Shown: piece after piece, positions 1 to 64,000 of the stretch
Numbering within the stretch: position 1 is the first letter of the stretch
Layout of the letters: each line of letters begins with the position of its first letter
Assembly: GCF_006539125.1 (NCBI RefSeq)
Contig: NZ_BJMK01000006.1
Location: 1-64,000 of the forward strand
Direction of reading: 5' to 3'
DNA: 64,000 bases
DNA from: Gluconobacter sphaericus NBRC 12467
GTDB lineage: Bacteria > Pseudomonadota > Alphaproteobacteria > Acetobacterales > Acetobacteraceae
Made by a program: the position numbers and the translations under genes
The notes under the pieces: generated by a model
Database searches by the model: none
What the model was told of the DNA's origin: nothing
What the model saw: the letters and a program-made list of their open reading frames with translations, nothing else

Positions 1-574
1 AAATCGCGACCAGAAGACCAATGATGAGCGCGCTGGAGTTCGCCTGTGGCGCCTGCGTATTGTACTGGCAGGTAATCGCGAAGATCCCGAAGACCAAAGC
101 TGCTGTCAGAACCAGTTCGTCCCAGAACGCATGCGCCACCGTCACGAAATCACCCGGATGAGTGAAGAACACGCCAGCCGAGCCACCATCGACGGCGCGC
201 GTCAGGTTATGCGTTATGTTGAAGTGGTCGATAACCGGCACGTAAAGCGAGTACACCAGCGCGGCACCAGCAAATCCACCGAGCACTTGAGCGCTCATGT
301 AAGGAATCACTTTCTTCCACGAGAAACCACGGAACATGGCTAGCGAAAGGGTGACCGCCGGGTTTGCATGAGTACCGCTGATCGCGCCGGTGGCATAGAT
401 CGCCACCGTCACGCCCAGACCCCAGACAATGCACACGCCCCAGTAGGCCGATTTGTACGGACTGGGATCGTAGAGCGAATACATTGCCGCAACCCCATCT
501 CCGAAGAGGATGATGATTGCGACGGCGAAGAACTCCGAAAGGAGTTCACCAAGGTAACGCCTGTTTTCTGACAT
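1..574 (-). CDS. glpF: Glycerol uptake facilitator (aquaporin family), 3' end outside window
   Basis: The reverse strand reads open from an ATG at 574 to the window edge, so only the N-terminal ~191 residues are visible. The start MSENRRYLGELLSEFF, a first membrane helix and the half-helix motif HANPAV (the first NPA box of the MIP/aquaporin family) identify a glycerol channel of the inner membrane. An in-frame ATG at 583 is an alternative start. The gene begins 36 nt downstream of the glpD stop on the same strand, so it is very probably the next gene of the glpR-glpD-glpF operon and supplies glycerol for phosphorylation by a glycerol kinase that would lie to the left. The second NPA box falls outside the window. 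Confidence 0.9.
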   Translation of the reverse strand, partial: MSENRRYLGELLSEFFAVAIIILFGDGVAAMYSLYDPSPYKSAYWGVCIVWGLGVTVAIYATGAISGTHANPAVTLSLAMFRGFSWKKVIPYMSAQVLGGFAGAALVYSLYVPVIDHFNITHNLTRAVDGGSAGVFFTHPGDFVTVAHAFWDELVLTAALVFGIFAITCQYNTQAPQANSSALIIGLLVAI

Positions 575-610
575 GACTGGCATCCGCCATGAAAAAGGAA
601 GCGATAAGAC

Positions 611-2191
611 TCAGGCGACGTTCTGACGTGCGACCTGACCTGGGTTAGAAAGAGAGGTGACATCCCCTTTCAGACGACCGTCTATATAGGTCTGAAGGGC
701 TGCGCGATCGGCATCACTAACAAACAGACCAAGCCGCGAGCGGCGCCACAGGATGTCCTCAGCAGTACGGGCCCATTCGTTGCCGATGAGATAGTCCACT
801 TCACGGGCACTGAGCGTGTCGCCGAACATCTGCCCCATCTCTTCAGGCGTGGACGTAGCGATAATATAGGCGCGCAGGCCGTAATTGCGCATCAGGCGCC
901 AGGACGTGCGTTCGGACAGATGCGGCGCGTGAGCCCGGAAACGGCTGAGCTGGGCGTCGAAATCCTTCGGCGCGAACTCGCCGCCCGGAAGCGGTGTGCC
1001 GTCCGTCCAGCCCGGATTGCGTAGGACCGGAAGATGGGGCGCGAGCTTCTCAACTGCGTGTTCGGCCAGCTTGCGGAAGGTTGTGATCTTTCCACCAAAG
1101 ACCGACAGGATCGGCGCGGCAGTCGCATCCACATCCAGAACGTAATCGCGTGTGACAGCCGAAGCATTGCCCGAATTGTCATCATAAAGCGGACGTACGC
1201 CCGCATACGTCCAAACGACATCTTCAGGACGGATAGTCTTCGTGAAATAGCGATTCACGCTCTCGCACAGATAAGTAATTTCGTCAGGCGAAATCTCGAC
1301 ATGACCCGGATCCTGCTCCCACGGAACATCCGTGGTGCCAATCAGGGTAAAATCCTGTTCGTAAGGGATGGCAAAGACGATCCGCTTGTCCGGGTTCTGG
1401 AAAATGTAAGCCTGCGAACCTTCGAAAACGCGCGGAACCACGATGTGGCTGCCCTTGACCAGACGCACGCGATTGCGGCTCGGCACATTCAGGCGATCCT
1501 TCAGCAGTTCCGCAACCCACGGACCTGCCGCATTAACGAGAACCTTGGCCTGAACCGTGCTCTGCTCACCCGTGCGGGTGTTTTCAAGCGTGGCGGTCCA
1601 ACCCTGCGGTCCACGCACGGCTTTGACGAGGCGGGTCCGCGTTTCGATCTTCGCGCCAACGCGGACGGCGTCCATGGCATTGAGAACCACGAGCCGGCTG
1701 TCCTGCACCCAGCCATCCGAATATTCGAACCCACGCACATATTCCGAACGCAACGACTTCCCTGCGAGAGCTGTTCGCAGGTTCAGCGCCTTCGTTCGCG
1801 GCAACGTCATGTTCGGGCACAGATGATCGTACAGGAACAATCCCGTCCGCAGCAGCCAGGCCGGCCGCAGCATTTTGGAATGCGGCAGCACGAAGCGCAT
1901 CGGCCAGATGATGTGCGGTGCGATCTTCAGCAGACGCTCGCGCTCCATCAGCGCCTCACGGACCAGCCGGAATTCATAATATTCGAGATAACGCAGGCCG
2001 CCGTGAATCAGCTTGGTGCTTGCGGAGGACGTATGGCTGGCAAGGTCATCCTGCTCGACGAGAAGCACACTTGCCCCCCTGCCCGCGGCATCCCTCGCAA
2101 TTCCACAGCCGTTGATCCCGCCGCCCACAACCAGCAGGTCGTAAGACGCGGATGCGCCGGCTGGGGATGAAACCTCGTGAATCGATGACAT
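611..2191 (-). CDS. glpD: Aerobic glycerol-3-phosphate dehydrogenase
   Basis: This 526-aa flavoprotein oxidises sn-glycerol-3-phosphate to dihydroxyacetone phosphate and passes electrons to quinone at the inner face of the cytoplasmic membrane. The N-terminal FAD-binding motif is VVGGGINGCGIARD (about residues 21-34), followed by the family signature STKLIHGGLRYLEYYEF. The C-terminal part carries FGGKITTFRKLAE, typical of the DAO/GlpD fold. I chose ATG 2191 rather than the in-frame GTG at 2194 because an AGGAGA ribosome site sits 6 nt upstream of the ATG. The length matches the family (about 500-530 aa). It lies between glpR and glpF on the same strand. A perfect 12-bp inverted repeat lies 20 nt upstream of the start and is probably its operator. 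Confidence 0.96.
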   Translation of the reverse strand: MSSIHEVSSPAGASASYDLLVVGGGINGCGIARDAAGRGASVLLVEQDDLASHTSSASTKLIHGGLRYLEYYEFRLVREALMERERLLKIAPHIIWPMRFVLPHSKMLRPAWLLRTGLFLYDHLCPNMTLPRTKALNLRTALAGKSLRSEYVRGFEYSDGWVQDSRLVVLNAMDAVRVGAKIETRTRLVKAVRGPQGWTATLENTRTGEQSTVQAKVLVNAAGPWVAELLKDRLNVPSRNRVRLVKGSHIVVPRVFEGSQAYIFQNPDKRIVFAIPYEQDFTLIGTTDVPWEQDPGHVEISPDEITYLCESVNRYFTKTIRPEDVVWTYAGVRPLYDDNSGNASAVTRDYVLDVDATAAPILSVFGGKITTFRKLAEHAVEKLAPHLPVLRNPGWTDGTPLPGGEFAPKDFDAQLSRFRAHAPHLSERTSWRLMRNYGLRAYIIATSTPEEMGQMFGDTLSAREVDYLIGNEWARTAEDILWRRSRLGLFVSDADRAALQTYIDGRLKGDVTSLSNPGQVARQNVA

Positions 2192-2210
2192 CACACTCTC
2201 CTGTCATCAC

Positions 2211-2245
2211 GCTCCAAAACGAGCGGTCGATGTTCGTTTTGGAGC
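2211..2245. promoter_or_regulatory. 12-bp perfect inverted repeat upstream of glpD, probable GlpR operator
   Basis: GCTCCAAAACGA (2211-2222) and TCGTTTTGGAGC (2234-2245) are perfect inverted repeats separated by 11 nt, located 20-54 nt before the glpD start. The right arm includes part of the word ATGTTCGTTTT (2230-2240), which recurs upstream of glpR in inverted orientation. In RNA it could also form a hairpin just before the glpD ribosome site. Assignment to GlpR is an inference from position and from the shared word. Confidence 0.6.
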
Positions 2246-2309
2246 ATGTTGAACGATAAAGAAAGTATTTTATGTGATTCGTAACGCAATAGTGTGGAGC
2301 TAAAAGGAA

Positions 2310-3023
2310 TTAGACGTTATTTTCAGCCACATGGAGCGTGACACCTGCCGCGTCCAGATAGCGCTGAAACGCCTCGGAGACCGGCCGGTCGGTAATCAGG
2401 TCGTCAATATCCTCAAGATTACCAACCCTCCCCATCGGGCGGCGACTGAACTTGGTGTGATCGGCCAAAAGCAGGACGCGGCGCGAATGCCGGATGATGG
2501 TCCGCGCGCACTGGATCTCGCTCAAATCGAAATCCAGCAGAGTTCCGCCTTCCTCGATTCCGCTGATCCCGATCACGCCGAATTCCGTGCGAAACGACGA
2601 AAGCGTCTCAATGGCGGTCGCCCCAAGAATGGCCCCGTCCCGTGGTCGCAACTGTCCGCCGGCAAGAACGGTATGAAAATCTGCCCGCCCCGAAACCAGC
2701 GATGCGACATGCAGATTGTTCGTCACAATCCGCAGATCTCTATGATTTGTCAGCGCGCGGGCGAAGGCTTCCGTCGTAGTGCCAATATTGATGAACAGCG
2801 AAGACCGGTCTGGAATCAGGGCGGCAGCATAACGCCCGATTGCAGTCTTTGACGCAGAATTCAGAATCTGACGCGCGTCATAATCCAGGTTCTCAACCGT
2901 CGAAACTGGTGTCGCACCGCCATGATGCCGGGACAGAAGACCCAACCCGGCGAGATAGGTCACATCCCGGCGAATGGTCTGGACCGCCACACCGAAATGC
3001 TGGGCCATGTCCTCATTGGCCAT
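2310..3023 (-). CDS. glpR: DeoR-family glycerol-3-phosphate regulon repressor, N-terminus frameshifted
   Basis: The open frame encodes 237 aa with the DeoR recognition helix QTIRRDV and the GlpR-like run LLSRHHGGATPV. The C-terminal effector domain has FINIGTTTEAFA, IVTNNLHVA and LADHTKFSRRPMGRVG, all close to E. coli GlpR. The first DNA-binding helix is missing from this frame: it is encoded just upstream in another frame (see 3024-3097). Deleting two nucleotides at 3024-3025 would join them into a normal ~261-aa GlpR. As it stands, translation may start at ATG 3023 (an AGGG lies 6 nt upstream) and give a repressor without helix 1, or the gene may be inactive. It heads the glpR-glpD-glpF transcription unit. 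Confidence 0.85.
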   Translation of the reverse strand: MANEDMAQHFGVAVQTIRRDVTYLAGLGLLSRHHGGATPVSTVENLDYDARQILNSASKTAIGRYAAALIPDRSSLFINIGTTTEAFARALTNHRDLRIVTNNLHVASLVSGRADFHTVLAGGQLRPRDGAILGATAIETLSSFRTEFGVIGISGIEEGGTLLDFDLSEIQCARTIIRHSRRVLLLADHTKFSRRPMGRVGNLEDIDDLITDRPVSEAFQRYLDAAGVTLHVAENNV

Positions 3024-3097
3024 ATATAACCCTGGCTACGAACCAGACGCACGATCTGCTCCTGTCGGGGGCTTGTCTGAAGGGTCTCATGAGACAT
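3024..3097 (-). pseudogene. glpR: Out-of-frame N-terminal segment of GlpR
   Basis: From ATG 3097 the minus strand reads MSHETLQTSPRQEQIVRLV then RSQGY, the usual first helix of DeoR/GlpR proteins (RQxxIxxLVxxxGY). It then runs into the wrong frame at a (TA)3 tract. E. coli GlpR has the equivalent QQGY followed directly by the residues that here begin in the frame of 3023. An extra AT at 3024-3025 explains the break. In its own frame the reading continues to a stop at 2960. Confidence 0.8.
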
Positions 3098-3123
3098 GGT
3101 GCGCTCCGGACAGCGAATGTGAG

Positions 3124-3134
3124 AAAACGAACAT
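3124..3134 (-). promoter_or_regulatory. Operator-like word upstream of glpR
   Basis: ATGTTCGTTTT on the minus strand, 27-37 nt upstream of the full-length glpR start at 3097, is identical to the 11-mer at 2230-2240 (plus strand) in front of glpD. This fits autoregulation of glpR and repression of glpD by the same DeoR-family protein. Confidence 0.45.
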
Positions 3135-3335
3135 AAGCGCACATTGTATCACACAGAAACCCGATGAAGACCCTCCCGCCTTTTCATCATACAAAAAAAG
3201 CCTGAGCTCTTCCGGGCCGTCATATCGCCCGGTCCAGAAGCCATATTCCAGCCATGCTTGAAGGGCTTTATGATAGCTCAGAGCATGCCCCGGCCATTTC
3301 ACCCGGGAGATCATGACTGGGTTTGAAGGTGCGTT

Positions 3336-3758
3336 ATGAAGACAAGACTCTTTGCGGGACTGATGGCGACCTGCTTCCTCGCCGCGACTCCTCTCGCCTC
3401 TGCTGATCCGCGTAGCGGTGGCCCGGGTGGCCCAGGCGGCCGTCATGGAGATTTCCGTGGTGGTGGCCATGGAGGCGGACAAAACCGCATCTGGCGTCGT
3501 GGCGACCGTTATGACGGTCCGCGTGGTGACCGCTGGGCCGTGAACAACTGGCGCAGTTATCGTGGCCTTTATGCTCCGCCCCGCGGCTATTACTGGATGC
3601 GCTACGGCAACCAGTTCCTGCTGACGGCCCTGGCAACCGGCCTCATCGCCGGCGTCGTAACGGCCAACAGCGGAGTGATGCAGCCGGGCGTTCCCGTAGC
3701 ACCCCCGCCGCCCCCGCCAGGTACCGTAGCTCCGGGATATGGTCCCGGACCATACTGA
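3336..3758 (+). CDS. Secreted RcnB-family protein
   Basis: The 140-aa product begins with a signal peptide (MKTRLFAGLMATCFLAAT, cleavage expected after ASA at about residue 23). A Gly/Arg/His-rich low-complexity stretch follows, then the RcnB-type core around YRGLYAPPRGYYWMRYGNQF, a hydrophobic segment (LLTALATGLIAGVV) and a Pro-rich tail. In E. coli RcnB is a periplasmic protein that affects nickel/cobalt homeostasis. Whether this homologue binds metal is unknown, and many alphaproteobacteria have several such proteins of unclear role. It stands alone and converges on ribokinase, with a shared terminator between them. Confidence 0.8.
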   Translation: MKTRLFAGLMATCFLAATPLASADPRSGGPGGPGGRHGDFRGGGHGGGQNRIWRRGDRYDGPRGDRWAVNNWRSYRGLYAPPRGYYWMRYGNQFLLTALATGLIAGVVTANSGVMQPGVPVAPPPPPPGTVAPGYGPGPY

Positions 3759-3776
3759 TCACGCCCCGTTCCCGAT

Positions 3777-3813
3777 AAAAAAAGCAGGACTCCCACGGGG
3801 TCCTGCTTTTTTT
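3777..3813. terminator. Bidirectional rho-independent terminator
   Basis: GCAGGAC (3784-3790) and GTCCTGC (3800-3806) form a stem flanked by seven A residues on the left and seven T residues on the right. It can therefore terminate both the RcnB-like gene and the convergent ribokinase gene. Confidence 0.85.
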
Positions 3814-3861
3814 GTGCCGAAGCACCTCCACCAAAAAACAGACGGCGCAAGCAGGGTTTTT

Positions 3862-4806
3862 TCAAACCCGGATCAGAGCTTCAACCTCATTCCATTCCGG
3901 CGCAGCATCGGCCGCGCCACGACGTGTCGTAGCGAGAGCTCCGCAGGCGGACGCAATCCGTGCAGCATCGGGCAGACTTTCTCCACTGGCCAATGCCACG
4001 GCCAACCCAGCGTTGAAGCAGTCTCCGGCCGCCACGGTATCGATCGGAACAACCCGGAATGGCGGTAGATGACCTGATCCGGTCCCATCATGCCAAAACA
4101 CGCCCTTCGCCCCCATCTTCACCAAAACCGCCCGAACACCTTTCGCCAGCAGAATTTCCGCAGCCTTGCGCGCCTCTTCCACTGTTGTGGGACGGATGCC
4201 GGTCAGGCTAAAGGTTTCGCTTTCATTGGGCGTGAGAATATCGATCTCGGACCACAGCGCTTCGGGCAGTCCATGCTCCGGCGCAGGAGCCGGGTCCAGC
4301 ACGACAAGGCCACCCGCGCTCCGGGTCCGACGCGCCGCAGCCAAAACGGCAGACTGGGGGATTTCAAGCTGAAGCAGCAGGACTTTCGCCCGATCTAGCC
4401 AGGGCGCCGCGGCCACGATATCCGTTTCATCCACCGCCATGTTCGCGCCACCCGCAACAGTGATGCAGTTTTCGGCCGCGGCATCTATCCCGATCAGGGC
4501 AATCCCCGTCGGGTGGTCCGCATCATCCCGCAGGGGCGACAGATCCACCCCGAACCCCGCAAGACTGGCCTGGGCCTGAGCCCCGAACGCATCGCACCCC
4601 ACACGCCCTGCCAATGCAACGTCCACGTCGAATGCCTGCGCCAGTCTCGCCGCCGCGGCAGCCTGGTTGCTCCCCTTGCCGCCCAGACCGATCGCATAGC
4701 TATCGGCATGAACGGTCTCGCCCGGACGCGGAAGCCGCTGACACCGGGCCGTCAGATCAATATTGATGCTACCGAAGGAAAGAATCAGGGGCGTCCGCAA
4801 GGTCAT
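3862..4806 (-). CDS. rbsK: Ribokinase (PfkB family)
   Basis: This 314-aa PfkB-type sugar kinase is expected to phosphorylate ribose at O5 in the cytoplasm. Visible features are the N-terminal SFGSINIDL, the substrate-loop motif GLGGKGSNQAAAAARL near residues 41-56, and the C-terminal DTVAAGDCFNAG with the catalytic Asp near residue 261. The second PfkB signature has Ala where many members have Gly, which is common in ribokinases. ATG 4806 is preferred to a TTG two codons upstream. No rbs transporter or ribose pyranase is adjacent, so the physiological sugar is inferred from family resemblance only. Confidence 0.85.
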   Translation of the reverse strand: MTLRTPLILSFGSINIDLTARCQRLPRPGETVHADSYAIGLGGKGSNQAAAAARLAQAFDVDVALAGRVGCDAFGAQAQASLAGFGVDLSPLRDDADHPTGIALIGIDAAAENCITVAGGANMAVDETDIVAAAPWLDRAKVLLLQLEIPQSAVLAAARRTRSAGGLVVLDPAPAPEHGLPEALWSEIDILTPNESETFSLTGIRPTTVEEARKAAEILLAKGVRAVLVKMGAKGVFWHDGTGSGHLPPFRVVPIDTVAAGDCFNAGLAVALASGESLPDAARIASACGALATTRRGAADAAPEWNEVEALIRV

Positions 4807-4891
4807 GTCCAAAGGGCCAGAAGCTGGAGAAACAGGGATTTTTCCAATCCTGCTTATCGAATGGTCCGCAGCCCTTCAAGCATGACGCAGA

Positions 4892-5446
4892 TTACTTCAT
4901 GAGGATCACGGTCTCGACACGGACCATGGGATCCACCGAATGAAGAAGCGTGCTCATACCCCATTGCCGCTGATCAAAACTACCATGACTGACAATGCGC
5001 ATCAGGGTATTGCCCTGGAACTGAAGCTCCGTCGTCAAAAGCAGCGGGTGCGTCTGTCCGCGCATCGTCAGTTTTCCCGCAAGCTCCATCCGGAGTTGCC
5101 CCCTGACGACCCTAGGACGGCAGTCTCCCACATATTTCATGACGGGATGGGCATCGCTGTCGAGCATAATTCCCGAAAGCATGACCTGCTTCAGAACAGC
5201 ACTACCGACCTTGAGGGAACCGACATTCATGGTCATATCCACATGGCAGCTCTGTTGGTCCAGATCGTAAGTCAGTGCTCCGGAGACGTCTCCAAAGTTT
5301 CCATCAATATCCGTCAGGGCCGAGCGCGCATGCAGAAGAGCCTGAGTATTGACCGGCGACAGGACAAGGTCCTGCCGGGCCGCGAAAGCCGGCCCACTTG
5401 CCAGCAGCCCCAAAAGAAACATTGCAGAGAAAAACCTGTCCGTCAT
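4892..5446 (-). CDS. YceI-family periplasmic protein
   Basis: The 184-aa product has a signal peptide (MTDRFFSAMFLLGLLASGPAFA). The mature domain shows the YceI/lipocalin-like pattern: DVSGALTYDLDQQSCHVDM, an SGIMLDSDAHPVM segment, then AGKLTMRGQTHPLLL. YceI proteins form a beta-barrel pocket that binds polyprenyl chains or other hydrophobic ligands in the periplasm. The ligand here is unknown. The gene is divergent from the ytcA-mdtNOP efflux operon and lies 85 nt from ribokinase. Confidence 0.85.
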   Translation of the reverse strand: MTDRFFSAMFLLGLLASGPAFAARQDLVLSPVNTQALLHARSALTDIDGNFGDVSGALTYDLDQQSCHVDMTMNVGSLKVGSAVLKQVMLSGIMLDSDAHPVMKYVGDCRPRVVRGQLRMELAGKLTMRGQTHPLLLTTELQFQGNTLMRIVSHGSFDQRQWGMSTLLHSVDPMVRVETVILMK

Positions 5447-5607
5447 TGTTCCACACCATTGTCTTCACAGTATCCTGTCTACTGAAACTTCCGCGCGACA
5501 CTCCGGTTTTCTTTTCCGACTCCCCCTCCGCTGAACTGTGGTTTTCGGAAAAGGATGTGATAGGCTCCGAATCCCTGTTATGGCCGCGCGAAAGTTTTCA
5601 TTCCCTC

Positions 5608-5883
5608 ATGCGACCTACCCGCCTTAGCCCCTGCCTTTCCGGCCTCGTCTTTCTGGCAACAGCGGGATGTTCTCTTCGTGGCGCTCCGTCCTTTCCAATT
5701 GCCGGCGCCTATTTTCCGGACTGGATGGTCTGCGGACTCGTTGGTGTCGCCACATCCATTGGGCTGCGAGTCCTCTTTCTGCTGACGGGGCTCGATGCCC
5801 TGCTCAGTTTCCGTCTCTTCACCTATGTCGCCCTGGGCGTCATCGCCGCACTGAGCGTGTGGACCCTGGTATTCGGACCCTGA
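5608..5883 (+). CDS. ytcA: YtcA-family small lipoprotein of an efflux operon
   Basis: ATG 5608 gives 91 aa with a lipobox LATAGC (modified Cys21), then SFPIAGAYFPDW and two hydrophobic helices. This is the layout of E. coli YtcA, which precedes mdtNOP. The frame stays open further upstream, but the lipoprotein signal fixes this start. It is followed after 2 nt by the MdtN-like gene, reproducing the enteric gene order ytcA-mdtN-mdtO-mdtP. Its exact role in the pump is unknown. Confidence 0.8.
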   Translation: MRPTRLSPCLSGLVFLATAGCSLRGAPSFPIAGAYFPDWMVCGLVGVATSIGLRVLFLLTGLDALLSFRLFTYVALGVIAALSVWTLVFGP

Positions 5884-5885
5884 CC

Positions 5886-6935
5886 GTGCAGCGCATTCAA
5901 GCCTCCAGCAAAAAGCCGATCGGCATTGTCATAGTGGTTGTCTGCGTGGGGGTGGCCGTCCTGTTCGGCGTTCACGTCTCCCACGAAGACAGCACCCACC
6001 CCTCCTCCGACAGCGGAAGCATCGACGCGGAAATGGTGCATGTCGCCTCAACCGTAGGCGGGCGGCTCAGGGAACTGGACGTTTCAGTCAACCAACATGT
6101 CCACAAAGGCGACGTGCTGTACCAGCTGGATCCTGAACCCTACGAACTGATCGTCCGGCAGGCGCAGGCCAATCTGGATCTGGCCAGCGCGGAAGTCGAA
6201 AACCAGACACGCCTGCTGAGCATCAAGACATCCAATGCTGCTACTGCCGACGATCAGGTCGTCCGGGCCCAGACCAACCGTGATCTTGCAGCCCGCACGG
6301 TGCAGCGGCTTCAGCCTCTGGCAGGGAAATCCTACATCCCCTGGCAGCAGTATGATCAGGCCCGTGTTGCTCTGCATGATGCCGAAGTTTCTCTGGCCCA
6401 GTCCCGCAACCAGTCGGCTGCCGCGACCACCGCAATCGGGGATCTGAAAAGCTCGATCGCCGCGCGCGATGCGAGTCAGGCGGCACTCGATCATGCACGT
6501 TATGAACTGCGACAGACCACGGTGATCGCTCCGGTTGACGGTTACGTCACCAGCCTGCGGGTTAAACCGGGCGAAGTCCTGGCGCCGTCGCAGGTCCTGT
6601 TCACGCTGATTGCGGATGATGAATGGTACGCAACAGCCAATATCCGCGAGATCAATCTCAACGCCGTGCAGATTGGGGACTGCGTGACGGTCCATTCCAT
6701 GATCGACCGGCGCACACCGCTTCGGGGACGTGTCGAGAGCATTGGATGGGGTGTGCTCTCGGCGGATTCCGCTGGAATTGCGCGCTCCCTGCCCATCGTG
6801 CCACGACAGATGGACTGGGTGCATGTCGCGCAGCGTTTCCCGGTTCGAATCCGACTGGAAAAGGCAAATCCCCTTCTGCTGCGGCTTGGCGCCACCGCGA
6901 CGGTTGAGATCCGGCATGGCGCTGCCTGTCCCTGA
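5886..6935 (+). CDS. mdtN: Membrane fusion protein, HlyD/EmrA type
   Basis: From GTG 5886 the product is 349 aa, like E. coli MdtN (343 aa). A single N-terminal membrane anchor (IGIVIVVVCVGVAVLFGV) is followed by a biotinyl-lipoyl-like segment (VASTVGGRLRELDVSVNQ, VHKGDVLYQLDPEPY). A long alpha-helical hairpin rich in Ala/Gln comes next, then the second lipoyl half (TVIAPVDGYVTSLRVKPGEV) and beta-barrel domains. It should bridge the inner-membrane FUSC-type component and the outer-membrane factor encoded downstream. Its 3' end overlaps the next gene by 20 nt. Confidence 0.88.
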   Translation: MQRIQASSKKPIGIVIVVVCVGVAVLFGVHVSHEDSTHPSSDSGSIDAEMVHVASTVGGRLRELDVSVNQHVHKGDVLYQLDPEPYELIVRQAQANLDLASAEVENQTRLLSIKTSNAATADDQVVRAQTNRDLAARTVQRLQPLAGKSYIPWQQYDQARVALHDAEVSLAQSRNQSAAATTAIGDLKSSIAARDASQAALDHARYELRQTTVIAPVDGYVTSLRVKPGEVLAPSQVLFTLIADDEWYATANIREINLNAVQIGDCVTVHSMIDRRTPLRGRVESIGWGVLSADSAGIARSLPIVPRQMDWVHVAQRFPVRIRLEKANPLLLRLGATATVEIRHGAACP

Positions 6936-8748
6936 AACCGCCCATTCAATGGAGGACCCACGTCCGGACCTGATGCGCCCCGGGCTGAGTCTTTCGCGCA
7001 TCTGGCATCTGGTATGCAATCCCGCTCCGGGACGCATGGGCTATGCGCTTTGCATGGCGGCCGGATGTACAACGACGGTGCTGGTTGGGGAAATCTGGCA
7101 GGTTCCAGAACTCTCCGTCCCGGCCCTCACGACGATGGCACTGTGGCAAAAAGACCGCGTTACCAATGCGCTTACCGGCGTAGGGGTAAATATCGCGATT
7201 CTGATCCTGCTGGCCATCATCTACGGGCTGATCCGCCTGACGCTGGATCATCCGATGGGACTGGTGATCGTCATCGCCCTGCTATCCTTCATGTTTTTCT
7301 TTCTGGGCTCGGCCAGCAAGCTTAAGCCTGTGGCCTATATGCTTGGGCTGGTCACGGTGTACGGCCTGATTGCGATCGACGAGGTCCCGGTCGGCGAAGT
7401 CGTGACGCGCGCGCTGCTTTATACGGACCTGTTTCTCGCGGTTCCAGGCGCGGTCATGGTCGTGCTTGGCCTGCTGATCTGCCCGTCACCGCGCCGGATC
7501 CTGACTGATAGCATTGCCGCGCGTCTTCGCATGGCATGCCGTCTCCTGAGCAATCCGGACGAGCGCATCCGCGAACAGGCTACGGACATGCTACGCGCCG
7601 GCACGGCAGACATGATGAAATCGGCGAAAATGGCCGGGCTGGAAAAAATCTGGTCCCCCCACGATCTGGCTTGCCTCAGACAGGCCGCCAATAGCAGCGT
7701 GGCCGTCCTCGCCCTGGCCGACGAAGCCAGCCGAAGCGGCCTATCGCAGCCCGATGCCGCCTGCCTGATCCAGCCCCTTGAAGACATGGCCGTTATTTTC
7801 ACGGATGGGGACTATCCGGCCGCCATAGAGCGCCCCGCCATCAGCAAGGCATCCCTCACCGCCTGCGCTCTCGCGGATCTGCTGCCGGATTTTGCTACGC
7901 CTCCTGCGGATGATGCAAAAGCACCCCCACAGGAGAAAAAATCCGGATTCCTGGCCGATGATGCCTTCAGCAATCCGGACCATGTCCGCTTTGCCGTCAA
8001 AGGCACGGCGGCGGTCATGCTAAGCTATCTGACTTTCAAGGTTTTGGACTGGCCGGGCATTCATACCTGCATCATCACCTGCTTTATCGTCGCCCTTCCG
8101 ACGATGGGGGAAATGATCTCCAAGCTGACCCTTCGCATTTCAGGTGCTCTCGTGGGGGGCGCGCTCGGGATTTCTGCCATCGTTTTCGTCATGCCACACC
8201 TGAATGGCATCACTGGATTTCTGGTGCTGGTCTTCTTGGTTTCCCTGATCGCAGCCTGGGTCAAGACCGGCGATGAACGCATTGCCTATGCCGGTTTCCA
8301 GATCGGGCTGGCTTTCTACTTAACGGACCTGAAAGGCTACGGCCCCACCGCCGACATGGCGACTGCCCGGGACCGGATCGTGGGAATCATGCTGGGGAAT
8401 TTCATCACTTACGCCATGTTCACGAGCTTCTGGCCCGCCAGCGCCTTCGACAGGATTGGAGAGGGATTACGCAAGCTTGTGGAAGCTCTGAACGGACAGG
8501 CAAACGCCTCAACGCCACAGGCCCGATCAGAAGCCGTCGCTCGTACTCAGTCCGCCCTTCTGGAAAGCGAACGCACACTGGAATATGCCATGTCAGAACC
8601 CGTTCATATGCGCGCCGACCTACCCCGGCTTGAAGCAACGCGCCGCGCGCTCGACGACGCCGCAGAACTTTCAGAAGAACTGCTCGTCACGCCTGACCGA
8701 GCCGATGTTTCTGGCCGCATGGCACGACTGGAACAGATTGCCCGATGA
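6916..8748 (+). CDS. mdtO: FUSC-family inner-membrane efflux component
   Basis: From ATG 6916 this is a 610-aa membrane protein with two blocks of hydrophobic helices separated by a cytoplasmic domain, the aromatic-acid exporter (FUSC/MdtO/AaeB) architecture. The second block starts after DDAFSNPDHVRFAVKG, with WPGIHTCIITCFIVALPT, strikingly like E. coli MdtO. A start at ATG 6949 is possible. It overlaps mdtN by 20 nt and mdtP by 4 nt (ATGA), so the three products are probably made in fixed ratio. Likely substrates are aromatic or cationic compounds. That is inferred from the family, not visible here. Confidence 0.87.
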   Translation: MALPVPETAHSMEDPRPDLMRPGLSLSRIWHLVCNPAPGRMGYALCMAAGCTTTVLVGEIWQVPELSVPALTTMALWQKDRVTNALTGVGVNIAILILLAIIYGLIRLTLDHPMGLVIVIALLSFMFFFLGSASKLKPVAYMLGLVTVYGLIAIDEVPVGEVVTRALLYTDLFLAVPGAVMVVLGLLICPSPRRILTDSIAARLRMACRLLSNPDERIREQATDMLRAGTADMMKSAKMAGLEKIWSPHDLACLRQAANSSVAVLALADEASRSGLSQPDAACLIQPLEDMAVIFTDGDYPAAIERPAISKASLTACALADLLPDFATPPADDAKAPPQEKKSGFLADDAFSNPDHVRFAVKGTAAVMLSYLTFKVLDWPGIHTCIITCFIVALPTMGEMISKLTLRISGALVGGALGISAIVFVMPHLNGITGFLVLVFLVSLIAAWVKTGDERIAYAGFQIGLAFYLTDLKGYGPTADMATARDRIVGIMLGNFITYAMFTSFWPASAFDRIGEGLRKLVEALNGQANASTPQARSEAVARTQSALLESERTLEYAMSEPVHMRADLPRLEATRRALDDAAELSEELLVTPDRADVSGRMARLEQIAR

Positions 8749-10367
8749 CCCGCCCTGTCCGTCCTTTTCCAGGCCTGATCCGGGTCACACTGTATTCGGC
8801 CCCTCTGCTACTTTCGGCCTGCGCCACACAGGCTCTGGACAGCGCGCCCGCAGCACCCGACCGACCGTGGCAGCCCAATATCGCGGCCAATGGTGAAATT
8901 CTGCCCGGCAAACACAATCCGCATGCCCTGAACCTACCGGCCGGATACACCTTGCCATCAAATACGCAAATCCGCGTGCGTCCCCCTGCCCCGAAAATTA
9001 CGGTGCAGAACGGGCATGCCTATTCGCTGGCGGAACTGATCGATATTGCGCAGTCCGCTAATCCGGAAACACGCCGGGCCTGGAACCTTGCCCGGGATTC
9101 TGCTCTGGCAGTTGGCATTGCCCGTAGCGCCTACCTGCCCCGCCTGACCGCAACCGTGGTGGGCGGCTATAGTCACAGTCGCAATGACGGCGCAAACCCG
9201 ACAATCAGCAATGCAGGCGCGGCCGAAGGGATCGTCAATTCGGGCCTGAGCGGGCTGGAAAATGCGCTGGGCGGCGTGCGCAACAACACTTCGGGCGCAG
9301 GTGAAGTTCAGACGCTTGGCATGGAGTGGCTGCTGTTCGATTTCGGTAAGCGCGAAGCCGTCATCGAGGCCACGAAACAGGCACAGATCGCCAGCAACGT
9401 TCTGTTTACCGCCGCCCATCAGAAGATCATCTACGGCGTGACAACGGCCTATTACACCCACGCTGCCGCCGCAGGCCGGGTGCGGCTCCTGCGTCAGGCG
9501 CGGGACAATGCGCGTTTTGTGGAAGCCTCCGCGGAAGCCCGACTGCATCAGGGCCAGGGTACGATCGTCGATGTCTCACAGGCACGGCAGGCGACGGCCC
9601 AGACGGAACTACGGCTCGTCCAGGCTGAAGGTGACGAGGAAAATACCCGGCTGGAATTACTCAACGCCATCGGCATTTCTCCTGCCACGAATCTGGAAAC
9701 GCTGGATATTTCCGGCCGCCCCCTCGCTTTGGATGACATGCGCCTGACAGATGCGTTCGTACAGCAGGCTGTCTCGCGCAGGCCGGACGTTCTGGCCGCC
9801 TATGCCAATGCCAAGGCCGCAAAAAGTCGGGTTCAGGCAGCGCGCAGCGAGTTCCTGCCGAAAATCTTCATGACGGGCAACGTAGCCTACACCACCGGAC
9901 GTCTGGCGCTGTCTTCCATTCCCGGCGTGGGGAGCGAGGCGCCGCCGACGCTCAACCTGTCCAGCAATGCCTTCAGCAGCCTGATCCTCGGCGGCATTAC
10001 CGTACCAATCTTTGACGGCGGAACCCGGGCCGCCCTTCTGAAACAGGCACAGGACCAGTCTGACAGTGCGGATGCGACCCTGCGGCAGACTGTGGACAGT
10101 TCAGTCAAGCAGATCGTCGCTGCGGAAAATGCCCTCCGCACCAGCCTGAGCGCCTATGCCGCATCTGGCAGGCTCGAAACGGCCGCGCGCACCAGTTTTG
10201 AGGCCTCGTCCGCCGCCTATCGCAGCGGCGTAGGCTCCCTGACCCAGACCAGCATTGCCCAGAACGGCTATCTGGACGCGACCCTCAGTCATTCGGATGC
10301 CTATTATGCCGCGCTGATTGCGGCGGCCGGACTGGCCTTCGGGACGGGATCGCTCAGCAGGGAGTAA
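8745..10367 (+). CDS. mdtP: NodT-family outer-membrane efflux lipoprotein
   Basis: The 540-aa product has a lipobox LLLSAC (Cys26) and the repeated TolC-like helical domains: the first repeat around LAELIDIAQSANPETRRAWNL, and the second with QQAVSRRPDVLAAYANAKAA, the motif that marks NodT/OprM proteins. It begins with the ATGA overlap to the FUSC gene and completes a ytcA-mdtNOP tripartite pump. A strong hairpin with a T-run follows 19 nt after the stop. Confidence 0.88.
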   Translation: MTRPVRPFPGLIRVTLYSAPLLLSACATQALDSAPAAPDRPWQPNIAANGEILPGKHNPHALNLPAGYTLPSNTQIRVRPPAPKITVQNGHAYSLAELIDIAQSANPETRRAWNLARDSALAVGIARSAYLPRLTATVVGGYSHSRNDGANPTISNAGAAEGIVNSGLSGLENALGGVRNNTSGAGEVQTLGMEWLLFDFGKREAVIEATKQAQIASNVLFTAAHQKIIYGVTTAYYTHAAAAGRVRLLRQARDNARFVEASAEARLHQGQGTIVDVSQARQATAQTELRLVQAEGDEENTRLELLNAIGISPATNLETLDISGRPLALDDMRLTDAFVQQAVSRRPDVLAAYANAKAAKSRVQAARSEFLPKIFMTGNVAYTTGRLALSSIPGVGSEAPPTLNLSSNAFSSLILGGITVPIFDGGTRAALLKQAQDQSDSADATLRQTVDSSVKQIVAAENALRTSLSAYAASGRLETAARTSFEASSAAYRSGVGSLTQTSIAQNGYLDATLSHSDAYYAALIAAAGLAFGTGSLSRE

Positions 10368-10385
10368 GGCTCCAACGCACAAAGC

Positions 10386-10419
10386 CTGCCGGGGGGGGGT
10401 AGCCCCACGGCAGATTTTT
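10386..10419 (+). terminator. Rho-independent terminator of the mdt operon
   Basis: CTGCCG plus a G9 run, loop TAG, then CCCCACGGCAG and ATTTTT form a strong stem with a T-tract immediately after mdtP. Confidence 0.8.
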
Positions 10420-10514
10420 CCGCCGTCGCGCAGAGAGACAGAGTTGCTTCCTACCTGAACGCAGGTCGGTTCAAGACTTATGAGAAGCCTGTCCGCCCTT
10501 ACGACCGGCTTCCG

Positions 10515-10640
10515 AGGTCCTTTTATAATTACTTAAATATAAAAAATAATATTTATTATGGATTAATATTTAAAATATCAAACCAACAACAAACAACTCA
10601 TTTAAATGAAGTATTTATTTTCGTCACTCCTAATAACCAC
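10515..10640. other. AT-rich intergenic block
   Basis: This ~125-nt stretch is overwhelmingly A/T (runs such as TTAAATATAAAAAATAATA), unlike the GC-rich surroundings. It contains no gene I can support. It sits between the mdt terminator and a decayed nucleotidase gene and may be imported DNA, or the former promoter region of that gene. Confidence 0.6.
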
Positions 10641-10669
10641 CTCTTTACCTTACTTCCCGAACGTCCTAT

Positions 10670-11213
10670 GATCTCCTTCCACCTGCGTCTAGCCGTCAAT
10701 ATGGATGGTGTCCTAGCCAATGCAGCCTCTGCACAACGTGCTCAGTTCCGCAAAACCGCGGCTATGAGTGGAGCGATGTCGAACTGCGCGGACGCCGCTT
10801 CAGGGATCTTGTGTTTCCTAAAGACTATGCGGTCATGGGAACCGTGCTGCATCAGGGAGATTTCTTTGCTTCACTCATCGGCATGCCCGGCGCAAAGGAT
10901 GCCATTTCTATCCTGTGTGAGACCTACAAAATGTTCATCACAACCGCCGCCATGGAATATTCGACGTCCTGTACGACCAAATTCGCCTGACTGAAGGAAT
11001 ACTCTTCCTGCATTTTACCGCTGAACATCGTTTTGTACGGCGGCAAGAGCATTCTGGCCGGCCGATGCGGCGATCAATAATAACCAGCGCCACTTCAGGC
11101 GGTTTTACGGTCAGAGCATGCTTTTCACTGCCTTTCACAACGCACTAAAAACCAGAAGCCCGCGCACGGATAACTGGCAGGATGTTCTGAAGAGCATGGA
11201 TCGGATTGATGAA
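10670..11213 (+). pseudogene. Decayed 5'(3')-deoxyribonucleotidase (NT5C-like HAD phosphatase)
   Basis: Three frames must be joined to read the protein. Frame one gives FHLRLAVNMDGVLANA and QFRKT. From 10762 another frame continues GYEWSDVELRGRRFRDLVFP, DYAVMGTVLHQGDFFASLIG and MPGAKDAISILCETYKMFIT up to a stop at 10988-10990. From about 11065 a further frame gives AINNNQRHFRRFYGQSMLFT, AFHNALKTR and TDNWQDVLKS. The HAD nucleophile motif DxDG is mutated to NMDG. The pieces match the usual domain order of bacterial NT5C-type nucleotidases, so this is a single-gene ruin with at least two frameshifts and a lost catalytic Asp. Confidence 0.8.
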
Positions 11214-11373
11214 GACCGAAAAAATCGGCCACATCTGTGTCTTTCAGGAAACAGCCAGGGACAAAGCGCATTAGATGAAGCACTGAAGCAGGCGAATCAT
11301 TTTGACACTGAGTGCCAAAATGTAGAGAGGGGAGTCCAGCTACACGATATAGATCGATCGGGACTGACCGCTT

Positions 11374-13581
11374 ATGAAATCCGCACGCCTGCTGCTTTGT
11401 CTCTTCTCCGGATCTGTATTGAGCAGTATGCCAGCCTTTGCAGCGGAGACACAACCGGCTTCCAAGCAAAAAGCGGCAAATTCCGCTATACCGACCAAAG
11501 CCGCCCCTGCCGCCCCGAAAGCTGAGAACATCACGGTTCATAGCCGCAACGGCACCGGTACAGCCGCCGATTACCGAACCAAGAACGTAGCACTCGGACC
11601 GCTTGGAACGCGCTCTGTTCTTGATACACCCATGTCCATCATGGTTGTTCCACATGATGTGCTGGTGAACCAGCAGGCGCGCAACATCAACGATCTCGTG
11701 GCCTACGTCCCGTCCGCACAGCTTGAGATGCGCGGCGATCCAAACACCAGCCGTCCGCAATCCCGCGGTTTTGAAGGTGATGTGATTTCCAACACCCGCA
11801 TGGACGGGCTGAACATGGTCATTACCACACCTTATGCGGCCGAGCAGTTCGACAGCCTTCAGGTTCTCAACGGTCTGGCGGGCGCGCTTTACGGCCCCCA
11901 GAACCCGGCCGGCACATTCGATTTCACGCTCAAGCGCCCCACGGACCGCATGACCGAGCGCTTCGTCGTAGGTACGGATTCCATTGGGGCGCCCATGGAA
12001 AGCGCCGATGTCTCCGGGCGAGTCGGCAAAAACAAGTGGTTCGGCTATCGCCTGAACCTGCTGAACCAGAACGGCGAAGGCTATGTCGAAGGCTCGCATC
12101 TACGGCGTGATCTCGTCAGCGGCGATTTCGACATTCACCTGTCGCCCAAGACCGTTATCCAGATCGATGCCAGCCAGTACACCTATGCCGAACGCGGCTA
12201 TCCGGGTGGTTTTGCCTACAGCACTGCGATCCAGCTGCCCCAGGCACCGGATCTGAGTCAAAAGGGTTATGGCCAGCCGCAGGCGGGCTACAACATGGAA
12301 ACCGATACGGCCATGGCCAAGATCATCCATAACTTCAACGACAACTGGAGCCTCAAGCTCGGCGGCCTTTGGCAGAACGCCGCACGTAACGTGTTCAGCA
12401 CGTCCAACCAGCTGCTCAATTCCGCAGGTCTGTACAAACAGACGATCTCCGCGGCCCTTACGGCTAATGATTTCGTCGCGGGCAGCAACATGGCCTACCT
12501 GAACGGCAAGTTCCGCACCGGTCCCCTGCGCCACCAGATCGAGGTTGGCACAAACGGCTACATGATGGGGAACTACAACCCCACCTCCTCCACCGGAACC
12601 CTGACTTTGGGTGAGGCCACGATCGGTCATCCCAAGAGCTTCGCCAGCGCGCAGCCTTATTATTCCGGTCGGTACAAATCCGCCGACACGATGAACCAGT
12701 CGCTTCTCGCAGGCGATACCATTTCGCTTGGAAAACACTGGTCGATCATGGGCTCTCTCGCCTGGACCTGGCTGAGCACGAACAACTATGCCAAGACGGG
12801 CACCAAGACGTCCAGCTACACCCGCTCAGCGGCATTCAGCCCGATGACGAGCCTTCTCTATAAGCCGACTGACAACCAGACCATCTATTTCACCTGGGGC
12901 AAATCGCTGCAGGCCGGTACCATCGCACCTGCCGGATCGGTCAACGTCAATGAAGTGACGGCGCCGCTGCGTTCGGAAGAATATGAAGTTGGCTACAAGA
13001 TCCTGATCGCCAAGCGCATGCAGGTGAACATCGCCGGCTTCCGCATGTCTCGTCCGTACGGCTTCACAGACCCCGTCACGAAGGTCTATGCCAATTACGG
13101 TCTGCAGCGGAACTACGGTGTCGAGTTCCAGGCTTCCGGCAACATCACCGACGATCTGACCTTCCTCGGTGGTATGACCTGGCTGGATGCGCAGATGCTG
13201 GGTACGGGATCATCACTGACGACCAACAAGCAGGTCGTGGGCGTACCACCGCTGATGGCGAACGCACTGCTGGATTACCGCCTGCCGTTTCTTAAAGGTG
13301 CCGCAGTCAACGCCAATGTCCATTACATGGGCCGCCGTGCCGCCAACGTGTACAACACGACCTTCGCGCCGTCCTATGTCACGCTGGATCTGGGTGCACG
13401 TTATGCAACCCATGCTTACGGCCAGCCCCTGGTGTTCCGTTTCGGCGTGAACAACGTGACGAACCAGAGCTACTGGGCATCCGTCTATCCTTCGAGCATC
13501 AATGGTGTAAGCACGGCCACGAACTCGGCGGTCGCCGGTCTGCCACGCACCTATCACTTCAGCATCGAACTGGACCTTTGA
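11374..13581 (+). CDS. TonB-dependent siderophore-type receptor
   Basis: This 735-aa outer-membrane receptor has a signal peptide (MKSARLLLCLFSGSVLSSMPAFA). It has an Ala/Pro/Lys-rich linker, a possible TonB box at ENITVHS, and a plug domain with TPMSIMVVPHDVLVNQQARN, PQSRGFEG and LNGLAGALYGPQNPAGTFDF. The 22-strand barrel ends with the aromatic FSIELDL. The SIMVV and GLAGALYG motifs place it among ferrisiderophore receptors of the FhuA/FoxA type, but the ligand cannot be read from sequence. No Fur box was recognised. A TetR regulator follows convergently 19 nt away and need not regulate it. Confidence 0.9.
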   Translation: MKSARLLLCLFSGSVLSSMPAFAAETQPASKQKAANSAIPTKAAPAAPKAENITVHSRNGTGTAADYRTKNVALGPLGTRSVLDTPMSIMVVPHDVLVNQQARNINDLVAYVPSAQLEMRGDPNTSRPQSRGFEGDVISNTRMDGLNMVITTPYAAEQFDSLQVLNGLAGALYGPQNPAGTFDFTLKRPTDRMTERFVVGTDSIGAPMESADVSGRVGKNKWFGYRLNLLNQNGEGYVEGSHLRRDLVSGDFDIHLSPKTVIQIDASQYTYAERGYPGGFAYSTAIQLPQAPDLSQKGYGQPQAGYNMETDTAMAKIIHNFNDNWSLKLGGLWQNAARNVFSTSNQLLNSAGLYKQTISAALTANDFVAGSNMAYLNGKFRTGPLRHQIEVGTNGYMMGNYNPTSSTGTLTLGEATIGHPKSFASAQPYYSGRYKSADTMNQSLLAGDTISLGKHWSIMGSLAWTWLSTNNYAKTGTKTSSYTRSAAFSPMTSLLYKPTDNQTIYFTWGKSLQAGTIAPAGSVNVNEVTAPLRSEEYEVGYKILIAKRMQVNIAGFRMSRPYGFTDPVTKVYANYGLQRNYGVEFQASGNITDDLTFLGGMTWLDAQMLGTGSSLTTNKQVVGVPPLMANALLDYRLPFLKGAAVNANVHYMGRRAANVYNTTFAPSYVTLDLGARYATHAYGQPLVFRFGVNNVTNQSYWASVYPSSINGVSTATNSAVAGLPRTYHFSIELDL

Positions 13582-13600
13582 GGAGGTCCAGCCCAAACTT

Positions 13601-14230
13601 TCAGCCGGAACTCAGGGGGAAGTCGTCCTGCCATAGCAGGGGCTGGAGCGTGAACGTCTGACGCAGGATGGCTTCCAGATCGGATTTGCCTTCGGTTTTC
13701 ATCCATTCGTCCAGTGCGGTCCGGAACGTCGCAATCGCCGTCCGAGCCAAAAGACGGGCCACGAGGGACGGCATTTCGGTCGCGGGCAAGCGGGCGATCA
13801 GGGCATTGGCCAGCGTCTCTTCCCATTCGGAATATCGGCGCAGGGCCATATCTCTCAGGGCCGGCGTCCCTTCCACGAGCCTGACAACAGCATAAGCATC
13901 CATTCTGTCGGACGAATAACACGCCACGACTGGCACCAGTCCGGCCAGAACGGCATCCTGCAACGAAACATCCAGCGGTACATCGCGTATGGCCTCGGTC
14001 AGGATCGTGGTCACGCTGCTGGTCCAGGCCAGGATGATGTCCGCCTTGCCTGGGAAATAACGAAACAGCGTCCGCCGCGAAATTTGCGCGGCTTCCGCAA
14101 TCTCGTCGACCGATGTTTCCTCGTAACCATAGGTCGAGAACAGGCGCATGGCCTCCCGCACCAGTGCGGCGTGGGTGCGGTCCTTCTTGCGCTGCCGGAG
14201 CGGCCCATCCTGTTCTGCGTCAGTCGTCAT
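13601..14230 (-). CDS. TetR/AcrR-family transcriptional regulator
   Basis: The 209-aa protein has the TetR DNA-binding region at residues ~15-65: ALVREAMRLFSTYGYEETSV, then ISRRTLFRYFPGKADII. The variable all-helical ligand domain fills the rest. Its start overlaps by 11 nt the end of the upstream hypothetical gene, so the two are probably cotranscribed. The target and effector are unknown. The adjacent TonB receptor and hypothetical gene are the obvious candidates to test. Confidence 0.88.
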   Translation of the reverse strand: MTTDAEQDGPLRQRKKDRTHAALVREAMRLFSTYGYEETSVDEIAEAAQISRRTLFRYFPGKADIILAWTSSVTTILTEAIRDVPLDVSLQDAVLAGLVPVVACYSSDRMDAYAVVRLVEGTPALRDMALRRYSEWEETLANALIARLPATEMPSLVARLLARTAIATFRTALDEWMKTEGKSDLEAILRQTFTLQPLLWQDDFPLSSG

Positions 14231-14693
14231 GCCGTCCAGTTATCCCGAAGTCCCCAAGGAGCATAGACCCGATCTGAAAAACCCTTCCGGGCACAAGCCT
14301 GTAACGGGCGCGCACGAGAACGTCATTTTCAAGCTGTTGCCGGACCGCCACAAGATCTCCGATCCCGGGCAAAACTGCGACTTCGCGGAAAAACGGGCGC
14401 CTGCCAACCACACGATCCTGAAACACCTGCGCCAGAACCATGGCCACCGGGTCACGCGTACAGCAAAGACAGCCAGCCGCATGCTGTTTCATGAAAGGCG
14501 AGGCTGTCGGAATATCGACCACATCCCCCCACCCACCATCCACCCCCGGATCACCGATGAGCAGGGCGTCGCGTCTGCGCTCTTTGGACCACTCCGCCGG
14601 ATCGGACAGGAGGGTCAGCGGGATCAGTGCAGTGCCGGAAGACGTCATACGATCTTCTGTAGCAGCCTTGCGTAGCGCGGGCAGTATTTTCAT
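14220..14693 (-). CDS. Hypothetical protein with GCLCC motif
   Basis: ATG 14693, preceded by an AGAGG ribosome-site-like sequence, gives a 157-aa soluble protein. I cannot name it with certainty. A conserved-looking core reads AAGCLCCTRDPVAMVLAQVF followed by FREVAVLPGIGDLVAV. The CxCC cluster resembles the metal-binding CxCC box of G3E GTPase (CobW-type) companions, but there is no P-loop, so a GTPase role is not supported. It overlaps the TetR gene by 11 nt and is divergent from metH, which lies 129 nt away. Confidence 0.6.
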   Translation of the reverse strand: MKILPALRKAATEDRMTSSGTALIPLTLLSDPAEWSKERRRDALLIGDPGVDGGWGDVVDIPTASPFMKQHAAGCLCCTRDPVAMVLAQVFQDRVVGRRPFFREVAVLPGIGDLVAVRQQLENDVLVRARYRLVPGRVFQIGSMLLGDFGITGRHDD

Positions 14694-14822
14694 GGTGCTG
14701 CCTCTTTGCCGGAGGAGAGCCGTTTTGCTACACCCTCCTGTCCCTGACCGTGTATAGAAGCGCAAGCCCGATCCCGGCTCCGATATCCATTCCCTCATCC
14801 ACAACTACAGAGCGTTCTGCCC

Positions 14823-17800
14823 ATGTCCTCACGTCCCCATCTGCTTGACGCCCTCGCCGATCAGGTCCTGCTGTGTGATGGCGGGATGGGATCGCGTGTG
14901 CAGATGCTGGATTTGGAAGTCGAGCGTGATTACTGGGGACAGGAAAACTGCACGGAAATCCTGAACCTTTCGCGCCCCGAGCTCGTCCGCGAAATCCATC
15001 GCGGCTATTTCGAAGCCGGCGCGGACATGGTGGAGACGAACACGTTCGGTGGCTCCATCGTCACGCTGGCGGAGTTCGGGCTGCAGGACCGTACACGCGA
15101 AATCAACCGTACGGCTGCGACGCTGGCCCGCGAAGCCGCTGAGACGTTTTCGGATAGCCGCCACCGCTATGTCATGGGCTCCATCGGTCCGGGCACGAAA
15201 CTGCCGACGCTGGGCAACATTTCCTATGACGATCTGGAATCCGGTCTGGTCGAACAGTGCCGCGGCCTGATTGATGGCGGCGTTGACGGGTTCCTGATCG
15301 AAACGTGTCAGGACACACTTCAGATCAAGGCAGCCGTGAACGCCGCCAAGATTGCGCGGATCGAACTCGGTTCGGATGCACCGATCTTCGTGCAGGTCAC
15401 GGTCGAGACCACGGGCACGCTACTGGTCGGCCCCGATATCGCCGCGGCCGCCACCACCGTTCAGGCGCTGGACGTCCCCTCGCTCGGCCTGAACTGCGCG
15501 ACCGGCCCGCAGGAAATGGGCGAGCATGTGCGCTGGCTGTCCGAAAACTGGCCTGGCCTGATTTCCATGCAGCCCAATGCCGGCCTGCCCGAGCTTGTGG
15601 ACGGCAAGACCGTCTACCCGCTCAGCCCCGAAGAAATGGCTGTCTGGATGGAGCGTTTCGTCAAGGAGGACGGGCTCAACCTGATCGGCGGCTGCTGTGG
15701 CACATCCACACCGCATATTCAGGCACTGGACGGGATGCTGCATCGCCTTGGCGGCACGAAACTGCGCCCTGCCCCGGTCAAGCGCAGTACGATCTGGATG
15801 CCGTCGGTCTCCAGCCTCTATACGCAAACGCCGCTGCGTCAGGAGAACAGCTATTTCTCCATCGGCGAGCGCTGCAATGCGAACGGCTCCAAGAAATGGC
15901 GTGAGCTTCAGGAAGCCAATGACTGGGACGGCTGCGTCGCCATCGGGCGTGAGCAGGCCGCCGAAGGCTCCAACGCGCTCGATATTTGCACGGCATTCGT
16001 GGGACGCGATGAAGTCCGCGAAATGAACGAGGTCGTCACGCGCTTCACGTCGTCCGTGAATGCGCCACTGGTGATTGACTCGACTGAGACCCCCGTCATT
16101 GAAGCCGCGCTCAAGCTGCATGGCGGCAAGCCGATCATCAACTCGATCAATTTCGAAGACGGTGAAGAACAGGCGCATGCCCGCATGAAGCTGGCCCGCA
16201 AGTTCGGCGCGGCGATGATTGCACTGACGATCGATGAAGTCGGCATGGCGAAGGAGCCTCAGGACAAGCTGCGTATCGCCGAGCGACTGGTTGATTTCGC
16301 CTGCACCCAGTATGGCCTGCCGCAATCCGATCTGATGATCGACCCGCTGACCTTCACCATCGCGACGGGCGTGGAAGACGATCGCAAGCTCGGACAGTGG
16401 ACGCTTGAAGGCATCAAGCTAATCCGCGACAAGTTCCCCGACATCCAGATCATTCTCGGCCTGTCGAATATTTCCTTCGGCCTGAATCCGGCCGCGCGTG
16501 CTGTGCTGAATTCGGTGTTCCTCGACCATGCCGTCAAGGCGGGCATGACGGGCGCGATCGTGCATGTCTCCAAGATCCGTCCGCTGCATCTGATTGCGGC
16601 GGAAGAGGTCAAGGTCGCGGAAGACCTGATCTTCGACCGTCGCACCGAAGACTACGATCCGCTCCAGAAGCTGCTGGAACTCTTTGCTGGCCGTAAAGCC
16701 GCCGATGCCGTCAAGAAGCGTCGTGCGGAAACCCCTGCGGAACGTCTGAAAGACCGGATCGTGGATGGTGACCGCAAGGGCATCGAACAGGATCTCGAAG
16801 ACGCGATGGCGGAAATGCCGCCGCTCGATATCATCAACAATGTTCTGCTCGACGGCATGAAGGTCGTGGGCGAGCTGTTTGGTTCGGGCAAAATGCAGCT
16901 CCCGTTCGTGTTGCAGTCCGCCGAAACGATGAAGACCGCCGTCGCCTGGCTTGAACCACATATGGAGCGCACGGAAGGCCAGCATCGCGGCACGATGGTG
17001 CTCGCCACCGTCAAGGGTGACGTGCACGATATCGGCAAAAACCTCGTGGATATCATCCTGACTAATAACGGCTACCAGGTTATCAATCTGGGCATCAAAG
17101 TACCGCTTGCGGACATGATTGCGGCCGTGAAGGAACATAAGGCCGATGCGTTGGGCATGTCCGGGCTTTTGGTAAAGTCCACGGTCATTATGCGTGAAAA
17201 TCTTGCAGAAATGCACCGTCAGGGCTTTGACGTTCCGGTCATCCTCGGTGGCGCGGCGCTGACGCGCAATTACGTCGAGGAAGAATGCGCGCGCTCCTAT
17301 GGCGCAGGTGAGCCGGGACGCGTGGCCTATGCGCGCGACGCGTTCGATGGTCTGGGCCTGATGGACAAGATCGCCAATAAGGAAATCGACAGCTATCTCG
17401 GCGCGATCCAGACGCGCCGGGCCAGTCAGGCAAGCCGCAAGACCGAACGTGCGCCCGAAACTGCTGAGACGCGCGGCTTCGGCATTGTAGACCGTGAGGC
17501 CGCGAAGGCGCGGCGTGAGCGTATTTCCGGCTCCGAACCTGTGATCACGCCGCCGTTCTGGGGTGCACGCGTTTTGGAAGCCACCCCGAATGCGGTTCTG
17601 CCGTTCCTGAATGAGCGCTCGCTATACCAGTTTCAGTGGGGCTTTCGTAAACAGGGCCGCTCGCTCGACGAATTCATGGAATATGCCAAGATCGAGCTGC
17701 GCCCCGTTCTCAAGCGCATGCTGACGCTGAGTGCTGAACAGGACATCATCAAGCCGCAGGCGATTTACGGGTACTGGAAGGCAGCGGGCGACGGGAACGA

Positions 17801-18329
17801 TCTCGTGCTGTTTGAAGAGGACGGCAAGACAGAAGCTGCACGTTTCACCATGCCGCGCCAGCCCAAGGATGACGGCGAGTGCATCGCCGATTTCGTCCGC
17901 GATATCAGCGATGACGTACGCGATGTGGTCGGGCTTCAGGTCGTAACCGTTGGGCAGAAAGCGTCCGATCTGGCGCGCGTGTGGTTCGAGGAAAACCGCT
18001 ATCAGGACTATCTGTACCTGCATGGTCTGTCGGTCGAAATGGCGGAAGCCATGGCGGAATACACCCACAAGCGCATCCGCGCCGAACTGGGTTTTGCCAG
18101 CGAAGACGATCGCGACATGGAGAAGCTGCTGTCGCAGTCCTATCGCGGCTCGCGCTATTCCTTCGGCTATCCCGCCTGTCCGCGGCTTGAGGATCAGGAA
18201 CCGATCCTGAAAATGCTCGATGCCGAACGCATCGGCGTGTCGCTCTCGGACGGCTATCAGCTTCATCCCGAACAGTCGACATCCGCGCTTGTAATGCTGA
18301 ACCCGCGGGCGAAATACTTCACCGTCTGA
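14823..18329 (+). CDS. metH: Cobalamin-dependent methionine synthase
   Basis: The full-length 1168-aa enzyme transfers the methyl group of 5-methyltetrahydrofolate via cobalamin to homocysteine. The homocysteine domain (about 1-325) has LNCATGP and the zinc-binding GGCCGTS. The pterin domain runs from about 350 to 620 (SIGERCNANGS, then DSTETPV). The B12 module has the cap region and the ligand motif GDVHDIGKN near residue 733. The C-terminal S-adenosylmethionine-dependent reactivation domain (about 900-1168) has RGSRYSFGYPACPRLEDQ and LNPRAKYF. All modules are present. No cobalamin riboswitch was recognised in the short upstream region. purU follows 39 nt downstream. Confidence 0.97.
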   Translation: MSSRPHLLDALADQVLLCDGGMGSRVQMLDLEVERDYWGQENCTEILNLSRPELVREIHRGYFEAGADMVETNTFGGSIVTLAEFGLQDRTREINRTAATLAREAAETFSDSRHRYVMGSIGPGTKLPTLGNISYDDLESGLVEQCRGLIDGGVDGFLIETCQDTLQIKAAVNAAKIARIELGSDAPIFVQVTVETTGTLLVGPDIAAAATTVQALDVPSLGLNCATGPQEMGEHVRWLSENWPGLISMQPNAGLPELVDGKTVYPLSPEEMAVWMERFVKEDGLNLIGGCCGTSTPHIQALDGMLHRLGGTKLRPAPVKRSTIWMPSVSSLYTQTPLRQENSYFSIGERCNANGSKKWRELQEANDWDGCVAIGREQAAEGSNALDICTAFVGRDEVREMNEVVTRFTSSVNAPLVIDSTETPVIEAALKLHGGKPIINSINFEDGEEQAHARMKLARKFGAAMIALTIDEVGMAKEPQDKLRIAERLVDFACTQYGLPQSDLMIDPLTFTIATGVEDDRKLGQWTLEGIKLIRDKFPDIQIILGLSNISFGLNPAARAVLNSVFLDHAVKAGMTGAIVHVSKIRPLHLIAAEEVKVAEDLIFDRRTEDYDPLQKLLELFAGRKAADAVKKRRAETPAERLKDRIVDGDRKGIEQDLEDAMAEMPPLDIINNVLLDGMKVVGELFGSGKMQLPFVLQSAETMKTAVAWLEPHMERTEGQHRGTMVLATVKGDVHDIGKNLVDIILTNNGYQVINLGIKVPLADMIAAVKEHKADALGMSGLLVKSTVIMRENLAEMHRQGFDVPVILGGAALTRNYVEEECARSYGAGEPGRVAYARDAFDGLGLMDKIANKEIDSYLGAIQTRRASQASRKTERAPETAETRGFGIVDREAAKARRERISGSEPVITPPFWGARVLEATPNAVLPFLNERSLYQFQWGFRKQGRSLDEFMEYAKIELRPVLKRMLTLSAEQDIIKPQAIYGYWKAAGDGNDLVLFEEDGKTEAARFTMPRQPKDDGECIADFVRDISDDVRDVVGLQVVTVGQKASDLARVWFEENRYQDYLYLHGLSVEMAEAMAEYTHKRIRAELGFASEDDRDMEKLLSQSYRGSRYSFGYPACPRLEDQEPILKMLDAERIGVSLSDGYQLHPEQSTSALVMLNPRAKYFTV

Positions 18330-18368
18330 GGACGGCAGACTTTAAATAAAGACGAGAAAAGACACTCC

Positions 18369-19247
18369 ATGACGGCCCCATCAGTTCCGCAGACCACCTA
18401 TGTCCTGACGCTTTCCTGCCCCAACCGACCCGGCATCGTGGCGGCAATCAGCGGCAGGCTTGCGGAATTGAACGCCAACATCACCGAAGCCCAGCAGTTT
18501 GATGATCGGGACAGCACGATCTTTTTCATGCGGATCGTCTTCGAGATCACTGACGGCCGGACCAGCATGCAGCAGCTTCGCGACGCGCTGGCTGTTCTGG
18601 GTAAGACGTTCAGCATGGACTGGGCGCTGCATGACCGGAGTGTAAAGCCAAAGGTCCTGCTGATGGTCTCGCGTTTTGATCACTGCCTGGTCGATCTGCT
18701 GTATCGTTGGCGTATTGGGGAACTGCCGATCGAGCCGGTCGGAATCGTATCGAACCATCCGCGCGAGGTTTTCGCGGATCTGGATTTCTACGGCATTCCG
18801 TTCCACCACCTCCCCGTCACGAAAGACACGAAACCTAAGCAGGAAGCCCATATTCTGGAGCTCTTTGCCGCGAGCGGAGCCGAACTGGTCATCCTCGCGC
18901 GTTACATGCAGGTCCTGTCCAATGACATGGCCGCCAGCCTGTCAGGGCGGTGCATCAATATCCACCATTCCTTCCTCCCCGGCTTCAAGGGCGCGCGGCC
19001 CTACCATCAGGCCTTTGCGCGGGGTGTGAAGCTGATTGGTGCGACCGCCCATTACGTCACGCGCGATCTGGATGAAGGCCCGATCATCGAACAGGATGTG
19101 GAGCGGATTTCCCATGCCGACACGCCCGATGACCTGATCCGCAAAGGGCGCGATATCGAACGCCGCGTGCTGGCGCGTGCTGTCCGGTATCACATTGAAC
19201 GCCGGACCATCATCAACGGCAACAGGACAGTCGTCTTCACGCCCTGA
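18369..19247 (+). CDS. purU: Formyltetrahydrofolate deformylase
   Basis: The 292-aa enzyme hydrolyses 10-formyltetrahydrofolate to formate and tetrahydrofolate. An N-terminal ACT domain (about 8-90, with [19 protein letters not shown]) is followed by a formyltransferase-fold domain with [22 protein letters not shown], and [20 protein letters not shown] containing the catalytic Asn, His and Asp. Its position right after metH links it to one-carbon metabolism: it can refill the free folate pool and is usually tuned by methionine and glycine through the ACT domain. Confidence 0.95.
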
Positions 19248-19348
19248 GCCCTGCTTTTCGTCGACAGGACATGAATATTTCGCACGACACCCGGAATATT
19301 CTCTCCTAGGCTCGACCCGGCATATTCACAGCCGGCAGCAATATTCAG

Positions 19349-19795
19349 ATGACCGTCCGCAAAACCCTTCTTTCACTTGCCCTGTTCACGTCGCTGGTCG
19401 CGCAGACTGCCTGTTCCGGTGATCTGGTCCTTGAGAAGCGGCTGACCCCGGCGGATACCCTGCGTGAGACCACAAACCGGACCGTCGTGCCCGGCACGTT
19501 CGTCATGACCGTGAAAAGCGTTAATGTCTTTAACAAGATGGTCTTCCTCAATTCAGAAGACACCTATCTGGACCGGGCCAATGTGGCCGTGCAGATTACG
19601 TCCGCCGTGGCCTACAACGCCGATATTCGTTTCGGCGGTGATTTCCGCAAGATGGTCCTGAACCGCAAGGTCCTGGTGATCGGATCGGCCATGAAGGTTG
19701 GTGCGGATCTGGAACAGGGGATCATCGTAAACAACAAGGACGATTACCGGACCTATATCTTCGTAAGCCGAGCGAGCAATATTTTCTTGAGATAG
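19349..19795 (+). CDS. Predicted small lipoprotein, unknown function
   Basis: The 148-aa product has a clear lipoprotein signal (MTVRKTLLSLALFTSLVAQT, then ACSG with Cys22). The mature part is beta-rich (TFVMTVKSVNVFN, NADIRFGGDFRKMVL). I do not recognise a family. It follows purU by 101 nt. That gap holds four AATATT-like words about two helical turns apart, so it probably has its own promoter. Confidence 0.7.
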   Translation: MTVRKTLLSLALFTSLVAQTACSGDLVLEKRLTPADTLRETTNRTVVPGTFVMTVKSVNVFNKMVFLNSEDTYLDRANVAVQITSAVAYNADIRFGGDFRKMVLNRKVLVIGSAMKVGADLEQGIIVNNKDDYRTYIFVSRASNIFLR

Positions 19796-19938
19796 TCACA
19801 GATAATATCTGATCTTACATCGTACATTCATTTTCCGACAGATTATTCCATTTTCTCGCTCCATATTGATCTGAAGATATTTCCCAGGGCTCCGATCCGG
19901 CTTATGAAGGGCAGCCTTTCTGCATACCGGAGCCAGTC

Positions 19939-21357
19939 ATGACCACCTCTTCCACTTCTGCTCCGGATCGCCTTCAAGCCGTTCTCAAAGCCCTCCAGCC
20001 CGTCATGGGCGAGCGGATCAGCACGGCCCCCTCCGTTCGTGAGGAACACAGCCACGGCGAGGCCATGAACGCCTCCCGCCTGCCCGAGGCAGTAGTATTC
20101 GCGGAAAGTACGCAGGATGTCTCAACCGTTCTGCGGCACTGTCATGAATGGCGGGTTCCGGTTGTGGCATTTGGGGCCGGTACCTCCGTCGAAGGGCATG
20201 TCATCCCGCCAGAACAGGCCATCAGCCTCGACCTGTCACGCATGACCGCCATCATCGAACTGAATGCCGAGGATCTGGACTGCCGGGTTCAGGCAGGGAT
20301 CACGCGCCAGACACTGAATGTGGAAATCCGCGATACCGGCCTGTTTTTTCCGGTCGATCCGGGTGGAGAAGCGACGATCGGCGGCATGTGCGCCACCCGC
20401 GCTTCAGGCACAGCCGCCGTGCGTTACGGCACAATGAAAGAAAATGTACTAGGCCTGACGGTCGTGCTTGCAACCGGCGAAATCATCCACACAGGTGGCC
20501 GCGTCCGTAAATCCTCCACCGGCTATGACCTGACATCTCTGTTCGTCGGCTCGGAAGGTACACTTGGGATTATCACGGAGATCCAGCTCCGGCTGCACGG
20601 ACGCCCTGAAAGGGTTTTAGCCGCGATCTGCCAGTTCGGGAACCTGCACGACGCCATCCAGACTGCTATGGAAATCATTCAGTGCGGAATCCCCATTACC
20701 CGCGTGGAACTGATGGACAGCGTGCAGATGGCAGCTTCCATCCAGTATTCCGGCCTGAACGAATACCAGCCACTGACAACGTTGTTTTTCGAGTTCACGG
20801 GCTCGCCCGCAGCCGTGCGCGAGCAGGTCGAAACGACCGAAGCTATTGCATCCGGCAATAACGGGCTTGGTTTCTCTTGGGCCGAAAGCCCCGAGGACCG
20901 TACCCGTCTGTGGAAGGCGCGTCATGATGCCTACTGGGCGGCGAAAGCCATCGTTCCGGGCGCACGCGTCATTTCCACCGATTGCATTGTCCCGATTTCC
21001 CGTCTGGGTGAACTGATCGAGGGCGTGCATCGCGACATCGAGACTTCTGGCCTGCGCGCACCTCTGCTTGGCCATGTGGGCGACGGCAATTTCCATACGC
21101 TCATCATCACGGACGACACACCCGAAGGCCATCAACAGGCGCTTGATTTGGACCGCAAAATCGTCGCCCGTGCTCTGCCCCTGAACGGGTCGTGCAGCGG
21201 GGAACATGGTGTCGGCATGGGCAAACTGGAGTTTCTGGAAACCGAGCATGGGCCTGGAAATCTCAGCGTGATGCGCGCACTGAAGAACACGATGGATCCG
21301 CACCATATTCTCAACCCCGGCAAGCTCCTGCCACCCGGCCCTGTTTACAGAGGCTGA
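19939..21357 (+). CDS. FAD-linked oxidase, D-lactate dehydrogenase (cytochrome)/GlcD type
   Basis: This 472-aa flavoprotein of the VAO/PCMH fold has a FAD domain with VVAFGAGTSVEGHV, FFPVDPGGEATIGGMCATRA and GLTVVLATGEI. The C-terminal domain has GHVGDGNFH and the signature GEHGVGMGKLEFLE, with the histidines used for 2-hydroxy-acid oxidation. The closest described functions are D-lactate dehydrogenase (cytochrome) and the glycolate oxidase subunit GlcD. No glcE/glcF genes are adjacent, which favours a single-subunit D-lactate dehydrogenase. It is followed 56 nt later by mqo, another quinone-linked oxidase of an organic acid. Confidence 0.85.
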   Translation: MTTSSTSAPDRLQAVLKALQPVMGERISTAPSVREEHSHGEAMNASRLPEAVVFAESTQDVSTVLRHCHEWRVPVVAFGAGTSVEGHVIPPEQAISLDLSRMTAIIELNAEDLDCRVQAGITRQTLNVEIRDTGLFFPVDPGGEATIGGMCATRASGTAAVRYGTMKENVLGLTVVLATGEIIHTGGRVRKSSTGYDLTSLFVGSEGTLGIITEIQLRLHGRPERVLAAICQFGNLHDAIQTAMEIIQCGIPITRVELMDSVQMAASIQYSGLNEYQPLTTLFFEFTGSPAAVREQVETTEAIASGNNGLGFSWAESPEDRTRLWKARHDAYWAAKAIVPGARVISTDCIVPISRLGELIEGVHRDIETSGLRAPLLGHVGDGNFHTLIITDDTPEGHQQALDLDRKIVARALPLNGSCSGEHGVGMGKLEFLETEHGPGNLSVMRALKNTMDPHHILNPGKLLPPGPVYRG

Positions 21358-21413
21358 GCTTTCAGAGATCTTTCAGCCAGCTTTCTTTTCAGTCCCTGCC
21401 GGATTTCAGCATC

Positions 21414-22913
21414 ATGACGTCACTCTCCAGCCTCTGTCCCGATATCGTCCTGATCGGCGCCGGGATTATGAGCTCCACGCTTGCCGCCCTGCTGCGCGAG
21501 CTGGATCCGTCGCTCTCGATGGTGATGTTCGAAACTCTGGCCGATTGCGGACAGGAAAGTTCCTATGCCTGGAACAATGCCGGAACCGGACATGCGGGCA
21601 ACTGCGAACTGAACTACACCCCCCAGCGCGCGGATGGCAGCGTCGACATCTCTAAGGCCTTGGCCGTCAACACGGAGTTCGATCTTTCCCGGCAACTCTG
21701 GGCCCACTGGGTCCGTGCAGGCCGTATTGCCGATCCGGCGGCGTTCGTTCAGCCGTGCCCGCATATCAGTCTGGTCTGGGGTGCGGAAAATATGGCGTTC
21801 CTCAAGGCCCGCTATGAGGCCATGGTCGCCCATCACTGCTTTGCCGACATGGAATATACCGATGATCCAGCGGTCATAGCGCATTGGGCCCCGCTCGCCA
21901 TGGCCGGACGCGATACGACTCAGCCCGTCGCGGCTACGCGCATCAAAGAAGGCACGGACGTCAATTTCGGATCACTGACACATGCCTTAACCGCATCGCT
22001 CAAGACGGATCGTAACGTTTCCATCCACTACAACCATCGCGTGACGGGTCTGACCCGAACCGAAGATGGCCGCTGGCGCGTCACGGCCACCGATACCGAA
22101 AACGGTCACGCCACAACAGTCCTGACGCGCTTCGTGTTCATCGGCGCGGGCGGCAATGCCCTGCCGCTTCTTCAAAAATCCGGCATCCCCGAGGCGACAC
22201 AGTACGCGGGCTTCCCGGTCAGCGGGCTCTGGCTGCGTTGCACCGCTCCAACCATCACGCGCCAGCACCACGCCAAAGTTTATGGCAAAGCCCCGGTCGG
22301 CTCTCCGCCCATGTCCGTTCCGCATCTCGATACCCGCGTGATCGACGGAAAATCCTGCCTGCTGTTCGGGCCTTATGCCGGTTTTTCCACGAAGTTTCTC
22401 AAGAGCGGGTCGTGGACGGATTATTTTCGCTCCATCACAACGAAAAATATCATCCCGGCCCTGACCGCCGGAAAAGATAATCTCGATCTTCTGGATTATC
22501 TCGTAAAGCAGGTCATCCAGACCAAAGAGGCGCGTTTCCGGGCGCTTTTGGACTTTTATCCAAACGCGCGCCCCGAAGACTGGAGCAAGGTCGTAGCCGG
22601 GCAACGGGTGCAGATCATCCGGCCTGACAGCGGTCTACATGGGAAACTGCGCTTCGGTACCGAGCTCGTCAAAAACGCTGACCGGTCCCTCGTCGCTGTA
22701 CTGGGCGCTTCTCCCGGTGCATCGATTGCGGCGTCCGTGGCACTTCAGGTCGTTCAGGGCTGCTTCCCTGAACGACTTGTCGAAGGCGACTGGCTGCCAC
22801 GCCTGCGTCAGGTTTTCCCTGCCTATGGCGTGGATCTGACGCAGGACGCAGCAGCCTGCGCAACGCTTCGCCGGGACACGGCGCAAGTGCTGGGCATTGC
22901 GAGTGAGACCTGA
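21414..22913 (+). CDS. mqo: Malate:quinone oxidoreductase
   Basis: ATG 21414 gives 499 aa, the usual Mqo length. The N-terminal Rossmann motif is DIVLIGAGIMSSTLAALLRE, followed by the Mqo signature NNAGTGHAGNCELNYTPQ. Later blocks are VFIGAGGNALPLLQKSGIPE and LGASPGASIAASVALQVV. The enzyme oxidises malate to oxaloacetate at the membrane and feeds electrons to ubiquinone, which suits an oxidative organism. It follows the D-lactate-type dehydrogenase and precedes a DeoR-like regulator that might control the pair. Confidence 0.96.
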   Translation: MTSLSSLCPDIVLIGAGIMSSTLAALLRELDPSLSMVMFETLADCGQESSYAWNNAGTGHAGNCELNYTPQRADGSVDISKALAVNTEFDLSRQLWAHWVRAGRIADPAAFVQPCPHISLVWGAENMAFLKARYEAMVAHHCFADMEYTDDPAVIAHWAPLAMAGRDTTQPVAATRIKEGTDVNFGSLTHALTASLKTDRNVSIHYNHRVTGLTRTEDGRWRVTATDTENGHATTVLTRFVFIGAGGNALPLLQKSGIPEATQYAGFPVSGLWLRCTAPTITRQHHAKVYGKAPVGSPPMSVPHLDTRVIDGKSCLLFGPYAGFSTKFLKSGSWTDYFRSITTKNIIPALTAGKDNLDLLDYLVKQVIQTKEARFRALLDFYPNARPEDWSKVVAGQRVQIIRPDSGLHGKLRFGTELVKNADRSLVAVLGASPGASIAASVALQVVQGCFPERLVEGDWLPRLRQVFPAYGVDLTQDAAACATLRRDTAQVLGIASET

Positions 22914-23034
22914 TGATCACCTTTTTGGGGTGAGATTATATTCATGAGGCGTTACAGAGCGGTTCCGGCCTGATATGGTAGATGTGATTTTACATTCATC
23001 TGTTTGCATTCACGCTCAGGAATCGATTTGAGAC

Positions 23035-23853
23035 ATGACTGATGGTCCGGGCTCCGTGATCCCCACCGCCTTGCCGCAGAGTTCAAAACGACGGGATAAT
23101 TCGGCCCGACAGAAACAGATCCTCGACGTTCTTCTCGAAAACGGCAGCGCTACGATCGAAGGTCTGGCCGAGCGTTTCGATGTCAGCCGCATGACGATCC
23201 ATCGCGATGCGCATGCGCTGGTCCAGCAGGGTCTGATTGACAAGCTGCATGGCAGCATCGTTCTGCGCAACAAGGTTACAACACAGAAAACCGTCAATTT
23301 CCGCCGCTCACGCGCTACGGATCTAAAAGACGCCATCATCCAGCGGGCCATCTCGCTGATTCAGCCCGAACAGGTTCTGGTTCTGGACGATTCCACGACC
23401 GTCGCGGCGATGCTGCCCCTGCTCCCCGCTTTGGCCCCCCTGACGATCATCACGAACGCCGTCGGCGTAATCCAGGCACTGTCGCCCTACCCCAACCTGA
23501 AGCTGATCTGCCTGGGCGGCGATTATAACCCGCCGCGCAACGCATTTTTCGGCTTGGTCTGTGAGCAGGCGGCGCAGTCACTGCGGGCGAACATGATGTT
23601 CCTCTCGACATCTATCATCCACAATGGCACCGCGTTCCAGAACGATCAGGACGTGGTGAAGGTCAAGCGGGTTATGATGGACATCGCGGATCAGTGCGTA
23701 CTGCTGGTGGACAGTACGAAATTCCGCAAGGGCGGCCTGCACCGTCTGGCGTCCCTGTCGGAATTCGATCGGGTTCTGACGGATTCCCATCTCAAGCCGT
23801 CCGTCGCCAAGGCTCTGGCGCAGGACGACGTGAATCTCGAAATCTGCACCTGA
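23035..23853 (+). CDS. DeoR-family transcriptional regulator
   Basis: The 272-aa protein has an N-terminal DeoR helix-turn-helix (RQKQILDVLLENGSATIEGL, then DVSRMTIHRDAHALVQQGLI, about residues 24-70). It also has the effector domain with LVLDDSTTVAAML, IITNAVGVIQAL, LICLGGDYNPPRNAF and LLVDSTKFRKGGLHRL. DeoR effectors are usually sugar phosphates. Here the canonical GTT of the phosphate site is DST, a variation that leaves the ligand uncertain. It stands 121 nt after mqo on the same strand and converges with mntR. Confidence 0.88.
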   Translation: MTDGPGSVIPTALPQSSKRRDNSARQKQILDVLLENGSATIEGLAERFDVSRMTIHRDAHALVQQGLIDKLHGSIVLRNKVTTQKTVNFRRSRATDLKDAIIQRAISLIQPEQVLVLDDSTTVAAMLPLLPALAPLTIITNAVGVIQALSPYPNLKLICLGGDYNPPRNAFFGLVCEQAAQSLRANMMFLSTSIIHNGTAFQNDQDVVKVKRVMMDIADQCVLLVDSTKFRKGGLHRLASLSEFDRVLTDSHLKPSVAKALAQDDVNLEICT

Positions 23854-23865
23854 CTGCCGCCGCTT

Positions 23866-24357
23866 TCAGGCGTCCGGCAGCGCCTGCATGAACTGTTTCA
23901 GATTTCCGCGGAGCGCCTTTTCAAACAGGGTCAGGGTCTCGCTTCCCACATAGTGCTCCACGCCTTCGGCATCAACGCGGGCATTTTCCTCGCTCACACC
24001 CAGCGCGAGCAGGAATGCCTCCACGATCCGATGGCGGTGCCGCGCCCTGTCCGCCATCTCCTGCCCGGCGGGCGTAAGAAAAACACCCCGATAGGGTTTT
24101 TGTGTCACGTAGCCTTCCGTCGCAAGGCGGGCGAGCATCTTCGCCACCGTCGGCTGTGACACGCCCAGACGTCCTGCGATATCGACCTGCCGGGCCTCCT
24201 GCCCCTCAGACAGCAGGTCCGAGATCAGCTCTACATAGTCCTCGACCAACACATTGCGCCGCGCCTCGCGGTTGGCACGGAACCCTTCGGAATGGGTTTC
24301 GACGTCAGGCAGCGTCTCCTTGGGAGCGATATCCCTGAGACGTCTTTTCCGTTCCAT
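23866..24357 (-). CDS. mntR: Manganese-responsive DtxR-family regulator MntR
   Basis: The 163-aa product has a charged N-terminal extension, then the winged helix ([33 protein letters not shown]). The dimerisation/metal domain has [20 protein letters not shown] and [14 protein letters not shown]. The His/Glu pattern fits MntR rather than iron-dependent DtxR, and there is no SH3 domain. It is divergent from the Nramp transporter gene mntH, so it very likely represses mntH when manganese is plentiful. Confidence 0.9.
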
Positions 24358-24526
24358 GCTCCGCCCTGTACCTCCATGCAGAAAACATTATTCACGGCGG
24401 AATAAAACATTCCCGACATGTATGCCAGTAGGATCCATCACGTTTTCCCGACATCCCGTTTTTTCATGAGGCTCATCAATATAGCATATTGAATATTCAT
24501 TCCCGATAGGATTGAATATACTCCTC
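24358..24526. promoter_or_regulatory. mntR-mntH divergent control region with repeated words
   Basis: This 169-nt region contains three copies of TTCCCGAYAK (24410, 24445, 24500) and a 9-bp direct repeat ATTGAATAT (24488 and 24511, period 23). The second ATTGAATAT copy ends 7 nt before the mntH start, where MntR binding would block initiation. Which word is the MntR site is not known from sequence alone. Confidence 0.45.
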
Positions 24527-25861
24527 ATGTCAGACACTCCTTCACCCCGCACACCGTCTCAGGAGATACGCCCTAGCCTGCCCGATGCCTTTTCCAGCAT
24601 CCGGGTTCCGGGAGCGGATGCGTCCTGGTTCAGGCGCTTCCTGGCTTTTGTGGGGCCAGGGTTCATGGTGTCGGTCGGTTATATGGATCCAGGCAACTGG
24701 GCCACGGACCTGCAGGGCGGGTCGCGCTACGGCTATACGCTGCTCTGCGTCATCATGCTGTCGAACCTGATGGCCATCCTGCTTCAGGCTCTTTCCGCTC
24801 GCCTCGGAATCGCAACGGGACGCGATCTGGCGCAGGCCTGCCGGGATTATTTCTCGCCGGTTGTGAACATCGTGCTGTGGCTGGCCTGCGAACTGGCCAT
24901 CATTGCCTGCGACCTGGCGGAAGTGATCGGTACGGCGGTAGCGCTTCAGCTTCTGTTCGGATTACCGCTTCTGGGTGGCGCGCTGCTCTCCATTCTGGAT
25001 GCGCTGATCGTCCTGCTGTTGATGAACCGGGGGTTCCGGTATCTGGAAGCCTTCGTGATCGCGCTTTTAGGCATTATCGCCCTCTGTTTCGGGATTCAGC
25101 TCGTCGCGGCAGCCCCGCCCGTCCACAGCATTCTGGCAGGCCTGCTCCCCGATCCGAAGATCGTGACGACACCGGGAATGCTCTATGTCGCCATCGGCAT
25201 CATCGGTGCCACGGTCATGCCACATAACCTGTATCTGCATTCCTCGATCGTGCAGACCCGAGCCTATGAACGCACCCCAGCCGGGCGGCGGGATGCGATC
25301 CGCTGGACGACCTGGGACAGCACGATCGCCCTGACCTTGGCGCTGTTCATCAATGCGGCGATCCTGATTGTGGCGGCAGCGGCGTTCCACAATTCCGGCC
25401 ATCAGGATGTGGCGGAAATTCAGGATGCCTACAGACTGCTCTCCCCGATCCTCGGGCTTGGCATCGCCTCCACACTATTTGCCCTGGCACTTCTCGCGGC
25501 AGGTACGAACTCGACGATCACCGGCACACTCGCCGGACAGATCATTATGGAAGGCTTTTTGCACCTTCGCATCCCGCACTGGGCGCGACGACTGCTGACA
25601 CGCGGGCTGGCGATCATTCCCGTGGCGATCGTCACGTTGATCTATGGCAACCGGGGCGTGGGCGATCTGTTGATGGCCAGTCAGGTCATCCTGTCGCTGC
25701 AATTGCCCTTTGCCGTCATTCCGCTCGTCATGTTCGTCTCAGATCGGCGCAAGATGGGCGAATTCGTGATTTCCATGCCCATCCGCGTCCTGTCATGGGG
25801 CGTGGCGGGGCTGATCCTGCTGCTGAACTTCAAGCTGCTTTACGACACTTTGGCGGGCTAA
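24527..25861 (+). CDS. mntH: Nramp-family manganese transporter
   Basis: From ATG 24527 this is a 444-aa proton-coupled divalent metal importer of the inner membrane with 11 hydrophobic segments. The metal-binding motifs are visible: [17 protein letters not shown] in helix 1 and [14 protein letters not shown] in helix 6, plus the transport signature [20 protein letters not shown]. An in-frame TTG at 24512 is less likely. The divergent mntR supports Mn(II) as the physiological substrate. Its end lies only 3 nt from the converging glutaminase gene. Confidence 0.94.
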
Positions 25862-25864
25862 AAG

Positions 25865-26821
25865 TCAGGTTGGATTGACGACCCACGGGCCGGCGCGAAA
25901 CACCGACCATCCCGTATGCTGCACAAGCCGCTCCAGAGCGCGCGTCCCCAGCAGGGAATTGCCCTGTGCGTTCAACCCCGGCGACCACACGGCGATGGAC
26001 GCCACGCCTGGTGCAATGGCGAGGATTCCGCCCCCCACACCGGATTTTCCTGGCAATCCGACACGGATGGCAAAGGCACCGGAGCCGTCATAATGGCCGC
26101 ACATCATCATCAGCGCGAGGATCGTCTGAGCATTGCGTTCTGACATGACGCGCTCGCCCGTAAGCGGGTTACGGCCGCCTGTCATCAGGCAGGTCCCGAC
26201 CTGCGCCAGCTGGTGGCAGCTCATGGTCAGCGCGCATTGATGGAAATAGAAATCCAGCGTGTCCTCGACCACATTACGGATATTCCCGAAAGTCCGCATG
26301 TAGTTCGCCAGCGCCATGTTACGAAAACCGGTCTCACGCTCCTGCCGGGCGACATCGGTATCGATATCAATCGAAGACGGATCGCTCACCAGCGGACGCA
26401 GGAACTCCAGCAGGCGCGTCTGGGCATTCTCGCGACCATAACGCGAGACCAGAATGTCGGCGATGACGATGGCGCCCGCATTGATGAACGGATTGCGGGG
26501 AATACCGTGTTCGTTTTCAAGCTGGACGATGGAGTTGAAGGCGCTGCCCGAAGGCTCCTGACGCACCCGCCCCCACAGTTCGTCACCCATGGCATTGAGC
26601 GCCATGCTCAGGCTGAACACCTTGGACACACTCTGGACTGAGAACGGGACTTCCGCATCCCCGACCGTATGCGTCTCCCCATCCATGCCCACAACGGCCA
26701 TGCCGAACCGGTTCAGATCTACCCGTGCGAGCGGGGGAATATAATTGGCGACTGTGCCCCGCTCGGAGGCCGTGCGCATTTCCTCTGCGATCGAGACGAT
26801 AATGGACGCAACTGTGCTCAT
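25865..26821 (-). CDS. glsA: Glutaminase
   Basis: From ATG 26821 (AGGG about 7 nt upstream) the 318-aa enzyme hydrolyses glutamine to glutamate and ammonia. It has the serine-beta-lactamase-like fold with the nucleophile motif SVSK (residues 64-67), NPFINAGAI, and a Gly-rich block [18 protein letters not shown]. Its length is close to the ~308 aa of bacterial GlsA. The reading frame stays open further upstream without a better start. It converges on mntH and is separated from cysG by 153 nt with no recognisable element. Confidence 0.94.
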
Positions 26822-26974
26822 TGGGGCCCTGGAATGTGAAACGCGATGTGGATGAGAGATCAGGAGTTTCACAGGCAGGCGAGCCCGTGAGCAACCCGCA
26901 GGATCATACGAAGCGATATGCATTCAAAGCATGCCTGAAAGGGCATGTCTTCCAGCCATGCAGCCCGCGACACA

Positions 26975-28396
26975 TCAGGACGAGACGACCCGGTGCCGGA
27001 CCACCTGCCCGACGATCACCAGCGCGGGCGATTTCACCTGCGCATCGGCCGCCTGCTGCGCGATGGTGGACAGCGTCCCGGTAAAAACCCGTTGCCGCGG
27101 CTGCGTACCCCGCTCCACGATCGCCACTGGCCAGTCAACCGGCAGTCCTTTTCCCAGAAGCCCAGCTGCAAGCTGCGGCAGGGTGGAAATACCCATATAA
27201 ATCACGACCGTCTGGCGTCGGTCGGCCATGTCATCCCAAGGCAGATCAAGAACACCATCCGCCTTTGCATGTCCGGTCACAAACAGACAGGCCTGCGCAC
27301 AGTCACGATGCGTCAGCGGAATGCCGGAATAAGCTGCGCAGCCATTGGCAGCGGAAATACCCGGTACCAGCCGGAACGCAACCCCAGCCTCGACAAGAGC
27401 TTCGACTTCCTCACCGCCACGCCCAAAAATGAACGGGTCTCCACCCTTGAGACGCAAAACGCGCTCGCCAGCCTGCGCACGGCGGACCATCTCGCGGTTG
27501 ATCTCGCCCTGCGGCAAGGCATGACGATCCCGCTGCTTGCCGACGAAGACGAGTTCGGCGTCCCGGCGCACCATGTCCAGCAGGGCTGGCGAGACCAGAT
27601 TGTCATAAAGAACGGAATCCGCGTTCTGCATCAGATGTAGCGCCTTGAGGGTCAGGAGATCCGGATCTCCAGGCCCCGCCCCCACCAACCAGACTTCCCC
27701 CGACTTGCGCTCCCCGTCCAGCAGTGCCTCCAGTCGCGTATCCGCCCGACTTTCATCTCCAGAACGCGCTGCTTCCGCCCCGGGACCATCCAGAAAATCC
27801 TCCCAGATACGTTTGCGGTCCTGAACATTGGGATAGCGGCCCGAAACGAGTGCCCGGCGTGACTGCATATAGGCGGCCAGACGGCCCGTGCCTTCGGGCA
27901 GCAGTGTCTCGATCTGTTCACGCAGGCGGCGCGCCAGGACAGGAGCCGCTCCTCCCGTGGAGACAGCCACACGCACCATGCCCCGGCGCACCTGAGCTGG
28001 CGTAATGAAACTGGAAGGTCCGGGATCATCGACGGCGCAGACGGGGATATTCAGTTCGTCAGCGAGAGCCGCGACCTGACGGTTGGCGTCCCGGCTGTCG
28101 GTCGCGGCATAGACCAGCCGACAGCCCGGAAGCAGACGACGCAACACCGCCTCATCCGCGCGCTCGCCTACATGGCGCACCCTGCCGTTCTCGACCCAAC
28201 TCTGTACGACCGGGTGCAGTTTTTCGGCCAGGACGTCGATCCGAGCTCCGTGATCGAGCAGCAGCCGTCCCTTGTTGACGGCGATTTCTCCGCCACCCAC
28301 GAGCAGGACCCGCGCGCCCGAAAGACGGATGGAAATAGGGAACCAGCCGCCCCCCTGAGGAGAATTAGGGCTGGAATGGTGATGCTGGGTGTTCAT
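26975..28396 (-). CDS. cysG: Siroheme synthase (precorrin-2 dehydrogenase/ferrochelatase plus uroporphyrinogen-III methyltransferase)
   Basis: The 473-aa fusion makes siroheme from uroporphyrinogen III. The N-terminal half has the NAD-binding motif RVLLVGGGEIAVNKGRLLLD, VYAATDSRDANRQV, and the dimerisation part with FITPAQVRRG. The C-terminal methyltransferase begins VWLVGAGPGDPDLLTLKAL and contains VLRLKGGDPFIFGRGGEE and VVIYMGI. It supplies the cofactor for sulfite or nitrite reductase. No cys or nir genes are next to it. The two-domain order and size match CysG. Confidence 0.96.
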   Translation of the reverse strand: MNTQHHHSSPNSPQGGGWFPISIRLSGARVLLVGGGEIAVNKGRLLLDHGARIDVLAEKLHPVVQSWVENGRVRHVGERADEAVLRRLLPGCRLVYAATDSRDANRQVAALADELNIPVCAVDDPGPSSFITPAQVRRGMVRVAVSTGGAAPVLARRLREQIETLLPEGTGRLAAYMQSRRALVSGRYPNVQDRKRIWEDFLDGPGAEAARSGDESRADTRLEALLDGERKSGEVWLVGAGPGDPDLLTLKALHLMQNADSVLYDNLVSPALLDMVRRDAELVFVGKQRDRHALPQGEINREMVRRAQAGERVLRLKGGDPFIFGRGGEEVEALVEAGVAFRLVPGISAANGCAAYSGIPLTHRDCAQACLFVTGHAKADGVLDLPWDDMADRRQTVVIYMGISTLPQLAAGLLGKGLPVDWPVAIVERGTQPRQRVFTGTLSTIAQQAADAQVKSPALVIVGQVVRHRVVSS

Positions 28397-28536
28397 CGAG
28401 GCACGGATTTTCCGGATCGGGGGAGATGCTTGCGTGGCGCATTCAGCGACAGGCCGACCAGAAGGTCAAATCCGACAGTTCCGTACCTTCAAAGTTGCGG
28501 GACCTACCTTTACCCGGCACGTCCCGCCGGACGCTG

Positions 28537-28755
28537 TTACCAGCCGCCCTGCCCGCCGCCCATGCCGCCGCTGTTCATGCCGCCCATGCCCTGACCACCC
28601 ATACCTTGGCCACCCATACCACCCTGACCGTAACCTCGGCCACCGCCACCATGATGGTGATGCCCGCCACCGCGACGGTCATCATAAGGGCCGTCACAGG
28701 CGGTCAAAGACAGGGTCAGGCCGGCTCCCAAAACCAGAGCAAGAATCTTTTTCAT
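28537..28755 (-). CDS. Gly/His/Met-rich small lipoprotein
   Basis: ATG 28755, with GGAG 6 nt upstream, encodes 72 aa: a lipobox LSLTAC (Cys20) and then a low-complexity tail with HHHHGGGGRG and repeated GGMGGQGMGG units. Such tails are seen in small envelope lipoproteins of Acetobacteraceae. The His and Met residues could bind metal, but that is conjecture. It is an isolated gene between cysG and a 41-codon ORF. Confidence 0.72.
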   Translation of the reverse strand: MKKILALVLGAGLTLSLTACDGPYDDRRGGGHHHHGGGGRGYGQGGMGGQGMGGQGMGGMNSGGMGGGQGGW

Positions 28756-28902
28756 GAAATGCTCCATCAGCGATGTTTCGGTTTCGAGGATGCCTGATGA
28801 AATGTGGTATTCTCAAGGACAGGAACGTAACGGACAATGACAGAACCCGATTTTACGCAGATATTCCGGCGGACGGATGCGGGGAAATGCTATAACCGGT
28901 CA

Positions 28903-28950
28903 TGAACAGAAGTCTTGTTGACTAGCGTTCCCGGACTGCACTTCTGTTCA
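28903..28950 (+). promoter_or_regulatory. 11-bp inverted repeat directly upstream of a strong ribosome binding site
   Basis: TGAACAGAAGT (28903-28913) and ACTTCTGTTCA (28940-28950) are perfect inverted repeats with a 26-nt loop. The right arm directly abuts GGAAGGAGG, the ribosome site of the 41-aa gene. In RNA the stem would hold the leader just before the ribosome site. In DNA it could be an operator. Confidence 0.5.
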
Positions 28951-28963
28951 GGAAGGAGGTTTT

Positions 28964-29089
28964 ATGGCTCAGTTGATGGTAAAAATCTTCAAGTCCATTC
29001 AGGAGGGGCCCGGTTTTCTCGTGTTGCTCGGGCTTCTGGTCGCTGCGGTCTTTGTAGGATATGAAGTCCTGCGTGCGCTGCTCGAATAA
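28964..29089 (+). CDS. 41-aa single-span membrane peptide
   Basis: ATG 28964 follows a near-perfect Shine-Dalgarno (GGAAGGAGG, 4 nt before the ATG). The product starts MAQLMVKIFKSIQEG and continues with one hydrophobic helix (GFLVLLGLLVAAVFVGYEVL), ending LRALLE. No family is recognised. The strong ribosome site, good codon use and the hairpin in front make it a real small-protein candidate. The HD hydrolase gene starts 48 nt downstream and may be cotranscribed. Confidence 0.65.
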   Translation: MAQLMVKIFKSIQEGPGFLVLLGLLVAAVFVGYEVLRALLE

Positions 29090-29137
29090 GGCTTTCGCCA
29101 CCGCCGCGATGCGCATCGCCACAGACAGGACCCCAAC

Positions 29138-29725
29138 ATGACAAAAGGCGATCTTGAAAAGCGTCTCGACTTTCTCCGGGAAGCGTCGCGCCTCAAGGAC
29201 ATCCTGAGGCGGACCTACACCCGTGACGGCCAGACCGAGAGCACGGCGGAGCATACCTGGGCGCTCTGCCTGCTGGTCATGACCTTCGCTGATCAACTTG
29301 AAGGCATCGACCTTCTGAAGCTTCTGAAAATCTGCATCCTGCATGACCTCGGGGAAGCCATTCACGGTGATGTGCCCGCAATCTCGCTGCATGCCTCGGC
29401 CAACAAGTCCGCGCAGGAACGCGAGGATCTGCTGACGATCATGACGCCGCTGCCTGACGAGCTTCAGGGCGAATTTCTAGCGCTGTGGGACGAATATGAA
29501 AACGCAGCCTCTCCTGAAGCCCGGCTGGCCAAGGCCTTCGACAAGATCGAAACAATCAGCCAGCATAATGCCGGCCTCAACCCGGATGATTTCGACCATA
29601 CGTTCAACCTGACTTATGGCCGCAAATATACCGATGCCACGGAACTGACGCGCCGGATCCGCGCCATTCTTGATGAAGAAACGCGCCGGAACATGATACG
29701 CAGCCAAAACATGGTTCCGGGTTAA
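29138..29725 (+). CDS. HD-domain phosphohydrolase (YfbR/HDDC2-like 5'-deoxynucleotidase)
   Basis: The 195-aa protein has the HD-superfamily metal ligands in order: TAEHTWALCLLV (His39), CILHDLGEAIHGD (His69-Asp70), and LAKAFDKIETIS with the last Asp. This is the pattern and length of YfbR/HDDC2 enzymes, which remove the 5' phosphate from deoxynucleoside monophosphates. Substrate is inferred. A different, HAD-type nucleotidase in this window (10.7 kb) is broken, so this may be a remaining nucleotidase. Confidence 0.85.
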   Translation: MTKGDLEKRLDFLREASRLKDILRRTYTRDGQTESTAEHTWALCLLVMTFADQLEGIDLLKLLKICILHDLGEAIHGDVPAISLHASANKSAQEREDLLTIMTPLPDELQGEFLALWDEYENAASPEARLAKAFDKIETISQHNAGLNPDDFDHTFNLTYGRKYTDATELTRRIRAILDEETRRNMIRSQNMVPG

Positions 29726-29785
29726 ACAGCCCTTCATACTCGACACCGTCACATAAATCCGCCAGCGCCGTGCCGGGCGATGCCA

Positions 29786-30447
29786 AGCCGATGAAATCCG
29801 CTCTTATGTCGTCGATACCGCAGCGGATTTACTGGCGGCCATTGCGCCCGAAAACCGTTCAGGATACGGCGCAGCCGGCAACACGCCAGTCGTCCTGTTG
29901 AACGGCAAGCACATTTCGAGCATGCAGGAAGTCAAACATCTTCTTTTTGAGCCCATTGCACGAGCCGAAACCTTCACCGAGGAAAAAGCCCTGCGCTACG
30001 GCTTTCCGGACAACAAGCGCATGGTGAACATCATCACCGTGAAGAATTTCCGAGCTGTGAGAATGCGGGCCTATGAAAGCACATCCACGGATGGCAGGAG
30101 GCTCGACCCGGCAGCCCATATCCTGGATCCAGCTCGGTAAACGATCGGACAGCAGCGCCCAGCACCACCAGTCTCATCGCCCCGCAGATCGAGCCCCCGT
30201 ACCGACAGCCTGTTCTTCAGCGATCTGGCAACCGTGGATATGACGACCTTCGCCAATCTGGACCAAATCCTACGCCGGCAGAACCGAAACTGAGCCCAGA
30301 ATTTCCAGATCATGGTCTGGACCAGAAACCTGTTCACCCGCCGCATCCGCACCCGCAATGGCTAGAACATCACGCTTTCCGGCTATGAACCCGCCTTTCT
30401 GTATCCGATCGGACAGAGAATTTTGTTTCCACTGGCACCAATCGGTC
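29786..30447 (+). pseudogene. Remnant of a TonB-dependent receptor (plug and C-terminus only)
   Basis: From about 29786 one frame reads RSYVVDTAADLLAAIAPENR, then PVVLLNGKHISSM, RAETFTEEKALRYGFPDNKR and MVNIITVKNFRAV up to a stop at 30138-30140. This is the plug domain of the receptor class whose typical motif is a decay of ALRYGFxxDQxVVNxV. From about 30197 fragments of the C-terminus follow: FFSDLATVDMTTFANLD, then after a stop and frame change RNLFTRRIRTRNG, a stop, and GYEPAFLYPIGQRILF, the usual last barrel strands. The signal peptide and most of the barrel are gone. It lies between the HD gene and the convergent alr. Confidence 0.75.
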
Positions 30448-30456
30448 TGATTCGGA

Positions 30457-31560
30457 TCAGACATCCGGCATATAAACACGGTGAAAACGGCTTCCCAGCG
30501 CCGTCAGGACCTCGTAGCCGATCGTCCCTGCCGAGCACGCCAGTGCATCCACATCCTGCGCCGGCCCCAGAACCGACAACACGTCCCCTGCTTTCAGACT
30601 GACGGGCGCATCAGTCAGATCCACGGAAATGCTGTCCATCGAGACGCGGCCAATGACTGGAAGCCGGGTCTGGCCATACCAGACAGCCCCCTGCCCGGCC
30701 TGGGCACGGAAGAACCCGTCCGCATAACCCAGCCCGAGCGTAGCGATCCGGGTAGGCTTCGTCGCCGTCCAGCCCAGTCCGTACCCGACGCGGTCTCCGC
30801 CCTGCACCGTCCGGATCTGTACGATCCTCGCATCGAGCGAGACGACCGGTTTTAGGGTGCGACTTCCTTCGAAAGGTGCAATCCCATAAAGGGCAGCACC
30901 CGGACGGATCAGTTCAAAATGATAGTCCGGCCCAAGGAAAATCCCTGAAGAGGCCGCCAAGGAGCGCGGCACGCCCGGAAAGCAGGCGGCCATTTCCACA
31001 AAACGCTTCCGCTGCATCGCATTGGCGGGATTGTCCGGTGTATCCGCGCAGGCCAGATGGCTCATCACCAGTTGCAGGTTCAGCCCTTCGAAAACCGAAC
31101 GCTCCTGAAGGTCCTGATCACTCAGGCCAAACCGGGACATCCCGGTATCGAACTGGAGGGCTGCGGGAAAGGTACAGCCCTTTTCGATGCAAAGCCGCTG
31201 CCAACTGCGAACCTGTTCGAGATCGTTGAGAACGGGAATCAGGCCATGAGCCTGCATGCTACCTTCACAACCCGGCATGAAACCGTGCAACACGAAAATG
31301 CGGACTTCCGGAAGCGTGGCCCGCAAGGCGATCCCCTCGTCGAGATGCGCCACGAAAAATGTTTCCGCCCCGCGTGCCGCCAGAATAGGCGCCACACGAT
31401 CCGCGCCCAGCCCATAGGCATCGGCCTTGACGACGGCCGCACATTCCGCGCCGGCACGAAAAGCGGCAACAAGACTATAATTTTCTGCGATAGCCCGCAG
31501 GCTGACACCCAGCCAGGCTCCAGCCCGTGCCGATGCTGTATCCTGGAAAACTGTTTGCAT
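30457..31560 (-). CDS. alr: Alanine racemase
   Basis: This 367-aa PLP enzyme interconverts L- and D-alanine for peptidoglycan. The PLP lysine lies in AAVVKADAYGLGADRV (Lys45). The TIM-barrel domain continues with FDTGMSRFGL and IRPGAALYGI. The C-terminal domain carries RVGYGLGWTA, ATLGLGYADGF and RVSMDSISVDLTD, including the second catalytic region. Full length for the family. It is divergent from the lipid-export gene at 31801, and the 240-nt gap between them must hold both promoters. Confidence 0.95.
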   Translation of the reverse strand: MQTVFQDTASARAGAWLGVSLRAIAENYSLVAAFRAGAECAAVVKADAYGLGADRVAPILAARGAETFFVAHLDEGIALRATLPEVRIFVLHGFMPGCEGSMQAHGLIPVLNDLEQVRSWQRLCIEKGCTFPAALQFDTGMSRFGLSDQDLQERSVFEGLNLQLVMSHLACADTPDNPANAMQRKRFVEMAACFPGVPRSLAASSGIFLGPDYHFELIRPGAALYGIAPFEGSRTLKPVVSLDARIVQIRTVQGGDRVGYGLGWTATKPTRIATLGLGYADGFFRAQAGQGAVWYGQTRLPVIGRVSMDSISVDLTDAPVSLKAGDVLSVLGPAQDVDALACSAGTIGYEVLTALGSRFHRVYMPDV

Positions 31561-31800
31561 GAGGCTGCCTAAAAGACTGCGATGTCCTCTTATGGCACTC
31601 CAGTCCCATGAAGCAACGTCATGCCCCTGTTTTTCACACGGGACTTTTCACATCGGAAATTCTGCGCAACAAGACGCCATGCACTGCATGCGAATGCAAT
31701 CTTCGGTCACAAAAAGTGAGTTCAGATTTCCGGGGAAACGCCTATTTCTGGTGCCCAATTGGGTTAATAGCAAGACTGTCACGAAAGTTTCCACAAATTG

Positions 31801-33168
31801 ATGTCAGACGACTCATCGTCTTCTCAGGCTGCAAGACCCGGCGGTATCCGACGCGTCATGAGCAACCTGGGCGTCCTTCTGGGAGGACGCGCAGTCAATG
31901 CTCCGCTGAGCCTCATCCATATCTGGATGGCGACCCATCTTCTGGGAAGCTACGGCTTCGGACTCGTCGCGATGATGTATGCGTTCGCACGAACGATGGG
32001 CGACATAGTCGATTTCCAGTCTTGGCAGACCGTTCTGCATTACGGACTGCGCCCCCTAACGCAGGGTGACCGTCGCAGTTTCCAGAAAATCGTCTCCTTC
32101 AGTCTGCTGCTGGACAGTGTCGGCGGTCTACTGGGTTTTGGCGGAGGCGTCCTCATCAGCCTTCTGGCCATGAATTTTCTAGGCTGGCCGCCTGAGATCC
32201 ATACCATCGGCGTGGTCTACTGCGTCTCCATCCTTTTCATGGCATCCGCCACCGCAACGGGCCTGCTGCGAGTTTTCGACCGATACGACCTGCTGGCCGT
32301 ACAGGGCACCGTGGCCACCATCGTCCGGGTGATCGGTACGGCCTCCATGGCTCTGGGCTGGGCGTCCGTGACGGCGCTTGCCAGTGTCTGGATCGCAGCG
32401 GAAGTGGCAGCCTGGGGCACGATTTTTTTTATGGCGGCCCGCGAGATGTATCGCCGGGATCTGGTTCGCGGCCTCTTTCATGAAATGCGCGGTATTTTAC
32501 CCGAGATCCTGAGCGGACAGTTTTTCCGTACCTATCCGGGTATCTGGCGTTTCGCGCTGAATACGAACCTCAATTCCACGCTCGCCCTCGCCTTTGGCCA
32601 TATCGGCACCCTCGTGGTCGGCGCCTTCGTCGGTCCGACGAGTGCCGGCTATTACCGGATCGCAAGCCAGATCGCTGCCGGGATCGCCAAACCTGCGACC
32701 CTGATCCAAACGACCGTCTATCCCGAAATGGCCCGGCTGTGGCGCGACAGGGCCATGAACCGGCTGTATCGCCTGACGGGCCAAATTGCCCTGATGGCTG
32801 GCGGAATCGGAACGGCCCTGCTCCTGCTGACGCTGTTTGCCGGACGGCCGCTTCTTCAACTTTATATCGGTCACAAGGGTGCGACAGCAGCTCTTCCCGT
32901 CACGCTGTGGCTGCTGGCCGCGGAAGTGGTCACCGTCTGGGGCCTGCCGCTTGAGCCGCTGCTGTTCACAACGAACCGCTCTGACGCCGCGATCGGAGCC
33001 CGTATTCTGGAATGTACCTTCTTTCTGCCGGCCCTGGTGATGATGGTTCGTCATTACGGACTGAGCGGCGTGGGGCCAGCGACATTATGTGGCGTCACCC
33101 TTCTGATCACGATCCAGCTTTTCTTCGTGATCCGCACAGCCCGTAGCCCACGGGGACTTGCGGCATGA
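31801..33168 (+). CDS. Wzx-type polysaccharide/lipid-linked flippase
   Basis: From ATG 31801 the 455-aa protein has about 12-14 hydrophobic helices, starting RRVMSNLGVLLGGRAVNAPL. The MOP-superfamily feel includes FVGPTSAGYYRIASQIAAG and TLIQTTVYPEMARLWR. It probably flips a lipid-linked sugar or a modified lipid across the inner membrane. It is the first gene of the sphingolipid-associated group and overlaps the next gene by ATGA. The substrate is inferred only from that context. O-antigen export is the alternative. Confidence 0.8.
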   Translation: MSDDSSSSQAARPGGIRRVMSNLGVLLGGRAVNAPLSLIHIWMATHLLGSYGFGLVAMMYAFARTMGDIVDFQSWQTVLHYGLRPLTQGDRRSFQKIVSFSLLLDSVGGLLGFGGGVLISLLAMNFLGWPPEIHTIGVVYCVSILFMASATATGLLRVFDRYDLLAVQGTVATIVRVIGTASMALGWASVTALASVWIAAEVAAWGTIFFMAAREMYRRDLVRGLFHEMRGILPEILSGQFFRTYPGIWRFALNTNLNSTLALAFGHIGTLVVGAFVGPTSAGYYRIASQIAAGIAKPATLIQTTVYPEMARLWRDRAMNRLYRLTGQIALMAGGIGTALLLLTLFAGRPLLQLYIGHKGATAALPVTLWLLAAEVVTVWGLPLEPLLFTTNRSDAAIGARILECTFFLPALVMMVRHYGLSGVGPATLCGVTLLITIQLFFVIRTARSPRGLAA

Positions 33169-34295
33169 AGGTGGCATTCCCTCTCATCGGCCAGCGACAC
33201 CAGACCCTCCACGCCCTGCCAATCGCGCTGGAAGTTTCCGCGCGCCATCCGGACGTTGCGGTCCATGTCTCGTGCCTGACCGTGAGCCATCTCGAGCTGG
33301 CACGCTCGCTGGCGACACTCTATCCGGAGGCCCGGGTGCAGTTCGACCTGCTCCCGATCTCCCCCAAGCTCCGTCGTCGGATCGAACTGCACGGGCTTCG
33401 GGTGATGGATCGCCTGATCGGGCTTTTCGCCTCCCGGCATTATTTCCGGACCTTCGATGCGATCATCGTGCCGGAAGCGACATCCCTGCAGCTCCGCCGC
33501 ATGGGCGTACGGCGACCGAAAATGATCTGGACGGGCCATGGCGCCGGTGACCGGGCGATCGGTTTTGCCCGGCATCTCGGAAAATTCGATTTTCTGCTGG
33601 TTCCCGGACGCAAGGTGGAACAGCGCATGCTCGAAAAGGGCATCATCCGCCCCGGCACCTATCATCGCGGCACCTATGCCAAGTTTGATCTCGTGCGGCG
33701 CATGGATGCGAAACGACCGAAACTCTTCAACAACAACCGGTCGACGATCCTGTATAATCCGCATTTCCTGCGCCGCCTGTCTTCATGGCCGGAAATGGGG
33801 CATCAGGTCCTGCAGTTCTTTGCCACGCAGGATCGCTATAACCTTGTTTTCGCACCTCATTTCCGTCTCTTCGACAATCACCGCGAAGAGGGGGAAGCCC
33901 TGAGACGCCAGTATGGGCATCTGCCGCACATGCTGATCGACCCGGGCAGCCACCGGAGCATCGACATGACCTATACGATGGGGGCAGACCTCTATCTGGG
34001 TGATGTCAGCAGCCAGGTGGCCGAGTTCATGATCCGCCCGCGCCCTTGTCTCTTTCTCAACGCCCACCATGTCAAATGGCATGGAAATCCGGATTACCAG
34101 TTCTGGACGCTAGGACCAGTGACTGAAAATATGTCGGATCTGGGCGACAAGATCGAGAATGCTTTCGAAACGCATCCTCGTTTTCTTGAGGCGCAGCGCC
34201 AATATGTATTAGAGACATTCGAAACACTGGGCGATGAGCCCACTGCTCCCGCTGCTGCGGATGCAATTGTCGATTTTCTGAAAAGGGCTGCCTGA
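33165..34295 (+). CDS. CDP-glycerol glycerophosphotransferase-like protein
   Basis: The 376-aa protein resembles the TagB/TagF fold (GT-B like): KMIWTGHGAGDRAIGF, a TILYNPHFLRRLSSWPEMG segment, FAPHFRLFDNH, and the C-terminal LYLGDVSSQVAEFMIRPRPC, the DxSS..E..  motif of glycerophosphotransferases. Such enzymes move a glycerol-phosphate (or similar alcohol phosphate) from a CDP donor to a lipid-linked acceptor. No teichoic acid is expected in this group, so transfer to a lipid headgroup is a reasonable inference. It overlaps the flippase gene by 4 nt and precedes the acyl-AMP ligase by 31 nt. Confidence 0.65.
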   Translation: MKVAFPLIGQRHQTLHALPIALEVSARHPDVAVHVSCLTVSHLELARSLATLYPEARVQFDLLPISPKLRRRIELHGLRVMDRLIGLFASRHYFRTFDAIIVPEATSLQLRRMGVRRPKMIWTGHGAGDRAIGFARHLGKFDFLLVPGRKVEQRMLEKGIIRPGTYHRGTYAKFDLVRRMDAKRPKLFNNNRSTILYNPHFLRRLSSWPEMGHQVLQFFATQDRYNLVFAPHFRLFDNHREEGEALRRQYGHLPHMLIDPGSHRSIDMTYTMGADLYLGDVSSQVAEFMIRPRPCLFLNAHHVKWHGNPDYQFWTLGPVTENMSDLGDKIENAFETHPRFLEAQRQYVLETFETLGDEPTAPAAADAIVDFLKRAA

Positions 34296-34326
34296 TGTCA
34301 GGTAACCAAACGGAGCTAGTCCAGGT

Positions 34327-36105
34327 TTGACCGAGGCCAACCAGAACCCAACCGCCAATCCCGTTCCGACGCCAAGCCGCTCTGGCCTGGAAAGACGCTA
34401 CGGAGATTTCCCCAGCTTTGCGGCCGCCCTTGATTACGCGGCCCAGGGTGAGAGCGGATTCAACATCTATTCCGGCCGGGGGCAGCTTCTCGAGGCATTG
34501 CCATACCGTCTGCTACGCGAGCAGGCCCGTTCCATGGCCTGCCGCCTGCTGGGTCTTGGTCTGGTCCCGGGCGATCGCGTTGCGATCGTGGCAGAAAGCG
34601 ATGGCGACTTCGCCCGGATTTTCTTTGGCTGCCAGTATGCAGGTCTGGTCCCGGCACCACTCCCCCTTCCCGTCGCATTCGGCGGAAAGGAAGGGTATGT
34701 GGGAACCCTGCGCGGCATGATCCAGGTCGCCGCCGCCCGTGCCGTTGTCGTGCCGGACGTGATCGGAAGCTGGACGACGGACATTGTTGAGGGTCTTGAT
34801 CTGGTCTTCGGCGGTTCGCCGGCCGATCTGTACCGTCACGCCGAAGCCCATGTCGAACTACCGGAAATCTCCCCGACAGCCCTGTCCTATCTTCAGTTCT
34901 CCTCGGGCAGCACACGCTTTCCGATGGGCGTTTCGGTCACGCAGGCAGCTGGCATGGCCAATGCGCGTGCTATCGCCCGGGATGGTCTTCACGTCCATCC
35001 GGCAGAAGATCCGCGCGATGACCGCTGCGTCTCCTGGCTGCCGCTCTATCACGACATGGGACTGGTCGGTTTCTTCCTGACCCCTCTGACATGTCAGCTT
35101 TCCGTTGACCTGCTGCCCACCCGCGAATTCGCGCGTCGTCCCCATGTCTGGCTCGACCTGATTTCCCGCAATCGCGGCACGATCGCTTACAGCCCGTCCT
35201 TCGGTTACGAACTCTGCTCACGCAGGAACGGTCAGGCCGATCTGGACCTGTCATGCTGGCGCGTTGCAGGCATTGGCGGCGACATGATCCGCCATCACAT
35301 CCTAGAAGGTTTTGCAGAGCGTTTCGCGTCCAACGGTTTCCGGGCCAGCGCCTTTGTTGCAAGCTATGGCATGGCGGAAGCGACCCTCGCCATCAGCTTT
35401 GCCCCGCTCGACACTGGCATCCAGACCGACACGATCGATCTGCGTCGCCTTGAGCAGGATGGGATTGCCGAGCCTTCCAACGATCCGTCCCACCCGCTAC
35501 GGACCTTCGTTCTGTGCGGCGAAGCCCTTCCAGACCATCAGATCGAGGTCCGCGATGCAGCAGGTCATGATCTGGCGGACCGGCAGGTCGGCACAGTTTA
35601 TGTGCGCGGCCCGAGTCTGATGTGCGGCTATTTCCGCCGCCCTGACGAGACCGGAGATGTCCTTGATGCTGATGGCTGGCTGAACACGGGCGATCTTGGT
35701 TATCATCTCAACGGCCAGATCGTCGTCACCGGACGCGCCAAGGATCTCATCATCATCAATGGCCGCAATATCTGGCCGCAGGATCTGGAATGGTCTGCCG
35801 AAAGTGAGATCCCTACCCTGCGTTCGCGTGACGTGGCAGTGTTCTCCGTGGATGGCGAAGAAGGCGAGAAAATCGTAGCACTCGTCCAGTGCCGCGCGAC
35901 CGAGGATGAGAGCCGCAACCAGCTCCGCGATGAGGTCACAAGCCTGTTCCGCCGCCAGCATGGCGTGGATGTCGACGTCATTCTTGTGCCGCCCCGCACA
36001 CTTCCACAGACCTCTTCAGGTAAACTGACCCGTGCGAAGGCCAAGACCATGCTGCTCTCCGGTCAGTTCGAGCAGCAACCCGAAACAACGTCTTCGGTCG
36101 CCTGA
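34327..36105 (+). CDS. Fatty acyl-AMP ligase (acyl-ACP synthetase type)
   Basis: The 592-aa adenylating enzyme starts at TTG 34327. No ATG or GTG lies nearby in frame, and the next in-frame ATG is about 70 codons in. The phosphate loop reads SSGSTRFPMGV (residues 192-202), the fatty acyl-AMP ligase form without the Lys of acyl-CoA synthetases. WLPLYHDMGLVGFFLTPL and TGRAKDLIIINGRNIWPQDL follow. It should activate a fatty acid and load it on the ACP encoded next. With the ACP and serine palmitoyltransferase downstream it matches the Caulobacter sphingolipid set acyl-ACP synthetase/ACP/Spt. Confidence 0.87.
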   Translation: MTEANQNPTANPVPTPSRSGLERRYGDFPSFAAALDYAAQGESGFNIYSGRGQLLEALPYRLLREQARSMACRLLGLGLVPGDRVAIVAESDGDFARIFFGCQYAGLVPAPLPLPVAFGGKEGYVGTLRGMIQVAAARAVVVPDVIGSWTTDIVEGLDLVFGGSPADLYRHAEAHVELPEISPTALSYLQFSSGSTRFPMGVSVTQAAGMANARAIARDGLHVHPAEDPRDDRCVSWLPLYHDMGLVGFFLTPLTCQLSVDLLPTREFARRPHVWLDLISRNRGTIAYSPSFGYELCSRRNGQADLDLSCWRVAGIGGDMIRHHILEGFAERFASNGFRASAFVASYGMAEATLAISFAPLDTGIQTDTIDLRRLEQDGIAEPSNDPSHPLRTFVLCGEALPDHQIEVRDAAGHDLADRQVGTVYVRGPSLMCGYFRRPDETGDVLDADGWLNTGDLGYHLNGQIVVTGRAKDLIIINGRNIWPQDLEWSAESEIPTLRSRDVAVFSVDGEEGEKIVALVQCRATEDESRNQLRDEVTSLFRRQHGVDVDVILVPPRTLPQTSSGKLTRAKAKTMLLSGQFEQQPETTSSVA

Positions 36106-36235
36106 TACTCCACCGGCCCTGCCTGCCTGAACGCCTGAAAAGGCGAAGGGGTGGCGAACGGGGTCGGTTTGGAGCATAAGGCTTGCTCAAGATTGCACAG
36201 ACCCAAGCGTACACAGACATCGAGAGTTGAAGTCC

Positions 36236-36490
36236 ATGACTGACAGCGTCGCCGGTATTTCCGGAATGATCATTGAGAAACTGCTTGCCAACCCGAAAGT
36301 TCCCCGGGACATCGATGGTAACAGCAAGATTGTCGAAGACCTGGCCTTTGACAGTCTGGCCGTCATGAACTTCGTCATGGAAATCGAAGACGAACTCGAC
36401 GTCTCCGTCCCGCTCGACAAACTGGCCGATATTCGCACCATCAACGACCTTGCCGCCTGCCTGCACACGCTGAAGGCAGCCCACGCGTGA
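36236..36490 (+). CDS. Dedicated acyl carrier protein of the sphingolipid cluster
   Basis: ATG 36236 gives 84 aa with the phosphopantetheine site LAFDSLAVMNFV (Ser40) and the four-helix ACP pattern. It differs from the housekeeping AcpP at 51.4 kb (which has [10 protein letters not shown]). It lies between the acyl-AMP ligase and serine palmitoyltransferase, and its TGA overlaps the GTG start of the latter (GTGA). The obvious role is to present the acyl chain to serine palmitoyltransferase, as the dedicated ACP does in Caulobacter and Sphingomonas. Confidence 0.88.
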   Translation: MTDSVAGISGMIIEKLLANPKVPRDIDGNSKIVEDLAFDSLAVMNFVMEIEDELDVSVPLDKLADIRTINDLAACLHTLKAAHA

Positions 36491-37680
36491 CGGATATTTT
36501 CGCCAAGCACCAGGGGCTGCGCGAGGCCTATGAAGGCCTTACAACTGCCTCCCCGCGTAATCCGTTCGAGGTCGTGATCGAGCGTCCGATCTCCGCAAGC
36601 GTCGGGATCATCGAAGGGCGTGAGACGCTGCTCTTCGGGACCAACAACTATCTTGGTCTCAGCCAGTCGAAGAAGGCCATCGAAGCAGCCGTAGAAACGG
36701 CCGAGACGATGGGCGTCGGCACGACGGGCTCCCGCATTGCAAACGGCACCTTCGGTCTACACCGAAAGCTGGAGGCAAAACTCGCAGAGTTCTTCCGCCG
36801 CAAGCACTGCATGGTGTTCTCGACCGGATATCAGGCCAATCTGGGCACGATTTCGGCTCTGGTGAACAAGGACGACATCCTGCTGCTCGATGCGGACAGC
36901 CATGCCAGCATCTATGACGGCGCCAAACTGTCCGGAGCGCAGGTCATCCGCTTCCGGCACAATGATCCGGTCGATCTGGAAAAGCGTCTGGCCCGCCTGA
37001 AGGACCATACGGGCGCCAAGCTCATCATCGCCGAGGGCATCTACTCCATGACGGGCAATGTCGCCCCGCTGGACAAGTTCGTCGACATCAAGACGCGCCA
37101 TGGTGCGTATCTGATGGCTGATGAAGCCCATTCTTTCGGTGTTCTGGGTGCGCATGGTCGCGGTGTTGCGGAAATGCAGGGCTGCGAGGACGGGATCGAC
37201 TTCGTGGTCGGGACCTTCTCCAAGTCTCTCGGAACCGTGGGCGGATACTGCGTCACGGACCATGACGGCGTGGACCTGATGCGCCTGTGCTCGCGTCCCT
37301 ACATGTTCACGGCATCCCTGCCCCCCGAAATCATCGCAGCCACCATGGCCGCGCTTGAAGACATGCAGGCCCGCCCGGAACTACGGACAAAGCTTCAGGA
37401 AAACGCAGCCCGTCTGCATGCTGGCCTCCAGAAGGTCGGCCTGAAAACGGGCGAGCATGTCTCCCCGGTCGTCGCCGTGACGCTGGAAACCGTGGATCAG
37501 GCCGTAGGATTCTGGAACGCGCTGCTGGAAAACGGGGTCTATGTTAACCTCTCGCTTCCGCCGGCCACGCCTGACAACCGGCCGCTGCTGCGCTGCTCGG
37601 TCATGGCGGCCCATTCTCCCGAGGAAATTGACCGCGCCGTCGCCGTCTTCGGCGAAGTTGCCAAGCATTTCGGGCTGTAA
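36487..37680 (+). CDS. spt: Serine palmitoyltransferase
   Basis: This 397-aa alpha-oxoamine synthase starts at GTG 36487 and condenses serine with an acyl thioester to 3-ketosphinganine, the first step of sphingolipid synthesis. Motifs: LFGTNNYLGLSQ, GTTGSRIANGTFGLHRKLE, the PLP-binding DEAHSFGVLGAHGRGVAE, and the Schiff-base Lys in GTFSKSLGTVGGY (near residue 245). The class also contains KBL and BioF. The adjacent ligase/ACP pair, the SRIANGTFGLH block and the lipid kinase next door favour Spt. A terminator follows directly. Confidence 0.87.
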   Translation: MTDIFAKHQGLREAYEGLTTASPRNPFEVVIERPISASVGIIEGRETLLFGTNNYLGLSQSKKAIEAAVETAETMGVGTTGSRIANGTFGLHRKLEAKLAEFFRRKHCMVFSTGYQANLGTISALVNKDDILLLDADSHASIYDGAKLSGAQVIRFRHNDPVDLEKRLARLKDHTGAKLIIAEGIYSMTGNVAPLDKFVDIKTRHGAYLMADEAHSFGVLGAHGRGVAEMQGCEDGIDFVVGTFSKSLGTVGGYCVTDHDGVDLMRLCSRPYMFTASLPPEIIAATMAALEDMQARPELRTKLQENAARLHAGLQKVGLKTGEHVSPVVAVTLETVDQAVGFWNALLENGVYVNLSLPPATPDNRPLLRCSVMAAHSPEEIDRAVAVFGEVAKHFGL

Positions 37681-37684
37681 TCCA

Positions 37685-37720
37685 TAAAAAGGGGTGATCT
37701 ATCGGATCCCCCCTTTTTTA
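37685..37720. terminator. Bidirectional rho-independent terminator after spt
   Basis: AAAAAGGGGTGATC and GATCCCCCCTTTTTT pair around a 5-nt loop (TATCG). A-run on one side and T-run on the other serve the convergent spt and Tam41-like genes. Confidence 0.85.
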
Positions 37721-37721
37721 T

Positions 37722-38660
37722 TCAGACTTTCGGACGCTTCAGAAGCTTCCGGGCCCGCCACAAAAGCAATGGCAGCATCACAAGCGGATGCCGGCTCTCA
37801 AATGGCGACAACTTCATGTCAAAGCCCGTATGGCGCTGGATCTTCCAGGCCAGATAGGGTGCGCCGTTTTCAAATGTGAAAGCGGCTTTCAGCAGTCTGG
37901 CCACATTGCGTGGTCGTCCGGATGCCTGAATCAGTGCCCAGCGACGTGCCGCTTTCCGGCGCAACTCCTCGTGGATAACGGGTTCAAGCCTGTCGCCATG
38001 AGCCGAGAACTGAAGGTGCGCTCGCGCCCACCCCAACGTTAGCAGGGTAGCGTAACGCGCCTCCTGCCCTTCCAGAATGCTGTTGCCCCTACCCTTCTTC
38101 TCAACCCGGAGTTCGGACGCATAGGTATGGGCAAAAAGGGCCTGCCAGAACTCCTGCGTCGTCATGGACACATCACCCAGCAAAGCCGCCCAGCACGCCG
38201 CCGTCGCCACACAACCTGCGATCAGCGACAGAATGGCATCCGCGCTTTGTGGATCCCGCACCCAGACCAACCGTACCGGCTGACAGAACCGTGCCCAGAT
38301 CGTCGTATCGAGCGCGCCGAGCCCCGTTCGGACTTCGAACTGCGCCCGTGACAACACCGCAATCTTTGCTCTCAGAGCCCGGCCGTCATATCGGAATTCG
38401 GAATAACGGACATTGGGCGGCAGGACGAGATTTCCGGTCCGGGCCACCAATCCACCCGCAAAACCCGTAGTATTTTCGGTTATGATGTAGAAGTCGAGAA
38501 TACCGTCTGGATCTGCTTTGCGCAGAAGCGAGCCATAAAACAGTACACCCAGCGGAAGGACGGGGCAGGCACGGGCCAGCGCATCGGCAAAGGCAACCAC
38601 ACCCGGATCGACCGGTGTCGTCAATTCACTGATCAGACGCTGTTCAAGGACGTCAGGCAT
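37722..38660 (-). CDS. Tam41-like nucleotidyltransferase (possible CDP-lipid synthase)
   Basis: ATG 38660, which overlaps the upstream lipid-kinase gene by 8 nt, gives 312 aa. Residues 41-60 read FYGSLLRKADPDGILDFYII: a GS motif followed by acidic residues, as in Pol-beta type nucleotidyltransferases and especially the mitochondrial CDP-diacylglycerol synthase Tam41. A second Tam41-like block is RYDGRALRAKIAVLSRAQFE (90-109). The C-terminus is basic and hydrophobic (PLLLWRARKLLKRP), suited to membrane contact. My reading is that it makes a CDP-activated lipid from the phosphorylated product of the coupled kinase. No experiment on this family in bacteria is known to me. Confidence 0.6.
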   Translation of the reverse strand: MPDVLEQRLISELTTPVDPGVVAFADALARACPVLPLGVLFYGSLLRKADPDGILDFYIITENTTGFAGGLVARTGNLVLPPNVRYSEFRYDGRALRAKIAVLSRAQFEVRTGLGALDTTIWARFCQPVRLVWVRDPQSADAILSLIAGCVATAACWAALLGDVSMTTQEFWQALFAHTYASELRVEKKGRGNSILEGQEARYATLLTLGWARAHLQFSAHGDRLEPVIHEELRRKAARRWALIQASGRPRNVARLLKAAFTFENGAPYLAWKIQRHTGFDMKLSPFESRHPLVMLPLLLWRARKLLKRPKV

Positions 38661-39612
38661 GCAGGAACCGGAAGCGGGACGCACGTTCCAGACGCAACAC
38701 GCCGTCCGGCGCCGCGCTGAAAACCTCACCATCGAGCACGAAATCACTTTCCGTAACCAGCGTCATGTCGTCCGTCCGTCCGCTGACGTAATCCTGGTGA
38801 CGACGCAGCCAGCGCGGTGCGCGTCCACACAGAAGGGCCGCTGTTGCCCGGAGCAGACTGTCCGGCCAGGCACTTACGTCCAGATAACGCAGTCCTTCAA
38901 CATTTGGCTCGGCATCCCAAAATGGCCAGATCCCACGCGACAGGTGCGACAGCCCTGTTGTCAGGAACATGAAGCTCTGCCCGTCATAGACATGACCGCC
39001 GGTCTCAATCCGAAGCGGATCGCCCCGTAGCCATTCCTCGCGGCTTTTGCGGAACATGAGGCTAACGAATGTCGAGAGCAGGGTGATTCCGACCGCAAGA
39101 TCATGGGGGGCAAAACGCAGAACGGTCGGCGAGTGGGCAATGCGGACGGCACGCGCATACCCCGCGCAGCCACCGAACAGGCCAAGCACTGGCATCCGGT
39201 CGGTTCCGGGCCAGGACAGGCGGATGGGCGTCCGCACGCTGGAACGCAGATCACCCTGCCGCAGACGCTGGATCGCCTCCATCCCGCGCAGACCGAAACC
39301 AACATCCCCCGCAATCAGATTCGTATTGCCAGACGCCAGGACCACGATATCCGGAAGCCTGTCCGCAGGATAAGCGCGTGCGATGGCGGTCAGGGCCGTG
39401 CTGACCGTCCCATCACCACCATCGATAAGAATAGTGTCGATCCCACGCTCATAAAGCTGACGAACATGTTCGGTTGTTCCCTCCCGAGTATCAGAAGGCA
39501 CGAAATCCTTCCCCAGAAGGGCCTGGGCCTCGACAGCAAAACTGGAACCGTTCCGGCGGTTTTTCCGGCTACGGGCATTATGGATCAAGGCAATGCGCAC
39601 TAGGTGATGCAA
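38653..39612 (-). CDS. Diacylglycerol/ceramide-kinase-type lipid kinase
   Basis: The protein of about 319 aa starts at TTG 39612 or, equally plausibly, GTG 39600 (giving MRIALIHNARSRKNRR). It has the DAGK catalytic motif IDGGDGTVSTAL (GGDGT at 65-69), VLASGNTNLIAGD and the C-terminal SDFVLDGEVF of the YegS/DgkB/ceramide kinase fold. Caulobacter encodes a ceramide kinase of this superfamily (CpgB) beside spt. Here the gene also sits beside spt, so phosphorylation of ceramide (or of diacylglycerol) is inferred. It overlaps the Tam41-like gene, so the two steps are likely coupled. Confidence 0.75.
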   Translation of the reverse strand: MHHLVRIALIHNARSRKNRRNGSSFAVEAQALLGKDFVPSDTREGTTEHVRQLYERGIDTILIDGGDGTVSTALTAIARAYPADRLPDIVVLASGNTNLIAGDVGFGLRGMEAIQRLRQGDLRSSVRTPIRLSWPGTDRMPVLGLFGGCAGYARAVRIAHSPTVLRFAPHDLAVGITLLSTFVSLMFRKSREEWLRGDPLRIETGGHVYDGQSFMFLTTGLSHLSRGIWPFWDAEPNVEGLRYLDVSAWPDSLLRATAALLCGRAPRWLRRHQDYVSGRTDDMTLVTESDFVLDGEVFSAAPDGVLRLERASRFRFLHA

Positions 39613-39739
39613 TCTTCGTATGGCGTTCGGCTATGCGGGCGGGTCTAGCACGGCTATGATGGAACTGCCAGAACACGGCATCCCAGCGCGTCTGGATGCC
39701 ATGTTCTGACATGGATACTGACAAGGCCCTTTTCTGATC

Positions 39740-40693
39740 ATGACCTCTGACCTGCCCGCAGACCCCATCTCGTCGCGGCAAACGTCCCCTGTCATCACGC
39801 CTACGCCCGCCGTCTCCCCCACTGTTACGCTAGCCCATATTTCGGACCCGCACCTGCCCCCGCCCCCGGTCCACTGGCGTGAAGCGCTCAACAAGCGCGC
39901 CCTGAGCCTTCTGTCATGGAAGAAACATCGTCGGTACGTCCATCTGGAACAAACCTGCTCCGCCCTGCTGAAGGATATCGAACGCTCGGACGTGGACACC
40001 GTCCTCATCAGCGGGGATCTGACCAATTTCGGAACGCCCGACGAGTTTGCCTCAGCCGCACGTTGGCTCGATGCCCTGCCCGCTCAGGCACTCGTGATTC
40101 CCGGCAATCATGACTGCATGGTCCGCCAGCCGGCCTCGGCCGGTCTGCACCAATGGGAACGCTGGTCGGCCCGGCAGTATCCGTATGTCCGCATCCAGAA
40201 CGGGGTTGCGATCGTCGGCGTCAATTCCGGCATTCCGACTGCGCCGTTCATGGCTTACGGGCGCGTCGGACACCGGCAGCGTGAGCGACTTGAGGCGCTA
40301 CTGGAAGAGCTTGGTCGGGAAGGGCTGTGCCGGGTCGTGATGATCCATCACCCTCCCCGGCGGGGGCTCGTGCCCTGGCGGAAATCCCTGCTCGATCACC
40401 GCGAGGTCGCCGCCGTTTTCAGGCGGGCCGGAGCGGAAATCGTGTTGCATGGACATTCCCATGACGCAACGCTGACCCATATTGCCGGAACGGACATTCC
40501 GCTGCTCGGGGTGGCGTCCGCCTCGCTGACGGATGAACGCCCGCACCGTCAGGCCTGCTGGAATCGCCTGAACATCCACCCATATAGGAAGGGATGGACA
40601 ATCACTCTGGCACGTCACCGGCCCGATGGCTCCGTCAGTGAACGGGCGTCATGGAGCCGCCCAGTGAACCATACGGGAAGGACAGAGGCGTGA
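39740..40693 (+). CDS. Calcineurin-like metallophosphoesterase
   Basis: The 317-aa protein shows all blocks of the dinuclear-metal phosphoesterases: HISDPHLPPP (Asp36, His38), ISGDLTNFG, VIPGNHDCM, VMIHHPPRRG and EIVLHGHSHDATL. It begins a six-gene operon (39.7-45.6 kb) joined by 4-nt overlaps: its TGA overlaps the GTG of the LptF-like gene. Members include cyclic-nucleotide phosphodiesterases and the lipid A pyrophosphatase LpxH. Given the lipid genes around it, a lipid- or CDP-lipid-directed activity is possible but not shown. Confidence 0.82.
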   Translation: MTSDLPADPISSRQTSPVITPTPAVSPTVTLAHISDPHLPPPPVHWREALNKRALSLLSWKKHRRYVHLEQTCSALLKDIERSDVDTVLISGDLTNFGTPDEFASAARWLDALPAQALVIPGNHDCMVRQPASAGLHQWERWSARQYPYVRIQNGVAIVGVNSGIPTAPFMAYGRVGHRQRERLEALLEELGREGLCRVVMIHHPPRRGLVPWRKSLLDHREVAAVFRRAGAEIVLHGHSHDATLTHIAGTDIPLLGVASASLTDERPHRQACWNRLNIHPYRKGWTITLARHRPDGSVSERASWSRPVNHTGRTEA

Positions 40694-41844
40694 AACAGCG
40701 GGCCCATATTCTGGACCAGTATCTGCTGACACAGATGGCACCGCCCTTTGCAATCGCTCTTTTAGCGATGCTGGTCGCGCTGTTGCTGGAACGGCTGCTG
40801 TCACTCTTCGATTATCTGGCTTCGGCAGGAAGTTCGCTCGGGACATGCATCGCCCTCCTGACGGATCTTCTGCCTCATTATTTTGGTATCGCACTGCCCG
40901 CGGCGCTGTGTATCGCGGTGTTCCTCACCATCCGGGGCATGAGCGACAACAACGAGATCGACGCGCTTCAGGCCGGCCGAGTTTCGCTGATGCGAATCAG
41001 TCGCCCTTTCATGATCGTGGGGCTGCTTCTCGGGGCAGCCAGCGTGTTCCTGTACGGCTATATCCAGCCCGTCGCCCGCTATAATTATCGTGCAGGCTTC
41101 TATTTTGCCGAACATACCGGCTGGGCCCCTCATCTTCAGGCAGGAATGTTCGCATCCACATCCAGCAAGGCCGTCATGACGGCTGATAGCGTTAGCCATG
41201 CCGGCACGCGCCTCCGACGGGTCTTCATCCGGGAAGTGAATGCCAATGGCGTGGCCCACATCATCACGGCCCGGACCGGCGCGTTGACCATTTCGGAAAA
41301 GACCCGCAGTACGCGCCTCGACCTGTGGAACGGGGAAATCGTGGATGATCCGTTCCAGGCCACCAAACCCCACAAACCAACCGTGACACATTTCGAACAT
41401 GTCGTCCGGGTTGTCGACCGGCCCGACAAGGAAACTTCCTTCCGCTCTCGTGGGGCCGACGAGCGCGAACTGACCCTGTTCGAACTGGCACATGACCTGC
41501 GTTATGGCCTGCCCGGCATCGAATACCGCACCCTTCGGGCCGAAATGGACTTCCGCATGGCCCGCGCCATCGCCATTCCGTTCATTCCGCCGCTTGCTGT
41601 CGCGTTGGCCATCGGCGCCCGGCGAAGAAAATCCGTCTGGGGGCTGATTGCGGTGGCCGTGATCCTTATCTCCTTCGATCAAGTGCTCATGTTCGGCCAC
41701 AGCCTCGCCTCGACCGGGCGCCTCCCGATCTGGCTAGCGATCTGGGTGCCAGAACTCCTGTTCTGCATAGGATGTCTGGCAGCCCTGCTACGCCGGTCCC
41801 GTGGATCTTGGAGACGGCGCAAGCTCGCAAAGGCGGCGGCATGA
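40690..41844 (+). CDS. LptF/YjgP-family permease
   Basis: GTG 40690 (GTGA overlap with the upstream stop) gives 384 aa. The LptF/G architecture is present: N-terminal LDQYLLTQMAPPFAIALLAM, three helices, a periplasmic beta-jellyroll region (about 130-280), then three C-terminal helices (IPFIPPLAVALAIGARRRKS). The family forms the membrane part of the LptBFG complex that extracts lipopolysaccharide. An LptG-like gene follows directly. The pair may be the normal Lpt proteins or a second set for a sphingolipid: the surrounding genes suggest the question but do not settle it. Confidence 0.85.
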   Translation: MKQRAHILDQYLLTQMAPPFAIALLAMLVALLLERLLSLFDYLASAGSSLGTCIALLTDLLPHYFGIALPAALCIAVFLTIRGMSDNNEIDALQAGRVSLMRISRPFMIVGLLLGAASVFLYGYIQPVARYNYRAGFYFAEHTGWAPHLQAGMFASTSSKAVMTADSVSHAGTRLRRVFIREVNANGVAHIITARTGALTISEKTRSTRLDLWNGEIVDDPFQATKPHKPTVTHFEHVVRVVDRPDKETSFRSRGADERELTLFELAHDLRYGLPGIEYRTLRAEMDFRMARAIAIPFIPPLAVALAIGARRRKSVWGLIAVAVILISFDQVLMFGHSLASTGRLPIWLAIWVPELLFCIGCLAALLRRSRGSWRRRKLAKAAA

Positions 41845-42950
41845 GCAGCTCCACACCCAGCATGCCCCGCCATGTCCTGATCAAAGCACTCAACCGTGCC
41901 CTCCTGGGGCGCTTTTTGCTATGCGGGGCCGTCCTCGTCTCGTTACTGGAAATCCTGGCGCTCCTTGAAAAGACGACGCCGATCCTGAACCGCCATCTCG
42001 GCTTTCGCGGCATTCTGACCTTCGCCTTGCTGCACCTGCCTGCCCTAAGCATCGACATCCTGCCGCTCGCTTTCATGGTGGGCGCGCTGTTTCTGCTCAC
42101 ACAGATGACCCTGTCGAGCGAAATCTCGGCCCTGCGAGCAGCCGGACTTTCAACCCCGGCATTGTACCGACTTCTCCTGCCCGCAGTGCTGATCGCAGGG
42201 ATCGGAGGCACCTGCGCCCAGTACTGGCTGGTCCCGGCCTGCGAGAACGCCCTCACGACATGGTGGAACCGCACGGATCCGCTTGCGGGGCAGGACGGGC
42301 AGCCAGAAGACAATATCTTATGGTTTCGCGCGGGTCCCATGCTGGTCCGGATTGGGCAGATTGCCCAGGGCGGCACATTCCTGCGAGACGTGACGATCTA
42401 TCACCGAGACAATACCGGGCTGCTGACAGGGACCGAACACACGAACGTTCTGACATACCGCAACGGACAGTGGCATCCCGATGGGGCGCAGGATCTTTCC
42501 CTGTCCGATGACAAGTCATACGTGAATATTACAAAGGGCGACAACACCTTCGTCATTCCGGCCACTCCCTCCGTCATCATGACGCTCTCACAGAACGGAG
42601 CCACTGTCACGCCGGCGCAGATCAGCGCCATTCTTCACAAGGGCGCACCTGCAAGTCTACCCCGGGCCACGTATCGTATGGCCCTCTTCAGCGGCATGAT
42701 TTTACCTGTCGAAATTGCAGTAATGCTTCTATTGACGCTCCCGGTGATCTATATCCCTCCCCGTGCAGGACTTCGAAATCCGCTGCCGGTGTATGTTCTG
42801 GCCGCTGGAATGGGTTTCGTCATCCTGCAGGGAATGATTTCCGCACTTGGAAACGCGGGGACGCTGCCAGCTCCGCTGGCCGTCAGCGTCGGACCGCTCC
42901 TGGGCACCCTTCTCGGGCTGACCTGGCTTTTGCGGATGGAGGAACGATGA
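41841..42950 (+). CDS. LptG/YjgQ-family permease
   Basis: ATG 41841 overlaps the LptF-like stop (ATGA). It encodes 369 aa with the same helix-jellyroll-helix layout: LLGRFLLCGAVLVSLLEILA, EISALRAAGLSTPALYRLLL (a coupling-helix region that contacts the ATPase), and C-terminal helices around LPVYVLAAGMGFVILQG. It should pair with the LptF-like protein and a shared LptB ATPase encoded elsewhere. Embedding of lptFG inside an operon with a hydroxylase, a nucleotidyltransferase and a glycosyltransferase is unusual: in most genomes the pair adjoins pepA or lptD. Confidence 0.85.
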   Translation: MSSSTPSMPRHVLIKALNRALLGRFLLCGAVLVSLLEILALLEKTTPILNRHLGFRGILTFALLHLPALSIDILPLAFMVGALFLLTQMTLSSEISALRAAGLSTPALYRLLLPAVLIAGIGGTCAQYWLVPACENALTTWWNRTDPLAGQDGQPEDNILWFRAGPMLVRIGQIAQGGTFLRDVTIYHRDNTGLLTGTEHTNVLTYRNGQWHPDGAQDLSLSDDKSYVNITKGDNTFVIPATPSVIMTLSQNGATVTPAQISAILHKGAPASLPRATYRMALFSGMILPVEIAVMLLLTLPVIYIPPRAGLRNPLPVYVLAAGMGFVILQGMISALGNAGTLPAPLAVSVGPLLGTLLGLTWLLRMEER

Positions 42951-43747
42951 GCAACTTCAAGGCGCCCTGGCGCAACATGTCCGCTATCAGGACGGGTCGC
43001 AGCTTCGATCTAGGAAAGATGAACCTCCAACAGCTGTGGTTCGCCTATCTGACCTATCCGACGATCCTGCTCTATTTCGCGCTGATCGTAGTATCCGCCT
43101 GGGCCGCCCTGCATTTTTCGACCGCGCTCTGGGCCACACTCATTCCCGTTCCCGTCGTGATCGTCGTCTATCCACTGGCCTGGTATGCGATACACCGCTT
43201 CATCCTTCACGGACGCTGGCTGTACCGCAACCACTGGACCGCTTCCCTGTGGAAACGCATTCATTTCGACCATCATCAGGATCCGCACCTTCTGGACGTG
43301 CTGTTTGGCTCCCCGCTGAATACGGTGCCGACCATGGCGATCATCACAATGCCGATCGGCGGACTGATCGCGGGATGGAGCGGTGCGTTCTGTGCCCTTT
43401 CGACAGCGTTAATCATGACCTGCATCTACGAATTCTTCCACTGCATCCAGCATCTGGCCTACAAGCCACGCTGGAAATGGGTGGCGGACATCAAGCAGCT
43501 TCACGTCCTGCACCATTTCCACGATGAGGACGGCAATTACGGCATCACGAATTATGTGCCCGACCGTCTATTCAGTAGTTTTTACCGCGAAGCCCGCGAC
43601 CGGCCCCGCAGCAAGCATGTCTTCAACCTCGGTTACGACGTCGAGGAAGCCCATCGTTATCCCTGGGTGATGGACCTGACAGGCTCTCCCCCGCGCGACC
43701 GTCCTGATGGTGCACGTCCGGCAGCAGACCGTAACCGCGCGACATGA
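42947..43747 (+). CDS. Fatty acid hydroxylase/sterol desaturase-superfamily membrane enzyme
   Basis: The 266-aa protein overlaps lptG by ATGA. Four membrane helices carry the histidine clusters of the di-iron FA_hydroxylase family: HRFILHGRWLYRNHW, HFDHHQDPH, FHCIQHLAY and LHVLHHFHDEDGNYG. Homologues hydroxylate ceramide acyl chains, sphinganine C4, or carotenoids. In this lipid operon hydroxylation of the sphingolipid (acetic acid bacteria are known for 2-hydroxy-acyl ceramides) is the best guess. The Pro/Arg-rich last ~20 residues look disordered. Confidence 0.83.
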   Translation: MSNFKAPWRNMSAIRTGRSFDLGKMNLQQLWFAYLTYPTILLYFALIVVSAWAALHFSTALWATLIPVPVVIVVYPLAWYAIHRFILHGRWLYRNHWTASLWKRIHFDHHQDPHLLDVLFGSPLNTVPTMAIITMPIGGLIAGWSGAFCALSTALIMTCIYEFFHCIQHLAYKPRWKWVADIKQLHVLHHFHDEDGNYGITNYVPDRLFSSFYREARDRPRSKHVFNLGYDVEEAHRYPWVMDLTGSPPRDRPDGARPAADRNRAT

Positions 43748-44499
43748 CGCTTCCAGTTCTGGTTCTCGCCGGGTCCAGAGACGGCGAGAACGATGTACTT
43801 GCTAAACTCGGTCAGGTTTCCCACAAGGCGCTGCTTCCCGTTGGCGGGCAGCCCATGTTGGCCCGCGTGCTCGATACGATTGCCCACACGCCCGGCCTTG
43901 GCCCCATCACGATCAGCATCGAAAATCCCGATTGCATCAGGGATCTCGCAGGTGATGCCACGATCCTTCGCTCTGCCCCCTCTCCCAGCGAGAGCGTGGC
44001 CGAAGCCATTGCCCGGATCGGCACGCCCTGTCTGGTGACGACAGCCGATCACGCCCTCCTGCGTCCGGAATGGATTCAGGACTTCCTCGCCAAAGCACAG
44101 GACTGCGACCTTGCTGCCGGTGTGGCTCTGCGTACGACAGTTGAGCGCGACGTGCCCGGCACGAAACGGACCTATATCCACCTGTCTGATATGAGCTTTT
44201 CCGGCTGCAACCTGTTTCTGATCGGCACACCGAAGGGGCGAAATGTCATCGAGCTGTGGAAGCGCCTCCAGCAGAACCGCAAACGGCCGCTGCGAATGGC
44301 CTTGACACTTGGGATCGGCACCCTGCTGCGGGCAGTGACCCGTACACTCGATTCCACAGCCCTGTATCGCCGCATTCAGGCGTTGACGGGCGCAAATGTG
44401 CGCCTGGTAACACTCTCGGACGGGCGCGCGGCCGTGGACGTGGACAAACCCTCAGACCTGACGCTGGCTGAAAAAATTCTGGCCCAGACGATCCCATGA
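43744..44499 (+). CDS. MobA-like/sugar- or alcohol-phosphate nucleotidyltransferase
   Basis: The 251-aa protein overlaps the hydroxylase gene by ATGA. The NTP-transferase fold is visible in LPVLVLAGSRDGEND, HKALLPVGGQPMLARVLDTI (the nucleotide loop plus Lys and the PxxGxPML motif) and CLVTTADHALLRPEWI (metal-binding Asp). A C-terminal DVDKPSDLTLAEKIL matches MobA-like and CTP:inositol/phosphocholine transferases. It probably makes an NDP- or CDP-activated headgroup used by the glycosyltransferase or glycerophosphotransferase of the cluster. The substrate is not determined. Confidence 0.75.
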   Translation: MTLPVLVLAGSRDGENDVLAKLGQVSHKALLPVGGQPMLARVLDTIAHTPGLGPITISIENPDCIRDLAGDATILRSAPSPSESVAEAIARIGTPCLVTTADHALLRPEWIQDFLAKAQDCDLAAGVALRTTVERDVPGTKRTYIHLSDMSFSGCNLFLIGTPKGRNVIELWKRLQQNRKRPLRMALTLGIGTLLRAVTRTLDSTALYRRIQALTGANVRLVTLSDGRAAVDVDKPSDLTLAEKILAQTIP

Positions 44500-45566
44500 A
44501 AATCGCCTACATCATCAATTCCCTCGAATGTGGCGGCGCACAGCTTCCCATTCCGGACATCGTATCCGTTCTGAAGGCCCGCGGCGGGGACGTTACCGTC
44601 TTCGCCCTGGCCCGCAAGGACGGCCTCGCCATCCCGCTGATCGAAGCCGCCGGCATCCCCGTGCGCGTCCGGGAGGGTACGACGCGGGACCATATCGCCG
44701 CCTATCGCTGGCTGCGGGACGAAATGGAGGCGTTTCAGCCAGACCTGATCTGGACGTCGCTGAGCCGCGCCACACTTCTGGGACAACTGGTTGCCCTGCG
44801 CCACAAGACCCCGACGGTTCACTGGCAGCATTGCGGACGGCTAAAGAAGGTCAATGCCTTCCTGCTGAGGCTGTGCCGCCCCTACACGACGCTCTGGGTC
44901 GCCGACTCCCAGTCCGTCATCACCTTTGCGGCGAAAGAACTGGGCCTCACCGACAATTTCGTCGCCTGGCCCATTTTCCGGGCCGATCCGGACGCCCCTG
45001 TGGCCATGCCGTGGAAAGACGGCGAGGTCGTGCGTGTCGGGTCACTGGGACGCCTGAACCCCGTCAAAGCGTATGATATTCTGTGCGAGGCCGTGTCTCT
45101 CCTGAAAGACCATCCGGACCTGCCGCTGTTCCGTTTTCAGATCGCAGGCGATGGCCCCGAACACGCAACACTTCAGGATCGCATCACGGCCGCTAACCTG
45201 CCGATCGACCTTCTGGGCTACGAGTCAAAGCCGTTTGATTTCCTGAAGACGCTGCATCTTTACGTCCAGTCGTCGCACTGGGAGGGCATGTGTGTCGCGG
45301 GGCATGAAGCCATGTCCTGTGGCCTTCCGGTCGTTTCCACCCCTGCGGGCGAACTGGCGTCGAGCATTCTCGACGGTGAAACCGGACGTATCGTGCCGTT
45401 CGACAATGCCCCTGCCCTTGCGGCAGCGCTGGCGGACCTGATCGACAGAGCAGCCGATCTTGCGGCGATGGGCGCCCGCTCCCGCAAACGGGTTCTGGAA
45501 CGCTTCGGGCCTGAAGCATTCATCAGGCATGGCAATGCTGTGCTGGATCGTATCCCCGGCTTCTGA
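44496..45566 (+). CDS. GT4-family glycosyltransferase
   Basis: The 356-aa GT-B enzyme overlaps the previous gene by ATGA and ends the six-gene operon. The N-terminal domain has IINSLECGGAQLPIPDIV. The donor domain has GSLGRLNPVKAYDILCEAV, FQIAGDGPEHATL and SHWEGMCVAGHEAMSCGLPV, the E-x7-E motif of GT4 retaining transferases. It likely adds a hexose to a lipid at the inner face of the membrane. The cluster makes a (phospho)ceramide acceptor plausible. Its 3' end lies 20 nt from the convergent GINT1-like gene. Confidence 0.85.
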   Translation: MKIAYIINSLECGGAQLPIPDIVSVLKARGGDVTVFALARKDGLAIPLIEAAGIPVRVREGTTRDHIAAYRWLRDEMEAFQPDLIWTSLSRATLLGQLVALRHKTPTVHWQHCGRLKKVNAFLLRLCRPYTTLWVADSQSVITFAAKELGLTDNFVAWPIFRADPDAPVAMPWKDGEVVRVGSLGRLNPVKAYDILCEAVSLLKDHPDLPLFRFQIAGDGPEHATLQDRITAANLPIDLLGYESKPFDFLKTLHLYVQSSHWEGMCVAGHEAMSCGLPVVSTPAGELASSILDGETGRIVPFDNAPALAAALADLIDRAADLAAMGARSRKRVLERFGPEAFIRHGNAVLDRIPGF

Positions 45567-45586
45567 GCACCTGGGATACGCGCTTC

Positions 45587-46477
45587 TCAGGCTCCGAATA
45601 TCCGACGTTTCAGGTTAAGCAGGTCCCGCCTGGGGCCAATCCCAATTTTCTTGGCATCAATCAGCGTCACCTGCCCGGCTGCGGACAGGGTGTGCATCCC
45701 ATCAGGATAGCGCTTCCGCAAAGACGCCGGGATAGCAATAGACAGGCCGGGGGTGATTTTCGGCAGCCCTCGCTCCAGCCCTTCGATTTCCAGCAGCCGA
45801 ATCCCGCGTCCATATGTTCCGCGACAATCCTGAGTAGGCAGGAAGATCTTTCCATCCACAAGAACCGGCGTGCCACCAGGACGTGCGCCGGCCCGGTCGT
45901 TCAGGAAAAGCCCAAGGTTTTTCCAAGGCCCCATCAGGGTATCGGCTACGGAAATGTTCAGAAGACTCTGCCGTTCGTCCTTGCTCCCTGCTGGCGTCCA
46001 GAACATCCACCAACGATTGGCATACTGGAATGGCGTGGCATCGATTGCGGCTTCGGGGAAATCGAACGCATCGACCCGCTCCCATGTACGCGGAAACGAT
46101 TTTGCCCGATAGAGCGAAAGACGCCCCGAAGCACTGGCTTCGGGCAGCATATAAACCTCGCCCTCATGTGCAAACACGAACGGGTAAGACAGATGCCAGG
46201 GCTCCCGCAAAACGGTTTCGCGAGACAGTAGACGGCCCGTTCCGTCATAGATCAGAACTTCGATCGTTCCCGTGGGACTGCGATAATCGAAGGCCTCGGC
46301 AAAAACGTGCAGCTTTCCGTCGCGCCAGAATCCGAACGGATCGGCCAGAAAGCAGTGATCCCCGATATCGGGCAGAGTCGTGATGGGAAAGCCGTTCAGA
46401 CTGGCAGCTTCGACCACCTCAGCCAGAGGCGCGTGAACGATGGCGCATCGCCAATGATCCGTTCGCAAAAATGGCAT
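45587..46477 (-). CDS. GINT1-type (glucosamine inositolphosphorylceramide transferase family) beta-propeller protein
   Basis: The 296-aa protein consists of a GH43-like five-bladed propeller: HCFLADPFGFWRDGKLHVFA, REPWHLSYPFVFAHEGEVYM followed by LPEASASG, then ATPFQYANRWWMFW and GGTPVLVDGKIFLPTQDC. This is the N-terminal domain family named after plant GINT1, the enzyme that glycosylates inositol phosphorylceramide. In bacteria such domains occur in many glycan clusters with unknown role. No transferase domain is attached here. Its convergence with the GT4 gene suggests a helper or glycosidase/transferase role on the same lipid. Confidence 0.65.
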   Translation of the reverse strand: MPFLRTDHWRCAIVHAPLAEVVEAASLNGFPITTLPDIGDHCFLADPFGFWRDGKLHVFAEAFDYRSPTGTIEVLIYDGTGRLLSRETVLREPWHLSYPFVFAHEGEVYMLPEASASGRLSLYRAKSFPRTWERVDAFDFPEAAIDATPFQYANRWWMFWTPAGSKDERQSLLNISVADTLMGPWKNLGLFLNDRAGARPGGTPVLVDGKIFLPTQDCRGTYGRGIRLLEIEGLERGLPKITPGLSIAIPASLRKRYPDGMHTLSAAGQVTLIDAKKIGIGPRRDLLNLKRRIFGA

Positions 46478-46558
46478 GAGGCACTCTCCCGTAAAAATAT
46501 AGCTTCAAAACAGCCTACCAGGGCAGACGTAGAGCCCAGATCGGAGCAGGATGGAACC

Positions 46559-47098
46559 ATGAGTACGGTTCTTGCCGAAAATCCCACTGCAACATCCTGT
46601 GGCCTGCCGGAAACGCAGCTGGCCATCCGGCGCGCCGTCCTCGGATTGTGCCGGACAATGAACTGGGCCGCCATCAATGAATTCGCCCTTCCCGCCGCCA
46701 GACGGCGCGCGGATATCATGGCGCTCCTGCCCGATCATTCCCTGACCTGCATCGAGATCAAATCCGGCCTGCGCGATTTCCAGACCGATCAGAAATGGCC
46801 CGAATACCGGGACTGGTCCGATCGGTTGTTTTTTGCGGTGGATGATAGCTTTCCGCTGGATCTAATTCCGCCGGATGCGGGCCTGATCGTCGTCAGTGTC
46901 AGTGCCGCCCCTCCTGCCCTGCGCGACAGTATTTTGGCAGAATGCACGATCATTCGGGAACCCGCGCTTCACAAGCTGCCTCCCGCACGGCGACGCACGC
47001 TGCTGCATCTGTTTGCCACAACGGCCGCAAACCGTCTCATGAGCCTTGAAGATCCCGCCATTACGGCATCCCTCCGCGCTACACAGCGTAAAGACTAG
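46559..47098 (+). CDS. mmcB: MmcB-family DNA repair protein
   Basis: ATG 46559 gives 179 aa. The PD-(D/E)xK-like nuclease core is visible: RRRADIMALL (Asp52), then LTCIEIKSGLRDFQTDQKWP with Glu66 and Lys68. The family (formerly DUF1052) is found in alphaproteobacteria. In Caulobacter MmcB acts with error-prone repair factors under the SOS response. I saw no clear SOS box (GTTC-N7-GTTC type) upstream. The inositol-monophosphatase-family gene starts 9 nt after its stop and is probably cotranscribed. Confidence 0.85.
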   Translation: MSTVLAENPTATSCGLPETQLAIRRAVLGLCRTMNWAAINEFALPAARRRADIMALLPDHSLTCIEIKSGLRDFQTDQKWPEYRDWSDRLFFAVDDSFPLDLIPPDAGLIVVSVSAAPPALRDSILAECTIIREPALHKLPPARRRTLLHLFATTAANRLMSLEDPAITASLRATQRKD

Positions 47099-47107
47099 GA
47101 CAGTTCC

Positions 47108-47896
47108 ATGACCTTCGATCCGATTGCCGTCCGCCTCGAAGCCGCCCGCTCCGTTGTGCGTGATGCGGCCCAGCTTGCTCTCTCCTTACGCCCTGCTCCG
47201 GGTGGCCCGACCGGAACCCTCAAGGGGCGACAGGACTACCTGACCGAGACGGATGGCGCCGTCGAAGCCTTTGTCAGCCGTCGCATCCAGGAGCTTTTTC
47301 CCGAGGATGGTTTTCAGGGCGAGGAAAATGGTGCAACGCGGCAGGGCGGTTTCCGCTGGGTCGTGGACCCGATTGACGGTACCTCCAACTATGCGCGTGG
47401 CCGTGACCGCTGGTGCGTGTCGCTCGGCCTGCTGGACGGAGACGAACCCGTTGCCGGCGTGATCGATGCGCCGGCGCTTTGTGAGGTCTTCACGGCCCAG
47501 AAGGGCAAGGGCGCGTTCCTGAACGGCAAGCCGATCAAGGCATCTCCCATCACGAACACGCAGGAAGCCATGATCGAGATGGGCTGGTCCGCGCGCGTGC
47601 CGACCGGAACCTTCAACGAGAAGATCGCAGCTATCATGGCGCTCGGCGCAATGCCCCGCTCCGGCGGATCGGGTGCGCTGGCCCTGGCCGACGTGGCCTG
47701 CGGGCGCTCCGACGGATATCTGGAAATTGTCATCCAGCTCTGGGATGTGGCAGCCGCACTGGTCATCCTTTCGGAAGCCGGGGCCACGGTATCGCCCTTC
47801 CTTCAGACAGGCGGCCTGACGGGCGGGGCAACTATTCTTGCCGCCGCGCCCGGCATTGCGAAGGCCCTGTCAGCCGCCGTTGACGTAGAAATCTGA
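47108..47896 (+). CDS. Inositol-monophosphatase-family phosphatase
   Basis: The 262-aa Mg-dependent phosphatase has the family signature in order: metal ligands in GFQGEENG, the WVVDPIDGTSNYARG box, and IQLWDVAAALVILSEAGATV near the C-terminus. Related enzymes hydrolyse inositol-1-phosphate, histidinol phosphate, fructose-1,6-bisphosphate or 3'-phosphoadenosine phosphate. The close relatives of this DGTSNYARG form are often annotated as inositol or histidinol phosphatase. An inositol role would fit the sphingolipid locus 1 kb away, but mmcB lies between them, so the link is weak. Confidence 0.83.
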   Translation: MTFDPIAVRLEAARSVVRDAAQLALSLRPAPGGPTGTLKGRQDYLTETDGAVEAFVSRRIQELFPEDGFQGEENGATRQGGFRWVVDPIDGTSNYARGRDRWCVSLGLLDGDEPVAGVIDAPALCEVFTAQKGKGAFLNGKPIKASPITNTQEAMIEMGWSARVPTGTFNEKIAAIMALGAMPRSGGSGALALADVACGRSDGYLEIVIQLWDVAAALVILSEAGATVSPFLQTGGLTGGATILAAAPGIAKALSAAVDVEI

Positions 47897-47905
47897 CATC
47901 CTCTC

Positions 47906-47950
47906 CCCCCGCACTCGTGATTTGGCCGCATTTGGCGCATAGTGCGGGGG
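47906..47950. promoter_or_regulatory. 10-bp inverted repeat between phosphatase and SYLF genes
   Basis: CCCCCGCACT (47906-47915) and AGTGCGGGGG (47941-47950) are perfect inverted repeats with a 25-nt spacer. There is no T-tract, so it is more likely an operator or leader hairpin of the SYLF gene (start 47985) than a terminator. Confidence 0.4.
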
Positions 47951-47984
47951 AATATTCATACGATGACTGCAGAAGGTACCCTCC

Positions 47985-48869
47985 ATGACCCTGTCCGGTC
48001 TCCTGCGTAAGACCATGCTCGTCGCTTCGGGCTGCGCCGCCCTGTCAGCCTGTTCCGATGCTCCCCAGACCACGGCCAGCCAGCAGCAGATCATTGTCGA
48101 TCGCGCCACGCTGGCGGTTCAGGATCTCTTCATGGGAACAACAGCCCAGTCCCGCTCCCAGAAACTTCTGGCACAAGCCAAGGCCGTCATGATCTGCCCA
48201 TCCGTGCTGAATATGTCATTCGGGATCGGTGGATCGGGTGGCCGCTGCCTGCTTCTGAGCCGCGATGCCCGCGGATCATGGTCAGATCCGGCATTCTACC
48301 GTCTTGGCACAGCCTCGATGGGGCTTCAGCTTGGTGTACAGAGCACGGAAACAATCCTGTTCATCATGTCCCAGCGCGGCATTCAAGCCATTCTGGACAG
48401 CCAGTTCAAGTTTGATGCCTCTGCGTCCGCTTCCTTCGCCAGCATCGGCACTGGTCTGGAGGACAGTACGGCTGGCGCGCACAATACCGATATCTACGCC
48501 GCCCAGAAAAACGAGGGTCTTTATGCCGGTGCAGCGCTGGGTGGTTCCAAGCTGACCGTCGATAGTGGCGCTAACCGGGCCTATTACAACCAGACCGTCG
48601 GCCCCGAGGACATTGTCGTGACAATGCGCGTCAACAACCCGTCTGCTGATCCACTGCGCCGCGCCCTGATGTCCGTAGCCAAGCTGACCACCAGCAGTAC
48701 TGCTACAGCAACATCCCGTATGTCACAGGCTACTACCGCCGCGCGCACGACCGCCACGCAGGACGTCGTTGGCAACAACCCCTATCCGGCAACCTACGAC
48801 GCCACTCGCCCATATTCAGCACAGGCATCCAGCGTGCAAAGCCAAACTCTCGCTCCGCTGAAGCACTGA
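47985..48869 (+). CDS. SYLF-domain (YSC84-like) lipoprotein
   Basis: The 294-aa lipoprotein (lipobox ALSAC, Cys23) carries a SYLF lipid-binding domain: QSRSQKLLAQAKAVMICP, FGIGGSGGRCLLLSRD, FYRLGTASMGLQLGVQS, and EGLYAGAALGGSKLTVD. In eukaryotes the domain binds phosphoinositides. In bacteria these envelope proteins have no settled role. A Thr/Ser/Ala-rich low-complexity tail (last ~60 residues) follows. It is monocistronic, bounded upstream by an inverted repeat and downstream by a hairpin. Confidence 0.83.
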   Translation: MTLSGLLRKTMLVASGCAALSACSDAPQTTASQQQIIVDRATLAVQDLFMGTTAQSRSQKLLAQAKAVMICPSVLNMSFGIGGSGGRCLLLSRDARGSWSDPAFYRLGTASMGLQLGVQSTETILFIMSQRGIQAILDSQFKFDASASASFASIGTGLEDSTAGAHNTDIYAAQKNEGLYAGAALGGSKLTVDSGANRAYYNQTVGPEDIVVTMRVNNPSADPLRRALMSVAKLTTSSTATATSRMSQATTAARTTATQDVVGNNPYPATYDATRPYSAQASSVQSQTLAPLKH

Positions 48870-48877
48870 GACCACGC

Positions 48878-48903
48878 TGCCCGTCCTCTGCGGAGGGCGG
48901 GTT
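48878..48903. terminator. Hairpin between convergent SYLF and mltG genes
   Basis: CCCGTCCTC and GGAGGGCGGG pair around a short loop and are followed by TTT. The T-run is short, so termination strength is uncertain, but the site lies exactly between the two stops. Confidence 0.55.
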
Positions 48904-49953
48904 TCAGTTCTGGTTCTGGGGAATCGCCGACAGATGCGCGTGATAGGCGCGGATGTTTTTATCCTGATCGGCGAGCGTCTCGGCGAAATTATGCCCGCCT
49001 TTCCCCGTAGCCACAAAATACAGCATCTTCCCGTCGGCCGGATGCGCTGCGGCGTCCAGTGAGCTCTGTCCGGGTGAGCAGATGGGCCCCGGAGGCAGCC
49101 CCGCCTGAAGATAGGTATTGTAAGGACCTGGGGCTTGCAGATCCTCATGAGTCAGCGGTGAGTCCAGCGTTCCCATTCCATTACTAAGCCCGTAAATGAC
49201 GCTCGGATCCGTCTGAAGACGCATTCCCAGTTTCAGACGGTTCAGGAAGACGCGTGCCACCATTGGCCGCTCGGACGACACAGCCGTCTCACGCTCGATT
49301 AGCGATGCCAGAACCAGCAGTTCCTTTGGAGACTGGATCAGCCCGTCGAGCGCTTCGACATTGCGCCCGTCCCAGGCTGCGGCGAGCTTGACGGCCATCA
49401 TTTTCTGCAATTTCTCGGCCAGAGCCTGGCGCGACGTTCCCCAGACGTAAGAGACCGTCTGCGGAAAGACGCTGCCCTCGGAAAGCGTGAGCACTTCACC
49501 GCTCAGCGCAGGAGCTTTGTTCAGAATGGCCGCAATCCTGATGGCCGTCAGTCCCTCGGGCACCGTAAGCTGATGAGAAACAGGCTTGCCGTGACGCAGG
49601 ATCTCAAGGGTATGCGCGACCGAAACCCGGGCCGGAAACTGCAGTTCCGCAGCGTGGATCTGACCATCGCGATGCGTCAGGAACGCGGCAATCCGGAAAA
49701 ACGTACCGGATGCCCATGTCGGAGAGAGGATCCCGTCATCCTGAAGCACTTTCGTCACACGAGCATTATTGCCATGCGGAATCACGAAAGTCTTTTCGTC
49801 CTGCAGCGGCCCGGGATCGGTATAGTGGCCGTAACCTGCGGCCAGCCCTGCAACGAGGAGCAGTGGCGCCCCGAAGAACGCCAGCTTACGGCCAGCCTTT
49901 GGCGGAAGAACAAGCTTCCGCGGTTCTTCGCTGTCAGACGGGCCTTCAGACAT
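48904..49953 (-). CDS. mltG: Endolytic murein transglycosylase
   Basis: The 349-aa protein has one N-terminal membrane helix (KLAFFGAPLLLVAGLAAGYG), a LysM-like region, and the YceG domain with the catalytic Glu in LASLIERETAVSSERPMV. The conserved FLNRLKLGMRLQTDPSVIYG, AGLPPGPICSPGQSSLDAA and YFVATGKGGHNFAETLADQD follow. It cleaves nascent glycan strands and helps set their length. It lies 17 nt downstream of fabF, the usual end of the fab operon in proteobacteria. Confidence 0.94.
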   Translation of the reverse strand: MSEGPSDSEEPRKLVLPPKAGRKLAFFGAPLLLVAGLAAGYGHYTDPGPLQDEKTFVIPHGNNARVTKVLQDDGILSPTWASGTFFRIAAFLTHRDGQIHAAELQFPARVSVAHTLEILRHGKPVSHQLTVPEGLTAIRIAAILNKAPALSGEVLTLSEGSVFPQTVSYVWGTSRQALAEKLQKMMAVKLAAAWDGRNVEALDGLIQSPKELLVLASLIERETAVSSERPMVARVFLNRLKLGMRLQTDPSVIYGLSNGMGTLDSPLTHEDLQAPGPYNTYLQAGLPPGPICSPGQSSLDAAAHPADGKMLYFVATGKGGHNFAETLADQDKNIRAYHAHLSAIPQNQN

Positions 49954-49970
49954 TCAGAATGAACCCTTCC

Positions 49971-51257
49971 TCAGTCCTTGAAGCGCTTGAGGATGATGCT
50001 CGCATTCGTACCGCCAAAGCCGAAGCTGTTGGACAGGGCAATGTCGATCTTGCGCTGCTGGGCCACGTGCGCAACGCGGTCGATGACACTTTCACGCGCC
50101 GGATTGTCCAGGTTCAACGTGGGCGGCACGACGCCATCACGGATGGCCTGAAGGCAAAAAATCGCCTCGACCGCACCGGCCGCACCCAGAAGATGGCCAA
50201 TGGCCGACTTCGTAGAAGACATGACCAGACGCTTGGCGTCATCGCCGAAGAAGCGCTCGACCGCATCAAGCTCAAGATCATCCGCCATGGTGGAGGTGCC
50301 GTGGGCGTTGACATAATCGATGTCAGCCGTGGTCAAGCCACCACTGTTGCGCAGCGCGGCCTTCATGGCACGGAACGCACCCTCGTGACCTTCAGCCGGA
50401 GCCGTGATGTGATGGGCATCGCCGGACATACCGTAACCGCCAATTTCACCGTAGATCTTTGCACCGCGGCGCTTGGCGTGCTCAAGCTCTTCAAGCACGA
50501 CCACACCGGCACCTTCACCCATGATAAAGCCGTCGCGATCCTTGTCCCAAGGGCGCGAAGCCTTGGTCGGATCATCGTTGGAGGCAGTGGACAGGGCACG
50601 GGCCGAGCAGAACCCGGCAATGCCGAGCGAGCAGATCGCAGCTTCCGCACCGCCGGCAATCATGACGTCCGCATCACCATACTGGATGAGACGCGAGGCG
50701 TCACCGATGGCGTGAACGCCGGTCGCGCAGGCCGTCACGACCGCATGGTTCGGTCCCTTGAAGCCGTAGCGGATCGAAAGGTGACCCGAAATAAGATTGA
50801 TCAGGGCCGAAGGAATGAAGAACGGCGACAGACGGCGGGCCTTGCCGCTCGAAACCGTCAGGGAGCCGTCATAAATCGTCTGAAGACCGCCGATCCCCGA
50901 GCCGATCATCACGCCCGTGGCGCAGCGATCGTCTTCGTCCTCAGGCTTCCAGCCTGAATCCTCGACAGCCTGAATGGCTGCGGCAAGACCCAGATGGATG
51001 AAGCGATCCATCTTCTTCTGGTCCTTGACCGGCACCCAGTCGGACAACGTGAGACCACCTTCCGCCGTCGGGCCGTCCGGAACCTGTCCGGCGACCTGGG
51101 CAGGAAGTTCGGAGGGGTCGAAATGCGTAATCCGGCCAATGCCGGACTGTCCTTCGATCAGCCGCTTCCAGGTCAGTTCCGCGCCCACAGCCAGTGGGCT
51201 GACAACACCGATACCGGTTACGACGACGCGCCGCCCGTTAGTTGCAGTCCCGCTCAT
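49971..51257 (-). CDS. fabF: Beta-ketoacyl-ACP synthase II
   Basis: From ATG 51257 (GAGG 5 nt upstream) the 428-aa thiolase-fold enzyme elongates acyl-ACP with malonyl-ACP. The active-site Cys lies in AVVTACATGVHAIG. The two His are in DYVNAHGTSTMADD and SSTKSAIGHLLGAAGAVEAI, and GFGGTNASIILKRF ends the protein. Length is slightly above the ~413 aa norm. It follows acpP on the same strand after a gap of 134 nt with a strong hairpin, and precedes mltG. Confidence 0.96.
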   Translation of the reverse strand: MSGTATNGRRVVVTGIGVVSPLAVGAELTWKRLIEGQSGIGRITHFDPSELPAQVAGQVPDGPTAEGGLTLSDWVPVKDQKKMDRFIHLGLAAAIQAVEDSGWKPEDEDDRCATGVMIGSGIGGLQTIYDGSLTVSSGKARRLSPFFIPSALINLISGHLSIRYGFKGPNHAVVTACATGVHAIGDASRLIQYGDADVMIAGGAEAAICSLGIAGFCSARALSTASNDDPTKASRPWDKDRDGFIMGEGAGVVVLEELEHAKRRGAKIYGEIGGYGMSGDAHHITAPAEGHEGAFRAMKAALRNSGGLTTADIDYVNAHGTSTMADDLELDAVERFFGDDAKRLVMSSTKSAIGHLLGAAGAVEAIFCLQAIRDGVVPPTLNLDNPARESVIDRVAHVAQQRKIDIALSNSFGFGGTNASIILKRFKD

Positions 51258-51349
51258 CGATGCCTCTTGTCTCACGTTATGTCCGGGTCTTGCAGCCGGG
51301 CCTCATGACAGGACCCGACTGGTCTTCCACCCCTGAACGGGATGGGAAT

Positions 51350-51373
51350 CCGGGGTCGGAAAACCGCCCCCGG
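51350..51373 (-). promoter_or_regulatory. GC-rich hairpin between acpP and fabF
   Basis: CCGGGGTCGG (51350-51359) and CCGCCCCCGG (51364-51373) pair around AAAA, 18 nt after the acpP stop on the minus strand. There is no U-tract on the minus strand, so it probably acts as a 3'-end stabiliser or partial attenuator that lets acpP RNA exceed fabF RNA. Confidence 0.5.
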
Positions 51374-51391
51374 TCAGCTTGAGGACTGGCC

Positions 51392-51631
51392 TCAGGCTGC
51401 TTTCTGCTTTTCGATGTAGTCGATGGCATCCTTGACGGTTGCGATCTTCTCGGCTGCATCTTCCGGGATCTCGACGGAGAAGGCTTCTTCGAAAGCCATG
51501 ACCAGCTCGACCGTGTCGAGGCTGTCTGCGCCCAGATCGTCGATGAACGACGCGTCCGGCGTTACCTTGCTTTCGTCCACACCGAGGTGCTCGACAACGA
51601 TCTTCTTTACCTTGTCAGCAATGTCGCTCAT
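51392..51631 (-). CDS. acpP: Housekeeping acyl carrier protein
   Basis: ATG 51631 (AAGGAA ribosome site upstream) gives 79 acidic residues: [20 protein letters not shown], then [19 protein letters not shown] with the phosphopantetheine Ser, ending DYIEKQKAA. This is the central carrier of fatty acid synthesis. It lies between fabG and fabF, with 222 nt upstream that probably holds its own promoter, as is common for acpP. Confidence 0.97.
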
Positions 51632-51853
51632 CTGTTTGTTCCTTCTGCCCATCCGGGACCCTGTTGCCCGTCCGGTGCGTTACATCAAAACTCGTACTGC
51701 CGTCTGCCAGTCCGGAAGCCCAGTGGTTCCTCCAGAGCAGGGCCGCCCCCATGGAAGGGGAGGCGTTGCCGCCGGAAAAGCCGGACATCAGCCTTCAGCA
51801 GGCCGGGCAAAGCAGCGCGCGATTAGCATGCTTTAACCAAAAAGGCCAAGCAT

Positions 51854-52594
51854 TCACACCATCGCCATGCCACCATTGACATGCAGGGTCGTACCGGTGA
51901 CCCATGCTGCCTCTTCGGAAGCCAGATATACCACTGCGGACGCCACGTCACCAGTATTCCCCATCCGACCGAGCGGAATAGAGCCAACTAGCTTTTCACG
52001 CACCGCTTCCGGCAGCACATCCGTCATCGGCGTCTCGATGAAACCGGGGGCCACGACGTTGACCGTGACGCCACGCGGACCGGCTTCCTGCGCCAGAGAC
52101 TTACTCATGCCCACGATGCCCGCTTTGGCGGCGGCATAGTTGGCCTGACCGGCATTGCCCGTCGTTCCCACCACGGAAGCGATCGAAATGATCCGCCCCG
52201 CACGACGACGCAGCATGCCCTTGAGCGCAGCACGGGCCAGACGGAACGGACTTTCCAAATCGACGGTCAGAACCTGCGACCAGTCACTGTCCTTCATGCG
52301 AATGGCTAGCGTATCGCGCGTCAGGCCGGCATTGTTAACCAGAATATCCAACGGAGCGCCTGCAACGGCTTCGGCCTTGGCCACGAGACCGTCGGCCTCG
52401 GCGGGATCGGACAGGTTGGCGACGGCGATATAGGCGCGCTCGCCCAAGCTGTCGGCGAGTTCCTGAAGAGCGGCCTCGCGCGTGCCGCTAAGCACGACCG
52501 TCGCACCCTGCGCATGAAGCTGACGGGCAATCGCAGCGCCAATACCGCCGGAGGCACCCGTGACGAGAGCAATCTTGCCGGAAAGAGAGAACAT
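51854..52594 (-). CDS. fabG: 3-oxoacyl-ACP reductase
   Basis: The 246-aa short-chain dehydrogenase reduces 3-oxoacyl-ACP with NADPH. Cofactor motif TGASGGIGAAIARQL, NNAGLTRD, catalytic Ser in SIASVVGTTGNAGQ, Tyr/Lys in NYAAAKAGIVGMSKSLA, and the C-terminal YLASEEAAWVTGTTLHVNGG are all present. It starts 12 nt after the fabD stop, so the two genes form one operon with acpP and fabF downstream. Confidence 0.96.
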   Translation of the reverse strand: MFSLSGKIALVTGASGGIGAAIARQLHAQGATVVLSGTREAALQELADSLGERAYIAVANLSDPAEADGLVAKAEAVAGAPLDILVNNAGLTRDTLAIRMKDSDWSQVLTVDLESPFRLARAALKGMLRRRAGRIISIASVVGTTGNAGQANYAAAKAGIVGMSKSLAQEAGPRGVTVNVVAPGFIETPMTDVLPEAVREKLVGSIPLGRMGNTGDVASAVVYLASEEAAWVTGTTLHVNGGMAMV

Positions 52595-52606
52595 AATCGG
52601 TTGTCC

Positions 52607-53551
52607 TTAAAGGGTCTTGAGCAGGGCTTCGATTTCAGCGGGCGTTCCGGCATTGCTCGTGGCTAAATCAGGAGCGATACGACGTGCCAGACCGCAGAGG
52701 ACCTTGCCTGCACCAAGCTCGTGCATGTTCGTCACACCCATCGCCACCATTGCTTGCACGCTCTCGCGCCAACGCACGGTGCCCGTCACCTGCTTCACGA
52801 GAAGTTCGCGAATGGTTGCCGGATCGGTCACCTTGGCGGCCGTGACGTTGGCGATGACTGGAACATACGGTGCGTTCAGTGTGGCAGTCGCCAACGCATC
52901 TTCCATCTCGCGTGCGGCAGGCGCCATCAGCGACGAATGGAAAGGTGCAGATACCGGCAGCTTCACGGCGCGTTTGATACCATGTTCCTTGGCAACGGCA
53001 ATGGCGCGATCGATTGCGCTCATCACACCGGACACAACGATCTGACCACCGCCATTATCGTTGGCAATTTCCAGCGTCTCGCCCTGAGAGGCTTCATCAC
53101 AGATCGCACGGGCCTGAGACGCATCCACACCTAGAAGGGCCGCCATGCCGCCCTCACCGGCCGGTACAGCGCGCTGCATGGCCTGACCACGCAAACGCAG
53201 CAAACGCGCACCTTCCGCGATCCCAAGCGTGCCCGCAGCGGCCAGCGCGGAATACTCGCCCAACGAATGCCCGGCCAGCAGAGCCGCCTTGTCCGCCAGT
53301 TTGAAGCCACCTTCGCTTTCCAGAGCACGCACGGCAGCGAGCGAGACCGCAAACAGCGCAGGCTGGGCGTTTTCGGTCCGCGTCAGTTCATCCGCATCGC
53401 CGGAAAACATCAGACGCGAGAGATGATCGCCGAGGGCCTCGTCCACTTCCTGAAAAACGGCGCGGGAGGATGCAAAAGCCTCATTCAGGGCCTGCCCCAT
53501 CCCGACGGACTGGCTCCCCTGTCCCGGAAAGACGAACGCGTGAACCGACAT
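52607..53551 (-). CDS. fabD: Malonyl-CoA:ACP transacylase
   Basis: From ATG 53551 (GGGGGA just upstream) the 314-aa enzyme moves malonyl from CoA to ACP. It begins MSVHAFVFPGQGSQSVGMGQ and has the nucleophile elbow GHSLGEYSALAAAG, plus the His in VSAPFHSSLM. It is the first gene of the fabD-fabG-acpP-fabF-mltG series. The frame stays open upstream (to 53608), but the FPGQGSQ start and ribosome site decide for 53551. Confidence 0.96.
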   Translation of the reverse strand: MSVHAFVFPGQGSQSVGMGQALNEAFASSRAVFQEVDEALGDHLSRLMFSGDADELTRTENAQPALFAVSLAAVRALESEGGFKLADKAALLAGHSLGEYSALAAAGTLGIAEGARLLRLRGQAMQRAVPAGEGGMAALLGVDASQARAICDEASQGETLEIANDNGGGQIVVSGVMSAIDRAIAVAKEHGIKRAVKLPVSAPFHSSLMAPAAREMEDALATATLNAPYVPVIANVTAAKVTDPATIRELLVKQVTGTVRWRESVQAMVAMGVTNMHELGAGKVLCGLARRIAPDLATSNAGTPAEIEALLKTL

Positions 53552-53623
53552 GGATCCCCCTGCTGGCAGTGAATTTAAGGTTCCGCGTGATGCGTCCTTG
53601 CGGGCCATCTGTCAAATCCCGCG

Positions 53624-54370
53624 TCATTTTTTCCGTTTGAGCGTGAAAAACTCGTCCGTAGGCACCTTCACGCGGATCATGGAAAAAGGCCGATCGGAGC
53701 GAAACACCGTTCCATCCTGAAAATCCTGCGGCCGGAGAATAAAAGTGTAGGGCACCGCTCCCTGATTATCGACCAGAAGCCGCGCGGTCCCGTTCTCCAG
53801 CGCCTCAAAGCGCGCACCCGGAGCAACATCGACCTTCAGGCGATGGGCGTCCGGAGCCAGAAAAGCGAGAATCACACCAAAAAAATCCCGGATGGCGGCG
53901 TTGATCTCCCCCATCCAGATCCCGGCCTGTTCTTTCGTGAAAGAGGGCGCCGGCAGGGGGGCCACCTCGATCGCCAGCTCAAGCTGGACTTTCCGGTCCG
54001 GCGGCAGTGTCAGCAGAACGGGCGGGTTTTCGGCCAGAAGCGCATCGGAACGGGGAAAATGCACATCCCGGTCCTGCCCTACAAAAAGCGGGATATCGCC
54101 ACCTTTGGCATGGAACACGACATGCGCTTCGGACGGCACGGCATGATCTGGCAGGATATCACCCAGAAAATGCAGCGAGAGGTCCTTCCGCGCGCTTTCA
54201 GGCAGACGGTCAAACCGATGATAGACCCAGTAAATGCCCTTGTAGCTACCGACAAGCATCGCATGCTGCCCGGTGACGGTTACAGTCTCCGTTGTCTGGG
54301 CAAGTGCAGCGGAGAAAAACATGAGCACGAGAGCTGCGAACCGGACCGTACCGATACTGGCTTTTCTCAA
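53624..54370 (-). CDS. Hypothetical exported protein
   Basis: The 248-aa product has a signal peptide (MRKASIGTVRFAALVLMFFS, cleavage near ALAQ). The mature part is about 220 residues of mixed beta/alpha character (GSYKGIYWVYHRFDRL, VFRSDRPFSMIRVKVP) without a family I recognise. It stands alone between the fab operon and a methyltransferase gene on the same strand, 72 nt from fabD. Confidence 0.65.
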   Translation of the reverse strand: MRKASIGTVRFAALVLMFFSAALAQTTETVTVTGQHAMLVGSYKGIYWVYHRFDRLPESARKDLSLHFLGDILPDHAVPSEAHVVFHAKGGDIPLFVGQDRDVHFPRSDALLAENPPVLLTLPPDRKVQLELAIEVAPLPAPSFTKEQAGIWMGEINAAIRDFFGVILAFLAPDAHRLKVDVAPGARFEALENGTARLLVDNQGAVPYTFILRPQDFQDGTVFRSDRPFSMIRVKVPTDEFFTLKRKK

Positions 54371-54411
54371 ACCCCTCTCCTCACGTCCCGTCGTTTCATG
54401 ACAAATGATGA

Positions 54412-55290
54412 CTATCCGATCTTCTGCATCACGATCAGGACCTGCGGCAACCGCACAGGATTATCCATGTATTCGATCAGACGAAACAGACCGCCCCAGG
54501 CCTTGATGATGTAATTACGTGGAATGATCGCCTCGCCATAATGCGACTGGGGCTGCGGCGGTTTCGAGGACGCCGCATGCAGGAAGCGCCCGGCTTCGAA
54601 TTCCGCGTTGGCTCGGGCTTCGTCGATAAAACTGTCTGCACAGGCTTCATGCCAAGGGTGTTCAAGCCTGATGCCAGACGCACGCTTGAGCCTCTGCTCG
54701 GCACAGAAGGCGATGAACCTGCGGCTCTGCGTCGTCATGACCAGCATGCCCCCTGGCTTGAGTAGACGATGGAACTCTCGCACCCAGTGTCCGGACAAAA
54801 ATTCGTCCAGATGCGAAAACACAGACCATGACGTGATCAGGTCAAAGCTTTCGGGCATCAGGAGCATTGGCGGTACCAGACCGCTCCCCAAAAAGTTGAG
54901 CGCAGGATTGGCGCGCCGCGCCGCCACAAGAAAACGGTCCGTAGTTTCCGCGCCGTACAGATTGGTCGGCCGGATATCCTTCATAAACAGCCGTGCGATA
55001 CGTCCCCAGCCGCAACCAAAATCCAGCAGCGTCGTCTCGGGGCGGACCGGCCGCCCAGCATAGGCGCAATACGCCTTGATTTCCCGAAAGAAAACATGCG
55101 CCTCATGGATGGAAATTTCTCCATGATGCCCATGAATTTCCCGTTGAAGATCATCCGGCGGAAATGAGGGCATCGTCACACCCTGGATTTCGGGGATATG
55201 GACGGACGACACCAAGACCTGAAGCCATTCCTCGTCGCTGATGCCACCAAAAGTCTCAAAAACGGCGCTAATGCTTTCCGGGTGGTTCAT
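54412..55290 (-). CDS. Class I SAM-dependent methyltransferase
   Basis: From ATG 55290 (an in-frame TTG is one codon upstream) the 292-aa protein has the Rossmann methyltransferase pattern: TLLDFGCGWGRIARLF (SAM motif I), LYGAETTDRFLVAARRANP (motif II), SFDLITSWSVFSHLDE and LLKPGGMLVMTTQSRRF (motif III). An N-terminal ~90-residue extension is present. The substrate is unknown. Similar proteins occur in cell-surface glycan and O-antigen loci, but no such genes adjoin it here. Confidence 0.82.
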   Translation of the reverse strand: MNHPESISAVFETFGGISDEEWLQVLVSSVHIPEIQGVTMPSFPPDDLQREIHGHHGEISIHEAHVFFREIKAYCAYAGRPVRPETTLLDFGCGWGRIARLFMKDIRPTNLYGAETTDRFLVAARRANPALNFLGSGLVPPMLLMPESFDLITSWSVFSHLDEFLSGHWVREFHRLLKPGGMLVMTTQSRRFIAFCAEQRLKRASGIRLEHPWHEACADSFIDEARANAEFEAGRFLHAASSKPPQPQSHYGEAIIPRNYIIKAWGGLFRLIEYMDNPVRLPQVLIVMQKIG

Positions 55291-55408
55291 CAAGTCCTAC
55301 CGAGGATTTTTAGTAACGTTTATTTAACGCATCCTCGCAGGCGCGGAAACAGATGGCCAGAGCAGGTTTGTGAAAATTATCCATACCCAATGCAGGCCCC
55401 GTCCCCTT

Positions 55409-55426
55409 TGACACAATTCTGTGTCA
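55409..55426. promoter_or_regulatory. 18-bp palindrome (possible operator)
   Basis: TGACACA, ATTC spacer, TGTGTCA: a 7+4+7 dyad, typical in size for a dimeric regulator site. It lies about 120 nt upstream of the methyltransferase start and over 200 nt before the SDR remnant. A CRP/FNR-type or TetR-type protein could bind, but none can be named. Confidence 0.4.
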
Positions 55427-55631
55427 GGAGTGCCGAAAAGGCATTTTTTGAAATACAGAAAGCAAAGGGGCGATGAGTTCCGCCATCACGACAGTCAGAT
55501 GTCGATGACGGGCAATCGAAGGGTCTTTTTTCAATGTCCCTTTCTAAAAAAACGCCGCAGCCACAGGAGCATCCCCAAAGCACCCTGACAAGGCCATTGC
55601 GCCTCGACTGACTAGAAATAGCGCGGATGTC

Positions 55632-55787
55632 ATGCTGCTCGGCGTCAAGCGCATGGCCGAAATCACCGGTACGGAAATCGGCGCGATCTACAAGAAATAT
55701 ATAGAAAGAATCGCTCTTGGCCCTGCGAAGACGGCAGACGATGCCGCGGGCTTCGTCGCCTATCTGTCCAGCAGCGACGCCGATTAA
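55632..55787 (+). pseudogene. C-terminal fragment of an acetoin-reductase-type short-chain dehydrogenase
   Basis: An open frame of 51 codons reads MAEITGTEIGAIYKKYIERI, ALGPAKTADDAAGFVAYLSS, SDAD, stop. This corresponds to the region of diacetyl/acetoin reductases between the active-site helix and the C-terminal YITGQ strand, which itself is missing. The Rossmann fold and catalytic residues are absent upstream, so it is a leftover of a deleted gene. The rest of 55291-55850 shows no other gene. Confidence 0.65.
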
Positions 55788-55850
55788 CCGATCCCATAAC
55801 GGGTCGGCCCGTTCTAATCGACAGCGATCTCGGTTTCCGCTGAAATCACA

Positions 55851-55884
55851 AAAAAAGGGGGCCGGTTTCCCGCCCCCTTTTTTA
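55851..55884 (-). terminator. Rho-independent terminator of the OpuAC-like gene
   Basis: GGGGGC and GCCCCC pair around CGGTTTCCC, flanked by A-runs and T-runs, directly after the minus-strand stop at 55885. Confidence 0.85.
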
Positions 55885-56610
55885 TCAGCGACCGATGAGA
55901 CGGCCGCGCTGCCAGGCTTCGGCGGCCCCTTCCGGATCCTGCCCTTCAACGGAAATGACATAGTCCAGGGCGCTCATAACCCTGTTGCCGAGCATCATTT
56001 CCGAAAGCTCGTCAAGCAGATCGCTGTCTGCCTGGCGGGCCACATCTTCACGCATGATCATTCGTGCCGACATTTCCCCACCCAACAGATGGGCCGGATC
56101 CTCGATCACGGTCAGCAGATCCGTATGAAAAACCGCATGAGGCTGCGTCGCTACGACCAACGGCCTCTCGCCAGCATCGCGGGCCTTTTCCAGACGCCCG
56201 ATCAGCGCCCCTTCCCCGATGCTTTCAATCGGTAGTACCGAGAGGGCCGGAAGCTGCTTGAGAGCGTCTTCCAGCGCCTGACGGCTGTCATCGCTGACGA
56301 TGATGCGGTCCACATCCGCAGATGTCAGTGTCCCGACAGGACCCAACGGTGACAGGGACGCAAAACTGACGACAGGCTGGTACAGATCGCCCAGAACCCG
56401 GCGCCCAAGACCGGCAAACTTTTCATCCCGCGGAAACCAGGCAGAAACGAGAAGATCGACTTCCGCCCCTTCAAGAGCTTCTTCGATATCATCGGGGTCC
56501 AGATCGACATATTCGACCTCAACCTCGTAAGCCTCAAGAACGCGCGCGACCGCGCTGGCACAGCCCGCATGCAACGAGGTGTACAGATGGCCGATCGTCA
56601 TTTGCGTCAT
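55885..56610 (-). CDS. OpuAC-like (glycine betaine-type) binding protein without signal peptide
   Basis: The 241-aa protein resembles the substrate-binding domain of glycine-betaine ABC transporters: ALEGAEVDLLVSAWFPRDEK in the N-lobe, and LVVATQPHAVFHTDLLTVIE plus VMSALDYVISVEGQDPEGAA then EAWQRG in the C-lobe. It has no signal peptide or lipobox (it begins MTQMTIGHLYTSLHAG), and no permease or ATPase gene is adjacent. It may be a cytoplasmic sensor or storage protein, or a decayed transporter part that kept its frame. Confidence 0.68.
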   Translation of the reverse strand: MTQMTIGHLYTSLHAGCASAVARVLEAYEVEVEYVDLDPDDIEEALEGAEVDLLVSAWFPRDEKFAGLGRRVLGDLYQPVVSFASLSPLGPVGTLTSADVDRIIVSDDSRQALEDALKQLPALSVLPIESIGEGALIGRLEKARDAGERPLVVATQPHAVFHTDLLTVIEDPAHLLGGEMSARMIMREDVARQADSDLLDELSEMMLGNRVMSALDYVISVEGQDPEGAAEAWQRGRLIGR

Positions 56611-56685
56611 GAGAATGGGTCCGTCAGGTAGAGAAAGTGAAACGTGAGACCGTGATTAGGCCCCACGTTCCGATTTGTCACGACC

Positions 56686-58782
56686 TTACCAGATCTTTAC
56701 GCGCTGATCTGGTGCCAGATAGAGCTTCTGGCCGGGCTTCACGTCGAACGCATCATACCAGGCATCGATATTGTGAACCGGGATGTTGACGCGCGTGATA
56801 GCCGGGGCGTGCTCGTTCGACAGCATCTGCTGACGCAGCGCATCCGGACGATCCTTCTCACGCCAGACCTGAGCCCAGCCAAGGAACACGCGCTGGTCAC
56901 CCGTCAGACCGTGCACGACCGGCGCGGGCTTGCCGTGCAGGAAATCATGATAGGCCTGCAGACCGAGGTTCAGCCCGCCGGAATCCGCGATATTCTCGCC
57001 CATGGTCATCTTGCCGTTCACATGCGCTCCCGGCAGAACTTCCTGCGCGTCGTACTGCGCGGCCAGACGGTCAGCCAGCTTCTGGAAGGCATCCGTCGAA
57101 GCCTTGGTCCACCAGTCATTCAGGCGGCCATGCTCATCGTAGTGACGGCCCTGATCGTCAAAACCATGACTCATTTCGTGACCAATCACGCCGCCGATGG
57201 CACCGTAATTAACGGCAACATCGCCCTTGGGATCAAAGAACGGCGGCTGAAGGATCGCAGCCGGGAACACGATCTCGTTCATGGTCGGATCGTTGTAGGC
57301 GTTCACCGTCTGCGGCGTCATACCCCATTCGTCGCGGTCCACCGGCTTGTCGAGCTTGTCCAGATCGTGCTGCCAGCTGAACGCCGCACCGCGCACGGCA
57401 TTGCCGTAGACGTCGCCCTTGCGGATGTCGAGCTTGCTGTAATCCCACCACTTCTTCGGATAACCGACCTGAATGGCGAAATGGTCGAGCTTGTTCAGAG
57501 CGGCCTTGCGGGTCGGCTCGTCCATCCAGCTGTTGTGCTCAAGGCGGTCATGGAAGGACGCCTTCACTTTCTGCACCAGATCCGTGATCTGCGCCTGTGC
57601 GGAAGGCGGGAAGTAGCGCGCGACATATTCGCGGCCCAGTGCCCAGCCCAGTGCACCGTTCGTCACGCGCACGGCACGCTTCCAGCGCGGAGACTGCTGC
57701 GCCACGCCCGACAGTGTATGGCTGTTGAAGTCGAAGGACGCATCATAGAACGTGCTGGACAGATAACCGGCCGCATTGTCCCCGAGATGGAACGCCAGCC
57801 ACGCGCGCAGCGTCGCAGGGTCTGCAGCCTTGAGAACTGTCGTCATCGCCTTGATACCGGCGGGCTCGCGCACGTCGATCTTGCGATTTTCCAGGCCTTC
57901 TGCCGGCAGTCCGGCGCTGGTCAGGAACGTGACCCAGTCGAAGTCCGGCGCAAGCTTCTGAAGCTCGGACACCGGCATCGGGTTGTAGATCTTGAGCGGA
58001 TCGCGGGTCTGGTCGCGCGGCACTTCAACTTTGGCCAGAGCCGTTTCGAGATCGACCACCGCCTGCGCGTTCTTCGCAGCATCCGGCCAGTCCTCAAGCG
58101 TCAGCATCTTGGCGACATAGGCCTGATAGGCCTTCTTCTTATCCGCCAGCTTGGGATTTGTGTAGTAGCTCGTGTCCGGAAGACCGAGGCCGCCGCTCAC
58201 ACCGATGCTCATGCCCTGATCGAGCATCAGCATGTAGCGTTCCGGGTCCTTCTGGTCCTGCTCCACACCGATCTGGAACGTGGAGAACATCATGGATTTC
58301 AGGGACGCACCGAACGCTGCGGCAAGAGACTTGCCATCATTCACGTTCCGAATCGTTTCAAGATCGGCTGCGAGCGGCTTGCCACCCAGACGATCCACAG
58401 CCTTCTGGTCCAGGAAGCTGGCGTAATAGGTGCCGATCTTGCCCATGTCGTCCGTGGGCTGCTGGGCAACCTTCTTCGCGGCCTCGTCCAGAATGGTCTT
58501 CTGACGCGACAGGGAGAGTTCATACAGGATACGGAACGGGCCGTAGCTGCTCATGTCTCCAGGGATCTTGAGGTTCTTGAGATAGGTGCCGTTGGCGTAT
58601 TCGAAGAAATTGTTTCCCGGCTGAACGGCACGGTCCATTCCGGCTTCGTCAAAACCCCAGCCCGCGTTGTAACCGGCAGCCTGCGCGCCGGAGACCATCA
58701 GACCCGCGGCAAGGGCTACAAGGCTGGCACCATGCTTCAGAGCATGTCGCGACGTAAGAAATCGTTTCACAATGTACCTCAT
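56686..58782 (-). CDS. M13-family (neprilysin/PepO-like) zinc metallopeptidase
   Basis: The 698-aa protein has a signal peptide (ALKHGASLVALAAGLMVSGA, cleavage after AQA) and then the M13 N-domain with AVQPGNNFFEYANGTYLKN. The catalytic domain shows NAYNDPTMNEIVFPAAILQP, GHEMSHGFDDQGR (HExxH near residue 534) and ENIADSGGLNLGLQAY (third zinc ligand Glu and Asp). It cleaves small peptides in the periplasm. Both zinc boxes are intact. It stands alone and is likely housekeeping in this group. Confidence 0.95.
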   Translation of the reverse strand: MRYIVKRFLTSRHALKHGASLVALAAGLMVSGAQAAGYNAGWGFDEAGMDRAVQPGNNFFEYANGTYLKNLKIPGDMSSYGPFRILYELSLSRQKTILDEAAKKVAQQPTDDMGKIGTYYASFLDQKAVDRLGGKPLAADLETIRNVNDGKSLAAAFGASLKSMMFSTFQIGVEQDQKDPERYMLMLDQGMSIGVSGGLGLPDTSYYTNPKLADKKKAYQAYVAKMLTLEDWPDAAKNAQAVVDLETALAKVEVPRDQTRDPLKIYNPMPVSELQKLAPDFDWVTFLTSAGLPAEGLENRKIDVREPAGIKAMTTVLKAADPATLRAWLAFHLGDNAAGYLSSTFYDASFDFNSHTLSGVAQQSPRWKRAVRVTNGALGWALGREYVARYFPPSAQAQITDLVQKVKASFHDRLEHNSWMDEPTRKAALNKLDHFAIQVGYPKKWWDYSKLDIRKGDVYGNAVRGAAFSWQHDLDKLDKPVDRDEWGMTPQTVNAYNDPTMNEIVFPAAILQPPFFDPKGDVAVNYGAIGGVIGHEMSHGFDDQGRHYDEHGRLNDWWTKASTDAFQKLADRLAAQYDAQEVLPGAHVNGKMTMGENIADSGGLNLGLQAYHDFLHGKPAPVVHGLTGDQRVFLGWAQVWREKDRPDALRQQMLSNEHAPAITRVNIPVHNIDAWYDAFDVKPGQKLYLAPDQRVKIW

Positions 58783-58853
58783 TCCAGAATGGTGCCTCTA
58801 GAATGAGGTATAAAGTATCATTTCGTCAAAAGGACAAAACGCGCCTGCTCTGC

Positions 58854-59489
58854 TCAGCGGGTTTTGTGAGTTTTTTTGGTTTTTGCGCCTGTACCTTCTG
58901 GCGTGACGACCGCCGCAACCGGATAGTCAAAAACAACGATCTTTTCGAGATAGGGCGCGGCAAACTCTTTGAAGGCCTCATGGGCGGGGTCAATAAACGC
59001 CACATCCGTCACGACAGGTTTGCCGACATAATAATTTCGGTCTCCTTCAGAACGGAACGTCACAAGAAATGCCTGCTGAAGACCGGCATCAGCCCCTTCT
59101 CCGCTGTTCTGGAAGCCGGTTTCGATGCTGACGACAACCGGCTTACCGTCCGCACGCCGGCTGTCCTGAACGAGATGCAGGAAACGTCCCGACACTTCAG
59201 CGCGCTGTGCCGTGGTAGCTTCTTTGGTGTAGCGGAACATGACCATGTGCCTGACCGGACCAACACGCCAGTCTGGAGCAGTGAACTGCGCGTAACCAAC
59301 CTGTTTGGCCAACTGCTGGGCGGACAGGGTAGCGGGGCTCACCGTATCGGTTTTGACCGGACCAGACGATGCGATCGGCAGTGAATAGGGGTCCGCTTTC
59401 GCCGTCGGAAACTGATACAGACCAGCGGCGCAAAGGGCCAGGGTTGCGCCGTAGACGGCACGACGGGAGAAAATAGCGGAAACGGTCAT
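58854..59489 (-). CDS. Dabb (stress-responsive A/B barrel) domain protein, exported
   Basis: The 211-aa product starts MTVSAIFSRRAVYGATLALC, a twin-arginine-like signal. The Dabb domain follows: VGPVRHMVMFRYTKEATTAQ, then DAGLQQAFLVTFRSEGDRNY, and DPAHEAFKEFAAPYLEKIVV near the C-terminus. Dabb proteins form ferredoxin-like dimeric barrels, and some are aldolases or cyclases. The substrate is unknown, and export of such a domain is unusual. The C-terminal tail is Lys/Thr-rich. Confidence 0.8.
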   Translation of the reverse strand: MTVSAIFSRRAVYGATLALCAAGLYQFPTAKADPYSLPIASSGPVKTDTVSPATLSAQQLAKQVGYAQFTAPDWRVGPVRHMVMFRYTKEATTAQRAEVSGRFLHLVQDSRRADGKPVVVSIETGFQNSGEGADAGLQQAFLVTFRSEGDRNYYVGKPVVTDVAFIDPAHEAFKEFAAPYLEKIVVFDYPVAAVVTPEGTGAKTKKTHKTR

Positions 59490-59590
59490 CGAAATCTCCG
59501 GACGCAGGCGAAAGAATCAGGCGTCTTTCATGGCACAGACGCCCGGTTTCGTCTTCTTTTTTCCAGTTTCCGGATGTTGCATGGAAGTCC

Positions 59591-60412
59591 TCAGGCCTGA
59601 ACCTGCTTCCTGAAGACTTTCCGGCGCCACTGGATCAACCGGTAGACCAGCGAAGATGCAAGCTTCTGCCAGCGAGAATGCGGCGCAAACCCGATCGTCT
59701 TGAAAATCATCGCCGTCACGCGGTCGATATGTTTGGGCTGATAGAAGCCCATCGCCTTGGACATATAGGCCGCAATGCAGCGCTGATGGTCATAGGCCAT
59801 GCCTGACGGCTCGTTCGTCGTATGATAGGCCGAGGCCAGCTCGTCGTCCTCGCTCTCCGTCACGCGACCCAGCGCAATGCGTGTCCGGGCCCAGACACTC
59901 AGCTTCTCGCGCTTAAGATAGCGGCGCATGTGATCGTAAAACAACTTGAAATGCCGGTATTCATCGGCCGCGATCTGCTTGCAGATAGCCTTGAGCAATG
60001 GCTCGTCCGTCCCGTCCGCGAGTGCCGTATAAAAAGACGATGTGCCGGTTTCGACCATACATCGCGCAATCAGTTCGCCCGTGCGGGAACCGCGGATCGA
60101 GGCATCTACATCGGCGTCGATCTTGTACGACGCACGATAGCGGTCGAACGCCTTTTCATAATCCCAGGACGGATCTGCCAGCATGGCCCAGCGGCCAAGC
60201 GCGTCGCCGTGCTGCACTTCCTCAACAGCCCAGTTCGCGGCAGCCGCGCTGAAATCCGGATCTCCGACGAAGACGCGACGCAGATATTCGGCATAATCAA
60301 GACCGTTCTTTTCTACCACGGAAGCGGCCTTCACGAGGGGGATGATCTCGGGGTCCACGCGGGACGGATCAAAGGAGTTCCAGTCCATCTGATCAATATG
60401 CCAGTGTTTCAT
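59591..60412 (-). CDS. Ferritin-fold fatty acid desaturase-like protein
   Basis: From ATG 60412 (GAGG 7 nt upstream) the 273-aa all-helical protein has the di-iron ligands of the ferritin-like/acyl-ACP desaturase group: NWAVEEVQHGDALGRW (EExxH), and CKQIAADEYRHFKLFYDHMR (ExxH), with MVETGTSSFYTALAD between. Its short length compared with plant acyl-ACP desaturases (~360 aa) means the substrate is uncertain. It is divergent from bioB, with 103 nt between the starts. Confidence 0.78.
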   Translation of the reverse strand: MKHWHIDQMDWNSFDPSRVDPEIIPLVKAASVVEKNGLDYAEYLRRVFVGDPDFSAAAANWAVEEVQHGDALGRWAMLADPSWDYEKAFDRYRASYKIDADVDASIRGSRTGELIARCMVETGTSSFYTALADGTDEPLLKAICKQIAADEYRHFKLFYDHMRRYLKREKLSVWARTRIALGRVTESEDDELASAYHTTNEPSGMAYDHQRCIAAYMSKAMGFYQPKHIDRVTAMIFKTIGFAPHSRWQKLASSLVYRLIQWRRKVFRKQVQA

Positions 60413-60515
60413 TCTGCGACCTCGTCCGTTTTCCGGCTCATCAATAGTGACGATCAGATGACACGGTGGGACAATTTTGGGTAGGTGTGATGCAGCAACC
60501 CTTGGAGATTGATCC

Positions 60516-61556
60516 GTGACGGCCACCCATACGCCCCACCCAGACATCCGCCACGACTGGACCCGCGACGAAGTCGAAGCCCTCATCAGCCTGCCTTTCC
60601 CCGAGCTGATGTACCGCGCACAGACTCTGCACCGTCGCTACTTTGACCCCACGAAAGTGCAGATTTCCACGCTTCTTTCGATCAAGACCGGCGGCTGCCC
60701 GGAAGACTGCGCCTATTGTCCGCAGAGTGCGCTGCACGAAAAAAGCGTCAAGGCCGAGCGCCTGATGGCCGTGGAATCCGTCCTGAAGGAAGCACGCGCT
60801 GCAAAGAAAGCCGGTGCAGGCCGATTCTGTATGGGAGCGGCCTGGCGCACGCCGAAGGATCATGACCTCGACACCGTCTGCGAGATGATCGAAGGCGTGA
60901 AGTCGCTGGGGCTGGAAACCTGCGTGACGCTCGGCATGCTCGATGCGCAGCAGACGGAGCGCCTGAAGACGGCGGGGCTGGATTATTACAACCACAACCT
61001 CGACACGTCCGAAGAGTTTTACGGCTCCATCATTTCCACCCGCACCTACCAGCAGCGTCTCGACACGCTTTCGAACGTGCGCGACGCAGGTATCAATGTC
61101 TGCTGCGGTGGAATCGTGGGCATGGGTGAAGACCTGTCCGACCGTGCCGGTCTGCTGATGACGCTCGCCAACCTGCCCAAGCACCCCGAGAGTGTGCCCA
61201 TCAACCTGCTTGTCCGCGTTGAAGGCACTCCACTGGGTGAGGCCGAAGCCGTCGATCCCATCACCTTCGTCCGCATCATTGCTACGGCGCGTATCATGAT
61301 GCCGGAAAGTCATGTCCGTCTTGCCGCAGGGCGCGAAAACATGACCGATGAAGCCCATGCACTGTGCTTCCTCGCGGGTGCGAATTCGATCTTCTGTGGC
61401 GAGAAGCTCCTGACCACGCCGAACCCGGCTGAACATCGCGACCGCCAACTCCTCTCCGCGCTCGGAATGTCACCCATGGTGCAGTCCGAAGCCAAAATGG
61501 GCACGATGCGTCCGGCCGTGACGGAAGAAGCCGTGTGCGAGATGGCCGCGTCCTGA
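60516..61556 (+). CDS. bioB: Biotin synthase
   Basis: The 346-aa radical-SAM enzyme starts at GTG 60516, with TTGGAG 8 nt upstream. It inserts sulfur into dethiobiotin. The [4Fe-4S] motif is [14 protein letters not shown] (Cys61, 65, 68). [36 protein letters not shown] and [11 protein letters not shown] complete the family pattern, including the Arg that binds the [2Fe-2S] cluster. No other bio genes adjoin it, and I recognised no BioR or BirA site upstream. A terminator follows. Confidence 0.97.
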
Positions 61557-61573
61557 TCTCAGCCACTGCACGA

Positions 61574-61611
61574 GAAGGGGAAGGACCTGAAAGGGTGCTT
61601 CCCCTTTTTTT
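61574..61611 (+). terminator. Rho-independent terminator of bioB
   Basis: AAGGGGAAG and CTTCCCCTT pair around GACCTGAAAGGGTG, then a T-run. Confidence 0.85.
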
Positions 61612-61680
61612 ATGCTTGGCCTTTGACGGCTTCTTCCCTAAACCCACGCCCTTTGCCCAAACCGGAAGAAAGCAGAACCA

Positions 61681-62982
61681 ATGACGACGCCCGGACACAA
61701 CCAGACCAAAATCCGCGTCGGAATTGACTTCGGCACCACCAACAGCGTGGTCGTGATTGCGGATGAAAACGGCAATACCCACCCTGCCCGCTTCGTCTTT
61801 ACGGACCACGCCACCAGCGAGACCTGCCGCACCCTGCTTTGCCTATGGATGGATCAGGACGGACGACGACGCGTCATGAAAGACGCGATCGGGCTGGACG
61901 CCATCGAGGCCTATCTCGACGATCCGGCCGAGAGCCGTCTCATCATGTCCATGAAAACCTATCTCGCGCAGGGCTCCTTTCGCGAAACGCGGGTCTTCAG
62001 CAGTGTCATGACGCTCGAAGCCCTGATCGCCCGTTTTCTGACGTCTCTGATGGATAAGGCCGGGCTGGAGCCGTCCGATGTAAGTGCCACGATCGGTCGC
62101 CCGGTGCGATTTGCGGGCGAACTGGCAGATGATTCGCTCGGTGTCGCCCGACTGCGCGAGAGCTTTCTGAAAGCGGGCTTCCCCGAGCCTAATATCGTTC
62201 TCGAACCAGAGGGCGCAGGCTGGCGCTTCATGCAGCGCCTCGACAAACCCGCCACCGTTCTCGTCGGCGATTTCGGCGGCGGTACCAGCGATTTCTCGAT
62301 CATGCGTTTCGACCCGCAGGGCAGCCCGCGCGTCACCACGCTCGGCCATTCGGGTGTCGGCATTGCCGGCGACCAGTTCGACTACCGCATCATCAGCCAC
62401 GCCGTCGCCCCGGCTCTGGGCCGGGATGCGACCTATCGCGTCATGGGCGGCCAGCCCCTGCCCGTCCCGGCGGAATGGTTCGCAAGCCTGGGCCGCTGGC
62501 ATCGCCTGTCGCTGATGCGCACCCCCCAGACCCTACGGGACATCGCAGACGTCGCCAAAACATCATCCGAGCCTGAAAAACTGCGCAGTCTGCTGCGTCT
62601 GATCGAGGATCAGGAAGGCCAGAACCTCTATCGCGCGGTCGGACAGGCCAAAAGTGACCTGTCGCGTCAGGACAGCACTGTCCTGCGCTTCATTCACCGC
62701 GATCTGAAGATCGAAGAAACCATCACCCGCAAGGACTTCGAAAGCTGGATTGCGCCTGATCTGACACAACTGGACGCCGCAATCGAAGACGCCCTGATTC
62801 AGGCCAGACTTGGGCCGGACGATATCGACCGGGTCTTCCTGACCGGGGGCACGTCCTTCGTGCCTGCTGTACGCAATCTGTTCGATCGCCGTTTCGGAGC
62901 GGAGCGTGTGGATGGCGGATCGGAATTCGTCTCGGTCGCCGAAGGGCTGGCCCTGATCGAGCGCGAACGCCATCAGGCCTGA
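61681..62982 (+). CDS. Hsp70-family (YegD-like) ATPase
   Basis: The 433-aa protein has an actin/Hsp70-type nucleotide-binding domain: VGIDFGTTNSVVVIADENG (phosphate 1), VLVGDFGGGTSDFSIMRFDP (phosphate 2) and RVFLTGGTSFVPAVRNLF (adenosine). It lacks the C-terminal peptide-binding domain of DnaK and has the length of E. coli YegD (450 aa), an Hsp70 relative of unknown client. It stands alone. A role in stress or in protein assembly is possible but not visible. Confidence 0.9.
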   Translation: MTTPGHNQTKIRVGIDFGTTNSVVVIADENGNTHPARFVFTDHATSETCRTLLCLWMDQDGRRRVMKDAIGLDAIEAYLDDPAESRLIMSMKTYLAQGSFRETRVFSSVMTLEALIARFLTSLMDKAGLEPSDVSATIGRPVRFAGELADDSLGVARLRESFLKAGFPEPNIVLEPEGAGWRFMQRLDKPATVLVGDFGGGTSDFSIMRFDPQGSPRVTTLGHSGVGIAGDQFDYRIISHAVAPALGRDATYRVMGGQPLPVPAEWFASLGRWHRLSLMRTPQTLRDIADVAKTSSEPEKLRSLLRLIEDQEGQNLYRAVGQAKSDLSRQDSTVLRFIHRDLKIEETITRKDFESWIAPDLTQLDAAIEDALIQARLGPDDIDRVFLTGGTSFVPAVRNLFDRRFGAERVDGGSEFVSVAEGLALIERERHQA

Positions 62983-63038
62983 ATAGGTCCTGATCCAGTC
63001 GAGCGCCCCATAAATCCTACCAGACCGGTCTTCGAAAA

Positions 63039-63227
63039 GTTTGCCTAGCCATCCTGAAAATTGCAGCAGACCGCACGAACAGCGAGGCCTGCCATCGGGT
63101 CTGGGTCAATACCGCAACGCATGTCTATCATGTTCAGGGCAACTGCTGGCACAACGCCACGACACACAGGACGTATATGTGTAAAGCGGACGCCAAGCGT
63201 GCAGGCAATATCCGCAGCCACTCATGA
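63039..63227 (+). pseudogene. Start-less fragment of a small secreted-type protein
   Basis: In one frame the sequence reads EACHRVWVNTATHVYHVQGN then CWHNATTHRTYMCKADAKRA and GNIRSHS before TGA 63225. The pattern VWVNTxxxVYHxxG, then Y-M-x-x-x-D-A-K, is common at the C-terminus of small exported bacterial proteins of unknown function. No ATG or signal peptide precedes it, so I take it as a 3' remnant. The rest of 62983-63286 shows nothing else. Confidence 0.5.
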
Positions 63228-63286
63228 CAGACTTTACTAACAGGCTTCAAACCTCATGAACTGTGAGTTCCGAAGCCTGTGAGCGT

Positions 63287-64000
63287 TCAGTCAGATGCGC
63301 CGAGACCTGACTGGTCGACCGGGGTTCCATGAACCTGCACCGTAACCTTTCCAGGTTCTGCCTTTTCAGGGGCGGTCGCTTTAGGCGCGACGCTATCGTC
63401 TCCAGCCTGCTTTGCCGCCACCTGCTCGCTGATGTTTTCCTGCTGTCGAAGGGCCGCAGCCTGTGACTGATGCCCCGCCGCATCGGCCGCATCCGCCGCC
63501 AGAGTAAGTGCCCGGCGCATCCCGCGATAATCCAGCGCATCACGGCGACTTTTCACAACCGACAGGGACTCGCTACTGGCCAGTTCAGGCTGCCCGCGCA
63601 GCAGGTTCAGACGGGCTGTCAGTTCCTGCCGGTCAACCTGTGCGCTGGTTTCACGGAAGGTAGCCAAATCATTCACGCGCTGGGCCAGAACCGTGTCCTG
63701 CCTCAGATCCGCTGCGATCAGACCTGACAGGTAAAGCGCCCGTTCACGAATTCCCATATCCGGAGACTGAAGCGCGCGCGCCACAGCCTGCGAGGCGAAC
63801 ACCGTGTCATGAAGCCTGTACAAGGCAGCCGCGCGAATTACGGCCAGATCGGACGTATCCGAAACACCGCGCAGGCTGAGCGCGGCTTCGGTCTCTCCAA
63901 GACTTTGCAGGGCTTTCTGCGGCTCGTTTTCCGCCAGCAGGACTGCCGCCAGATTGAAACCGGCCTCGTGAATGGACGCCGCATCATCGCGCATCAGAGC
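63287..64000 (-). CDS. Helical-repeat (TPR-like) protein, N-terminus outside window
   Basis: The minus-strand frame is open from the right edge to a stop at 63287, so at least the C-terminal 237 residues are present. Ala/Leu-rich helix pairs (GFNLAAVLLAENEPQKALQS, ALYRLHDTVFASQAVARALQ) suggest TPR-like repeats. A low-complexity Ala/Lys/Glu/Pro tail with QVHGTPVDQSGLGASD follows. Such proteins act as scaffolds, often in the periplasm, but the signal region is not visible. No function is assigned. Confidence 0.65.
   Translation of the reverse strand, partial: ALMRDDAASIHEAGFNLAAVLLAENEPQKALQSLGETEAALSLRGVSDTSDLAVIRAAALYRLHDTVFASQAVARALQSPDMGIRERALYLSGLIAADLRQDTVLAQRVNDLATFRETSAQVDRQELTARLNLLRGQPELASSESLSVVKSRRDALDYRGMRRALTLAADAADAAGHQSQAAALRQQENISEQVAAKQAGDDSVAPKATAPEKAEPGKVTVQVHGTPVDQSGLGASD

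Follow-up and report, generated by a model that had tools for sequence, protein, structure and literature searches.

The genes at positions 31798 to 44499 of the window (the whole stretch of 64,000 nucleotides from Gluconobacter sphaericus NBRC 12467 analyzed here), together with accessory genes up to 46477, very likely constitute the form that the Caulobacter-type phosphosphingolipid locus takes in acetic acid bacteria, a locus that probably serves in sphingolipid headgroup formation, hydroxylation, and export. The gene families listed in an earlier note on this DNA were confirmed at their coordinates, by profile matches or, for the Tam41-like gene, by predicted structure, save for the corrections given below and a metallophosphoesterase gene that it had overlooked. 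Its view that the pathway is larger and more fully contained in a single locus than described did not hold: CC_1168 to CC_1152 of Caulobacter crescentus is a published 17-gene cluster that includes a flippase, LptF2/LptG2, a kinase, a CDP-DAG-synthase-like protein, a phosphoesterase, and nucleotidyltransferases (PMC11324152), and the Gluconobacter locus has fewer core enzymes, with neither CerR nor CerS in the cluster and no CpgA-like CDP-alcohol transferase in the genome. The block represents a local variation on the pathway known from Caulobacter. Shared by the two (PMC11324152, PMC12275187) are aasR, acpR, spt, a ceramide-kinase-type gene, and a CDP-DAG-synthase-like gene, as well as, within one region, a phosphoesterase, an LptF/LptG-like pair, a flippase, and a CofC-like nucleotidyltransferase. 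In contrast to Caulobacter, for which the unlinked CC_0202 has been proposed, the Gluconobacter cluster itself holds an Scs7-like hydroxylase; it also adds TagF-like, GT4, and GH43-like genes, and no CpgD was recognized in the block.

Sphingoid-base core and candidate reductase

Three forward-strand genes form the core. AasR, a specialized acyl-ACP synthetase (fatty acyl-AMP ligase; 34327 to 36105), scored 912 bits against NF006624 (cut-off, 600); AcpR, a dedicated acyl carrier protein (36227 to 36490; PF00550, E value of 4e-11), carries a DSL motif at residue 42; and Spt, the serine palmitoyltransferase (36487 to 37680), whose gene overlaps acpR, scored 617 bits against NF047599 (cut-off, 500) and was 98 to 99% identical to Spt of G. 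oxydans and G. potus. The two next-best Spt paralogues in the genome were a HemA-like protein above its own cut-off and a BioF-like protein (a partial sequence, 408 versus 426 bits). AasR, AcpR, and Spt thus stand together in the block, as in Caulobacter-type CPG/CPG2 loci. The same trio has already been published for a member of the same genus, G. oxydans 621H, as GOX2058 to GOX2056 (GOX2058 being aasR), with CerS likewise off the locus, according to the available text of PMC9386255, which leaves the downstream block aside. Escherichia coli BL21(DE3) shares AasR, AcpR, Spt, CerS, and an LptF/LptG pair (ECD_02850 to ECD_02854 plus lptG-lptF) but has an epimerase-type CerR.

That a ceramide reductase and a GNAT-type ceramide synthase must lie elsewhere, as the earlier note had it, was borne out insofar as the epimerase-type reductase and the GNAT-type CerS were absent from the window and from the surroundings of spt in this lineage; they are encoded elsewhere or have been replaced. 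The genome search that it proposed recovered CerS but only weak matches to CerR. The sole CerS homologue in the genome, diverged at 33% identity to E. coli YghO, lies off the locus (contig C4, 37751 to 38875) beside a divergent short-chain dehydrogenase/reductase (SDR) gene (about 39066 to 39872 of the same contig). Comparison across 120 family genomes, 36 with and 84 without spt, showed the SDR (>325 bits) to be adjacent and divergent to cerS in 30/30 genomes bearing it. The 36 spt-positive genomes split 27 to 9 between the SDR and E. coli-type CerS with zero overlap, the cut-offs for these types having been placed post hoc at the observed gaps (328 to 212 bits for the SDR, 329 to 254 bits for CerS). 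The motifs TGxxxGxG and YxxxK were present in 15 of 15 aligned SDR sequences. A 3-ketosphinganine reductase of the same family with GxxxGxG and YxxxK motifs, BT_0972 of Bacteroides thetaiotaomicron, is described in the available part of PMC9278070; it belongs to another phylum and is unclustered with spt there, and the likeness is one of family and motifs, not of sequence. These features make the SDR, encoded outside the block, a candidate 3-ketosphinganine reductase.

The E. coli CerR query gave three weak matches in this genome, of 44, 39, and 32 bits, the last partial. The 44-bit protein occurs in 108/120 genomes yet is missing in 11 of the 36 with spt, and the 39-bit protein is HpnA, whose score against the HpnA family is 507 bits. 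No epimerase-type CerR of at least 130 bits was found in this genome or in the 8- to 20-kb stretches around spt in 26 other SDR-type genomes. These results make it unlikely that the Caulobacter pathway operates here unchanged, with the epimerase-type CerR GOX1849 and CPG/CPG2 as product, even though, for G. oxydans 621H, the available text of PMC9386255 designates GOX1849 epi and GOX2417 aca and the block does hold kinase, CpgC-like, and CC_1153-like genes. We favor the SDR beside cerS over that assignment for the present genome, to none of whose proteins GOX1849 has been mapped.

A further point against an unchanged pathway concerns CpgA: the genome encodes only two CDP-alcohol transferases (PF01066), neither of them matched by the two CDP-alcohol transferases of Dongia, including its CpgA-like protein. 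One is PssA-like (94.5 bits, under the pssA cut-off of 107), and the other, a 230-amino-acid frame, we take to be PgsA.

Candidate headgroup enzymes and hydroxylase

Immediately downstream of spt, on the reverse strand, lies a gene (37722 to 38660, with an in-frame ATG at 38660) whose product gave no Pfam match, the best E value among 26 homologues being 0.03. Its AF2 model (pLDDT of 82.8) aligned with the Tam41 structure 7ecd over 230 residues (Z of 18.7, rmsd of 3.2, 12% identity), the next other family reaching a Z of 7, and the fold is that of the Tam41 CDP-DAG synthases (PDB 7ecd, 6ig2, 6ig4). A CDP-DAG-synthase-type domain is what characterizes CpgC, a comparison made here by fold. Unlike Tam41, which makes CDP-DAG, the modeled protein probably uses ceramide-1-phosphate and is a candidate CDP-ceramide synthase. 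The overlapping reverse-strand gene (38653 to 39612) encodes a lipid kinase (DAGK_cat, E value of 5e-11; top PDB matches of its profile, YegS and DgkB) with GGDG at residue 65 and no CxxxCxxC, the motif pattern of CpgB-type enzymes, suggesting a candidate CpgB-like ceramide kinase.

Both enzymes might instead act on diacylglycerol and supply CDP-DAG, since the solved Tam41 structures are CDP-DAG synthases and Caulobacter CpgB phosphorylates diacylglycerol too in vitro (available text of PMC10331486); we consider this quite unlikely, as deletion of cpgB left phosphatidic acid unchanged in Caulobacter (same source) and the Tam41-like gene is distributed like spt (30/36 spt-positive genomes, six lacking it, versus 1/84 spt-negative genomes) rather than like general phospholipid synthesis.

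Two forward-strand genes for further candidate enzymes lie farther along. The first (42947 to 43747) encodes a membrane di-iron fatty acid hydroxylase (PF04116, FA_hydroxylase) with the histidine clusters HFDHH, HCIQH, and HVLHH, and its profile identified yeast Scs7 (4zr1, E value of 5e-10) as the nearest solved relative. By this likeness to Scs7, it is a candidate for hydroxylating position 2 of the ceramide N-acyl chain. The second (43744 to 44499; NTP_transf_3, E value of 2e-12) encodes a protein that, alone in the block, is MobA-like; its match to CofC is weak (TIGR03552, E value of 3e-4, far under the cut-off), and it is a candidate counterpart of CC_1153.

Probable export genes, accessory genes, and linkage to spt

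The calcineurin-like phosphoesterase missed earlier (39740 to 40693, forward; PF00149, E value of 2e-16) precedes two overlapping forward-strand genes for PF03739 permeases, an LptF-like (40651 to 41844) and an LptG-like protein (41772 to 42950), here LptF2 and LptG2 candidates. A phosphoesterase gene lay at most 2.2 kb from the LptF-like gene in 56/56 loci bearing the latter (among loci L035 to L111); in E. coli BL21, lptFG showed no such neighbor. From domain and position, it is a candidate counterpart of CC_1158. The window permeases fell below the NCBI equivalog cut-offs (174.6 versus 230 bits for TIGR04407, 168.4 versus 240 bits for TIGR04408), whereas those of E. coli BL21(DE3) exceed them; in that strain, the pair in the sphingolipid region is additional to the ordinary pair. 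By analogy, the block probably exports ceramide-based membrane lipids, an argument that fails if the window pair is the only one in the genome.

At the other end of the block, an accessory MOP-superfamily flippase gene (31798 to 33168, forward; Polysacc_synt, PF01943, E value of 7e-11) adjoins a TagF-like gene, likewise accessory, as in several acetic acid bacteria; E. coli BL21 also has a MOP-type gene close to spt, and the window flippase is a candidate counterpart of CC_1166. The TagF-like gene (33165 to 34295, forward) had been assigned as a glycerophosphotransferase: the window protein is below threshold for PF04464 (17.4 versus 22.1 bits), and 10/15 homologues match at an E value of ≤0.1 (best, 1.4e-7). 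Its AF2 model (pLDDT of 79.5) has a GT-B fold, with TagF at a Z of about 18, level with UDP-GlcNAc 2-epimerases. The gene (>340 bits) occurred in 18/36 spt-positive and 1/84 spt-negative genomes.

Beyond the block proper, the GT4 glycosyltransferase gene (44496 to 45566, forward; PF00534/PF13439) is accessory rather than core, being missing from the block in Bombella, Saccharibacter, and Komagataeibacter xylinus and matched at >40% identity in 32 of the 59 loci holding both spt and the Tam41-like gene. The supposed GINT1-type glycosylating protein (45587 to 46477, reverse) matches the N-terminal domain of GINT1 (PF24793, E value of 3e-34) but not the rest; Glyco_hydro_43 is matched as well by 10 of 11 homologues, no glycosyltransferase domain was found at an E value of ≤0.01, and the gene is loosely associated, lying no more than 16 kb away from spt in 12 of 26 spt-positive genomes carrying it.

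Synteny, assessed in the spt neighborhoods of 35 other spt-positive family genomes and in 40 named loci, a comparison that the earlier note had proposed, showed the block to be conserved beside spt in many acetic acid bacteria, and the genes searched in the 120 genomes were not found without spt in most relatives. As with the Tam41-like gene, the hydroxylase (34/36 versus 1/84) and CofC-like (29/36 versus 1/84) genes were concentrated in spt-positive genomes; Fisher P values overstate these associations because related genomes share genes by descent, and the tie of the kinase, permeases, phosphoesterase, and GT4 to spt comes from neighborhood alone. The sole spt-negative exception, G056, has this block as well; there it surrounds a different PLP synthase and includes an SDR and a CerS that are 54% and 47% identical, respectively, to those of the present genome. 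The two halves of the block are separable, since the half from the Tam41-like to the CofC-like gene lies away from spt in G054, G066, and G117; it is also apart in G063, where both pieces end contigs and may join. In the small genomes G029 and G116 (1.9 and 2.1 Mb), spt still has the genes for the kinase, the Tam41-like protein, the hydroxylase, and the CofC-like protein next to it, with lptFG not seen there.

LptF/LptG-like, flippase, GT4, and TagF-like genes are common in envelope polysaccharide loci. It is nevertheless very unlikely that the genes from 37.7 to 46.5 kb serve lipopolysaccharide (LPS) or capsule assembly and adjoin spt by chance: all of these types are present and the Tam41-like gene is separated from spt by >16 kb or by a contig boundary in 4/30 spt-positive carriers, but the three genes counted above each occur in just one spt-negative genome, Dongia has similar genes with spt, and G029 and G116 keep the headgroup and hydroxylase genes at spt without lptFG. 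Because the core genes searched track spt across the 120 genomes, we read the block as a sphingolipid rather than an LPS locus.

Proposed route and implications

In the route that we propose, AasR would load a fatty acid onto AcpR, and Spt, by family membership, would condense it with serine to 3-ketosphinganine, activities published for the Caulobacter homologues. The off-locus SDR-CerS pair may then reduce and N-acylate this intermediate, and the Scs7-like enzyme may hydroxylate the amide-linked acyl chain. The CpgB-like kinase would yield ceramide-1-phosphate, which the Tam41-fold enzyme would convert with CTP to CDP-ceramide; an enzyme not homologous to CpgA would attach the headgroup, with the CofC-like enzyme perhaps providing an activated phospho-acid. 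In species having them, the TagF-like and GT4 enzymes may elaborate this headgroup. By analogy, the MOP flippase and LptF/LptG-like pair may carry the lipid to the outer membrane.

Dihydroceramide production by acetic acid bacteria, and a trial in which they were fed to people as a dihydroceramide source, are reported in the available text of PMC11722302. We suggest tentatively that these bacteria possess a mosaic ceramide pathway, in which a Caulobacter-type Spt, acyl carrier protein, and ligase are combined with the SDR-CerS pair and a CDP-ceramide branch point; in G056, G010, and G105, which are also Acetobacteraceae, that pair adjoins a PLP synthase of another, BioF-like kind. If so, the SDR would stand in for the epimerase-type CerR, reduction would be cytoplasmic and precede N-acylation, as in eukaryotes and Bacteroides, and headgroups added without CpgA would diverge at the CDP-ceramide supplied by the Tam41-fold protein. 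Two questions become directly testable: the role of the second phosphosphingolipid-synthesis enzyme, CpgC, which in print acts by an unidentified mechanism, and the identity of the enzyme with which acetic acid bacteria reduce the sphingoid base. The occurrence of two reductase types in otherwise similar loci is also relevant to the dispute over whether reduction or N-acylation comes first.

Gene content of the block and its ties to spt

The block is well supported as a sphingolipid locus, most of whose genes are ordinary. Its core encodes AasR (34327-36105), AcpR (36227-36490), and Spt (36487-37680), a Tam41-like protein (37722-38660) and a lipid kinase (38653-39612), both on the minus strand, a metallophosphoesterase (39740-40693), LptF/LptG-like proteins (40651-42950), a fatty acid hydroxylase (42947-43747), and a CofC/MobA-like nucleotidyltransferase (43744-44499). 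Accessory genes encode a flippase (31798-33168), a GT-B protein (33165-34295), a GT4 enzyme (44496-45566), and a GINT1_N protein (45587-46477, minus strand). Family scans upheld the gene list of the earlier note but brought corrections, such as the metallophosphoesterase, which had been overlooked. The genes at 39740-45566 overlap one another and, judging from the sequence, resemble a single operon. The window lies within contig 6 of a 3.06-Mb genome (97 contigs) that is probably from a Gluconobacter, since its Spt shared 98% identity with the G. oxydans NBRC 14819 protein and 99% with that of G. potus. A second Spt in this genome was ruled out: the next paralogue was HemA-like (600 bits, above the HemA cut-off) and the third BioF-like (a partial sequence, 408 bits versus a cut-off of 426). 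This alphaproteobacterial Spt passed the NCBIfam model SerpalmtaseBetaP (617 versus 500) and failed SerpalmtaseAlphaP (455 versus 670), so the model names seemingly do not track taxonomy.

Among 120 Acetobacteraceae genomes, including that of the window, 36 encoded a Caulobacter-type Spt at E ≤ 1e-130 (spt+) and 84 did not (spt-). Genome-wide searches covered five block genes. The Tam41-like gene was found in 30/36 spt+ versus 1/84 spt- genomes (26/30 within 16 kb of spt), the CofC-like gene in 29/36 versus 1/84 (25/29), and the hydroxylase gene in 34/36 versus 1/84 (30/34). Matches of >300 bits to the GINT1_N protein, a count that omits 10 spt- genomes with matches of <300 bits, occurred in 26 spt+ versus 1 spt- genomes, 12 of the 26 within 16 kb of spt when second copies were omitted. 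The TagF-like gene (>340 bits, which omits the spt+ genomes G066 and G070 with lower matches only) occurred in 18 spt+ versus 1 spt- genomes, and in 15 of the 18 it was within 16 kb. Fisher P values were each ≤ 1.3e-10 and are not to be taken at face value because the genomes share kinship. For the kinase, permeases, phosphoesterase, and GT4, the tie to spt was judged from neighbourhood; the phosphoesterase was present in 56/56 fetched loci showing an LptF-like gene, and the GT4 was absent from the block of Bombella, Saccharibacter, and Komagataeibacter xylinus.

Whether the whole block travels together, as the earlier note had asked, received a divided answer: the Tam41-like, CofC-like, and hydroxylase genes follow spt, but the GINT1_N gene often lies elsewhere and the block is not one indivisible unit. 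Its downstream half was apart from spt in G054 (a Gluconobacter), G066, and G117, as well as in G063, where both pieces terminate at contig ends, and ceramide genes occurred without the Tam41-like gene in genomes including G068, G100, and G098. In two genomes (G029 and G116) the block was reduced to aasR, acpR, spt, and the Tam41-like, kinase, hydroxylase, and CofC-like genes. In Gluconobacter cerevisiae, Acetobacter fallax, and A. oeni (L089, L095, and L111), the junction of the two halves, from spt to the Tam41-like gene, held an additional ~0.8 to 1.6 kb. Many acetic acid bacteria carry, downstream of the block, an inositol monophosphatase/HisN-like gene (47108-47896 in the window), which might be a headgroup pathway member or a mere neighbour.

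G056, the lone spt- exception in these counts, had the same block built round another PLP synthase, which scored 276 bits with the Spt model. Its locus (L120, G056:C41:1-20000, at 1.5 to 17.5 kb) contains Tam41-like, kinase, lptFG, hydroxylase, and CofC-like genes and, at its centre, a BioF/SPT-like PLP synthase (bioF score of 340 bits, short of the cut-off), a short-chain dehydrogenase/reductase (SDR), a ceramide synthase (CerS), and two TagF-like genes; it may represent a second type of locus for making ceramide or a similar lipid. Two further genomes lacking the Caulobacter-type Spt, G010 (L145) and G105 (L150), had the PLP synthase, SDR, and CerS genes contiguous, with an inositol-monophosphatase-like gene ~4 kb off whose product was 35 to 36% identical to that of window gene 47108-47896.

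Ceramide synthase and a candidate reductase

The earlier note had placed the reductase and ceramide synthase outside the window, and neither YghO (CerS) nor CerR of E. coli BL21(DE3) matched the window at E ≤ 1e-5. The genome search that it had proposed bore this out, with one CerS away from the locus and weak CerR matches. The sole CerS homologue of the genome at E ≤ 1e-10 (C4:37751-38875) was 33% identical to YghO, and its role is supported by 47% identity to the CerS within the G056 block. E. coli CerR gave three matches of 44, 39, and 32 bits, the last partial. The 44-bit protein (L130), which we take to be NDUFA9-like, was rejected since it was present in 108/120 genomes and missing from 11/36 spt+ genomes at E ≤ 1e-20; the 39-bit match was HpnA, which scored 507 bits against its own hopanoid family and was likewise rejected. 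In 8/36 spt+ genomes, an epimerase-type CerR scoring ≥130 bits was found in the stretch fetched near spt (near cerS in the case of G098); Dongia and three further named loci had one too. None at that score was found in the fetched stretches of 26 other SDR-type genomes or in the named Gluconobacter, Bombella, Saccharibacter, Acetobacter, and Komagataeibacter loci.

An SDR gene (L125:9067-9873) adjoins the window genome's cerS and is divergently transcribed; its product was 54% identical to the cerS-adjacent SDR of the G056 block. A profile of these SDRs matched 30 genomes at 328 to 427 bits, the next match being at 212 bits, and in 30/30 the gene was adjacent and divergent to cerS (gaps of 94 to 560 bases). 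Of these genomes, 27 were spt+; in the other three (G056, G010, and G105) a BioF-like synthase adjoins the SDR and cerS. The remaining nine spt+ genomes were exactly those with an E. coli-type CerS (329 to 358 bits versus ≤254 elsewhere; the class, labelled ">330," includes one at 329.6 bits), and eight of them had the epimerase CerR. The ninth, G021, had a diverged SDR (42%; 187 bits to the SDR profile) adjoining aasR, for which it was marked SDR in the Spt tree, and a weak 47-bit epimerase match 8 kb from spt. In that tree, made by a quick method and with long branches for E. coli and G021, the reductase type switches at least three times, or twice without G021.

From this arrangement, the SDR is inferred to serve as ketosphinganine reductase in the window's lineage. 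An SDR-type precedent has been published for Bacteroides (BT_0972; PMC9278070). A PDB profile search for KDSR was uninformative, the matches listed being other SDRs. PMC9386255 lists the epimerase-type GOX1849 for G. oxydans, which conflicts with the SDR as reductase.

In E. coli BL21(DE3), the genes for CerS, AasR, CerR, AcpR, and Spt lie at ~2.99 to 3.00 Mb (L113), with an LptF/LptG pair adjoining spt that is additional to the ordinary lptFG. This is a common protein-expression strain, and its own sphingolipid genes are relevant when it hosts sphingolipid enzymes.

Identities of the less familiar proteins

The Tam41-like protein had no Pfam match (among 26 homologues, none better than E = 0.03), and its profile did not find Tam41 among PDB sequences. 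Its AlphaFold2 model (pLDDT 82.8, 19 aligned sequences) matched Firmicutes Tam41 (Foldseek E = 3e-8; Z 18.7, rmsd 3.2, 230 residues), with aminoglycoside nucleotidyltransferases as the second family (Z 7). The predicted structure of this CpgC-like protein thus has a clear Tam41 fold. The hydroxylase contains three histidine clusters, and its profile reached yeast Scs7, a ceramide fatty acid hydroxylase (E = 5e-10). The kinase contains GGDG and lacks CxxxCxxC, as likewise reported for CpgB (PMC10331486). The CofC-like protein and its profile matched TTHA0179 and cytidylyltransferases among PDB sequences, where no entry named CpgD was found.

For the GT-B protein (the 33165 gene), 10/15 homologues were related in Pfam to CDP-glycerol glycerophosphotransferases at E ≤ 0.1. 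TagF and UDP-GlcNAc 2-epimerases were equally near in fold (Foldseek and VIA-align), and because of this tie its TagF identity is left open. The GINT1-type assignment of the earlier note was not supported: 10/11 homologues pointed to a GH43-like protein, as did a weak hit among PDB entries (GH43, E = 3.5e-4), and a search for transferase domains in it and its homologues found none. A link to plant GINT1 and glycosyl-inositolphosphoceramides therefore carries no weight, the shared domain being GH43-like and frequently unlinked to spt.

Proposed route and comparison with Caulobacter

From the families, the one fold, the conservation, and the co-occurrence, we infer the following reactions. Acyl-AcpR and serine would yield ketosphinganine, which the SDR and CerS would convert to dihydroceramide, and the Scs7-like enzyme would hydroxylate the acyl chain. 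The kinase would then form ceramide-1-phosphate and the Tam41-fold enzyme CDP-ceramide, with headgroup attachment to follow. A CDP-alcohol transferase gene, which we take as the CpgA counterpart, adjoins the kinase gene in Dongia, G063, and G102, the last two being family members that, as the Spt tree suggests, do not belong to the acetic acid bacteria proper. The window's genome encodes only two CDP-alcohol transferases, one PssA-like (94.5 bits, below the pssA cut-off) and the other presumably PgsA, so we do not expect CPG2 made through CpgA. Housekeeping transferases using CDP-ceramide as substrate, or the TagF-like enzyme where present, could supply the missing step. The flippase and LptF/LptG-like pair would export the lipid, by analogy with Caulobacter, for which an export role is the authors' own proposal (PMC11324152).

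The earlier note held the pathway to be larger than those described, which was not supported: a Caulobacter region of 17 genes, similar in kind, is already in print, and CC_1161 is suggested there to activate ceramide-1-phosphate (PMC11324152). In PMC12275187, CpgD is assigned and CpgC left unexplained. The open-licence literature yielded no description of a Gluconobacter sphingolipid headgroup, of the SDR-CerS pair of acetic acid bacteria, or of a Tam41 fold for the CpgC-like protein, and the terms CDP-ceramide and Tam41 did not occur in the open-licence papers checked. Compared with a Caulobacter-type locus, the window's lineage has likely had its reductase replaced and has lost the CpgA step; the interest of the locus lies in this probable replacement, in the lost step, and in the fold of the CpgC-like protein.
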